DNA from: Janthinobacterium agaricidamnosum NBRC 102515 = DSM 9628
Lineage (GTDB): Bacteria > Pseudomonadota > Gammaproteobacteria > Burkholderiales > Burkholderiaceae_D
DNA length: 42,009 bases
NCBI RefSeq assembly: GCF_000723165.1
Contig: NZ_HG322949.1
Span: 4,703,747-4,745,755 of the forward strand
Reading direction: 5' to 3'
Below the pieces are notes generated by a model. That model did no database searches, was not told the DNA's origin, and saw nothing but the letters and a program-made list of their open reading frames with translations. Shown one piece after another: positions 1-42,009 of the stretch. The stretch's first letter is position 1, and every line of letters begins with the position of its first letter. The translations under genes were made by a program, and so were the position numbers.

Positions 1-221
1 AGGAGATGGAGGCGATCGATCCGGATCCGACCGGCCGCGAAAACGGATACATGGGCGGCGGTTATCTGCGTTTCCGGCGTATCTACATGGGCTCGGACAG
101 CTTCAAGCCGATGGGCGCGCAATATGCCGGACTGGCTCCCGCCGGACATGAGGCACAGCGCGGGGAGGCTATCGCCGGCCGCTATCCCCATCCGCAGCAA
201 GAAGCACAAAAAACCGCATAA
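1..221 (+). CDS. C-terminal end of an unrecognised protein (5' partial)
   Basis: The third frame is open from the first base of the window to a TAA at 219-221, giving about 72 residues. Codon third positions are strongly G/C, as in the neighbouring real genes, which argues for true coding. The visible tail is rich in Gly, Tyr, Arg and Met (for example GYMGGGYLRFRRIYMGSD) and ends in a polar Gln/Lys-rich stretch. The start lies outside the window; the in-frame ATG at 6 is probably internal. It converges on the CinA-like gene, with only 10 bp between the two stop codons. I do not recognise the family. Confidence 0.55.
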   Translation, partial: EMEAIDPDPTGRENGYMGGGYLRFRRIYMGSDSFKPMGAQYAGLAPAGHEAQRGEAIAGRYPHPQQEAQKTA

Positions 222-231
222 ACATGCGAGG

Positions 232-1047
232 CTAAGGACTGATCCCAGTAGGGACAGGTTCTTGGATAGTCTGGTATTCAGCCCGCAAACGGTCGAGTTC
301 TGCCCGCATCGCAGCGAACGCCTGTGCGGCCTGCCGTGGTTCGCCCTTGACGCCCAATTCGATATGGCGGCGCGTGACGGCGTCGCCGACGCTCGGCAAA
401 CTGAACACTTTCACCAGCGGAAACTGGGCTTCCAGCGCCACCATCAGCGGCGTCAGCGCCGACTCGGCGGTTTCATACACCAGCAGCGCATGTTCGGCAT
501 GCGGCACCCGGTTGAACAGCTGCGGATACTTGGTGTCGAGCACCCATTCGATCATCGGCCACGCCATCACCGGGAAACCCGGCACGAAATAATGTTCTTT
601 CAGCGAAAAGCCGGCGATCTTGTTATACGGATTCGGGATCAGCTCGGCGCCTTCGGCGAATTCCGCCATTTTCAGGCGGTGCAGGTTTTCCGGCGTATTG
701 AGATCCGCGGGAATGCCCGCTTCCAGGCCCATCTCGGTGATGCGCTGCTGGATGTTGCGTTTGCCCTGCTCATGCAAGACCAGCGGCAAGCCGAGCGCAT
801 CGGCGGCCGCCTGGCGGGTATGGTCGTCCGGCGTGGCGCCGATGCCGCCAAACGAGAACACGATATCGCCGCTGGCGAAGGTGCGTTTCAGCGTAGCGGC
901 GATACCTTCGGTATCGTCGCTCAGATATTGCGCCCACGACAATTGCAAGCCGCGCGCGGCCAGCAATTGCACAACCTTGGAAAAGTGCTGGTCGGCGCGC
1001 CTGCCCGACAAGATTTCGTCACCGATGATCAAAATACCGATAGCCAT
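232..1047 (-). CDS. Molybdopterin-binding (CinA N-domain / MoCF) protein
   Basis: 271 aa. The N-terminal half is a MoaB/Mog-like fold: residues 1-15 read MAIGILIIGDEILSG, and GGIGATPDD at 67-75 is the family's glycine/aspartate nucleotide-binding loop followed by HT. Full CinA proteins have a C-terminal nicotinamide-nucleotide amidohydrolase domain. This protein is too short for it and shows no such motif, so it belongs to the stand-alone 'competence/damage-inducible protein A' group; the actual reaction is not established for this form. The ATG is directly visible at 1045-1047. It is the last minus-strand gene after the EI24 operon, separated from it by a 157-bp repeat element. Confidence 0.85.
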   Translation of the reverse strand: MAIGILIIGDEILSGRRADQHFSKVVQLLAARGLQLSWAQYLSDDTEGIAATLKRTFASGDIVFSFGGIGATPDDHTRQAAADALGLPLVLHEQGKRNIQQRITEMGLEAGIPADLNTPENLHRLKMAEFAEGAELIPNPYNKIAGFSLKEHYFVPGFPVMAWPMIEWVLDTKYPQLFNRVPHAEHALLVYETAESALTPLMVALEAQFPLVKVFSLPSVGDAVTRRHIELGVKGEPRQAAQAFAAMRAELDRLRAEYQTIQEPVPTGISP

Positions 1048-1166
1048 AGCCGCCCTTGTTATCCTTGTTTATTCCTGTTGATGACACTGCCTGATGAAAC
1101 GATACAGCAGAAAAATGACAGCATCGTATCAGGAAACCTCGAAAAACCTGCTGCGCAGCGCACGTA

Positions 1167-1323
1167 GAGCCTATTCCAGTAGATGAATAGCCCTCTTCTG
1201 GCGCTCCTCAGGAACGGGGACTGCGTTGATCGTCGTCGCGTGGCGCGCCACGCTTGCTCCTCACGCCTGGTCCGCGCTCCTGATGCGCGGCCAGAACAAG
1301 ACGCTCACTATTGGGATAGGCTC
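1167..1323 (-). mobile_element. MITE-like palindromic element, copy 1 (diverged, inverted)
   Basis: 157-bp copy of the repeat also found at 26930-27087 and 41846-42003, here in reverse orientation. The ends are GAGCCTATTCCAGTAG and CTATTGGGATAGGCTC, each one base away from the perfect 16-bp inverted repeat of the other copies. By eye it differs from them by about seven substitutions and one single-base deletion. The flanking triplets GTA (1164-1166) and TTA (1324-1326) no longer match exactly, so this is probably the oldest insertion. It lies between the EI24 gene and the CinA-like gene and has no coding capacity for a transposase. Confidence 0.85.
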
Positions 1324-1365
1324 TTACTGGCCTGCATTGCTCGCGACAGTTTTCCGCAGTCCTCA

Positions 1366-2193
1366 TCAGGCATCGGCGGCGGGCACATCCATCATGCTGC
1401 TCACGCCGCGCAATGCGGCCAGCGCGTCGAGGCAATAATATTGAAACCATAAACCGGTAAAGATGAAAATCACCACGTACAGCCAGATCGCCAGCGCCGC
1501 CAGGAATGGAAACAGCACCACCGACATCACGCCGCCCATCCACAGCAAGCCCGGCGCCGCGCCGGCCGCGCCGGAAATCATGCCGATCGCCAGCAAGGGC
1601 CAGCGCCGTCCGCGCAAGATGGCGCGCCGCTCGTCGTCGCTGGCGTAATCGGCCAGCGCATCGTAGGCCACCACCCGATAGGTCAACCAGCCCCACAACA
1701 CCGCATGTGCGGCCAGCGCCAGCGGCGGCACGGCGTACAGCGGCAAGGTCAGCAGCCAGGCCAGCAAAAATACCAGGAAGGCGAAAATCGCAGTGACAAA
1801 ACTGCCGAGCAAGCTGCCGCCGCGTTTTTTTTCCAGCCACGGAAAATGGCGGCCGCCGACATGGCGCGCGATCGCCGGCATCGCGGCGATGCCGATGAAG
1901 ATCAGCGCCGTCAATATCATCAGCGGCAACAGCACCAGCATCGCGATCAGCGGCACGATCACGGTTTTCAGCATGCCCAGCCCGAAACTGGACAACACGC
2001 TGCCGCTGATCTTGAACCACTCGTGTTCGACGAACAACGCTTGCAAGCTGTCGACCAACGGTTGCAAGCCCCACCACAGCAAGCCGCCCCACAAGACCAC
2101 CGACAATAAAAAAGGAATCAGGCTCAATAGCAAGATCCGGCCATGCAGTTGCGACAACAGCGCCCTGCCATAGGCGTTCAAGACGGCGCGCAT
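1366..2193 (-). CDS. EI24-domain (CysZ-like) integral membrane protein
   Basis: 275 aa with several long hydrophobic segments (about residues 20-45, 70-105, 130-160, 195-255), an arrangement typical of the EI24/CysZ superfamily of bacterial membrane proteins. CysZ itself is a sulfate permease, but nothing here points to sulfur metabolism, so the substrate is unknown. The ATG (2191-2193) overlaps the upstream desaturase stop codon as TGATG, so translation is probably coupled. It is the fourth gene of the minus-strand operon starting at 4965. Repeat copy 1 begins 42 bp beyond its stop. Confidence 0.8.
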   Translation of the reverse strand: MRAVLNAYGRALLSQLHGRILLLSLIPFLLSVVLWGGLLWWGLQPLVDSLQALFVEHEWFKISGSVLSSFGLGMLKTVIVPLIAMLVLLPLMILTALIFIGIAAMPAIARHVGGRHFPWLEKKRGGSLLGSFVTAIFAFLVFLLAWLLTLPLYAVPPLALAAHAVLWGWLTYRVVAYDALADYASDDERRAILRGRRWPLLAIGMISGAAGAAPGLLWMGGVMSVVLFPFLAALAIWLYVVIFIFTGLWFQYYCLDALAALRGVSSMMDVPAADA

Positions 2194-3188
2194 CAGTTCG
2201 ACTTACGTTTCATATATTCACACATCCTGGTCAATCCCAGCCATTGTTGTTGCCAAAAACCGCAGCCATAATCGCGCCCCGGCCGCGTTACGCCATCCTT
2301 GCCGGTGCGCGGCAATTGATCGCGGATGCCGGTAGCGGCAAAATTCTCGGAAAAATTGGCGGTGCGAAACAGCATATCCCACAGCGGCAGCACCACCCCG
2401 AAATTGCAGCCACCCAGGGTGCCCTTGCCGGCCGATTCGTGGCCGACGCCGATCGCGTGATGGGTGCGGTGAAAACGCGGCGAAATCAGCAGCCGCTCGC
2501 CAATATAACCGAAGTGCAAACGGATATTCGAATGCTGCAAGCTTTGCAAGATGCGCGACACCGATACCAGCAGCACATATTGTCCCGGCGGCACGCCGAT
2601 GGCCAGCGCGATCAAGGCCATGTAAATGTCGCGGATGACATCGTCGAGCACGTGGTTGCGGTCATCGCTCCACAAATTCATGTTTTGCTGGCTGTGATGC
2701 AAGCTGTGCAAGCCCCACCACCAGCCGAAATGATGCGACGCGCGGTGATACCAGTAATCGAAGAAATCCAGTACCACGAAATACAGCAGGAAACTGGCTA
2801 TCGGACTGATATCCGGCCACAAGGTTTCCAGGTTGACCGGGTGGATATTATCCAGCCGCAGCCAGCCGGCCAGGCTGTCCGTCAACGGGTCGAGCGTGAA
2901 AAACACCAGCACCGAAAACAGGCCGATGCGGTGCAGCACGGTGTAAATGAAATCATTCCAGCGGGCGCGCGGATCGGTCATCTTTTGCGCCGGAAACCAG
3001 GATTCCAGCGGCCGCAGCACGATGAACAGCAAGACCAGTTCGCAGATGCCGATCAGCAGCCACTCGGTGCCTTCAAACGCTTCTTCGGTATATTCTCCGA
3101 AGCCCAGGTGGTAGACCAGCGGATTGACGATGGTTTGGAACAGCCAGCCTTGCGCCACGCCAAACCAGTCCGCAAAAAATTGCATCAT
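2193..3188 (-). CDS. Fatty acid hydroxylase / sterol desaturase family membrane protein
   Basis: 331 aa. The family's histidine clusters that bind a di-iron centre are all present: HRASHH at 148-153, HSLHH at 161-165 and HRTHH at 240-244, with further His/Asp residues between (WSDDRNH about 173-179). Hydrophobic spans lie near residues 45-65, 85-105, 130-145 and 185-215. Members hydroxylate or desaturate lipid chains at the membrane using O2; the substrate here cannot be read from sequence. The start codons ATGATG at 3188/3185 overlap the deacetylase stop, and the gene's own stop overlaps the next ATG, so it sits inside a translationally coupled operon. Confidence 0.88.
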   Translation of the reverse strand: MMQFFADWFGVAQGWLFQTIVNPLVYHLGFGEYTEEAFEGTEWLLIGICELVLLFIVLRPLESWFPAQKMTDPRARWNDFIYTVLHRIGLFSVLVFFTLDPLTDSLAGWLRLDNIHPVNLETLWPDISPIASFLLYFVVLDFFDYWYHRASHHFGWWWGLHSLHHSQQNMNLWSDDRNHVLDDVIRDIYMALIALAIGVPPGQYVLLVSVSRILQSLQHSNIRLHFGYIGERLLISPRFHRTHHAIGVGHESAGKGTLGGCNFGVVLPLWDMLFRTANFSENFAATGIRDQLPRTGKDGVTRPGRDYGCGFWQQQWLGLTRMCEYMKRKSN

Positions 3189-3985
3189 GGATGGGTCACT
3201 TTGGAAGAGTAGTCAGGATGTTCCCGCATGGTAGCAAAACAAAAGCCTTTTTGCTCTAAACCAACAATCAACGCCTCCAGGTTGGCCGGCGCCCATGGGT
3301 CCTTGCGCGACCAGATGCCCATGTGCGCAATGAAAATATCGCCGTCGCGCAAATTGGCCAGCGCGCGTTTGAGCAGCATCGCGTTCGGATATTTTTCACT
3401 CGACAATTCATCGCCGGAAAAACCGGCCGGCGCCCACGCCACGTGCTGGTAGCCGCAAGCCTTGCCGGCCGCCAATGTCAGCGGCGATATCTTGCCGCCC
3501 GGCGCGCGCCACAGCGGATCGAGCTTGCTGCCGGTCAATTGCTGGAAGCGCTGGTCGACCCGCTGGATTTCCTCGCAATACTGGGCGGCGCTCCATTGCT
3601 GCTGCTTGCCGCCATCCTTGCCGAATTGCGGTTTGACATTCATCAAGCCATTCGCTTGATCGCGTTGCCAATACACATGATCAAAGGTATGCGAACCGAA
3701 GGCGTGACCTTCCGCGACGCGCGCTTTCCAGTAGGGCGCCCACGCAGGATCGAGCGAATAATCGCCACGCGTGGTTTTTTCATTGGCCAGGAAAAACGTC
3801 GCCTTGATGTGGTGCCGCTTCAAAACCTCGGCGATCAAGTCCGCCTGCGACTGGCTGCCGGTGTCGAAGGTCAGATAAATCGTGCCCTTGCAGGCCGGGC
3901 CGGACTGGGCCGAGGTGGCCGCCTGGGCCGGCAACAGCGCGGCCATGACCAGCAGCGCCAGCGCGTTTTTTTTGAATAAGGACAT
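3185..3985 (-). CDS. Secreted polysaccharide deacetylase (NodB-like), variant active site
   Basis: 266 aa with a clear signal peptide (K5-K6, hydrophobic 8-20, cleavage about AQA-A at 20-23). The NodB fold motifs are visible: TFDTG at 39-43 (motif 1) and SHTFDH at 98-103 (motif 2, H99 and H103 as metal ligands), followed by WRAPGGK and FIAHMG later. Motif 1 in most members is TFDDG, where the second Asp binds metal; here it is Thr42. The family removes N- or O-acetyl groups from peptidoglycan, chitin-like or exopolysaccharide chains in the periplasm. The gene starts 8 bp after the beta-propeller gene and overlaps the desaturase start. Confidence 0.85.
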   Translation of the reverse strand: MSLFKKNALALLVMAALLPAQAATSAQSGPACKGTIYLTFDTGSQSQADLIAEVLKRHHIKATFFLANEKTTRGDYSLDPAWAPYWKARVAEGHAFGSHTFDHVYWQRDQANGLMNVKPQFGKDGGKQQQWSAAQYCEEIQRVDQRFQQLTGSKLDPLWRAPGGKISPLTLAAGKACGYQHVAWAPAGFSGDELSSEKYPNAMLLKRALANLRDGDIFIAHMGIWSRKDPWAPANLEALIVGLEQKGFCFATMREHPDYSSKVTHP

Positions 3986-3993
3986 GGCCAGCC

Positions 3994-4965
3994 CTACATG
4001 CGCGGCGAGTGGTTCGCGAAATACACGCCATGCGGCGAGCGGCCCACCGGGATCAGCTTGATCACCTTGCGGCCAGGAATATCGATCACCGCCACTTTTT
4101 TAATCCAGCGCAAGGTCACCCACATGGTCTTGCCGTCCGGCGTAATTTCCATGCAGTCAGGACCACCCGGCACATTGATGGTGCCGACGTTTTCCAGCGT
4201 TTGCTGGTCGATGATATTGATGGTGTTCGAGACCCGGTTCGAGACGAACGTCATGCGCTTGTCGCCCAGCGCGCGGAAATTGTGCGTGCCGGCGCCCGCC
4301 TTGATGCGCTTGACGGTTTTCTGGGTCTTCCAGTCGATCACTTCCACGTAGTCGCTGCCCATGATGCCAACCAACAAATACTTGCCATCCGGCGTCATCG
4401 TGATGCCGGCCGGCGCGGGGCCGACCTTCATGGTCCACTTGACGGTCTGGGTGGTCAAATCGATCGCGCTGACTTCATTGCTGCCCTGCTGGGTAATGAA
4501 TACCATCGTGCTGCTGTCATTGAACGCCATGTGGCTCGGCAACTTGGCCAGCGGCAAGCGCTTGGCCAGCGTCAGGTTCTGGCCGTCGTAGCGGTACAGG
4601 TCGACCCGGTCCAGGCGCAGCGAATTCGACACAAACCATTTTTGATCGGGCGAAAAGCCGATCTGGTACGGGTCCAGGATATCCTTGATGCGGCGCTGGA
4701 TCTGGCCGGTCTTCGGATCGAGGAAAATCAATTCATTGCCTACCGAGCTGGCGACGATCAGCGACTTGCCGTCCGGCGTTTCCATCAAATGATGCGGCTC
4801 CTTGCCGACCGGGAAAGTCGACAGCACGCCATAGGTATTCTGGTCCAGCAATTGAACCGTCGCATCGCGCGAATTAAGAACCACCACCACCTCCGCGTGC
4901 GCCGTATTGATCGCGGAGATGAGGCAGATACTGGAAAAAACAAGGCGGCGTAGACTGCGGAACAT
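3994..4965 (-). CDS. Secreted YVTN-type beta-propeller protein
   Basis: 323 aa from the ATG at 4965. The reading frame stays open further upstream, but this start yields a proper signal peptide (MFRSLRRLVF..., cleavage after THA near residue 24), so I prefer it. The mature part is made of repeated 40-45-residue blades, each with a T-P-D-G-K / S-P-D-Q-K turn followed by V(A/S)N- or V-I-D-type strands, as in YVTN/lactonase-like seven-bladed propellers. No catalytic residues can be assigned; such proteins often bind ligands or partners in the periplasm. It is the first gene of the operon leading to deacetylase, hydroxylase and EI24 protein. I see no convincing ribosome binding site. Confidence 0.82.
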   Translation of the reverse strand: MFRSLRRLVFSSICLISAINTAHAEVVVVLNSRDATVQLLDQNTYGVLSTFPVGKEPHHLMETPDGKSLIVASSVGNELIFLDPKTGQIQRRIKDILDPYQIGFSPDQKWFVSNSLRLDRVDLYRYDGQNLTLAKRLPLAKLPSHMAFNDSSTMVFITQQGSNEVSAIDLTTQTVKWTMKVGPAPAGITMTPDGKYLLVGIMGSDYVEVIDWKTQKTVKRIKAGAGTHNFRALGDKRMTFVSNRVSNTINIIDQQTLENVGTINVPGGPDCMEITPDGKTMWVTLRWIKKVAVIDIPGRKVIKLIPVGRSPHGVYFANHSPRM

Positions 4966-5178
4966 GGGCAAAACCAATGGTAAGGAGGAAAGCCGTATTT
5001 TACGTGCAAAGCAGCACACGATTGAAGTTATTGAACACCTTATTGGCAACAATGTTGCACACACCAGAACGCCGGTGCCCGCAAACCGCGCATTTCTGGC
5101 GCGACAGCCGCATCGATGGCGGTTTCGCGGCGCTTGGACTACAATTCCAGGTTCTTTATGACACAAACAAGGAACATC

Positions 5179-5535
5179 ATGTCCATCATCACTACCGAAA
5201 CCGGCCTGCAATACGAAGAATTGACCGTTGGCGAAGGCGCCGTGGCGACCGCGGGTCAAAACGTGGTTGTGCACTACACCGGCTGGCTGCAAAACGACGA
5301 CGGCAGCGCCGGCGCCAAATTCGATTCCAGCAAGGACCGCAACGACCCATTCGAATTCCCATTGGGCGCCGGCCGCGTGATCCAGGGTTGGGATCAGGGC
5401 GTGCAAGGCATGAAAGTCGGCGGCAAGCGCAAGCTGATCATCCCGGCGGCGCTGGGCTACGGTTCGCGCGGCGCCGGCGGCGCGATTCCGCCAAACGCCA
5501 CCCTGATTTTCGACGTCGAACTGCTGGGCGTGTAA
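5179..5535 (+). CDS. FKBP-type peptidyl-prolyl cis-trans isomerase
   Basis: 118 aa. This is a single FKBP domain without signal peptide: [52 protein letters not shown] and [14 protein letters not shown] are all standard FKBP strands carrying the active-site aromatics. It catalyses proline isomerisation, assisting folding in the cytoplasm. The frame is open upstream, but ATG 5179, preceded by AAGGA eight bases away, gives the normal family N-terminus. Its stop TAA overlaps the ATG of the following lipoprotein gene (TAATG). Confidence 0.93.
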
Positions 5536-5741
5536 TGCAAGCGGCGACTGTTACAGGGATGCGCGGCGCCCTGCTGCTGGCGGTTTGCCTGCCGGCATTG
5601 GGCGGCTGCACCGCGATCGCGGTCACCTCGACAGTCGTCGGCGCCGGCGTTTCGGTGGCATCGACCGCGGTCGACGCCACCGTGCTGGTCGGCAAAGGCG
5701 TGGTCAAGGCAGGCAGCGCCGTGGCCGGGTCGGGTAACTGA
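5535..5741 (+). CDS. Small lipoprotein of unknown function
   Basis: 68 aa, starting on the ATG that overlaps the FKBP stop codon. A short hydrophobic signal (GALLLAVCLPALGGC) ends in a lipobox with Cys25 as the likely lipidated residue. The mature 43-residue part consists almost only of Ala, Val, Thr, Ser and Gly in a TAV-rich pattern (TAIAVTSTVVGAG, STAVDATVLVGKG). It resembles widespread short proteobacterial lipoproteins with no known function. The overlap with the FKBP gene indicates co-translation. No terminator follows immediately. Confidence 0.7.
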   Translation: MQAATVTGMRGALLLAVCLPALGGCTAIAVTSTVVGAGVSVASTAVDATVLVGKGVVKAGSAVAGSGN

Positions 5742-5866
5742 GCCTGGCAACTGCTTGAGTTCTCAATTCTCAGGCAAGAATACTTCCCGTTTTATCCTTC
5801 CCTTTCAAGAAACTCCACCGCTACACGGCAAAAACCGGCGCGGCGCCATATTCGAGTATCTCCTCT

Positions 5867-5906
5867 ACTGTTTTATAGCGTTTTAACACTGTTTTATTAC
5901 TATGAT
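5867..5906 (+). promoter_or_regulatory. Paired 10-bp direct repeats before a -10-like box, upstream of the acyl-CoA-binding protein gene
   Basis: ACTGTTTTAT occurs at 5867-5876 and 5888-5897, exactly 21 bp apart (two helical turns), followed 3 bp later by TATGAT at 5901-5906, which is one base from a consensus -10. No good -35 hexamer is visible; the second repeat occupies its place. This looks like an activator or repressor site pair, but the factor is unknown. Confidence 0.35.
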
Positions 5907-5956
5907 GTCGGACGTTCCTCGATTTCAGAGCAATATTTCATCCAACAGGAGACTCC

Positions 5957-6211
5957 ATGAGTTTACAAGAGCAATTCGAGCAAGCGCAGCTTGACTCCAA
6001 GACCCTGTCCGAGCGTCCGGACAATATGACTTTGCTGAAAATGTATGCGTTGTTCAAGCAAGGTTCCAACGGCGATGCGAGCGGTGACCGTCCCGGCTTC
6101 ACCGACATGATCGGCCGCGCCAAGTTCGACGCCTGGGCCGCGCTGGCCGGCACCTCGATCGAAGATGCGCAACAACAATATATCGACCTGGTCGACGACT
6201 TGAAGGACTGA
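5957..6211 (+). CDS. Acyl-CoA-binding protein
   Basis: 84 aa, the usual size for a free-standing ACBP four-helix bundle. Diagnostic parts are LSERPDNMTLLKMYALFKQ at 18-35, GDRPGF at 43-48 and GRAKFDAWAALAG at 53-65, where the Tyr/Lys/Trp residues that hold acyl-CoA are located. It buffers and delivers long-chain acyl-CoA in the cytosol. Bacterial copies are uncommon outside certain proteobacteria, and the PHA/lipid genes elsewhere in the window are compatible with such a role. The ATG is preceded by AGGAG. It stands alone; a strong terminator for the convergent proX lies just after it. Confidence 0.92.
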   Translation: MSLQEQFEQAQLDSKTLSERPDNMTLLKMYALFKQGSNGDASGDRPGFTDMIGRAKFDAWAALAGTSIEDAQQQYIDLVDDLKD

Positions 6212-6231
6212 TGCCCCAGGCACGCTGCGCA

Positions 6232-6261
6232 TAAAAAAACGGCTATCCATACGATAGCCGT
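6232..6261 (-). terminator. Intrinsic terminator of proX
   Basis: ACGGCTATC (6239-6247), loop CATAC, and GATAGCCGT (6253-6261) form a perfect 9-bp stem. Read on the minus strand it is followed by a run of seven T. The plus-strand side has no good T tract, so it mainly serves the proVWX transcript. Confidence 0.85.
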
Positions 6262-6284
6262 GGTTGTTTCAAGCCCGATTCAGC

Positions 6285-7316
6285 TTACTTTTTCGCCGCC
6301 GCCAGGGCCGCCGCGATCCAGCCGTCGAACGTTTCCTGGTGCCACTTGATCCAGCCATCGGTCTGCCGTTCGATATCTTCCGGACGATTCTGGCCGTCGC
6401 GCATGCGCTGGTTTTGCGCATTGATGTCGGCCACCGGCAATTGCATCACCTCGAATAATTTGGCCGCCGCCGGATTATGGTCGGCGAAAATCTTGTTGGA
6501 CACGATGCGCGCGGTATTCACCGGGAAGCCGTAATTGCTCCCGTCCGGCAAGGCGGTATCGACCTTGCCCTGCTCGCCCGGCAAGGCCGAGAACGGCACT
6601 TTCAGCCACACCACATCCTTGCCCGGCACCAGCACGCCACTCACCCAGTACGGGGTCCAGGTGTAATACAAAATCGGTTCGCCGCGCTGGTAGCGGCCAA
6701 TGGTGTCGGCCATCAACGCCGCGTAGCTGCCTTGCACGTGGGTCACGGTTTCGCGCAATTTATAGGCCGTCAACTGGTGTTCGATGACCGCTTCGCAACC
6801 CCAGCCAGGATTACACCCCGTCAAATCAGCCTTGCCGTCGCCGTCATGGTCGAACAATTTGGCCAGGTTAGGATCGCGCAACTGATCGATATTGGTGATG
6901 CCGTATTTGTCGGCGCTGGCCTTGTCGATCAAATAGCCTTGCGCGGCCGGCCCGGCGTACTGGCCGGTGCGCGACAGTTTGGCGTCGCCGCCGGCGTTCT
7001 TGTAAAAGTCGGCGTGCATCGGGTCCCAATGCACCGCCATGAAGGTGGCGTCGCCATTGGCGATGGCGATGTGGGCGGTCGGGTATTCGACTTCCTTGAT
7101 CGGCGCCACGTCGTAGCCCAGCTTTTGCAGCGCACGGCTGACCAGCAGGGTCTGGAAGGTTTCTTCGGCAATCGAACTTTGCAGCGGCTGCACCGCGATG
7201 CCTTTGCCGGGCAAATTATTGACAAGCACTGCTTCGGCGGCGCTGGCCAGGCCGACGCTGAAGAACAGCACGGCGCCGGCGAATACATGACGCAAATACG
7301 CATTTTTTATTATCAT
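6285..7316 (-). CDS. proX: Glycine betaine/proline-type ABC transporter, periplasmic binding protein
   Basis: 343 aa from ATG 7316, chosen because AAAGGA lies six bases upstream and a signal peptide follows (hydrophobic [17 protein letters not shown], cleavage near residue 27). The rest is an OpuAC-type binding fold: [10 protein letters not shown] and [10 protein letters not shown] carry the aromatic/His residues that form the cation-pi box for quaternary amines. It captures glycine betaine, proline betaine or choline-like osmolytes for ProVW. It is the third gene of proV-proW-proX, 14 bp after proW, with a terminator behind it. Confidence 0.9.
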
Positions 7317-7330
7317 GAAATTCCTTTTAA

Positions 7331-8455
7331 TTATTGGGCGGCCAACGCGGCCCGTGCTTCGGCCGGATTGTCGTTGCGGCTGCGCTGCCACAGGCGGCTG
7401 ACAAAACCGGCCGGGCCGGTTTGCCACCAGTGGCGCACGCCGCGGCGCGGCTGGCCCATCGCTTGCGTCAAGCGGTCCAGCGTGATCGCCAGCAGCACGA
7501 TGCCAAGACCGCCAACCGATGCCAGGCCCATGTCGAGACGGCCGATGCCGCGCAATACCATTTGACCCAGGCCGCCGACCGCGATCATCGACGCGATCAC
7601 CACCATCGACAGCGACAGCATCAGCGACTGGTTGATGCCGGCCATGATCGATGGCATCGCCAGCGGGAATTGCACCTTGGTCAGCAATTGCCATGGCGAC
7701 GCGCCATACGCGCGGGCCGCCTCGATCAGGTCGGGACGCACCTGGCGAATGCCCAGGTTGGTCAGGCGCACCAGCGGCGGCAGCGCAAAGATGATCGTGA
7801 CGATCACGCCCGGCGCATTGCCGATACCAAACAACATCACCACCGGCACCAGATAGACAAAGGCCGGCGTGGTCTGCATCGCATCGAGCACCGGGCGCAT
7901 CCAGCGCTGGGCCCGGTCGCTACTGGCCAGCAATATCCCTAAAGGCAAGCCTATGGCAAGACAGAAAGCCAGCGAGGTCAGCACCAGCGACAGCGTCACC
8001 ATCGCTTCCGGCCAAATGCCCAGCATAGCCACCAGCAGCAGCGCCAGCACGGTGCCGACGGCCAGCGTGCGGCTGGTGAATTGCCAGGCCAGCAAGCCGA
8101 TGATGGCGATCACGGTCAGCGACGGCGCGCTTTGCAGCAAGCCGTCGACGCTGGTCAGGGTGCTGTCGATCGGCGCGCGCACCGCCTGGAAGAATGGACG
8201 GAAATGCTGCACCACCCAGCCCAGGCCGTGGTTGATCCAGCTTTCCAGCGGCAGCGAGCCATCGAATAACTGGTGCAGCTGGAAACCGCTGCCGGCATCG
8301 ACCGGCGCCGCCGGCAAGTCCAGCCAGCGCGTGTCGGGCACGCTGACGGCGTCGGTGGCCCAGGGATTGATGAAGGCAGGCGCGGCGGGAGCAACTTGCG
8401 GTATCGTCGCGGCGCTGTCGATCACGGTGTGTACCGCGCTTGGGGAGGTCATCAT
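7331..8455 (-). CDS. proW: Glycine betaine/proline-type ABC transporter, permease
   Basis: 374 aa. A long hydrophilic N-terminal region (about 100 residues), as in E. coli ProW, precedes about six to seven membrane spans from residue 110 on. The cytoplasmic coupling loop (EAA motif) is [28 protein letters not shown] in the second half of the protein. It forms the membrane channel of the importer. The ATG (8453-8455) overlaps the proV stop as ATGA, and AAAGG stands six bases before it, so the two subunits are translationally coupled. Confidence 0.92.
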
Positions 8456-9687
8456 GCTTGGCCTTTCTGCAATTGAGCTTCGCTCAGTGCGGGAGTGTCG
8501 CGGTCGAGGAATTTAAGCAAGGTAGTCTTGCTGATGGCGCCGCTGAAACTGCCGTCATTGGCCACCACCGGCACCGCGTACGGCGCGTGGGCGACCTGGC
8601 CGAACAGGCCGGCCACCGGTTCATCGGCGCTGATCGGCTGCACGTCCGGCAAGTAGGCGTGGACCAGGCCCAGCGGGCCGACATGGCCGTCGAGCGCGCT
8701 GCGCAGCGAATCGGCCGACACCACGCCGAGGAATTTGCGGGCCGGACTGACTACATAGGCAAACGCCCGGTCCTGGTCTTCCAGCATGGTCAGGGCCGCG
8801 CGCGAACCGCGGCTCGGGTGTTCGTCGACCACCACCTGGCTCTTGCGGGCGATATCGCCGGCCTTGAACACGGCCGCCGCATCGACGCCGCGCACAAAGT
8901 TACGCACATAATCGTTGGCCGGCCGGCGCAGGATTTCTTCCGGCGTGCCCACTTGCACCACATGGCCATCCTTCATGATCGCGACCCGGTCGCCGATGCG
9001 CATCGCCTCGTCGAGGTCATGCGAAATGAAGACGATGGTGCGGCGCTTGACTTGCTGCAAGCGCAGCAGTTCAGATTGCATCTCGGTGCGGATGATCGGG
9101 TCGAGCGCCGAAAACGCTTCGTCCATCAGCAGGATCGAAGGGTCGCAGGCCAGCGCGCGGGCCAGGCCGACGCGCTGCTGCATACCGCCCGACAATTCAT
9201 CGGGATAACTGGCGCCCCAGCCTTTCAAGCCGACTTGCTCCAGCGCCTGGTTGGCCAGCGCATGGCGTTCGGCGCGCGGCACGCCGGCCAGCTCCATGCC
9301 GAACGCGGTATTGTCCAGCACCGTGATTTGCGGCAGCAATGCAAACGACTGGAACACCATGCTGATGTCCTTGCGGCGCAAGGCGCGCAGTTCGCTGTCG
9401 GGCAAGGTATTGATGTCCTGGCCGTCGATCAGGATGCGGCCGGCGGTCGGTTCGATCAGCCGGTTCAGCATGCGCACCAGCGTCGATTTGCCGGAACCGG
9501 ACAAGCCCATGATGACGAAGATTTCACCGGCTTCGATGGTCAGGCTGGCGTCGAAGACGCCGATGGAGCAATCGGTCCGGGCCAGGATGTCCTGTTTGCT
9601 GCTGCCCTTGCGGACCAGTTCCAGCGCCGCTTGCGGCGCGTCGCCGAAGACTTGGAACACATGGTCGATAATGATTTGTTTAGCCAC
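8452..9687 (-). CDS. proV: Glycine betaine/proline-type ABC transporter, ATPase with CBS pair
   Basis: 411 aa. Walker A is GLSGSGKST at 61-69, the signature is LSGGMQQR, Walker B is [12 protein letters not shown], and the switch His is in FISHDLDEA. The C-terminal third (about 280-400) forms two CBS repeats, the module by which OpuA/ProV-type ATPases sense ionic strength or nucleotides. The start is GTG at 9685-9687 with GGGAGA nine bases upstream. First gene of proVWX; a consensus-like promoter lies about 390 bp upstream, implying a long leader. Confidence 0.93.
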
Positions 9688-10217
9688 GTCGTGGTTCTCC
9701 CTCGATAAGACGAATGGAACGAAACCCGGGCAGGCGCGGGCCCGCAGCGGGTATCATGAACCCTGCTCAAGGGGGTCGCGCAAGGATGCTGAATAGCACG
9801 CGATGGCGACCACGGCCGCAGGAACAGGGTGTGACACGCGTCAGGCGGATGGATCAATCATTCCGCCGGAAACGGGGGTGTCGTGCGCGTCAAAAGAGGC
9901 TGGGTTCAGGACTTTTGAATCACGCTGGCGACATGCAAAACATGCCACCGATATTTTTGTATAGCCGAAGATTCGGCAAAGCTACGGACGCCAGGCCCGA
10001 TGGATGATTTGTCGCTGGCCGTGAGGCACCAGGAAGACAAATTACTGCGTTGCAGGTTGTGAATTAGACAGCCATTATAGCGTTCAAGGGCAAAAAAGTC
10101 TATTCGCCATTTCTATCGAACTGTGCTACAGCGCACATATGGGCTGCTGTGCACGAGGAAAAACAGCTGGGCGGAGCGGCGGCTGTTCGGCGGCCGCCCG
10201 CGTTGCATGCGGCGCAA
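9688..10217. other. Long gene-free region: proV leader and PHA-gene downstream sequence
   Basis: No convincing coding sequence on either strand. It contains two compact dyads, GGCGGA...TCCGCC (9844-9867) and GCCGAA-GA-TTCGGC (9964-9977), and a sigma70-like promoter at 10074-10102 pointing to proV. Neither dyad has a T tract. I do not recognise any riboswitch class. The part from about 10103 to 10217 holds no visible signal and lies downstream of the PHA-family gene. Confidence 0.5.
10074..10102 (-). promoter_or_regulatory. Sigma70-like promoter reading towards proV
   Basis: On the minus strand: -35 TAGACT (10097-10102), a 17-bp spacer, and a perfect TATAAT (10074-10079). Transcription would begin near 10067, leaving a leader of about 380 nt before the GTG of proV. 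Osmotically controlled proU promoters are the expected class, but no experimental link exists here. Confidence 0.55.
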
Positions 10218-10502
10218 TCAGGCCTTGTCGCCAAACACTTTTTTCATGTTTTCGGCAATCTTGCTTTCAATCCTGGAAGAGAAAGCGCTGAACAAAAAGC
10301 CCAGCTTGAGCTGCATCTGCGCCTGCGTCTTTGCCAGCGTCAGCGAACCTTCGACGCCACTGCGCTCGAAATGCAAGACATCGCCTTGCCACTGGCATGC
10401 CAGCTCGTATTCCTCGGCCAGCTTGTCGGCTACTTTTTGTGCCGCTTCGCGGGCCTTTGTCGGCGTCAGGTTATGTTCCTGAACGATATTAATATCAGCC
10501 AT
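10218..10502 (-). CDS. Polyhydroxyalkanoic acid system family protein
   Basis: 94 aa, matching the small PHA-granule-associated family: MADINIVQEHNL at the N-terminus, a helix with KAREAAQKVADKLAEEY, the central strand WQGDVLHFERSGVEGSL, and the C-terminal part KLGFLFSAFSSRIESKIAENM. The family is found with PHA metabolism genes; its exact role is not settled. The start is ATG 10502, seven bases after AAGGA. A TTG seven codons upstream would extend it but places the ribosome site inside the gene. phaZ lies 4 kb away, supporting a PHA-storing host. Confidence 0.85.
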   Translation of the reverse strand: MADINIVQEHNLTPTKAREAAQKVADKLAEEYELACQWQGDVLHFERSGVEGSLTLAKTQAQMQLKLGFLFSAFSSRIESKIAENMKKVFGDKA

Positions 10503-10736
10503 CCAGCTATCCTTTTTTGTCAAAACGGGTCATCCCAGCCGCAATCATGCCAGTTGCCCCTCGAGTGCGCCAGTGTTGGCGCCACCAGACCGTCGCACTT
10601 GAAGTTTGCTACAGATCAAACGAATCGACAGTCATAGGCGGACTATTTTAGTTCGATGCGCGGCGCATGCGTGACAAAAATCCGGCGTCCCATCGATGCA
10701 GCGGCAAAGCAGCCGCGTCTTTTATGGAGTATCAAC

Positions 10737-12284
10737 ATGGACCAAAAAGTTATCGTACCGGTCGAAGCAGTCCTGACGCAATGCGCCTCGCTGCCCGTCA
10801 GCTACGTCCCCACCCCATCGGCGCCCTACCGCCAGCACCGCAAGAATGTCCAGTTGACCTTGCAGCCCGGCATGCCGCGTCCCAACGACATCATCAGCAA
10901 GGACAAGACCGTGGTGCCGCTCGGTTCGCGCGTGCTGATCTGGAAACAGGATCCGTCGGTCAGCGAACTGGGCACCCGCAAGGCCTTCTTGCCGGGCCTG
11001 ATCCTGCAAGGGCCGCGCGACGCCCGCATCGTCAACGGCGTGCCGGGCATTCCACCAGTCAGCCCGAACGCCTTCGGCGACTTCATCATGTCGCCCAATA
11101 CCGACCAGTTCGACGCGATCCACACCTTCGCCGTGGTGCGCCAGACGCTGACCATGTACCAGCGCGCGCTGGCCAGGAACCAGCAAGGTGCGCCATTGCC
11201 ATGGCAATGGAACAACGCCAGCAATACCGACCCGCTGAAGGTCTTCCCGCATGGCTTGCCGAACGTCATGAATGCGTATTACAGCCGCAGCGACAAGGCG
11301 CTCAAGTTCGGCGATTTCGTGCCCAGCGGCGGCACCGAGCGGGTCTACACTTGCCGCTCGTTCGATATCGTGTCGCATGAAACCGGCCACGCGGTGCTGG
11401 ATGGCTTGAAACCGCAATGGCTGCTGAGCAACAATCCGCCGCAAACCGGCGGCTTGCATGAATCGTTCGGCGACCTGACGGCGATCTTCCTGGCGCTGTC
11501 GCAACTCGACCAGGTCGAAGCCGTGATCGCCCAGACCAAGGCCGACTTGCACGACAAAACCTTCCTGGCCGACCTGGCCGAGCAATTCGGCCTGGCGCTG
11601 GGCCGCGCGAACGGCTTGCGCAACGCCGACAACGATTTCAAGCTGTCGCAAGTGAGCGACGAGGTGCATGCAATTTCGCAAGTGTTCACCGGCGCCATCT
11701 ACGACATCCTGGCCGATATCTTCGCCTACGAACGCAATATCCGTATCGAAGACGATGCGGCGGTGCTGCACCGCTGCGGCGACTACCTGCGCAGCCTGGT
11801 CTTGCGCGCGCTGATAGGCGCGCCCGATGTCGCCGCGACCTACGCCGACGTGGCCAACCAGATGCTGCTGCTGGCCGCCCAGGACGGCAAACCGCAGCAA
11901 TACCACGACTTCATCTACCAGCGCTTCAATGTCAGGGAAGTGCTGGGCAATGCGCCGCTGACGGCGCAGGCGGGGCAACAAACCTTGTATGAAGCCGGCG
12001 TGCAAGACCATCAAGGCCTGGTGCAAGACCGGCGCGGCTGCTGCGGCACGATGACCAATGCCGAATATTTTGAACCGGAAAATATATTCGATGAGGAACG
12101 GGAGGCGCTGGCGGCCTGGTGCCGCGACTATGGTGCCCACCGCCAGCCCGCGAACGGCCACGCGAATGGCAATGGTAACGACCTCGGCAGCGATCTCGCT
12201 CAAGGCGCCGGCGGCAACTTGGTGCATGATGGGCAGGGCCAGCAATCGCGCGGCGCGGCGGGACAGGAAAAGCGTCCCAATTGA
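10737..12284 (+). CDS. Thermolysin-like (M4-type gluzincin) metallopeptidase
   Basis: 515 aa from ATG 10737 (GGAG seven bases upstream). The zinc site is complete: HETGH at 214-218, the third ligand Glu242 in GGLHESFGD, and a thermolysin-type transition-state histidine at H311 in DEVHAISQVFTGAIY. There is no signal peptide and I cannot see the N-terminal PPH-type propeptide motif of protealysin; the first 150 residues are a separate, unrecognised region. The C-terminal 50 residues are low-complexity (Gly/Asn/Gln/Ala). The next gene, 30 bp on, encodes an emfourin-like inhibitor of protealysin-type enzymes, which supports the M4 assignment and suggests a controlled cytoplasmic or non-classically released protease. 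Confidence 0.82.
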   Translation: MDQKVIVPVEAVLTQCASLPVSYVPTPSAPYRQHRKNVQLTLQPGMPRPNDIISKDKTVVPLGSRVLIWKQDPSVSELGTRKAFLPGLILQGPRDARIVNGVPGIPPVSPNAFGDFIMSPNTDQFDAIHTFAVVRQTLTMYQRALARNQQGAPLPWQWNNASNTDPLKVFPHGLPNVMNAYYSRSDKALKFGDFVPSGGTERVYTCRSFDIVSHETGHAVLDGLKPQWLLSNNPPQTGGLHESFGDLTAIFLALSQLDQVEAVIAQTKADLHDKTFLADLAEQFGLALGRANGLRNADNDFKLSQVSDEVHAISQVFTGAIYDILADIFAYERNIRIEDDAAVLHRCGDYLRSLVLRALIGAPDVAATYADVANQMLLLAAQDGKPQQYHDFIYQRFNVREVLGNAPLTAQAGQQTLYEAGVQDHQGLVQDRRGCCGTMTNAEYFEPENIFDEEREALAAWCRDYGAHRQPANGHANGNGNDLGSDLAQGAGGNLVHDGQGQQSRGAAGQEKRPN

Positions 12285-12314
12285 TCCCTGCAACACAAGT
12301 TAACAGGAGACTTG

Positions 12315-12605
12315 ATGAAAATATCGGCAACCAGCAGCGGTGGCTTTGCCGGCCTCGGCGAGCATTATGAAATCGATACCCAGCACAGCGCCGCCGGCAA
12401 GGCGCTGGAAGCGGCCCTGGCCGACACGGGCTTTTTTAGCGCGGCGGGCGACAACGGCGAGCCAGTGATCGGTGCCGACATACCGCGCTGGTCGATCACC
12501 GTCAGCAGCGACGGGCAACGGCACAGCGTGTCGTTTGCCGAAGATGGCAGTCCAGCCTCTGCGCGCTGGCAAAATTTGCTGGCGCAAATACGCGCCGCCG
12601 CCTGA
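12315..12605 (+). CDS. Emfourin-like protealysin inhibitor
   Basis: 96 aa. The sequence MKISATSSGGFAGLGEHYEID at the start, the pair PVIGADIPRWSITVSSDGQRHSVSFAEDG in the middle and the short helical end WQNLLAQIRAA match the emfourin family, a beta-rich proteinaceous inhibitor first described beside protealysin in Serratia. ATG 12315 has AGGAGA five bases upstream; the TTG just before it is not the start. It is only 30 bp behind the metallopeptidase and followed by a strong terminator, so the two form a bicistronic unit. No signal peptide, in line with its partner. Confidence 0.8.
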   Translation: MKISATSSGGFAGLGEHYEIDTQHSAAGKALEAALADTGFFSAAGDNGEPVIGADIPRWSITVSSDGQRHSVSFAEDGSPASARWQNLLAQIRAAA

Positions 12606-12610
12606 CCCAG

Positions 12611-12648
12611 GGCGCTTGGACCGGCCCGCGCCGGTGCAAGCGCCTTTT
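12611..12648 (+). terminator. Intrinsic terminator after the peptidase-inhibitor operon
   Basis: GGCGCTTG (12611-12618) pairs with CAAGCGCC (12637-12644), and inside it ACCGGC pairs with GCCGGT around a CCGC loop, giving a long GC-rich stem followed by TTTT. Confidence 0.88.
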
Positions 12649-12729
12649 CAATTAAACAAGAGAAAAAGCACGCGACAAGCGTGCCGCCAGCGCGGAGCAG
12701 GCCGCCGCCGCCCTCTCCGAAATGAATTT

Positions 12730-12786
12730 GCTTATATGTATTGTATATAAGCTGGATTTGTGAGAAATACCGAATTGCCTTAAAAT
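12730..12786 (+). promoter_or_regulatory. fdxA promoter with an adjacent 23-bp dyad
   Basis: TTGTGA (12758-12763), a 17-bp spacer and TAAAAT (12781-12786) make a good sigma70 promoter about 75 bp before the fdxA ATG. Directly upstream, GCTTATAT-GTATTGT-ATATAAGC (12730-12752) is a perfect inverted repeat ending 5 bp before the -35, the position of a class I activator or an upstream operator. The regulator is unknown. Confidence 0.55.
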
Positions 12787-12861
12787 ACCATGCTTTGCAT
12801 TAGTGAGCGCCACCGTTTATCTTCAGGCGCTACAGCACCTCCCAATATTGATAGGACTGTT

Positions 12862-13185
12862 ATGACCCACGTTGTCACCGAATCCTGCATCAGCTGTCGC
12901 TACACCGACTGCGTCGATGTCTGCCCGGTAGATTGTTTCCGGGAAGGCCCGAATTTTCTGGCGATCGATCCGGATGAATGTATTGATTGCGCGGTTTGCG
13001 TAGCAGAGTGCCCTGTCAACGCGATTTACGCCGAAGAAGACGTGCCGGACGACCAGCAAGCCTTTATCAAGATTAACCTCGATCTCGCCCGTAACTGGCC
13101 TTCGATCACCAAGACCAAGCCAGCATTGCCGGAAGCCGAGCAATTCAAGGACGTCAAGGACAAGCTGCAGTTGCTGGTACGCTGA
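12862..13185 (+). CDS. fdxA: Ferredoxin FdxA (3Fe-4S/4Fe-4S type)
   Basis: 107 aa. The N-terminus [26 protein letters not shown] and the second cluster motif [16 protein letters not shown] are those of the seven-iron FdxA ferredoxins, with the typical C-terminal extension of about 45 residues ([17 protein letters not shown]). It is a small soluble electron carrier. ATG 12862 has TAGGA seven bases upstream. The next gene encodes a ferredoxin-NADP reductase, its probable redox partner, 134 bp downstream with no terminator visible between. Confidence 0.93.
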
Positions 13186-13319
13186 AAACCAGGCTGCATT
13201 TTGATGGCGTGCGGCGCCGGGCAGGCGCAGGCACAGGCGGCAATATGGCAAACCCCGGTGGCCGGATCGTGCCGGCATCGCCATACTATCAATATTGAAA
13301 TATACAGGAATCAAATCGT

Positions 13320-14375
13320 ATGAATACCAACCACAACGTCATCGAAACCGATGCAGTCATCATCGGCGCCGGTCCGGTCGGTCTGTTCCAGGTGTTTGAA
13401 CTGGGTTTGCTGGAAATCAAGGCGCACGTCATCGACTCGCTGCCGGCCGTCGGCGGCCAGTGCGTGGAACTGTATCCTGACAAGCCGATCTACGACATTC
13501 CAGCCGTGCCAGTGTGCACCGGCCAGGAATTGACCGACAACCTGCTCAAGCAGATCGAGCCGTTCGAACCGACCTTCCACCTGTCGCAGGAAGTGACGCT
13601 GGTCGAGCGCCGCGAAGATGGCCGCTTCAATGTTGAAACCAGCATCGGCACCCGTTTCTTGACGAAAACCATTTTCATCGCCGCCGGCGTCGGTTCGTTC
13701 CAGGCGCGCACCTTGAAAGTGGATGGCATCGAAGCGTTCGAAGGTTCGCAACTGTTTTACCGCGTCAAGCAGCCTGCGCTGTTTGACGGCAAGAACATCG
13801 TCATTTGCGGCGGCGGCGATTCCGCGCTGGACTGGGCCTTGAACTTCGTCGGCAAGGCGGAATCGGTGGTGCTGCTGCATCGCCGCGACGATTTCCGTGC
13901 CGCGCCAGCATCGGTCGCCAAGATGAAGGCGCTATGCGACGAATACGAAATGCAATTGATTATCGGCCAGGCCACCGGTTTTGAAACCAAGGATGGCAAG
14001 CTGAGCGAAATCAAGGTCACCGGCGCCGATGGCGTAACCCGCCGCTTGCCGCTGGACATGCTGCTGGTCTTCTTCGGCCTGTCGCCGAAACTGGGTCCGA
14101 TCGCCGATTGGGGCCTGGATATCGAGCGCCGCCAGTTGAAAGTGGTCGATACCGAAAAATTCGAGACCAATGTCCCGGGTATTTTCGCGGTGGGCGACAT
14201 CAACACCTACCCAGGCAAGAAAAAGCTGATCCTGTCAGGCTTCCATGAAGCAGCGCTGGCCGCCTTCGGCGCCGCGCCTTATATCTTCCCTGACAAGAAG
14301 ATCCATATGCAATACACCACCACGTCGCCGAAACTGCACAAGATCCTGGGCGTCGAAACCCCGACTTTCGATTAA
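13320..14375 (+). CDS. Ferredoxin-NADP reductase, thioredoxin-reductase-like type
   Basis: 351 aa. The FAD-binding motif [11 protein letters not shown] is at about 14-24 and the NAD(P) motif [15 protein letters not shown] in the middle; VGGQC and [29 protein letters not shown] complete the flavin site. The CxxC disulfide of true thioredoxin reductases is absent, which is the mark of the ferredoxin/flavodoxin-NADP reductase branch. It passes electrons between NADPH and ferredoxin. Its placement right after fdxA supports this. A strong terminator follows. Confidence 0.92.
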
Positions 14376-14396
14376 TCCCAGGCAACTTAGTTATCA

Positions 14397-14425
14397 CAAA
14401 AGCAGCGGCAACGCTGCTTTTTTTT
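14397..14425 (+). terminator. Intrinsic terminator after the ferredoxin reductase
   Basis: AGCAGCG (14401-14407), loop GCAA, CGCTGCT (14412-14418), then a run of T to 14425, with an A run before the stem. Confidence 0.9.
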
Positions 14426-14539
14426 CGCCTTGCAACCTTGTTTTTTCCATCATTTTCGCTCTTTTCCCGGCAAGTGTCGCGAAATCGCACAATTTTAATC
14501 AGAAACCGTAAAGGCCAATTCTGCCGCAAGCAAATATCC

Positions 14540-14545
14540 TATAAT
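14540..14545 (+). promoter_or_regulatory. phaZ: Consensus -10 box upstream of phaZ
   Basis: TATAAT at 14540-14545, about 55 bp before the phaZ ATG, in an A/T-rich gap. No recognisable -35 hexamer stands at 15-19 bp upstream, so activity may depend on a regulator. Confidence 0.4.
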
Positions 14546-14600
14546 TGGATTATGATATTTGTGCCGACATTGGCGCTGGGAACCACACAAGGACTTCACT

Positions 14601-15821
14601 ATGCTTTACCAACTGCGCGAAATGCAACGTTCATTCCTCACTCCAGTGATGCAATGGGCCGATATGTCCTCCAAGTTACTCACCAATCCAGTATTCCCGC
14701 TGGCGCACACGCCTTTTTCGCAACGTATCGCCGCAGGCTACGAGCTGATGTATCGCTTGGGCAAAGATTATGAAAAGCCGCAATTCGACATCACCACCAC
14801 CGTGGTCCATGGCGACACCATCGCCATCACTGAAGAAGTCGTCATCGATAAGCCATTCTGCCGCCTGATTCACTTCAAAAAAGACAGCAAGGGCTTGCAA
14901 CAGCCTAAAGTGTTGCTGGTTGCCCCGATGTCCGGCCACCACTCGACCTTGCTGCGCGACACCGTACGCGGCTTGCTGCCCGAGCATGACGTGTATATCA
15001 CCGACTGGACCGATGCGCGCATGGTGCCGCTGAGCGCAGGCCCGTTCCATCTCGACGATTACATCTTTTACGTACAGGAATTCATGCGCCTGCTGGCGCC
15101 GAATCTGCACGTCATTTCCGTGTGCCAGCCGACCGCGCCGGTACTGGCGGCGATTTCGCTGATGGCGAGCGCCAAAGATAAAAAAATGCCAAAGACCATG
15201 ACGATGATGGGCGGCCCGATCGATCCGCGCAAATCGCCGACCAAGGTCAACAACCTGGCGACCGAAAAGAAATTCTCGTGGTTTGAAAACACGGTGATCT
15301 ATGCGGTGCCGCCGAATTACCCGGGTTTTGGCCGCAAGGTCTATCCGGGCTTCTTGCAGCACGCCGGCTTCATCGCGATGAATCCGGGCCGCCACGCACA
15401 AAGCCACCGCGAATTTTATATGCACCTGGTCACCGGCGATTGCGAATCGGCCGAGAGCCACCGCCAGTTCTACAATGAATACAACGCGGTGCTGGACATG
15501 CCGGCGGAATGCTACCTGGACACCATCAAGATCGTGTTCCAGGACTTCAGACTGGCAAAAGGCACGTGGGAAGTGGCGGGCCAGCTGGTGCGTCCGCAAG
15601 ACATCACCAATGTCGCGCTGTTCACGGTGGAAGGCGAACTGGACGATATTTCCGGCGCCGGCCAGACCCAGGCCGCGCATGATTTGTGCAGCGGTATTCC
15701 AGCCGATATGAAGCAAGACTTCGTCGCGGCGCAATGCGGCCACTACGGCATTTTCTCGGGTCGCCGCTGGCGCGAACTCATTTGCCCGAAAATCGGCGAA
15801 TTCATCCAGAAACATTCCTGA
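14601..15821 (+). CDS. phaZ: Intracellular polyhydroxybutyrate depolymerase
   Basis: 406 aa from ATG 14601 (AAGGA seven bases upstream), the normal length of PhaZ1-type intracellular depolymerases. The nucleophile is Cys175 in VCQPTAP, replacing the Ser of a lipase box as in the Ralstonia PhaZ1 family. The remaining triad residues are probably the Asp in GELDDISGAGQ and the His in QCGHYGIFSGRRW. No signal peptide, so it acts on intracellular PHB granules. It is monocistronic, with terminators on both sides. Confidence 0.93.
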   Translation: MLYQLREMQRSFLTPVMQWADMSSKLLTNPVFPLAHTPFSQRIAAGYELMYRLGKDYEKPQFDITTTVVHGDTIAITEEVVIDKPFCRLIHFKKDSKGLQQPKVLLVAPMSGHHSTLLRDTVRGLLPEHDVYITDWTDARMVPLSAGPFHLDDYIFYVQEFMRLLAPNLHVISVCQPTAPVLAAISLMASAKDKKMPKTMTMMGGPIDPRKSPTKVNNLATEKKFSWFENTVIYAVPPNYPGFGRKVYPGFLQHAGFIAMNPGRHAQSHREFYMHLVTGDCESAESHRQFYNEYNAVLDMPAECYLDTIKIVFQDFRLAKGTWEVAGQLVRPQDITNVALFTVEGELDDISGAGQTQAAHDLCSGIPADMKQDFVAAQCGHYGIFSGRRWRELICPKIGEFIQKHS

Positions 15822-15844
15822 TTCGGCGCATGCCGGAACACCAG

Positions 15845-15873
15845 CCCGCGCAACCTGCCGCGCGGGTTTTTTT
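15845..15873 (+). terminator. Intrinsic terminator of phaZ
   Basis: CCCGCGC (15845-15851), an 8-base loop and GCGCGGG (15860-15866) followed by seven T. The last two T belong to the stop codon of the convergent DOPA-dioxygenase-family gene. Confidence 0.88.
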
Positions 15874-16567
15874 ACGTCTCCAGCTTGACCGTCGGCCGGG
15901 TATTGACAAAAATCTGCTCGACCCGCGGTTCGCCGGGGCCGGGATTTTTCATGCCGTACGCATTCACCGGTTGCGAGCGGTTGACCCACAGCGCGTAATA
16001 CAAATGGTCGGCGCGCGGGTCTTCGGTATTCGGATGGATCAGGATCGTCAATCCCAGGCTGTTCAATTGCAGCCACGGCACGATCACCGGCAACAAGTCA
16101 TTGGTGAAACCGAAATAAAACGACGGCGTCACGTGCGGGCCGCGCGGCTGCACATTCCAGTCGCCCAGCTCAACCTTGAAACGCTCGGCCACCCATTGCC
16201 GTATCAGCGCCGCCTTTTGATAATTGTCTTCGTCAAAATAGATATGCGCATGGTAACTCTCGATATCGGTATAAGCCCGCGGCGTGGCCGGCAAGGGGTT
16301 TTCGCCGGGACGCACATTCGGCGGACGCGGCGTCGGCGCCTTGTCGGTCTCGTAGCCCCACGGACTTTTCCCCACCGGCGCGGCCGAGGCGGCAACTGTG
16401 CCGGATGCGGCCGGCGCGCCCTGCGCCAACGCGGAACCGGCCAGCGTGCCGCCAGCCACCAGCGCGGTGGCGGCGAAACCGCCCAGCACCGAGCGGCGTT
16501 GCGGCGACAGCAAATTGGCCCATTCCTGGTCTTCCGCGTCGCTAGTCAAGGTAAAACGTTCAGTCAT
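15872..16567 (-). CDS. DOPA 4,5-dioxygenase family protein with Tat-like leader
   Basis: 231 aa. The C-terminal 130 residues match the small DOPA-dioxygenase family: SYHAHIYFD, RGPHVTPSFYFGF and ILIHPNTEDPRADHLYYALWVN carry the conserved metal-binding histidines. Ahead of it, QRRSVLGGFAATALVAGG (from about residue 23) looks like a twin-arginine signal, followed by an Ala/Pro-rich linker; most bacterial members lack such a leader. Ring-cleaving dioxygenase activity is known for plant/fungal relatives, not proven for this form. The stop codon falls in the phaZ terminator T-tract. Confidence 0.75.
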   Translation of the reverse strand: MTERFTLTSDAEDQEWANLLSPQRRSVLGGFAATALVAGGTLAGSALAQGAPAASGTVAASAAPVGKSPWGYETDKAPTPRPPNVRPGENPLPATPRAYTDIESYHAHIYFDEDNYQKAALIRQWVAERFKVELGDWNVQPRGPHVTPSFYFGFTNDLLPVIVPWLQLNSLGLTILIHPNTEDPRADHLYYALWVNRSQPVNAYGMKNPGPGEPRVEQIFVNTRPTVKLET

Positions 16568-16746
16568 GATGATCTCCAGTGCTCGTCAGTATAAGTGGTG
16601 GAATGCAGCAATAGCATGAGGATCAAAACCGCAGAGCGGCGGCCGGCGGTGCTGCCGCGCCGGACCAGAGGATGCCTTCCCCATCAACGTGATTCCTTTC
16701 TCAACTTTTTTGTTATTGGATAGCTCAGGCAGACTACTGCCGGCAC

Positions 16747-16789
16747 AAAAAAAGGAGAACGAATCGTTTCGCATTTGTATAGTCGTTCT
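16747..16789 (-). terminator. Probable terminator of the solute-binding protein gene
   Basis: On the minus strand AGAACGA (16783-16789) pairs with TCGTTCT (16756-16762) over a 20-base loop, then CC and seven T (16747-16753). The loop is long, so the strength is uncertain. The rest of the 16568-16806 gap shows nothing else I can name. Confidence 0.5.
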
Positions 16790-16806
16790 GAAAACAACGG
16801 CGAAAA

Positions 16807-17595
16807 TCAGTGCGCTGACAATGGCTCCGCCGACTGGCCCAGTTGTTGCCAGTAATCGCGTTCCAGCCTGACGATATCGACCTCCCTGGCCGCGTCGTTG
16901 AATTGTTTCTGCAATGCCAGTCCTTCAGCATTGCGCTTGAAACAGACATGCAAGGGGCGCTGCTTGAAGACCGCATCATTGACGGCGATCCGTTCGCGTT
17001 CCAGCTTGGTGATGTCGGTCTCCATCAAATGCTGCAGCACACGGCGTTCAATGACGATGGCCCGGAAACGCTTGAGCAATAACTTCTTCAAATTCATCGC
17101 GTCGCTGACTCCTGGCTCGACCGTCAATCCGCCGCGCGCGGCCAGCTCGTCGAATTGCTCGTCGTTGGCATAACCGGAGACCGTGCCGATTTTCATGTTT
17201 TTCAGGTCGGGCACACTGCTGGCCCGCAGCGGCTGGTCTTTCAAATACGCCAGTACCAACTGGCTGCTGGAGAGCGGGACCGAAAAATGGCAGAGCTGTT
17301 CCCGTTCCCGGTTGCGCCATACCGGCAAGAAGCCTGCGTAGCGCGCATCGCCGAGTCCCGACTCGATCACCCTTTTCCATGGAAAATAATTAAAGATGAC
17401 CTGATAGCCGATACGCTCGAACACCGCGCTGACGACGGCGCCGGACAAGCCTTCGGACGGCGATTGTTTTGAAATGAATGGCGGCCAGTCTTCGGCCGCG
17501 AAACGTATCAGCGGCGCAGCGGTGACAGGCTGGCACCAAGCAGCCCCCTGGCAAATGGAGAAAGCAACGATACGCAAGATGCTTGATACGCTCAC
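16807..17595 (-). CDS. Periplasmic substrate-binding protein (SBP_bac_3 type)
   Basis: 262 aa from GTG 17595, chosen because GGAGGA lies five bases upstream and a clean signal peptide follows (SILRIVAFSICQGAAW, cleavage about TAA). An ATG 33 bp upstream has no ribosome site. The mature part resembles the family-3 amino-acid-binding proteins: FAAEDWPPFISK, GLSGAVVSAVFERIGYQVIF, PWKRVIESGLGDARYAGFLPVWRNRER and MKIGTVSGYANDE. No transporter permease or ATPase is nearby, so it may be an orphan binding protein or sensor. It is divergent from rsxB. Confidence 0.78.
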   Translation of the reverse strand: MSVSSILRIVAFSICQGAAWCQPVTAAPLIRFAAEDWPPFISKQSPSEGLSGAVVSAVFERIGYQVIFNYFPWKRVIESGLGDARYAGFLPVWRNREREQLCHFSVPLSSSQLVLAYLKDQPLRASSVPDLKNMKIGTVSGYANDEQFDELAARGGLTVEPGVSDAMNLKKLLLKRFRAIVIERRVLQHLMETDITKLERERIAVNDAVFKQRPLHVCFKRNAEGLALQKQFNDAAREVDIVRLERDYWQQLGQSAEPLSAH

Positions 17596-17811
17596 TACTT
17601 TCCTCCGGGCCAGCTTACACGATGACATCAAGTTGCGAATTAGTCATGCTCCCATAGATTGCCAATATTTCAAAGTTGTATTTACATCCTCTTGTCCGGC
17701 GCCTGTTCGACTGATGCTTGACAGCCGCGCCATCCCCACTCGGGACGAGGTTTTTTACTTATGCCGCCCGCATATATCGGATAATGACGTTTTCGTGTAT
17801 TCAAGATCACC

Positions 17812-18522
17812 GTGCCGCATCCAGACCCCAAATCACTTGCCGACAAGATTGAAGACCTGCTGCCGCAAACGCAATGCACCAAGTGCGGCTTTAGCGGCTG
17901 CCGGCCGTATGCCGAGGCGATCGCCGCCGATACAGCCGACATCAACCAATGCCCGCCCGGCGGCGCCGAAGGCGTGGCCCGGCTGGCCAATCTGCTCGGC
18001 CGCAAGGTCATTCCGCTCAATCCGGTCAACGGCTACGAACGTCCGCGTTCGCTGGCCTTCATCGACGAATCGCTGTGTATCGGCTGTACGCTGTGCATCC
18101 AGGCTTGCCCGGTCGACGCCATCATCGGCGCGGCCAAGCAGATGCACACCATCGTGCCCAGCCTGTGCACCGGCTGCGACTTGTGCGTGGCGCCGTGCCC
18201 GGTCGATTGCATCGTCATGTATCCGGTAACGGACGCACAGACCGGCTGGGATGCGTGGAGCGCCGGACAGGCTGCCGACGCCCGTGCGCGGCATGATTTC
18301 CGCGCCATGCGGCTGCGCCGCGACAGCGCCGAAAACGACGCCCGGCTGGCGGCCAAGGCGGTCGCCAAGATGCAGGCGGTGCAGGAATTGAACCCGGCCA
18401 CGCCGGAAGAACTCGCCGAAAAAGAACGCAAGCGCGCCATCATCGCGGCCGCCATGGAACGGGCGCGCCTGAAAGCCGCCGCCAATGCCAGTAGTGACAA
18501 CAACGAGAAAAAAGACGCATGA
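17812..18522 (+). CDS. rsxB: Soluble RnfB/RsxB-like iron-sulfur protein
   Basis: 236 aa, GTG start at 17812. The first cluster motif [16 protein letters not shown] (residues about 22-37) plus Cys48 is the RnfB-type 4Fe-4S site; [16 protein letters not shown] and [16 protein letters not shown] form a two-cluster ferredoxin. The N-terminal membrane helix of canonical RnfB is absent, and no other rnf/rsx gene lies here, so this is the stand-alone betaproteobacterial version. The C-terminal third is a charged Ala/Glu/Arg helix. Its stop overlaps the nth start (ATGA), linking it to an iron-sulfur DNA-repair enzyme. Confidence 0.88.
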
Positions 18523-19166
18523 ACGCCGCCAAACGCCTGGAAATCTTTACCCGCTTTCGCAACGCCAATCCCAAGCCGGCCACCGAACTCGAATACACCA
18601 CGCCGTTCGAATTATTGATCGCGGTGCTGCTGTCGGCCCAGGCCACCGATGTGTCGGTCAACAAGGCGACCCGCCGCCTGTATCCGGTGGCAAACACGCC
18701 AGCCGCCATGCTGGCGCTCGGCGTCGATGAATTGATGACGTATATCCAGACCATCGGCCTGTTCCGCACCAAGGCGAAAAACGTCATCGCCACCTGCCAG
18801 ATCCTGCTCGACCAGCACGGCGGTGACGTGCCGCGCGAGCGGACCGCGCTGGAAGCGTTGCCCGGCGTCGGCCGCAAGACCGCCAATGTGGTAATGAATA
18901 CCGCGTTTGGCGAACCGACCATCGCGGTCGATACGCATATCTTCCGGGTCTCGAACCGCACCGGCATCGCGCCGGGCAAGAATGTCGATATCGTCGAGCA
19001 AAAACTGCTCAAGTTCGTGCCCACGGAATTCTTGCTGGACGCGCATCACTGGCTGATCTTGCATGGCCGCTACACCTGCATCGCGCGCAAGCCGCAATGC
19101 TGGAATTGCATGATCGCCGATGTGTGCGACTACAAGAGCAAGTCGCCGATGCCGGCGGTGGTGTAG
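18519..19166 (+). CDS. nth: Endonuclease III
   Basis: 215 aa. The helix-hairpin-helix [12 protein letters not shown] contains the catalytic Lys120, and Asp138 is in VDTHIFRV, the same numbering as the E. coli enzyme. The C-terminal [17 protein letters not shown] gives the C-x6-C-x2-C-x5-C ligand set of the 4Fe-4S cluster. It excises oxidised pyrimidines and cuts the abasic site in base-excision repair. The start overlaps rsxB by four bases. It converges on proB with a 16-bp gap and no visible terminator. Confidence 0.95.
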
Positions 19167-19182
19167 GTCAATAGCGCAGGCC

Positions 19183-20301
19183 TTACAACAGCACCATATT
19201 GTCGCGGTGTATCAATTCCGGGCCTTCCATGAAGCCGAGGATCGCTTCGATTTCGGCCGATGGCTTGCGCATGATGCGCCGCGTTTCGGCGCTGGTGTAA
19301 TTCGACAGCCCGCGCGCCAGCGGATTGCCCGCTGCATCGACACAGGTGATCACCGCACCGCGGCCGAATTCGCCGGTAACGCCGGTAACGCCGATCGGCA
19401 ACAGCGATTTACCCTCGCGGCTCAGCTTTTGCACCGCGCCCGCATCCAGCACCACCACGCCGGCGGTATGCAAATGATCGGCCATCCATTGCTTGCGCGC
19501 CGTCAAGTGGCCGGTCAGCGCGCGTAATTCGGTGCCGATCGCCTCGCCCTGTGCCAGGCGGCTCAGCACGTCGCTGTCGCGGCCCCAGGCGATGATGGTA
19601 TGGGCGCCCGACTTGGCGGCGCGCTTGGCGGCCAGGATCTTGGTCAGCATGCCGCCCCGTCCCAGGCTGCTGCCGGCGCCGCCGGCCATCGCTTCCAGCG
19701 CCGGGTCGCCGGCCTGGCCTTCGGTGATCAGATAAGCGTTCGGGTCCTTGCGCGGGTCGGCCGAGAACAGGCCGTGCTGGTCGGTCAAAATCACCAGCGC
19801 ATCGGCTTCGATCAGGTTGGCGACCAGCGCGCCGAGCGTGTCGTTGTCGCCGAACTTGATTTCATCGGTGACCACGGTATCGTTTTCATTGATGATCGGC
19901 ACCACGCCGAGACGCAGCAAGGTGGTCAGGGTCGAGCGGGCGTTCAGGTAGCGTTCGCGGTCGGCCAGGTCGGCATGCGTCAGCAGCACTTGCGCGGTGC
20001 CCAGCTGGTGGGCGCGGAAACTGCTTTCATAGATTTGCGCCAGGCCCATCTGGCCGACGGCGGCGCAGGCCTGCAATTCGTGGATATCGGTCGGGCGCTG
20101 CTCAAAGCCGAGGCGCAGCATGCCTTCGGCAATCGCGCCGGAACTGACCAGCACCACTTGCTTGCCGAGTGCGCGCAAGCCGGCGATTTGCGCCGCCCAG
20201 CGGGCGATGGCGGCATGGTCCAGGCCGCGGCCATCGTTGGTGACCAGCGAAGAACCGACTTTGATGATGATGCGGGTGGCGTTTTGAATCACGGAATTCA
20301 T
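19183..20301 (-). CDS. proB: Glutamate 5-kinase with PUA domain
   Basis: 372 aa. The amino-acid kinase domain starts [12 protein letters not shown], with [34 protein letters not shown], and [22 protein letters not shown] as substrate and nucleotide motifs. The last 90 residues (from about 280) form the PUA domain of full-length ProB. It catalyses the first step of proline synthesis. It is the last gene of the rplU-rpmA-obg direction, 13 bp after a small membrane protein gene. Confidence 0.95.
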
Positions 20302-20314
20302 GGGACGACGGCTC

Positions 20315-20746
20315 TTATCTGTTGGCGTGCGGCCGCAGCAGCAGCAAGACCAGCCCGCCGACCACTTCGACTCCGCACATGACTAACAAAAAACCCTGGG
20401 GCCAGCCAAACGGGATCAGCGCCAATAAGCGGCCAACCGGCTGCGCCAGGACAAACATTGCAGTGATATCGCCGAGGATGGGCGGTTGGCCCGGCCTTGC
20501 CGCCAGCAGCGCCAGTCCCGCGGTGGCGAGCCAGACGCCGACATAGATCGCGTAAAACTGGCTGTAGCCGTTAACGCCATTCAAAAAAAAGCCCAGCCCG
20601 GACGCCATGTCGTCGGCGAACAGCAGGGAAAAGAACGCGCTCAAGCCGTAGCCGAGCGCGATCAGGCGCAGCAAGCCGCGCCGCAGCGCCAGCTTGCGCG
20701 CCGCCATGGTGGTCTTGGCCGCAGCCTTGGCCAGCACGGCACTCAT
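20315..20746 (-). CDS. Small four-helix membrane protein (DUF4345-like)
   Basis: 143 aa with a basic N-terminus ([10 protein letters not shown]) and four hydrophobic segments at about 27-45, 62-83, 92-112 and 117-137. The pattern [29 protein letters not shown] resembles DUF4345-type membrane proteins, for which no function is known. It sits between obg (34 bp) and proB (13 bp) on the same strand and is probably co-transcribed with both. Confidence 0.7.
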
Positions 20747-20780
20747 GCCGGAATCCGCATCGGGAGGGCTGCTTTCACAC

Positions 20781-21956
<1,176 letters not shown>

Positions 21957-21998
21957 TTACGTCATGCGATCACAGCGGAGCAAACGCCCCGCGATGAA

Positions 21999-22271
21999 TT
22001 ACGCTGGTACTGCTTCGTGTGGTACAACGGTCACGAATTGCTTCGAGCCAACACCTTTGACCACGAACTTCACTTTGCCCGCGACCAGCGCGAACAGGGT
22101 GTGGTCCTTGCCGGTGCCTACGCCTTCGCCGGCGCGCACTGGGGTGCCGCGTTGACGAATGATGATGCCGCCAGCATTGATCGTTTGACCGCCATAAACC
22201 TTGACGCCGAGGCGTTTTGATTCTGAATCACGGCCGTTGCGCGTTGTGCCGCCGCCTTTTTTATGTGCCAT
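21999..22271 (-). CDS. rpmA: 50S ribosomal protein L27
   Basis: 90 aa. MAHKKGGG at the N-terminus, then [29 protein letters not shown] and [12 protein letters not shown] are the invariant L27 stretches. The N-terminal tail reaches the peptidyl transferase centre. It lies 41 bp after rplU in the normal order and is followed by a hairpin terminator before obg. Confidence 0.97.
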
Positions 22272-22312
22272 TTAAGACTCCTTGATAGCTGATTTAATTC
22301 AAACAGCGGCGA

Positions 22313-22624
22313 TTAGCCGTTGATCGAAACGATTTGGATTTCGGTAAAATTCTGGCGATGGCCTTGATGCTTTTGGTAGTGCTTACGACGACGCATCTTG
22401 AAAATTTTGACCTTATCATGGCGACCATGCGCCACAACCGTAACCAGTACCGTTGCACCTTCGACCAATGGCGCACCAAACTTGATGGTGTCGCCCGCGC
22501 CTACTGCGAGAACTTGATCGATGGTGATTTCGGAACCAATGTCTGCCGGTATCTGTTCTACTTTAAGTTTTTCGCCAGCGACAACTTTGTATTGTTTGCC
22601 ACCGGTTTTTATGACCGCGTACAT
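22313..22624 (-). CDS. rplU: 50S ribosomal protein L21
   Basis: 103 aa from ATG 22624; the frame is open upstream but [14 protein letters not shown] is the family N-terminus. The basic C-terminus [17 protein letters not shown] binds 23S rRNA. First gene of rplU-rpmA-obg, with a near-consensus promoter 80-110 bp upstream and a divergent ispB. Confidence 0.97.
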
Positions 22625-22705
22625 GATTTGAAACCTCATCAAATGTTGAAAGAATTTGTCCCACGGAACCGCAAAGCAAGCTGTACTGATCCGGGAGAAC
22701 CTGCG

Positions 22706-22734
22706 ATTATACATGGATGACAAAAACGCGTCAA
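22706..22734 (-). promoter_or_regulatory. Promoter of rplU-rpmA(-obg)
   Basis: TTGACG (-35, 22729-22734), a 17-bp spacer, and TATAAT (-10, 22706-22711) on the minus strand: eleven of twelve consensus bases at ideal spacing. The start site would be near 22699, giving a leader of about 75 nt. Fits the high expression of ribosomal proteins. Confidence 0.8.
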
Positions 22735-22889
22735 AAACTATTCACAAAAAAGTTTTCTCGTGGTATGTCGGCAACTGGACGGCAGCGCCAATTTGCCCAA
22801 AAAAGCGGCAAAAAAACGTGATTTTGCGCGAAAACGACTCAAAAAGTCGTCCGTCATGGGCAAACGTCACGCAGTCACTAGGCTTGTCG

Positions 22890-22895
22890 TATAAT
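22890..22895 (+). promoter_or_regulatory. Consensus -10 box upstream of ispB
   Basis: TATAAT at 22890-22895, 31 bp before the ispB TTG start. No clear -35 element is seen. Confidence 0.4.
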
Positions 22896-22926
22896 CGCGG
22901 CACCCACAATCTAATGCAGGTTCGCC

Positions 22927-23916
22927 TTGTCTGACGCTAACACCAACGCTAATCAAAACCTCATCGCACAAACGATTGCCGCCGACATGGACGCAGTCAA
23001 CACGGTGATCCGCCAAAAATTGCATTCCGAAGTCAGCCTGATCAACCAGATCGCGGAATACATCATCAGCGCGGGCGGCAAACGCATACGCCCCGTGTTA
23101 GTGTTGCTGGTCGCCAACGCACACGCGTATCGCGGCACCGAGCACCACGAATTGGCGGCGGTGGTCGAATTCATCCATACCGCGACCCTGCTGCACGACG
23201 ACGTGGTCGACGAATCGTCGATGCGCCGCGGCCGCCAGACCGCCAACGCGCTATTCGGCAATGCCGCGTCGGTGCTGGTCGGCGACTTCCTGCATTCGCG
23301 CTCGTTCCAATTGATGGTAGCGCTGGATAATATGCGCGTCATGCAAATCCTGTCGGACGCCACCAACGTCATCGCCGAAGGCGAAGTGTTGCAGCTTCTT
23401 AATATGCACGACCCGGACGTGACCCAGGAAAGCTATCTGCGCGTGATCCGCTCCAAGACCGCCAAGCTGTTCGAAGCGTCGGCGCAACTGGGCGCGCTGA
23501 TCGCCGGCGCCAGCGAAGCGGATATCGCCGCGGCGGCAGAATATGGCAACTCGCTGGGCACCGCCTTCCAATTGATCGACGACGTGCTCGACTACGCCGG
23601 CGACGCCGCCGAAATCGGCAAGAACGTCGGTGATGACTTGCGCGAAGGCAAACCGACCTTGCCATTGATTTACCTGATGGAAAACGGCACGCCGGAACAA
23701 CGCGAACTGGTGCGCAACTGCATCGAGCAAGGCGATGAACAGCATTTCGAAGCGATCCTGGCCGCCGTCACCAGCAGCGGCGCACTCGACTTCACCCGCC
23801 GCGAAGCGGAAGCCGCCGCCCGGCGCGCCGCCGATGCGGTATCCGGCTGGCCGGACAGCGTCTATAAACAGGCGCTGCTGGGATTGTGCAGTTTCGCGGT
23901 CGACCGCAACCACTGA
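22927..23916 (+). CDS. ispB: Octaprenyl-type polyprenyl diphosphate synthase
   Basis: 329 aa. Both Asp-rich prenyl-diphosphate/Mg2+ motifs are present: LLHDDVVDE at about 80-88 and LIDDVLDY at about 218-225, together with GGKRIRP. It builds the long isoprenoid chain of ubiquinone. The start is TTG 22927, which reproduces the family N-terminus (N-rich leader, then AADMDAVNTVIRQKL); the first in-frame ATG would remove about 20 conserved residues. Divergent from rplU, as is common. A terminator follows. Confidence 0.93.
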   Translation: MSDANTNANQNLIAQTIAADMDAVNTVIRQKLHSEVSLINQIAEYIISAGGKRIRPVLVLLVANAHAYRGTEHHELAAVVEFIHTATLLHDDVVDESSMRRGRQTANALFGNAASVLVGDFLHSRSFQLMVALDNMRVMQILSDATNVIAEGEVLQLLNMHDPDVTQESYLRVIRSKTAKLFEASAQLGALIAGASEADIAAAAEYGNSLGTAFQLIDDVLDYAGDAAEIGKNVGDDLREGKPTLPLIYLMENGTPEQRELVRNCIEQGDEQHFEAILAAVTSSGALDFTRREAEAAARRAADAVSGWPDSVYKQALLGLCSFAVDRNH

Positions 23917-23947
23917 TGAATGCCAGTGAAGTCAGGAAGTAAATAGA

Positions 23948-23970
23948 ACGGCGCTTCGGGCGCCGTTTTT
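23948..23970 (+). terminator. Intrinsic terminator of ispB
   Basis: ACGGCGC (23948-23954), loop TTCGG, GCGCCGT (23960-23966), then T to 23970. Confidence 0.88.
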
Positions 23971-23994
23971 CATGCCCGCCAGGCTGCACGCATT

Positions 23995-24693
23995 TCAGAT
24001 CGGCGCCGCCGCCATGTTCGGCTGCGTTTCCTTGCGTTCGCTGTAGCGGCTGGTCAGATAATCCGACCGGTCGCGCACCAGCAAGGTGAACTTGTACAGT
24101 TCTTCCATCACATCGACCAGCCGTTCGTAATAAGCGGACGGCTTCATGCGGCCTTCCTCGTCGAATTCCTGGTAGGCCTTGGCCACCGACGACTGGTTCG
24201 GGATCGTCACCATGCGCATCCAGCGGCCCAGCACGCGCAAGCCATTGACCGCATTGAACGATTGCGAACCGCCCGACACTTGCATCAGCGCCAGCGTGCG
24301 GCCCTGGGTCGGCCGCAGCGCGCCGATTTCCAGCGGCAGCCAGTCGATCTGCGACTTGAACACCGCGCTCATCGCGCCATGCCGTTCCGGACTGCACCAC
24401 ACCTGCCCTTCCGACCAGCCCGACAAGGCGCGCAACTCCTGTACCTTCGGATGGTCGGCCGGCACGCTGTCGACCATCGGCAAGCCGCGCGGATCGAACA
24501 CCCGGGTCTCGGCGCCGAAGCGCTGCAGGATGCGCTCCGCTTCCAGCGTCAGCAGCTTGCTGAAGGATCGCTCGCGCAGCGAACCGTACAGCAGCAAGAT
24601 GCGCGGCGCATGGGACGATAGCGCGGTCGGCTCCAGCTTGGCCAAGGTCGGCACATCGAGGTGCGCCAGGCTAATGTTCGGCAAGTTATCCAT
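23995..24693 (-). CDS. arsH: ArsH, NADPH-dependent flavin reductase
   Basis: 232 aa from ATG 24693; [17 protein letters not shown] is the usual ArsH beginning, so the longer open frame is not used. FMN is held by [10 protein letters not shown] at 36-45, and [20 protein letters not shown] is the second family signature. ArsH enzymes oxidise trivalent organoarsenicals with NADPH/FMN and protect against arsenic and oxidative stress. The start overlaps the arsC stop by 8 bp, making it the third gene of arsR-arsC-arsH. Confidence 0.92.
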
Positions 24694-25117
24694 GCTTGCC
24701 GACACGCTGGCCAGTGGCGTCGATGACCACCTCGCCATCTTCCTTGCTGAACGGCGCCGCTTGCGGCGACGGCAGGATATCGAGCACCAGTTCCGACGGA
24801 CGGCACAGCCGCACGCCTAGCCCGGTGACGACGATGGGACGGTTGATCAGGATCGGATGCGCCATCATCGCATCGAGCAAGGCGTCATCGCTCAGCGCCC
24901 GATCGGCCAGGCCCAGCTCGTCATACAGATCGCCCTTGTCGCGCATCACGCCGCGCACCGTCAAGCCGGCTTGCGCGGCCAGGCTGGCCAGCAATGCGCG
25001 CGAGGGCGGCTGCTGGACGTAATCGATGATCACCGGCTCGATGCCGGCATTGCGTATCATCGCCAGCGTATTGCGCGACGTGCCGCAGGCGGTGTTGTGA
25101 TAGATGATAGTTGTCAT
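24686..25117 (-). CDS. arsC: Arsenate reductase, glutaredoxin-coupled ArsC
   Basis: 143 aa from ATG 25117. Catalytic Cys11 is in [11 protein letters not shown], and RLCRPSE near 110 supplies the arsenate-binding arginines of the E. coli R773-type enzyme. It reduces arsenate to arsenite with glutathione/glutaredoxin. It begins 25 bp after arsR. The product arsenite normally needs an efflux pump (ArsB or Acr3), but none is present in this window. Confidence 0.94.
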
Positions 25118-25142
25118 GTTGCGATCCTTGTGTGATGCCGGT

Positions 25143-25463
25143 TCAGCCCGGCGTGCAAACCGTGCCGGGTGTACAGGCGACGCCGCCACAGCAGTTTTCA
25201 GTTAAAAAAGCCAGCAAGCCGTTCATGCTGTCGTAATTGGCGGAATAAATGATCGAGCGGCCAGCCTTGGCCGCCGTCACCATATTGGCGTGCGCCAATT
25301 CCTTCAAATGAAACGACAGCGACGACGGCGCGATATCCAGCGCCTCGGCGATCTTGCTGGCCGCCAGCCCCTCCGGCCCGGCTTGCACCAGCAAGCGAAA
25401 TACCGCCAGACGCGATTCTTGCGCCAGCGCGGCGAGGGAGATGATTGCAGTTGAAGTTTCCAT
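25143..25463 (-). CDS. arsR: ArsR-family arsenite-responsive repressor
   Basis: 106 aa from ATG 25463. The winged helix includes SKIAEALDIAPSSLSFHLKELAHANMV. The classical ELCVCDL arsenite site is missing; instead the C-terminus has Cys91, Cys92, Cys97 and Cys103, close to the C-terminal three-Cys site described for the Acidithiobacillus-type ArsR. It represses arsR-arsC-arsH. A palindrome covers the -10 region and the start codon, so autoregulation is expected. No Shine-Dalgarno is visible, and the predicted transcription start falls on the ATG. Confidence 0.9.
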   Translation of the reverse strand: METSTAIISLAALAQESRLAVFRLLVQAGPEGLAASKIAEALDIAPSSLSFHLKELAHANMVTAAKAGRSIIYSANYDSMNGLLAFLTENCCGGVACTPGTVCTPG

Positions 25464-25498
25464 ACTTCGATAATAGTCGAAATATTTGATGTTTGCAA
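25462..25498 (-). promoter_or_regulatory. ars promoter and ArsR operator
   Basis: Minus strand: -35 TTGCAA (25493-25498), 17-bp spacer, -10 TATTAT (25470-25475). The palindrome ATACTTCGA-taatag-TCGAAATAT (25462-25485, one mismatch) overlays the -10 and reaches the ATG at 25461-25463. Binding there would block RNA polymerase. Only six bases separate the -10 from the start codon. Confidence 0.7.
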
Positions 25499-25605
25499 GC
25501 GATATGGACTGCCTGGATGCAACGCAAGGAAGCATCGCTTGGGCGGGTCGGAGCATGCGGCGCGCTTGAAAAACCGCGCGCCATCTGCTGTAATCATACC
25601 AGGAG

Positions 25606-25682
25606 CGGGGTGTGGCTCAGCTTGGTAGAGCGCTGCGTTCGGGACGCAGAGGCCGGAGGTTCGAATCCTCTCACCCCGACCA
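25606..25682 (+). tRNA. tRNA-Pro (anticodon CGG)
   Basis: 77 nt including encoded CCA. The acceptor stem CGGGGTG pairs with CACCCCG; the anticodon arm CTGCG-TTCGGGA-CGCAG exposes CGG; the T arm is CGGAGG/TTCGAAT-type with GGTTCGAATCC, and the D arm contains GGCTCAGCTTGGTAGAGC. All four arms fold. It lies between the ars operon and a convergent GNAT gene. Confidence 0.95.
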
Positions 25683-25803
25683 GAAACATCAATGAGCGCA
25701 CGATGCCGCAACAATACTGCAGCCATCAACTACGGCAGTCAAGCCGAAAACAAAGCGTCCATCAAGTCAGGGGCGAGCGCCGGCCTGTTCGGTACAGTCC
25801 CAG

Positions 25804-26238
25804 TCATGCATTCTCGCCACCGCAACGCAGCAGGGAATAGCGGTCGATATCGGTCCTGAGCTTCCAGCCCTGGCGCTGCCAATAAGCGTGCGCTTGCTGA
25901 TTGCCTTTGATAACGTCGAGATGGACCTTGGCGATGCCAAGGCCTTCCAGCGCGGCCAGGCATTTCTCGACCAGCGCGCTGGCGATGCCCAGCCGCCGGT
26001 GCTCGGGCAGCACCACCAGGTGCTGGAGATAACCACGGCGGCCGTCATGGCCGGACATGATACAAGCGACAGTACGACCTCCAAGCTCGGCAACGAAGCT
26101 CAGTTGCGGATTGCGGTCGAGATAGCGGCGGGTCGCCGCGCGCGAGTCGGCGTCGCGCAGCGATATACCCGGCGTGTTCCGCATCAGGTCCATCACCGCA
26201 TCGTAGTCTTCAATCAGCATCGGGCGAATTATGTACAT
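25804..26238 (-). CDS. GNAT-family N-acetyltransferase
   Basis: 144 aa with the GNAT fold in order: MYIIRPMLIEDYDAVMDLM, VACIMSGHDGRRGYLQHLVVLPEHRRLGIASALV (motif A with the R/Q-x-x-G-x-A acetyl-CoA loop) and VIKGNQQAHAYWQRQGW. It transfers acetyl from acetyl-CoA to an amine whose identity cannot be told. It is monocistronic, convergent to the tRNA and divergent from the small secreted protein gene. Confidence 0.88.
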   Translation of the reverse strand: MYIIRPMLIEDYDAVMDLMRNTPGISLRDADSRAATRRYLDRNPQLSFVAELGGRTVACIMSGHDGRRGYLQHLVVLPEHRRLGIASALVEKCLAALEGLGIAKVHLDVIKGNQQAHAYWQRQGWKLRTDIDRYSLLRCGGENA

Positions 26239-26353
26239 CCATTTTCCTCATCGAGTAATCTGCGCGGCAAAAGCCAGACATGGCTTCGCGACAAAGTTTA
26301 ATATAAAGTAAGCTCCCGTCTCCGCAAGACACGTATTGATCCACGAAGGCCCG

Positions 26354-26830
26354 ATGAAAGCCCTGCCGATACTCCTGCTGCTGTTCTATTCGCACTCCGC
26401 CCTCGCCGCCAATTATTGCGACTCGCCCCAATGGTCGATCGTCCACAACAAGAGTTACGACGACGTGCTGAAAATCGCCAAGGCGCGCGACAGGATTATC
26501 GATGTCGAATGCAGTTTCACCGATGCGATTGTCGGCATCATGAACGATGAAATCGGCATCGACCACTATACCGGGAGCCTGCTGATCGCCGATCACCGCG
26601 ACGAGCGCTTCGTCGTGACCAGCCGCGTCGGCGCCTACACGATCTTCACCTATCGCTATAACGACAAGCGCTTGCTGCAGTTTGCGATGAAGGACCATAG
26701 CTGGGCCGAAGGGGAAGAGTTCCAGGCCGGCGCCTACAAGATTACCGGCGTCAAGGAATTCAAGTCGCAAACCGGCTTCCCGGTCAAGTTGCTGGTGGCC
26801 CAGACTTTTCAGTTTTATGGGCCGAAATAA
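26354..26830 (+). CDS. Small secreted protein of unknown function
   Basis: 158 aa. ATG 26354 gives a signal peptide MKALPILLLLFYSHSALA, cleaved before ANYCD. The mature part has two cysteines (in NYCDSP and VECSF), is otherwise strand-rich with no recognised domain, and ends in VKLLVAQTFQFYGPK. Coding quality is good (G/C in third positions). I do not recognise the family. An upstream TTG would add six codons but is unlikely. Confidence 0.7.
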   Translation: MKALPILLLLFYSHSALAANYCDSPQWSIVHNKSYDDVLKIAKARDRIIDVECSFTDAIVGIMNDEIGIDHYTGSLLIADHRDERFVVTSRVGAYTIFTYRYNDKRLLQFAMKDHSWAEGEEFQAGAYKITGVKEFKSQTGFPVKLLVAQTFQFYGPK

Positions 26831-26852
26831 AGGACACCAATCCTCAATCCCT

Positions 26853-26876
26853 AAAAAAACCGCGCCATCCCGGCGG
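26853..26876 (-). terminator. Possible terminator beyond repeat copy 2
   Basis: On the minus strand a short GC stem (CGCC/GGCG with flanking G/C) is followed by seven T. If real, it was the terminator of the alpha/beta hydrolase before the repeat element separated them. Confidence 0.3.
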
Positions 26877-26929
26877 ACCAGCCGCAGCGCTTCGAACACG
26901 CGGCTAAAACGCATCTCGGCGGCGGCTTA

Positions 26930-27087
26930 GAGCCTATCCCAGTAGTGAGCGTCTTGTTCTGGCCGCGCATCTGGAGCGCGGACCAGGCGTGAGGAGGAAG
27001 CGTGGCGAGCCACGCGACGACGATCAACGCAGTCCCCGTTCCTGAGGCGCGCCAGAATAGGGCGTATTCATCTACTGGGATAGGCTC
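26930..27087 (+). mobile_element. MITE-like palindromic element, copy 2
   Basis: 158 bp with perfect 16-bp terminal inverted repeats GAGCCTATCCCAGTAG / CTACTGGGATAGGCTC. Flanking TTA at 26927-26929 and 27088-27090 is a 3-bp target duplication. Inside, the arms keep pairing imperfectly, and GCGTGGC-GA-GCCACGC forms a central hairpin. No transposase is encoded. The right-hand TTA is, on the minus strand, the TAA stop codon of the alpha/beta hydrolase gene. By eye identical to copy 3. Confidence 0.9.
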
Positions 27088-27981
27088 TTATTCATCGCCG
27101 CCGGCCAACGACAGAATCGCGCGCGCCACCGCCAGCGGCGCCTCCCTTTGCGGGAAATGACCGACGCCGTCGAGCACCAGGCGCCGGTACGGGCCGCTGA
27201 AGAAACGCTCGCGGTCCTTCGAGCTGTCCGGATGGTTGCACGTGTCGACGCCGCCGTGCAGCACCAGCGTCGGCACGGCCAGCAGCGGCGCAGGATCGAG
27301 CATCGCGTTATCGTCGGCGTAGCGCGCATCGCCATCGGCAAAACCCCAGCGGTGGCGGTAGGAATGCAGCACCACCGCGGCCCAGTCGGGACCGTCGAAG
27401 GCACGGCTGGCCACGTCGAAATCCTGTTCCCGGTACCAGCCCTGCGGCGCCCAGGTATCCCACATGGTGCGCGCAAACGCATGGCGCTCGTGTTCCACGC
27501 TGTGCTGGCCGCGCGGCGTGGCCAGCCACCAGTGATACCAGTAATTGCGCGCCTGCTGGTACGACAGCGCCTGGTGCGGGTCGTTGGTGCCATAACCGAC
27601 CGACAGCATCACCAGGCCGCAAGCCACTTGCGCGCGCAGGCCGCAGGCGTTGGCCACCGCCCTGGCGCCCCAGTCGTGACCGACCAATAACGGACGCTCG
27701 AGCGCCAGTGCATCGATGAAGTCGAGCAGGTCGCGGCCCAGCGCGGCCAGTTCGCCGCTGCGCCGGGTCGCCGCCGCGCGAAAGGTGGTGGGCGCAAAAC
27801 CGCGCAGCGCCGGCGCCAGCACGCGGTAACCGGCCGCGGCCAGCAGCGGCGCCGTGCCGGCCCAGCTCTCAGGACTGTCCGGCCAGCCATGCACCAGCAC
27901 GGCCGTACGTCTGCCTTGCGGATTCCACTCCAGGTAGCCGATGTCCAGCAACGGCGTCGTCACGAAACGATATTCAGGCAT
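27088..27981 (-). CDS. Alpha/beta-fold hydrolase (epoxide hydrolase/dehalogenase-like)
   Basis: 297 aa. HGWPDSPESW is the oxyanion-hole region; GHDWGA carries an Asp nucleophile, as in epoxide hydrolases and haloalkane dehalogenases rather than Ser esterases; the catalytic His is in GVGHFPQREAP. Of the two ATG codons at 27984 and 27981 the second has the better distance (six bases) from AAGGAG. The stop TAA coincides with the target duplication of repeat copy 2. It is divergent from a LysR gene with a LysR-type site between, so that regulator probably controls it. Confidence 0.88.
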   Translation of the reverse strand: MPEYRFVTTPLLDIGYLEWNPQGRRTAVLVHGWPDSPESWAGTAPLLAAAGYRVLAPALRGFAPTTFRAAATRRSGELAALGRDLLDFIDALALERPLLVGHDWGARAVANACGLRAQVACGLVMLSVGYGTNDPHQALSYQQARNYWYHWWLATPRGQHSVEHERHAFARTMWDTWAPQGWYREQDFDVASRAFDGPDWAAVVLHSYRHRWGFADGDARYADDNAMLDPAPLLAVPTLVLHGGVDTCNHPDSSKDRERFFSGPYRRLVLDGVGHFPQREAPLAVARAILSLAGGDE

Positions 27982-28032
27982 CATGCACTCCTTTTGAATT
28001 GACTTGCAGCGATGTTAGCGCGATCATTCAGC

Positions 28033-28047
28033 TTGATTCATGATCAA
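28033..28047 (+). promoter_or_regulatory. LysR-type T-N11-A operator
   Basis: TTGAT-TCATG-ATCAA is a perfect dyad containing T-N11-A (28034-28046), the core recognised by LysR-family proteins. It sits in the 100-bp gap between the divergent hydrolase and LysR genes. Confidence 0.65.
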
Positions 28048-28087
28048 TTCAGTTCCACTCCCAATTAATCTCACTGAATAAAAGACG

Positions 28088-28990
28088 ATGGATAGCACCG
28101 CAAGCGCCCACTCGGCCACGCTGGAAATCGTGCTGTTGCGCAGTTTTCTGGAAGTCGTCGACCGCAAGGGCTTCGCGCCGGCGGCCGAGCGGCTGGCGTT
28201 GACCGCCTCGGCGGTCAGCGGCCATATCAAGCGGCTGGAAGACAGTATCGGCAGCCGTTTGATGGTGCGCACCACGCGGCGCATGGAATTGACGGCGGCC
28301 GGCGAAACCTTGTACGCCTATGCCCGCAATATCGTCGAGCTGGAGCGCGAGGCCAGCGCGCGCCTGCGCGGCGGCGCCATCGGCGGACGGCTGCGCATCG
28401 GCGCGTCGGAGGATTTCGCCGCCGCCTGGCTGCCGCAGGTGCTGGAGACCTTCCAGCGCTGGCATCCACAGGCGTCGATCGAATTAAAGGTCGGCATTAC
28501 CGCCGAGCTGCTGCGCCAGCAAGACCGGGGCCGCCTCGACGCCGTGTTCGGCAAGCAGTGCCGGCGCATGGACGATATCGGCGAACTGCTGTGGCAAGAG
28601 CCGCTGGTGTGGGCGTATGCCGACAGCCGCGCGCTGGATGGCCAGGCGGCGCTGCCGCTGGCGGTGTTTCCGGAGCCGTGCATCTACCGTGAATCGGCCA
28701 TCGCGGCGCTGGGCGGCGCCGCCCGGCCATGGCGCATGGCATTTGAAAGCAGCAGCATGGCCGGCTGCCTGTCGGCCGCGCTGGCCGGTTTTGCCGTGAC
28801 GCCGATCGCGCGCAGCCAGTTGCGCGACGGCTTGCGCGAACTGGGCGCGGCCGACGGCTTGCCGCCGCTGCCCGAGGTGCGCTTTTATGCTTTCCTCAGG
28901 AAGAAGACCGAGGCGACGACGGCGCTGCTCAGGGCCGTGCATGAGGCCGGCAGCCGCAAACGCTTCGCGCGCGGTTCCCAGGCCGCATAA
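28088..28990 (+). CDS. LysR-family transcriptional regulator
   Basis: 300 aa. The N-terminal winged helix-turn-helix (FLEVVDRKGFAPAAERLALTASAVSGHIKRLEDSIGSRLMVRTTRRMELTAAGE) is typical, followed by a periplasmic-binding-like effector domain from about residue 90. The divergent alpha/beta hydrolase and the shared T-N11-A dyad make that gene the likely target. The inducer is unknown. It converges with a small minus-strand gene with an 11-bp gap. Confidence 0.9.
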   Translation: MDSTASAHSATLEIVLLRSFLEVVDRKGFAPAAERLALTASAVSGHIKRLEDSIGSRLMVRTTRRMELTAAGETLYAYARNIVELEREASARLRGGAIGGRLRIGASEDFAAAWLPQVLETFQRWHPQASIELKVGITAELLRQQDRGRLDAVFGKQCRRMDDIGELLWQEPLVWAYADSRALDGQAALPLAVFPEPCIYRESAIAALGGAARPWRMAFESSSMAGCLSAALAGFAVTPIARSQLRDGLRELGAADGLPPLPEVRFYAFLRKKTEATTALLRAVHEAGSRKRFARGSQAA

Positions 28991-29001
28991 CGGTTCAGCC
29001 G

Positions 29002-29388
29002 CTACAGGGCGGCGTCGACCAGCAGCTCCGGCCGCAAGGCCCGGATCCGCAAGTCGGTGAAATAACCGCCCGCTTCGTTATAGCGCAGATAGCAGCGCCG
29101 GCAATCGATGCAGCGCGCCACCTGGCTGCGGTTATACGGAAAATAGCGCGGCGCGATCGGCGCATCGATACTGTCGTAACGGCTGCCGTGCGGGTGGTAT
29201 TCGGCGAAGGTCGCTTCGGCATACGGATCGGCGACCAGCGTGCCGATCTCTTCGAAGGCGCCGAGTTCCAGCGACAGCGGCAAGCTTTGCCAGGCCGCCA
29301 GCGATACCTTGCTGCAGCCGCATGGTTGGGTGATGCCCGCCGAGGCGACGGCCAGCGCCGATAATGCGGAAAAATCGAGTAATGACAT
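29002..29388 (-). CDS. Unrecognised 128-aa protein with Cys pairs
   Basis: 128 aa from ATG 29388, six bases after AAGGA; an upstream start is not needed. No signal peptide. Visible features are CGCSK near residue 24 and CIDCRRC near 94-100, a C-x2-C-x2-C arrangement that could bind metal, with aromatic-rich text around it (AEYHPHGSRY, PRYFPYN, LRYNEAGGYF). I do not recognise a named domain. It starts 26 bp after pqiC on the same strand and may be the last gene of that operon. Confidence 0.65.
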   Translation of the reverse strand: MSLLDFSALSALAVASAGITQPCGCSKVSLAAWQSLPLSLELGAFEEIGTLVADPYAEATFAEYHPHGSRYDSIDAPIAPRYFPYNRSQVARCIDCRRCYLRYNEAGGYFTDLRIRALRPELLVDAAL

Positions 29389-29414
29389 GGTGTCCTTGAC
29401 GTCAAAAAAATCGC

Positions 29415-30029
29415 TCAGCAAGCGCGATTTCCATTATTAAAACTCCGTACCGCCGTGGCCATCGCCGCGGCGATTTCCTGCAGCGCCTTGCGGTGGCCGG
29501 CCACCAGCGCATCGTAGCCGGGTCCATCGACTGGTTGATTGATGAGACTGCGGCAGGTCAGCACCTTGTTGGTCGACAACTGGCGCACGCTCCACACCGC
29601 GTCGATCAGCGCATACTGGCCCGGCACGGATTCAAAACGCTGCACATTGGTACTGATGCGAAACACCGGCAAGGTATCCGGATACGGCGTGCGGAATACA
29701 TCGATCGCGCCCAGTTCACCGGTCAGAGCGGTCGACAGCGCCTGGCCGATTTCCCCCGCCAGCGGCCCGGCCCAGCGCTGCTGTTCCAGCAATTCGATCT
29801 GGCCGGACGGCGCCGTCACCACCAGCTGGTTGCGCATCACTTGCTGCGGCACGCTGACGGCCAGCACCTCGACATAATATGCGACCGGCTTGACCGGCGC
29901 GGCAGCGACGGCGGGACCGCCGTTCAGCGTATAAAAATACTCGGGCCGCGGCGTGGAACAGGCGCCCAGCAGCAAGGCGGCGCTGGTGACCAGCGCGCCC
30001 CATCCGGCGCGGTGCAGGAATCGGCTCAT
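29415..30029 (-). CDS. pqiC: ABC-type transport auxiliary lipoprotein PqiC
   Basis: 204 aa with a lipoprotein signal ending LLLGACS (Cys24). The body follows the PqiC/YmbA pattern: PEYFYTLNGG near the N-terminus, VPQQVMRNQLVV, and LADE-like LTGELGAIDVFRTPY. It is an outer-membrane lipoprotein that docks the PqiB tunnel. The start overlaps the pqiB stop by four bases, completing pqiA-pqiB-pqiC. Confidence 0.9.
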   Translation of the reverse strand: MSRFLHRAGWGALVTSAALLLGACSTPRPEYFYTLNGGPAVAAAPVKPVAYYVEVLAVSVPQQVMRNQLVVTAPSGQIELLEQQRWAGPLAGEIGQALSTALTGELGAIDVFRTPYPDTLPVFRISTNVQRFESVPGQYALIDAVWSVRQLSTNKVLTCRSLINQPVDGPGYDALVAGHRKALQEIAAAMATAVRSFNNGNRAC

Positions 30030-31645
30030 TTTTCATCTCCTTTTTTACCGCGGATCAGCGATTCCGGGTGGCGTTCCAGGTAGTCGGACAAGGCGTTCAG
30101 CGACTGCAGCGTTTGCGTCAATTGCTGCAAGGCCTGGCGCACGTCGGATTGCAGCGGCGAATCTTTCTGCAAGACTTGCTCGGCCGTGCCAAAGGTTTGC
30201 CTGGCGGACGACAAGGTATCGCGCATTTCCGGCACCACCTGGCCATCGAGTTGCTTGAACAAGGTGTTGGCGTTTTTCAAGGTCGTGTTCAGGTTGTTGC
30301 CGATATCGGCATACGGCACCTGGTCGAGTTTGCGGACGATGCTGGCGATTTGCGATTGCAACTCGTCCAGGCTGTTCGGCACGGTCGGCACCACCAAAGG
30401 ATATTGCTTGAAATCGACCTTGGCCGCCGGCGCTTTCGGGAAGAAATCGAGGGCGATGTACAACTGGCTGGTCAGCAAATTACCAGTGCGCAATTGCGCG
30501 CGCAAGCCACGGCCTACCATGCGTTCCAGCATTTCATTGCCGCCGCTGCGGTCTTTCTCGGTCAAGCTGTTCTGGAAACGCTTGCCCAATCGGCCAGGAT
30601 ACAGTTCCACCGTCACCGGCATGCGGAAGTTTTTCTTGACCGGATCGAATTCGACGCCGACCGAGCGCACCTCGCCCAGCACGATGCCGCGGAAATCGAC
30701 CGGCGCGCCGACCGACAGGCCGCGCAGCGACTGGTCGAAATAAAACACCGTGGTAGTCGCTTCGCCATCCGGTTCGCGCATCGCGCTGGCCTCATCGGCC
30801 GCCAGCAGGAAGGCCGAATTGGCCGGCGCCACCGCGTCCGGCCGCTGGCCGTTTTGCGATTCGAAGGCGATGCCGCCCACCACCAGCGCCGCCAGCGACT
30901 GGGTATTCAATTTGAAGCCGTTCGAATCGAGCCGTACGTCGATGCCGCTGGCATGCCACCAGCGCGAATTCTTGCCGACGAATTGTTCGTATGGCGAATT
31001 GATGAACACGCTCATGGTGATGCCGTTGCCGGCCTTGTCCAGCGAAAAACCGATCACCTGGCCGACCTGCACCCGGCGGTAGAAAACCGGCGAACCGATA
31101 TCGACCGATCCCAGGCTTTCGGCGTGCAAGGTGAACTGGCGTCCCTTCTGGTCGCCGGTCACTTGCGGCGCGTTTTCCAGGCCGATGAAATTCTCTTTTT
31201 TCTCTTCCGACTTGCCGGCGTCGACGCCGATGTAGGCGCCCGACAGCAAGGTGCCCAGGCCGGACACGCCGCTGGCGCCGACGCGCGGCTTGACTACCCA
31301 GAAACGGGTATCGGCGGTGGCGAAGCGGCGCGCTTCCTTGCTCATGTCGATGGTGACCTTTACCTTCGACAAATCCGGGTCCAGCGTAATCGCCCGCACC
31401 TGGCCGATCTCGACATCCTTGAACCTGACCTTGGTCTTGCCCGGCTCCAGCCCTTCGGCGCTGCGGAACGTGACGGTCACGGTCGGCCCCTTGTCGAGCA
31501 CCGACTTGGCCGCCAGGCCGATGCCGATCAGCGCCGCCAGCAACGGGATCAGCCAGACCAGCGACGGCAGCCAGCGGCTGGCCGGGTCGATGTCGGGTTC
31601 CGCCAGGTCGGCGCTTGCGGTGATGTCGCCTTTGTTTTCAGGCAT
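30026..31645 (-). CDS. pqiB: Intermembrane transport protein PqiB (three MCE domains)
   Basis: 539 aa from ATG 31645 (GGAG seven bases upstream). One N-terminal membrane helix (LPSLVWLIPLLAALIGIGLAAKSVL) is followed by three MCE repeats, recognisable by VTFRSAEGLEPGKTKVRFKDVEIG-like, SVDIGSPVFYRRVQVGQVIGF and LSVGAPVDFRGIVLGEVRS, and a long C-terminal helical region. It forms a hexameric periplasmic tube for lipid movement between membranes. It overlaps pqiA by 8 bp and pqiC by 4 bp. Confidence 0.93.
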   Translation of the reverse strand: MPENKGDITASADLAEPDIDPASRWLPSLVWLIPLLAALIGIGLAAKSVLDKGPTVTVTFRSAEGLEPGKTKVRFKDVEIGQVRAITLDPDLSKVKVTIDMSKEARRFATADTRFWVVKPRVGASGVSGLGTLLSGAYIGVDAGKSEEKKENFIGLENAPQVTGDQKGRQFTLHAESLGSVDIGSPVFYRRVQVGQVIGFSLDKAGNGITMSVFINSPYEQFVGKNSRWWHASGIDVRLDSNGFKLNTQSLAALVVGGIAFESQNGQRPDAVAPANSAFLLAADEASAMREPDGEATTTVFYFDQSLRGLSVGAPVDFRGIVLGEVRSVGVEFDPVKKNFRMPVTVELYPGRLGKRFQNSLTEKDRSGGNEMLERMVGRGLRAQLRTGNLLTSQLYIALDFFPKAPAAKVDFKQYPLVVPTVPNSLDELQSQIASIVRKLDQVPYADIGNNLNTTLKNANTLFKQLDGQVVPEMRDTLSSARQTFGTAEQVLQKDSPLQSDVRQALQQLTQTLQSLNALSDYLERHPESLIRGKKGDEK

Positions 31646-32939
31646 GTTTTTCTCCAGGAGCCAGGACGGGGGTTGCTGCTTGCGGCGTCGTGCCGGGATG
31701 GCGCTGCGGGTCATCCCAGATCAGGCGCGGATCGAACTGCATCGACGCCAGCATGGTCAGCACCACCACCGAGCCGAACGCCAGCGCGCCCGGTCCGGCG
31801 GTGATCACCGCCAGCGACTGGAAGCGCACCAGCGCCACGGTCAGCGTCACCACGAAAATATCGAGCATCGACCAGCGGCCGATGAATTCCACCATGCGGT
31901 ACAACCTGGTGCGTTGCAGCGGCCGCCAGCGCGACTTGCGCTGCGCGCTCAAGGCCAGCAAGACCAGGATCGCCAGCTTCAGCATCGGCACCACCACGCT
32001 GGCGATGAAGATGATGATGGCCAGGCCCATGGAACCGCTGGTCCAGAAGAACACCACGCCGCTCATGATGGTGTCGTCTTCGGTGCCGAACAGCGAATGG
32101 GTGTACATCACCGGCAGCAGGTTGGCCGGGATATACAGGATCATCGCGGCGATCAGCAGCGCCCAGGTGCGGTTGATGCTGTCCGGACGGCGCCGGTGCA
32201 GCGTGCTGCCGCAGCGCGCGCAATGCAGCCGCTTGCCGTCTTTCAGCGCCGGCGCAACCAGGCCGCAGGCGTGGCAAGGGAGAATCTCGGCGCCGGGCGG
32301 AATCGCCTTGTAGCGCAGGCCGGGCAAGTCCTGGCGCCGCAAATCGTCGCCGATATTCCACAGCGCCTTGGGATCGAACGACACCACCACCGCCAGCATG
32401 ATGGTCAGCGCGCCGAACGCATACAGCCCCGGCTGCGGCACCACGCGCGCCAGGCTGGTCATCTTGATCACGGTAATCAGGATGCCGATCATCAAAACCT
32501 CGGTCATGCCCCACTGGCGCGCCGCCTGCACCGCGCGCAGCACCAGGTTAAAACCGGGCGCCTTGAAACCGGCCCGCAAGCCAAGCGCAATGTAGAGCAG
32601 AGAGCCGAGTTCGAGCGCGGGAAAGAAGATGGTGAACAGGAATACCATGGTCGCCACCACTTGCATCTGTTCGCCCCAAAGGACGCGGATGGCGCCGATC
32701 AGCGTGGCGCTGGAACTGAGTCCATTGATGTCGAGTTCGACGATCGGGCAAAACTGCGCGATCAGGAACACCAGCGCCGCGCCCAGCGTCAGCGCGACCA
32801 CTTTACTGAGGGTAGCGGAAGTGCCGCGGTATAAAACCGAGCGGCAACGGGTGCAGCGCGCCTTTTCGCGGGGCAGCAGCGGTTTTTTGCGATAGAGCAA
32901 ACCACAGTCATGACAGCTGATCAGGTCGTATCGATGCAC
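31638..32939 (-). CDS. pqiA: Paraquat-inducible protein A
   Basis: 433 aa from GTG 32939. The protein has two halves, each starting with a zinc-ribbon (CHDC...CTRC and CHAC...CARC) and followed by about four membrane spans, the PqiA architecture. The frame extends to a GTG at 33020, but a good promoter lies between the two, so the downstream start with a very short leader fits better and puts the first CxxC near residue 8 as expected. It is the inner-membrane partner of PqiB. Confidence 0.9.
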   Translation of the reverse strand: MHRYDLISCHDCGLLYRKKPLLPREKARCTRCRSVLYRGTSATLSKVVALTLGAALVFLIAQFCPIVELDINGLSSSATLIGAIRVLWGEQMQVVATMVFLFTIFFPALELGSLLYIALGLRAGFKAPGFNLVLRAVQAARQWGMTEVLMIGILITVIKMTSLARVVPQPGLYAFGALTIMLAVVVSFDPKALWNIGDDLRRQDLPGLRYKAIPPGAEILPCHACGLVAPALKDGKRLHCARCGSTLHRRRPDSINRTWALLIAAMILYIPANLLPVMYTHSLFGTEDDTIMSGVVFFWTSGSMGLAIIIFIASVVVPMLKLAILVLLALSAQRKSRWRPLQRTRLYRMVEFIGRWSMLDIFVVTLTVALVRFQSLAVITAGPGALAFGSVVVLTMLASMQFDPRLIWDDPQRHPGTTPQAATPVLAPGEKHA

Positions 32940-32961
32940 AGTGTAGGGTTTAGCAACTTGC

Positions 32962-32990
32962 TTTATATCAATTTGCCTATCATACGACAA
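32962..32990 (-). promoter_or_regulatory. Promoter of pqiABC
   Basis: TTGTCG (32985-32990), 17-bp spacer, TATAAA (32962-32967) on the minus strand. Only 22 bp separate the -10 from the preferred GTG start, so the leader would be about 15 nt. Confidence 0.55.
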
Positions 32991-33037
32991 ACTGCGCTTC
33001 GTTCCGCACCGCAACAACACGCTGTAACAATATTATT

Positions 33038-34369
33038 TTAAAACAATGCCTCCAGCGCGCGGCCGATCGCCAGGATGTGCTGGTCCTGCCCGGCCAGCCC
33101 GCAAATTCCCAGGCCGACCGGCAATTCGCCGGGCGCCTGGCAGGGCAGCGACAAGGCGCAGCCATCGAGGAAATTGATCACGCTGGTATTGCGCAAGACC
33201 AGCCCGTTGGTGGCGAAGAACGCCGCATCGTCCGCTTCCAGCGGCGCCAGCGGGGGCGCCACGATCGCGACACTCGGCATCAGCCACGCGTCGAAACCGG
33301 CCAGGCGCTGCCGTGCCGTCGCGATCATGCGGCGCCTTGCATCGAGCAAGTCGATATAGTCGGCCGCGCTTTGCTGCGCGCCGCGGCGGATGCGCGCCGC
33401 CACGCGCTGGTCGTACCTGGCGCCCTGCCGCTCCAGCAATTTCCGGTGCCAGGCCCACGCTTCGGCCGCCACCAGCCCGCCGCCGCCATTGATCGCCGGC
33501 AGCTCCAGCAATTCCGGAAAGGCGAACTCCTCGACCGTGGCGCCGGCTTCGCGCAGTCTGTGCAACGCGCGCGCGAAGTTGCGCCGCACGCTATCGTCCA
33601 ATCCGGCACCGACATAATCGCGGCTAACGCCGAAGCGCAATCCGGCCAGCGCCGGCGCCGCCGCTTGCGCCAGCGGCGTCGCCGACAGCACGCTGTACAA
33701 GATCGCGCAGCAATCGACGCTGCGTCCGATCGGGCCGGCCGAGTCGAGCGACGTCGACAGCGGCACCGCGGCGTCCAGCGGCACCGTGGCCGCGGTCGGC
33801 TTGAAACCGGTCAAGCCGCAAAACGCCGCCGGTATCCGCAGCGAACCGCCGGTATCGGTGCCCAGCGCGCCGGCCGCCATGTCCAGCGCCACCGTCAGCG
33901 CGCCGCCGGAGGTCGAGCCGCCCGCCACCCGGCTGCCGTCATGCGGATTCAGCGGCGTGCCGAAATGCGGATTCAGCCCCAGGCCGGAAAAGGCGAACTC
34001 GCTCATATTGCTGCGGCCCAGCAGCACCGCGCCCGCCGCGCGCAAACGCGCCACGACCGGCGCGTCTTGCGCGGCGGGCGCGGCATGACCCAGCACCAGC
34101 GATGCGGCGGCGCTGACCTGGCCGCGCACGTCGAACAAATCCTTGACCGACAGCGGCACCCCGGCCAGCGGCGAGGCGGCCAGGCCGGCCGCGCGCGCGC
34201 CATCGCTGCTGCGCGCATCGGCCAGCGCCTGTGCCCGGTCGATGCTGACATAGGCCGCGCCGCCGTCGCCGATATGGGCGTCGATGCGGGCCAGCATTTG
34301 CTCGACCAGCGCCAGGCTGCTGATGCGGCCGGAAGCCAGCGCGGCCGCCAATTCCCTGATGGTATTCAT
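33038..34369 (-). CDS. Amidase (amidase-signature family)
   Basis: 443 aa from ATG 34369 (AGGA seven bases upstream). The Ser-cis-Ser-Lys triad is visible: Lys in PLSVKDLFDV, the bridging Ser in AGGSTSGG, and the nucleophile Ser in TDTGGSLRIP. The family hydrolyses carboxamides and related C-N bonds; the substrate cannot be read from the sequence. It follows a DUF2848 gene by 4 bp and a permease gene, so it probably works on an imported amide. It is the last gene of that operon. Confidence 0.9.
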   Translation of the reverse strand: MNTIRELAAALASGRISSLALVEQMLARIDAHIGDGGAAYVSIDRAQALADARSSDGARAAGLAASPLAGVPLSVKDLFDVRGQVSAAASLVLGHAAPAAQDAPVVARLRAAGAVLLGRSNMSEFAFSGLGLNPHFGTPLNPHDGSRVAGGSTSGGALTVALDMAAGALGTDTGGSLRIPAAFCGLTGFKPTAATVPLDAAVPLSTSLDSAGPIGRSVDCCAILYSVLSATPLAQAAAPALAGLRFGVSRDYVGAGLDDSVRRNFARALHRLREAGATVEEFAFPELLELPAINGGGGLVAAEAWAWHRKLLERQGARYDQRVAARIRRGAQQSAADYIDLLDARRRMIATARQRLAGFDAWLMPSVAIVAPPLAPLEADDAAFFATNGLVLRNTSVINFLDGCALSLPCQAPGELPVGLGICGLAGQDQHILAIGRALEALF

Positions 34370-34373
34370 GCTT

Positions 34374-35051
34374 TTATCCTTCCACTGGCAGCGGCTGAAC
34401 CGCATAACGGTGATGCAAGCGGCGCTGCAATACCGGATCATACAGTTCCAGTTCGAATGCGTCGCCAAAACCCAGGTCGCCGATCACCGGCTGGGTGCCG
34501 CAAAACATCGCGCTGCCGACTGGCAGGTGCGGCGCGCCGGTGTAGCGCAAGATTAAATCCTCGGGCGCCAGCATGCGCGTCACCGGGCCATCCTGGTATA
34601 GCTCGGATACCCCATCCCGCACCCGCCACGAGCGCATGCGCAACTGGTCCCAGTGCGATGCCACGTCGGCATAGGCCCACAACTCGGCGCCGACCGGCTT
34701 GCCGCACATTTGCTTGGAAACGGTGACCCCGTAACGCTCCACCTTGCGGTCGGTATGGTCGGAGCCGATGCCGACCAATAAACCGTATTCGGTCGAGAAC
34801 AGCACGCATTCCGCTTCGCCGGACGACTCGCCGCCCGCCACTTCGATAGCGCCGTCGCTGCACAGCAAGGCCGCCGCGACGCGGTAAAAAGTCGGCACGT
34901 TCTTCGGGCGCGCCACGCCGATCGCTTCCAGCTCGGCGATGTGATGTTCGACCATCGCGCTGTCGCGGCCGGTCCAGCCGGCGATGATCAGCTGGCTGAT
35001 GTCGAAACTGAGCGGGCCGTGGCCGGCCAGCTTAAACGTAAAAGTAGGCAT
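34374..35051 (-). CDS. DUF2848 protein
   Basis: 225 aa, without signal peptide or membrane segments. It matches the DUF2848 pattern: LIIAGWTGRD near the N-terminus, HHIAELEAIGV, PKNVPTFYR, GIGSDHTDRKVERYGVTVSKQMCGKP and GSAMFCGTQP. The fold is thought to be related to fumarylacetoacetate-hydrolase-like enzymes, but no activity is established. Its constant company with amidase and transporter genes points to amide or keto-acid catabolism. Spacing is 25 bp from the permease gene and 4 bp to the amidase gene. Confidence 0.82.
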   Translation of the reverse strand: MPTFTFKLAGHGPLSFDISQLIIAGWTGRDSAMVEHHIAELEAIGVARPKNVPTFYRVAAALLCSDGAIEVAGGESSGEAECVLFSTEYGLLVGIGSDHTDRKVERYGVTVSKQMCGKPVGAELWAYADVASHWDQLRMRSWRVRDGVSELYQDGPVTRMLAPEDLILRYTGAPHLPVGSAMFCGTQPVIGDLGFGDAFELELYDPVLQRRLHHRYAVQPLPVEG

Positions 35052-35076
35052 CGATTATTCCGTTCTTTCAATCAGT

Positions 35077-36369
35077 TTATGCTTCAAGCGGGCCACGGCC
35101 CGTTTCACGCGCGGCCAACACCGCCGCGCCGGTCACCAGCAGCGCCGCCGCGACATACAGCGACACGGCCAGCGTGCTGCCGTAAGCGCGGTACAGGCCG
35201 GCGATCGCCAGCGGCGCAAAACCGCCGCCGATGACGCCGGCCAGCGTGTAGGCCAGCGACGACCCGGCATAGCGCACCCGGGTCGGGAATTGTTCGATGA
35301 CGAAAGCCGCCTGCGGCCCGTACATCACGGCGTGGATCACCAGCCCGGCCACCACCGCGACGACGATCGGGATCGGTTGTGCGCTGTCGAGCAGCATGAA
35401 AAACACGAATGCCCAGGCCAGCGCCAGCAGCGCGCCGATCGCATACACCGGACGCCGGCCGATGCGGTCCGACAGCGCGCCGAACAGCGGCACCGTCAAG
35501 GCATTGCAGGCGGTGCCGATCATGATCGCGGTCAGCGCCAGCGTCGACGACAGGTGCAGCACCGTCGTCACATAGGTCAGCGTAAACACCACCACCAGCG
35601 CATACAGCACATCGGAGCCGATGCGCACGCCGCCGGCGATCAGCAGGCGCCGCCAATAGAGGCGCAGCACGTCGCCGATCGGCGCCTCGGCCTTGGCGCC
35701 GCGCTGGTCCAGCTCCGTGAACAGCGGCGTTTCCTCGATGCCGCGCCGTATCCACAGGCCGAAGCCGACCAGCAGCAGGCTGGCGATGAACGGGATGCGC
35801 CAGCCCCAGGCCAGGAAATCGCGCGCCGGCAGCAGATAGGTGATCAGGCCGATGCAGCCGGTGGCCAGCAAGGTGCCGAACGACGGCCCGACCTGGGTCC
35901 ACGAGGCGTTGCGGCCGCGCTTGTCCGGCGCGCCGTGCTCGACCGAAATCAATACCGCGCCGGCCCACTCGCCGCCCAGCGCGATGCCTTGCACGAAACG
36001 CAGCGCCACCAGCAGCATCGGGCTGGCGATGCCGGCCGTGGCGTAGGTCGGCAGCAATCCCATCAGGCCGGTGGTCAGGCCCATCATCACCAGCGTTGCC
36101 ACCAGCACGAAACGGCGTCCCAGCTGGTCGCCCAGGTGGCCGAAAATGACGCCGCCGATCGGCCGCGAAACATAGCCGACCGCGTACGTCGAAAAAGCCA
36201 GGATGGTGCCGGTCAGCGGATCGAACGATGGAAAGAACAGGTGGTTGAAGATCAGCGCCGCCATGGTGTTATAGACCGTGAAGTCATACCATTCCAGCGT
36301 CGTGCCGACCATGCTGGCGGTAGCCAGCCGGCCGGTGTTGGCCTTGCCGGCCATCGAGTGAGTGTGCAT
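35077..36369 (-). CDS. MFS transporter, metabolite:H+ symporter type
   Basis: 430 aa from ATG 36369. About twelve membrane spans; loop motifs GHLGDQLGRR and GALSDRIGRR are the duplicated MFS A motifs, and TLEWYDFTVYN with FVQGIALGGEWAGAVL is characteristic of the MHS subfamily (proline/betaine, dicarboxylate, shikimate carriers). It probably imports the substrate of the DUF2848/amidase pair. First gene of that compact trio; 88 bp after an EthD-like gene on the same strand. Confidence 0.9.
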   Translation of the reverse strand: MHTHSMAGKANTGRLATASMVGTTLEWYDFTVYNTMAALIFNHLFFPSFDPLTGTILAFSTYAVGYVSRPIGGVIFGHLGDQLGRRFVLVATLVMMGLTTGLMGLLPTYATAGIASPMLLVALRFVQGIALGGEWAGAVLISVEHGAPDKRGRNASWTQVGPSFGTLLATGCIGLITYLLPARDFLAWGWRIPFIASLLLVGFGLWIRRGIEETPLFTELDQRGAKAEAPIGDVLRLYWRRLLIAGGVRIGSDVLYALVVVFTLTYVTTVLHLSSTLALTAIMIGTACNALTVPLFGALSDRIGRRPVYAIGALLALAWAFVFFMLLDSAQPIPIVVAVVAGLVIHAVMYGPQAAFVIEQFPTRVRYAGSSLAYTLAGVIGGGFAPLAIAGLYRAYGSTLAVSLYVAAALLVTGAAVLAARETGRGPLEA

Positions 36370-36457
36370 AGGATGTCTCTTGATGATTTTATGGTTGTGC
36401 GCGCCGCGGCGTGAAGGCGCCAGAGGCCATGGCGCAGGCCTGGTCTTCCCGGGCAGC

Positions 36458-37129
36458 CTAGCGCAAGTCGCCGTCGCGCAATTGCCACGACAATTGCAGG
36501 ATCGCCGCGCCGCTTTCAGCCAGCCCCAGTTCCCGCGCCGCCAGCTGCGCAGCGAACAGCGCGGCGGCATGCGAGGAAGCGTCGACCAGCAAGATCGGAT
36601 CGAGCACACGCCCGTCCAGTTGCTCGGCCGACAGCGGACCGGATAAAGCCGCGTCCGGCGTCAGCAGGCGCGACGACATCACGCCGTCGAGGTCCAGCAG
36701 GCGCCGGCCCAGGGTGGCTACGCTGGCGAGCGCCGCGCCCTGCTGGCCGGCCGCGCCGGCGCCGAGGCGCAGCAAGGCCAGCCATGCGCCGGTGCCGGCG
36801 CCGTTCTCCGCCTCGATGGCGCAGACGCGGCGCATCGGGTCTTGCATGCGCGCCAGGTTGGCCAGCGACCAGGGCGTTTGCTGCTGGAAGGCCCGGTGAT
36901 ACTCGGGCGTCTGGAACGCCAGCAAGGAGGTGGTGCGGTACAGGCCCAGGTATTTGCGCGGACCGCTGACGCTTTGGTAGCGGGTGCCGCTGACGAAGCC
37001 GGGAATCCGCACCCGTTCCTCGACGTGTTCGCGGTCGTACCAGCGGTTGAAATCGAGATCGTGCGCCGCATCGGCGCCGGTCCAGACGAAGAGCATTCCA
37101 GGTAAATTGTGCGAGCTGGGCGTATCCAT
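36458..37129 (-). CDS. EthD/DUF4286-like ferredoxin-fold protein
   Basis: 223 aa from ATG 37129. The first half has the dimeric alpha/beta-barrel signature FNRWYDREHVEERVRIPGFVSGTRYQ, similar to DUF4286/EthD proteins; the second half appears to be a weaker repeat of the same fold. No catalytic residues are evident. Such proteins accompany catabolic operons and may be small isomerases or cofactor-free oxygenases. It lies between a LysR gene and the permease on the same strand; a candidate promoter is directly upstream. Confidence 0.65.
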   Translation of the reverse strand: MDTPSSHNLPGMLFVWTGADAAHDLDFNRWYDREHVEERVRIPGFVSGTRYQSVSGPRKYLGLYRTTSLLAFQTPEYHRAFQQQTPWSLANLARMQDPMRRVCAIEAENGAGTGAWLALLRLGAGAAGQQGAALASVATLGRRLLDLDGVMSSRLLTPDAALSGPLSAEQLDGRVLDPILLVDASSHAAALFAAQLAARELGLAESGAAILQLSWQLRDGDLR

Positions 37130-37163
37130 GGCTATCCGTTCCGAGGTAAAAGTGACGTGCCTC

Positions 37164-37192
37164 AGGATAGGTTCCGCATCGCAGCCTGGCAA
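37164..37192 (-). promoter_or_regulatory. Candidate promoter of the EthD-MFS-DUF2848-amidase operon
   Basis: TTGCCA (37187-37192), 17-bp spacer, TATCCT (37164-37169) on the minus strand. The -10 is weak (four of six), which suits an activator-dependent catabolic promoter. Confidence 0.4.
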
Positions 37193-37227
37193 ACGAGTTA
37201 TTTTTACCGCTACCGATAAGTTTTTCT

Positions 37228-38148
37228 TTAGGGTGGCGGACAATACACGCCGGCCAGCCCCTGCGCAAACCGCTCGGCCTCCTCGCACGCCAGCAGCGCC
37301 ACCAGCTCGATCGCATCGGAGGTCAAGTCTTTGCTGTAGCTGATGACGATGCGCTGCGGCCTGAGCTGGCTGGCGCAGCGGATCAGCGCGATGTTGCCCT
37401 GGTCGATTTCGTCGCGCAGCGGCGCCAGCGGCAGCACGGCGATGCCGAAGCCGGCCTTGACCAGCCGTACGATGGCGGAAATCGAACTGACGTTATGGAT
37501 GCGCTGCGGTATCACGCCCTCGGTCTGGCACAAGGCTTTAAGCGCGGTATCCGGCTGCGAACCGCGGTTCATCGTGACGATGGGGCGCTCGGCCAGTTGC
37601 GCCACCGAAAAAACCGTGTCGGGATCGGGCCAGCCGGCGGCGCAGCCTACCCAGCCCATCGCGATCGCGCCGCTGCTCGTGTTGCGGATATGCTCGCCGG
37701 CCAGCATATCGGTTTGCAGCGCGATATCGAGTTCGCCCTGCTGCAATTGCTCGTGCAGGCGGCGCGTCGATTCCGACGTCAGCTGGATTTCGATGCCGGG
37801 ATAACGCTCTTGCACCCGCTGCAGGAACGGGATCAGCCAGGTGTGCACCACCGTTTCGATGGCGCCGATGCGCACCTCGCCGACCACGTTCGACGGCGCC
37901 GCGCTGGCCGCGTACATGTCGCGGCACAGCTCCAGCATGCGTTCGGCATGCACCAGCAGCTTGCGGCCGGCGAAGGTCAGGCGGATCTCGCGCGTGTCGC
38001 GGTCGAACAGGCGCGTGCCGAAATCCTGCTCCAGCGACGCGATGCGGTTTGAAATCGCCGCCTGCGTGATGTGCAGTTTTTCAGCCGCGGTACGGAAACT
38101 GCCCAGCCGCGCGGCCCAGACGAATGCTTCGAGAAAACGGGTGTTCAA
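37228..38148 (-). CDS. LysR-family transcriptional regulator
   Basis: 306 aa; the start is TTG 38146-38148 (MNTRFLEAFVWAARLGSF...). The helix-turn-helix AAEKLHITQAAISNRIASLEQDFGTRLFDRDTREIRLT is standard, and the effector domain follows from residue 90. It is unusual in lying in the same direction as, and directly upstream of, the putative target operon (EthD-like, permease, DUF2848, amidase) rather than divergent from it. Confidence 0.9.
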   Translation of the reverse strand: MNTRFLEAFVWAARLGSFRTAAEKLHITQAAISNRIASLEQDFGTRLFDRDTREIRLTFAGRKLLVHAERMLELCRDMYAASAAPSNVVGEVRIGAIETVVHTWLIPFLQRVQERYPGIEIQLTSESTRRLHEQLQQGELDIALQTDMLAGEHIRNTSSGAIAMGWVGCAAGWPDPDTVFSVAQLAERPIVTMNRGSQPDTALKALCQTEGVIPQRIHNVSSISAIVRLVKAGFGIAVLPLAPLRDEIDQGNIALIRCASQLRPQRIVISYSKDLTSDAIELVALLACEEAERFAQGLAGVYCPPP

Positions 38149-38230
38149 GGTGCGGGATCTTTCTCAGGAAATGCGGCTCTGCCGGATTGTACCCCAGTGA
38201 AAAACCCCGCTTGCCCGAGCAATCGAACGA

Positions 38231-39466
38231 TCAGGCCAGGAAGTCGAGCAGGGTCAGCGCCACCACCTTGGTCGCCTTGCGCAAGTCTTCCAGCGCCAGC
38301 TTTTCATCGGCCTTCTTGGCGTTCGATTCCGGCACGCTGCGCGGACCTGCGCCATACATCACGATCGGAATCCCGTGTTCGCCATACAGCCGCGCATCGG
38401 CGTACAGCGGCGTGCCTTGCGCCGGGATCGATTCGCCAAGGATACTCTGCGCATTCTTTTGCAGGCTGTCGACCAGTTTTTCGGAACCCGGCAACGGCCG
38501 CAGCGCATGCGACAACAGCAGCCGTTTGATGTCGATGCTGATGCCCGACTCGCCGCTGACCGCTTGCTCGATCAAGGCGCGCAACTGCCGTTCCACCTCG
38601 GCGGTATCTTCTTCCGGAATCATGCGGCGGTCCATCTTCATGCTGACCTTGCCCGGCACCACATTGGTATTGGTGCCGCCGTCGATGCGGCCCACCAGCA
38701 TGGTCGGGCTGTCGATGCCCGGTACCTTGGACTTGATTTTTTTCAGCTCCGGCAACTGGCCGTAGATCGCATTCAAGATCTTGTTGGCGGCCTGCAAGGC
38801 GTCATGGCCGGTTTCCGGCATCGCGCCGTGGCCGGATTTGCCGTGCACGGTGATTTCCAGTTGCAAACAGGCATTGTGCGCGGTAACGATGTTGTAGCTG
38901 AAACCGGCGGCGATGGCGAAATCCGGCCGGGTCAGCTTTTGTTCCAGCAGCCAGCCCGGCCCCAGCAAGCCGCCGAACTCTTCATCGTAAGTGAAGTGCA
39001 ATTCCAGGCCGCCTTTCAACGGCAGCCCCAGCGCTTCCAGCGCGCGCACGGCGAAGATATAGGTGGCGAAATCGCATTTCGACACGGCCGCCGCGCGGCC
39101 ATGGATAAAGCCGTTCTCGACCACCCCGCCATACGGCGGATAAGTCCAGTTGTCGCCCGGCGGCACCACGTCGCCATGCGCATTGAGCGCGATGGTCGGG
39201 CCGCCGGCCTGGTACGGACGGCGTACGATCAGGTTGGTGATGCTTTGCATGCCGTAATCCTCGACCGCCTGCCGCGGCACCACGTGTTTTTCGGCGCTCC
39301 AGCCAAAACCTTCGACCAGCGCCGCGACGGTGTCGGCATGCGGTGCGTTGTTGCCGGGCGGCGTGTCGGTCGGGATCTGTATCAGTTGTTGCAGGAATGC
39401 GACTTCCTCATCGAAGTGGGCATCGATCCAGTGAGTCAGTGCGGCGCGCGGGTCTTGAGTCGTCAT
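38231..39466 (-). CDS. M20-family metallohydrolase-like protein with altered metal ligands
   Basis: 411 aa. The fold is that of ArgE/DapE/CPG2 enzymes: NAHGDVVPPGD supplies the first His and Asp, and YDEEFGG the catalytic and metal-binding Glu pair. The segment usually written GRGA-x-D-x-KGG reads GRAAAVSKCD, so the bridging Asp is not in its normal place, and the last metal His region reads SNAKKADE. It may bind one metal, use other ligands, or be inactive. It is 26 bp behind puuD on the same strand, so a role in hydrolysing a purine-derived or acylated amino compound is possible. Confidence 0.82.
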   Translation of the reverse strand: MTTQDPRAALTHWIDAHFDEEVAFLQQLIQIPTDTPPGNNAPHADTVAALVEGFGWSAEKHVVPRQAVEDYGMQSITNLIVRRPYQAGGPTIALNAHGDVVPPGDNWTYPPYGGVVENGFIHGRAAAVSKCDFATYIFAVRALEALGLPLKGGLELHFTYDEEFGGLLGPGWLLEQKLTRPDFAIAAGFSYNIVTAHNACLQLEITVHGKSGHGAMPETGHDALQAANKILNAIYGQLPELKKIKSKVPGIDSPTMLVGRIDGGTNTNVVPGKVSMKMDRRMIPEEDTAEVERQLRALIEQAVSGESGISIDIKRLLLSHALRPLPGSEKLVDSLQKNAQSILGESIPAQGTPLYADARLYGEHGIPIVMYGAGPRSVPESNAKKADEKLALEDLRKATKVVALTLLDFLA

Positions 39467-39492
39467 AGTGTCTTTCCGTTTGAAGTTACAGC

Positions 39493-40728
39493 TTATTTTG
39501 CACCGGCGGCGAACCAGGCGCCCAGCATGGCGCGTTCGTCTTCCGTCATATTGGTCAGGTTACCGATCGGCATGGCCTTGAGTTGCACCGCCTGTTTATA
39601 GATTTGCGCCGCATGCTGGTGGATCGCCTCCGCGCTGTCGAGCATGATGCCGGCCGGCGCGGTGGCGAAACCGGGCTGGCTCGGCTGGGCCGCATGGCAG
39701 GTCGCGCAGCGCTGCGCGATGACCGCCTGCACTTTCAAAAATTGCGCGGCCGGATCGGGCACGCCGGCGCCAGCCACCGGCGCCGGCGGGGCTTTCGGCG
39801 CCGGCGGCGCGATCGCGACGGCAACCGCCAGCAGCAAGGCCACGCCGAGCACAGGATAGCCCCACACCACGCGGCCCTTGTGGCGCAAATTGAAAAAGTG
39901 ACGGATGAATACGCCGGCCGCCATGATGAAGGCCAGCACCAGCCAGGCATGCTGGTGGCGATAGGTCATCGCGTAATGGTTGCTGATCATGATGAACAGC
40001 ACCGGCAGCGTGAAATAATTGTTGTGCACGCTGCGCTGCTTGGCTTTGCGTCCATGCTCGGGATCCGGCAGCTTGCCGGCCGACATGGCCTCGACCATCT
40101 TGCGCTGGCCGGGAATGATCAGCATCAGCACGTTGGCCACCATGATGGTGCCGATCATCGCGCCGACGTGGATGTAGGCCGCGCGGCCGCTGAGGAACTG
40201 GGTCAGCACCCAGGCCGCGCCGACCAGCAGCGCAAAGATCGTCACGCCAAACCACAATTCGTATTTGGCCAGCCTGGAGCGGCACAAGGTATCGTAAACC
40301 ACCCAGCCCAGCACCAGCGCGCCGATGCCGATGCCGATCGCTTGCCAGCTGCCGATGTCGGCCACCGCTTTGTCGACCATCATCGCCTGCGCGTTGAAAT
40401 AATAGGCGATGGTCAACAGCGCGATGCCGGACAGCCAGGTGGTATAGGCTTCCCATTTAAACCAGTGCAAATCCTTCGGCAGCTCGGCCGGCGCCACCAG
40501 ATATTTTTGCGGATGGTAAAAGCCGCCGCCATGTACCGCCCATAATTCGCCCGACACGCCCTTCCTGGCGAGGTCGGAACCGGGCGCCGGCGGACGGATC
40601 GAATTATCGAGCCAGACGAAATAAAACGAAGCGCCGATCCAGGCGATGCCGGTGATCAGGTGCAGCCAGCGCACGATCAGGTTGAGCCATTCAAGGCCGT
40701 ACGGTATCAGATAGGCAAAAACTTCCAT
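39493..40728 (-). CDS. puuD: Urate hydroxylase PuuD with C-terminal cytochrome c
   Basis: 411 aa. About eight to nine membrane spans begin with LNLIVRWLHLITGIAWIGASFYFVWLD, the PuuD signature; WAVHGGGFYHPQKY follows. The last 100 residues after a Pro/Ala-rich linker contain CATCH, a single c-type haem site, as in membrane-bound urate oxidases. The enzyme converts urate to 5-hydroxyisourate and passes electrons to the respiratory chain. AAGGA stands before the ATG. Divergent from a LysR gene, its likely regulator. Confidence 0.92.
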   Translation of the reverse strand: MEVFAYLIPYGLEWLNLIVRWLHLITGIAWIGASFYFVWLDNSIRPPAPGSDLARKGVSGELWAVHGGGFYHPQKYLVAPAELPKDLHWFKWEAYTTWLSGIALLTIAYYFNAQAMMVDKAVADIGSWQAIGIGIGALVLGWVVYDTLCRSRLAKYELWFGVTIFALLVGAAWVLTQFLSGRAAYIHVGAMIGTIMVANVLMLIIPGQRKMVEAMSAGKLPDPEHGRKAKQRSVHNNYFTLPVLFIMISNHYAMTYRHQHAWLVLAFIMAAGVFIRHFFNLRHKGRVVWGYPVLGVALLLAVAVAIAPPAPKAPPAPVAGAGVPDPAAQFLKVQAVIAQRCATCHAAQPSQPGFATAPAGIMLDSAEAIHQHAAQIYKQAVQLKAMPIGNLTNMTEDERAMLGAWFAAGAK

Positions 40729-40792
40729 GGATTTCCTTCAAGCGGGACGGCAAAGATAGTGGATAAACTTACTGCATTATTGAGCAAACAGC

Positions 40793-40830
40793 CGAGCCAA
40801 AGCGTAGGCTCGAAGCTGCCCTAAGTTAGG
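40793..40830. promoter_or_regulatory. Dyads in the puuD-LysR divergent region
   Basis: CGAGCC-N8-GGCTCG (40793-40812) and CCTAA-G-TTAGG (40820-40830) are perfect inverted repeats in the gap between the divergent puuD and LysR genes. They are candidate binding sites for the adjacent regulator; neither is a clear T-N11-A box. Confidence 0.4.
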
Positions 40831-40912
40831 CAAGATAAACTGAATTGTCTCTGGCCACATGAAAAATCACGTATATTTGACATATTCGTTTTCATATACA
40901 CCCCAGCCAGCC

Positions 40913-41845
40913 ATGTCCAGCCTGCCACAACATCTCGATCTGCACCTGATCCGCATCCTTTATCTCTTGTTAGTCGAGAAAAACGTCTCGCGCGTGGCGC
41001 TGAAGCTGAACCAGCCGCAGCCGTCGATTTCGGCGTCGCTGCGCAAATTGCGCGAATTGACCGGCGACCCGCTGCTGGTGCGCGGCGCGCGCGGCATGGT
41101 GCCGACCCAGCATGGCGAAAGCTTGCTCAATCCGGCCAAGCGCATCCTCGACCAGACCGAAAGTTTGTTTGTCAAAAAGACCCCGTTCGTGGCCCAGGAA
41201 GAGGCGCGCACCTTCCATATCGCCGCCCCCGATTATCTCGACAGCCAGTTCCTGCCGAACGTGGTGGCGCTGCTGCGGCGCGGTTCGCCGAAAAGCCGGG
41301 TGGTGATCCACAACCTCGGCGCCGGCGTCGATTACATCCGTTTGTTGTCAGATGGCGACATGGACCTGGTGATCGCCAACTGGGACGAACCGCCGGCCCA
41401 CCTGCACATTTCCAAGCTGTTCGAAGATCCGATCATTTGCACCATGCACGCCGAAAGTGCCTACGCGCGGCGCACCGCCAGCGATGCGATGACCGTGGCC
41501 GACTACCTGAGCCTGCCGCATATCGCGCCGTCGCAAATGCTGCCCGGCTACCACGGCGTGATCGACGCCTTCCTCGAACGGCATAACCTGCAGCGCAACG
41601 TGGTGGTCGAATCGTCGTACTTCGGCCTGATTCCCTATATGCTGACGCAAACCGACCTGGTGCTGACCACCGGGCGCCAGTTCATGCGCTTTTATGAAAA
41701 GACGCTGCCGCTGAAAAGTTATGCCGTGCCGCTGAAATTCCCGCCGATGCGCTTTTATCAATTGTGGCACCAGCGCGTACACCAGGCGCCGGAACATAAA
41801 TGGCTGCGCGACCAGGTCAGCGCCGCCGCCAAGGCGCTGCGCTAA
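40913..41845 (+). CDS. LysR-family transcriptional regulator
   Basis: 310 aa from ATG 40913, which yields the typical MSSLPQHLDLHLIRILYLLL start; an in-frame ATG at 40859 would add 18 atypical residues. HTH: VSRVALKLNQPQPSISASLRKLRELTGDPLLVRG. The effector domain begins near residue 90. It is divergent from puuD and probably regulates purine breakdown. Its TAA stop (41843-41845) is also the left target duplication of repeat copy 3. Confidence 0.9.
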   Translation: MSSLPQHLDLHLIRILYLLLVEKNVSRVALKLNQPQPSISASLRKLRELTGDPLLVRGARGMVPTQHGESLLNPAKRILDQTESLFVKKTPFVAQEEARTFHIAAPDYLDSQFLPNVVALLRRGSPKSRVVIHNLGAGVDYIRLLSDGDMDLVIANWDEPPAHLHISKLFEDPIICTMHAESAYARRTASDAMTVADYLSLPHIAPSQMLPGYHGVIDAFLERHNLQRNVVVESSYFGLIPYMLTQTDLVLTTGRQFMRFYEKTLPLKSYAVPLKFPPMRFYQLWHQRVHQAPEHKWLRDQVSAAAKALR

Positions 41846-42003
41846 GAGCCTATCCCAGTAGTGAGCGTCTTGTTCTGGCCGCGCATCTGGAGCGCGGACC
41901 AGGCGTGAGGAGGAAGCGTGGCGAGCCACGCGACGACGATCAACGCAGTCCCCGTTCCTGAGGCGCGCCAGAATAGGGCGTATTCATCTACTGGGATAGG
42001 CTC
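41846..42003 (+). mobile_element. MITE-like palindromic element, copy 3
   Basis: 158 bp, by eye identical to copy 2 and in the same window orientation, with perfect 16-bp terminal inverted repeats. Target duplication TAA at 41843-41845 and 42004-42006; the first is the stop codon of the LysR gene. The sequence downstream is outside the window. Confidence 0.9.
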
Positions 42004-42009
42004 TAAGAG

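What the first reader, a model, noticed from the sequence alone, without database searches (positions are those of the whole stretch)
1167..42003. A family of 157-158-bp palindromic MITE-like elements with TNA target duplications
Three copies (1167-1323 inverted, 26930-27087, 41846-42003) share 16-bp terminal inverted repeats beginning GAGCC, a further imperfectly paired interior and a central GCGTGGC/GCCACGC hairpin. Copies 2 and 3 carry intact 3-bp duplications (TTA, TAA). This is seen directly. TNA duplications and GAG-type ends are known for the IS1031 group of the IS5 family, so mobilisation in trans by such a transposase is an inference. Three copies in 42 kb suggests a high genomic copy number.
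Basis: partly seen in the sequence, partly recalled or inferred. Interest (0 to 1): 0.75.

Follow-up and report, generated by a model that had tools for sequence, protein, structure and literature searches.

The report
Mobile repeats carrying a conserved fold
The three repeats are copies of a short non-autonomous mobile element scattered through this Janthinobacterium genome, and their middle is not filler: it is a folded hairpin with counterparts in many other proteobacteria and myxobacteria, in elements whose ends differ from genome to genome.

Summary
The 157-158-bp elements have 16-bp terminal inverted repeats. A copy-specific 20-mer finds about 86 copies in the genome. Of 76 full-length copies, 63 have identical flanks, all TTA or TAA, and relatives show empty sites. 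Relatives in the family carry ~910-bp IS5-family insertion sequences with the same ends and duplications; this genome shows only a truncated relic. The MITE reading is supported.

A ~70-nt core (AGGCGYGASGAS - variable hairpin - SGASGAGCAACG) forms a stem with near-invariant tandem G.A/A.G mismatches, and its pairs covary strongly. Covariance models found it in 53 of 398 Pseudomonadota, 74 of 282 Myxococcota and 73 of 141 genomes of the family. Three Rfam scans matched no family above threshold there. Elsewhere it sits in elements with other terminal repeats, once (~160 bp) or twice inverted (~260 bp), mostly about 44 bp from the tip. G.U exceeds A.C at paired positions, suggesting that one strand's fold is selected; low-frequency variants within this genome show no such excess. 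I infer a folded single strand, RNA more likely than DNA, that serves the element's own spread. That function is unproven. Literature novelty could not be checked: most paper searches failed.

The parts
1167..1323 (-). MITE copy 1, 157 bp, flanks GTA/TTA (no intact duplication)
1212..1280 (-). structured core of copy 1
   Evidence: R2 match 65.7 bits, E 1.2e-14
26927..26929 (.). left target duplication TTA of copy 2
26930..27087 (+). MITE copy 2, 158 bp; ends GAGCCTATCCCAGTAG at 26930-26945 and inverted at 27072-27087
26973..27041 (+). structured core of copy 2
   Evidence: R2 match 67.8 bits, E 3.2e-15
27088..27090 (.). right target duplication TTA of copy 2; it is also the stop codon (TAA, minus strand) of the reading frame 27088-27984
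41843..41845 (.). left target duplication TAA of copy 3; it is also the stop codon of the reading frame ending at 41845 (plus strand)
41846..42003 (+). MITE copy 3, 158 bp, identical to copy 2
41889..41957 (+). structured core of copy 3
   Evidence: R2 match 67.8 bits, E 3.2e-15
42004..42006 (.). right target duplication TAA of copy 3

Best explanation
The repeats are a non-autonomous DNA transposon (MITE), moved in trans by an IS5-family DDE transposase that recognises GAGCCTATCCCAGTAG ends and inserts at CTWAG, duplicating TWA. Shown: ends, duplications, empty sites, copy number, and insertion sequences with the same ends in relatives. Its interior is a conserved folded module: a covarying outer stem, then G-C, a G.A/C.A step, G-C and C-G, a tandem G.A/A.G step, one pair, a second tandem G.A/A.G step, one pair, and a hairpin of free sequence. 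Shown by covariation. The module recurs in elements with other terminal repeats, mostly about 44 bp from the tip, so core and ends evolve separately. Inferred: the module works as a folded single strand, RNA more likely than DNA, and helps the element spread rather than serving the host at each site.
For: Mobility. Partner; relic. Core: MAFFT alignment A5 (20 rows, Oxalobacteraceae and Myxococcota) gives 12 RNAalifold pairs, 10 with compensatory changes. A6 (36 rows) gives 18 pairs, 16 compensatory, covariation score 0.684 against 0.181 shuffled and at most 0.130 when slid. The model-fitted A7 (92 distinct rows) gives 0.751 against 0.178, with 555 both-side changes against 171. Near-invariant mismatches in A6: 19.59 G.A 33/36, 20.58 A.G 33/36, 22.54 G.A 30/36, 23.53 A.G 31/36, 15.63 G.A 35/36, 16.62 C.A 35/36. 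Distribution. In the 42-kb window model R2 finds the three elements and nothing else at E <= 0.01. Spacing: core 43-46 bp from the tip in 30 of the 43 elements whose terminal repeat had 15 or more matches (65 examined). One strand: G.U 73 against A.C 21 inside the model and 137 against 75 outside it. Element-level constraint: within this genome pair states seen in 6 or more copies give G.U 6, A.C 1, and states in 1-2 copies G.U 9, A.C 15.
Against: No RNA, transcript or activity was seen. Orientation towards the nearest upstream gene is not significantly biased (58:42, p 0.13, 133 copies), which gives no support to a strand-specific role in the host message. The strand-asymmetry counts are over related rows, so their p values are optimistic; the within-genome split rests on few events. 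Five complete-ended partner insertion sequences have no core match, so their transposase does not need the core for its own ends. In the genus the partner was not found as a close homologue outside the relic. Spacing departs from 43-46 bp in 13 of 43, and 22 of 65 were left out for weak terminal repeats. Quasipalindrome correction could produce part of the covariation.
Confidence: 0.6

Rival explanations
1. DNA-level end module: extruded as a hairpin or cruciform, the core at a fixed distance from the tips brings the two ends of a very short element together, or marks them, for excision or insertion.
For: Core 43-46 bp from the tip in 30 of 43 elements with unrelated terminal repeats. Two-core elements have the second core 40-46 bp from the other tip in 11 of 11 measured. 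Constraint looks element-level.
Against: A cruciform folds both strands alike, whereas G.U exceeds A.C on one strand. There is no bias of the core strand towards leading or lagging replication in this genome (39:35). The partner insertion sequences lack the core.
Confidence: 0.27
2. Ordinary MITE with a passive interior: the palindrome is a by-product of how the element arose, and the pairing is kept by intrastrand template switching (quasipalindrome correction).
For: Palindromes can be corrected this way (recalled knowledge). Single copies seem to decay without constraint.
Against: Correction would erase the tandem G.A mismatches, which are near-invariant in A6, and would not favour G.U over A.C. 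The same core lies in elements with unrelated ends in two phyla.
Confidence: 0.08
3. Host-serving 3' element: inserted at stop codons, the hairpin ends or protects transcripts, and copies are kept because they help the host.
For: 31 of 74 copies in this genome and 33 of 59 in relatives sit at a called stop codon; 45 convergent and 61 tandem against 10 divergent sites among 133.
Against: No significant orientation bias. Single copies show no sign of constraint. The target preference CTWAG, and the harm done by insertions inside or upstream of genes, can account for the placement.
Confidence: 0.1
4. REP/BIME-like or attC-like single-stranded DNA hairpin moved by a Y1 transposase or an integrase instead of the DDE enzyme.
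For: Two inverted structured units recall a BIME, and the same intergenic habit.
Against: 3-bp target duplications and matching DDE insertion sequences. Recalled REP size (about 20-40 nt) does not fit.
Confidence: 0.04

Closest known systems
Miniature inverted-repeat transposable elements of the IS5 family
   Same: Short, no gene, terminal inverted repeats shared with an IS5-family insertion sequence, TNA duplication, high copy number.
   Different: In a usual MITE the ends define the family and the interior is free or derived from the parent. Here the interior core is conserved across two phyla while the ends differ, and the parents read here lack the core.
ERIC, Correia/NEMIS, RUP and BOX repeats (from memory)
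   Same: Intergenic palindromic repeats with a folding strand, several thought to be mobilised in trans.
   Different: Recalled as confined to related hosts. No match of the window element in 5,426 E. coli genomes, where ERIC is known from memory to occur. No comparison with the other repeats was run.
REP/BIME with RAYT
   Same: Inverted pairs of structured units in intergenic DNA.
   Different: Target duplications, DDE-type partner, a core of about 70 nt with tandem G.A steps.
Structured RNA families of Rfam 15
   Same: Strong covariation with invariant non-canonical steps.
   Different: No family reached its gathering score over any core: scans of the window, 8 loci and 16 loci. One weak Cobalamin match (19.4 bits, gathering 31.5, E 0.72) overlaps the element in L228.

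Membership tests
MITE (non-autonomous DNA transposon) | short element with terminal inverted repeats | tested here: met
   72 of 92 TIR-paired elements are exactly 158 bp
MITE (non-autonomous DNA transposon) | target-site duplication | tested here: met
   63 of 76 full-length copies with identical 3-bp flanks, all TTA or TAA; 40 of 59 in relatives
MITE (non-autonomous DNA transposon) | empty orthologous sites | tested here: met
   10 sites tried in 12 congeners: for 5 sites at least one relative aligns straight across the junction. At site 461496, 10 of 12 do and none of those loci holds a matching end
MITE (non-autonomous DNA transposon) | autonomous relative with the same ends | tested here: met
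   5 of 10 loci with a close transposase match (L193-L202) have both ends, 905-916 bp; in this genome only a truncated relic with one end
IS5 family (the partner) | DDE transposase of IS5 type | tested here: met
   L197: PF13340, PF01609; NF033580 IS5 family at 144.9 bits over cut-off 110 in the second frame, and 105 bits, just under it, in the first
IS1031 group of IS5 | TNA duplication and GAG ends (recalled) | tested here: met
   TTA/TAA only; ends GAGCC
IS1031 group of IS5 | single transposase frame (recalled) | tested here: not met
   L197 has two overlapping frames of 152 and 156 aa with a run of seven A in the overlap
IS427 group of IS5 | two frames joined by frameshift, 2-bp TA duplication (recalled) | tested here: not met
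   two frames met, but the duplication is 3 bp TWA
Rfam structured RNA | score above a family's gathering threshold over the core | tested here: not met
ERIC | sequence match in E. coli | tested here: not met
   window element against E. coli genomes, blastn, E <= 1e-3: no match
REP/BIME | no target duplication; conserved GTAG foot; RAYT gene | tested here: not met
   duplications present; the foot and a RAYT gene were not tested
Functional RNA | transcription of the core | not testable with these tools
   no expression data

The most novel reading that the evidence does not exclude
A cross-phylum superfamily of bacterial mini-transposons in which a folded core, constrained on one strand and set about 44 bp from the element's tip, is the conserved unit and the terminal repeats are the exchangeable part, changed to exploit whichever insertion sequence is at hand. 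The core would then be a selfish structured RNA (or single-strand hairpin) that rides on IS5-type and perhaps other transposases: the reverse of how MITEs are usually defined.
Probability: 0.45. Interest if true: 0.9.

Novelty: new variant of a known kind. Interest (0 to 1): 0.76.

Why it matters
MITEs are usually read as dead internal-deletion products defined by their ends. If the interior fold is what persists across Pseudomonadota and Myxococcota while the ends change, a short non-coding hairpin is itself the unit of selection. The strong covariation and the near-invariant tandem G.A steps give a concrete target: something should bind or use this fold. It also gives a covariance model with which to annotate intergenic repeats: the two plasmid records inspected had no annotated feature under the match.

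Tried and rejected
Rejected: (a) the core as a known RNA: Rfam scans over the window and 24 loci gave no family above its gathering score over an element. (b) Mobile mainly by plasmid or phage: the window element has no match in plasmids; an exact core pattern hit only one IMG/VR contig; the 268-bp element of L236 has no phage match and 4 plasmid records; the L230 element has no plasmid match. (c) Single-strand mobility tied to replication: 39:35. (d) A strand-specific role in the host message: the orientation lean at stop codons in this genome (20:9, p 0.06) vanished in relatives (12:14). (e) Insertion only because TAA is a stop: the preferred target is CTWAG. Stop codons are 50 of 2063 TAA/TTA in the flanks, 50 of 1183 outside called genes, so 31 of 74 is an excess, but selection against insertions elsewhere explains part of it.

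Against my reading or unresolved: near site 1277279 two relatives (L347, L349) have a weak core match in the same region, so that site is not cleanly empty in them. Core-less short forms exist (44-121 bp); the ones with this element's ends are of unlike internal sequence, but my list of short forms is partial because one search printed only the first places. Six of 86 places with the internal 20-mer have no paired end within range. The gene caller is my own simple codon model. The genome-wide model searches scored only 12 to 35 candidates per genome, so copy counts there are lower bounds, and one search used strict filters.

Failed: seven of nine paper searches ended in error. Two ran: one search returned one paper (title and start of abstract seen only), for the terminal-repeat letters, returned none. 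I read no paper. What I say of MITEs, IS1031, IS427, ERIC, REP, RUP, BOX, attC and quasipalindrome correction is recalled.
Full report
OBSERVATION. The three elements are present as described. The window is part of a single 5.95-Mb contig. An internal 20-mer gives 87 matches in the genome with 0 in the reversed control. I fetched 86 of these 87 places; 80 lie in an element with paired ends and 6 do not. In all, 92 TIR-paired elements were read, 72 of exactly 158 bp. Of 76 full-length ones, 63 have identical 3-bp flanks, 37 TTA and 26 TAA. The 72 exact-length copies comprise 61 distinct sequences with a mean pairwise difference of 5.8%. The host genus is Janthinobacterium by inference: a congener of the window's genome (G854) has a contig of 1,768,031 bases, the length of Janthinobacterium sp. 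SUN073 contig 1.

MOBILITY. Ten insertion sites, flanks joined, were searched in 12 congeners. For five of the ten at least one relative aligns straight across the junction; I aligned four of these base by base. At site 461496, 10 of 12 relatives are empty, 7 of the 10 with TAA at or within two bases of the junction. None of the 24 relative loci checked holds a pair of matching ends. Near one site (1277279) two relatives have a weak core match. The preferred target over 102 sites is CTWAG. With a simple codon-model gene caller, 31 of 74 copies here and 33 of 59 in relatives sit at a stop codon, 8 of 133 lie inside a called gene, and orientation towards the nearest upstream gene is not significantly biased (58:42).

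PARTNER. A truncated IS5-type transposase gene lies beside one exact 16-bp end at 5,882,555 of the genome. Its first 120 codons matched 39 of 145 genomes of the family. Of ten loci with close matches (63-82% identity), five have both ends, 905-916 bp, and four of these five have identical TTA or TAA flanks. In one of them (L197; its genome has 11 copies) I read two overlapping frames of IS5 type with DUF4096 and DDE_Tnp_1 domains. The seven congeners sampled there had no match or one of at most 39% identity, although all seven have core matches (3 to 13 each). So trans mobilisation is well supported for the lineage, but the present-day enzyme in this genus is not identified.

THE CORE. An exact-end pattern over GTDB genomes returned 23 loci: 12 Janthinobacterium, 4 Massilia and 7 Myxococcota, Minicystis rosea among them (counted from its list). 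Their outer stems differ in sequence but pair. A MAFFT alignment of 20 cores gave 12 RNAalifold pairs, 10 with compensatory changes. With the structure written out, the covariation score was 0.423 against 0.159 in shuffles and at most 0.165 when slid. Model R1 built from it hit 53 of 398 Pseudomonadota genomes. Adding distant rows (36 in all) raised the score to 0.684 against 0.181, and RNAalifold then found 18 pairs, 16 compensatory. Model R2 hit 74 of 282 Myxococcota and 73 of 141 genomes, 29 of 44 genera, of the family. Its 93 matches over 74 sources gave 0.751 against 0.178; this last alignment is fitted to the model. In the window R2 finds the three elements and nothing else at E <= 0.01.

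NON-CANONICAL STEPS. In A6 the paired columns enclose G.A 33/36 with A.G 33/36, then after one pair G.A 30/36 with A.G 31/36, and nearer the outer stem G.A 35/36 with C.A 35/36. These look like tandem sheared G.A pairs; the geometry is inferred from sequence.

VEHICLES. The same core sits in elements of different ends. I looked for terminal repeats around 65 cores; 43 had 15 or more matched bases. They fall mostly at 150-182 bp (24) or 257-274 bp (14), and the core starts 43-46 bp from the tip in 30 of 43. In 13 loci the model finds a second core on the other strand; in the 11 measured it lies 34-36 bp from the first and 40-46 bp from the other tip. The predicted fold of such elements is a terminal-repeat stem carrying two core hairpins. 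Named carriers of the long form are Azotobacter chroococcum, Halomonas sp. PA16-9 and Pseudomonas aeruginosa plasmid records, at 74-78% identity. Against a long element from another family (L238) only a 51-nt stretch inside the core matches the Azotobacter and Halomonas records. The five complete-ended insertion sequences have no core match.

WHICH STRAND. A double-stranded cruciform has no preferred strand; a single folded strand tolerates G.U or G.T on that strand only. In 82 non-redundant rows the model's pairs show G.U 73 against A.C 21 (fitted rows, so biased towards G.U). Outside the model, with an aligner that treats both mismatches alike, it is 137 against 75 over 62 of 83 distinct rows (21 dropped for weak pairing), with more rows leaning to G.U (34) than to A.C (14) and 14 ties. 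Within this genome, pair states seen in 6 or more copies show G.U 6 and A.C 1, while those seen once or twice show G.U 9 and A.C 15. This suggests that the lineage that transposes is constrained and inserted copies are not. The events are few.

MECHANISM. Shown: mobile element, matching insertion sequences, conserved covarying core, its breadth. Inferred: the core acts as a folded single strand; RNA is favoured over DNA because of the strand asymmetry and the lack of replication-strand bias (39:35); it serves the element. A DNA end module is the main rival, favoured by the fixed spacing. No function is demonstrated.

NOVELTY. Rfam has no family scoring above threshold over these elements. Seven of nine paper searches failed, so I cannot say whether the class is in print. 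I therefore file it as a new variant of a known kind and keep the bolder reading in the section on the most novel reading.

Noticed in passing
G000:C1:320405-320577 (L096:1276-1448): A diverged 173-bp sibling (ends GAACCT) directly abuts a 158-bp copy and shares the TAA between them; a second tandem pair lies at 2989206-2989524.
   Followed up: partly
G000:C1:605973, 1798316, 2347749, 2951749, 3205284, 4041411: Short forms of 45-121 bp with identical TTA or TAA flanks and little or no core, each of different internal sequence.
   Followed up: partly
G000:C1:1235152, 3205014, 1482783: Diverged 44- and 72-bp palindromes with related ends and a shared GGCGATGT stretch, possibly an older core-less family.
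   Followed up: no
L226: Three core matches in tandem on the same strand, unlike the inverted pairs elsewhere.
   Followed up: no
L282, L283 (IMGVR_UViG_3300022695_000189): Two exact core patterns on one contig filed as viral; not examined further.
   Followed up: no
L229, L232, L244: Loci of other Burkholderiales genomes; L229 carries the core in a 236-238-bp element with ends ACCTAAAAACCTCAG and TCA flanks, a different kind of terminus.
   Followed up: no
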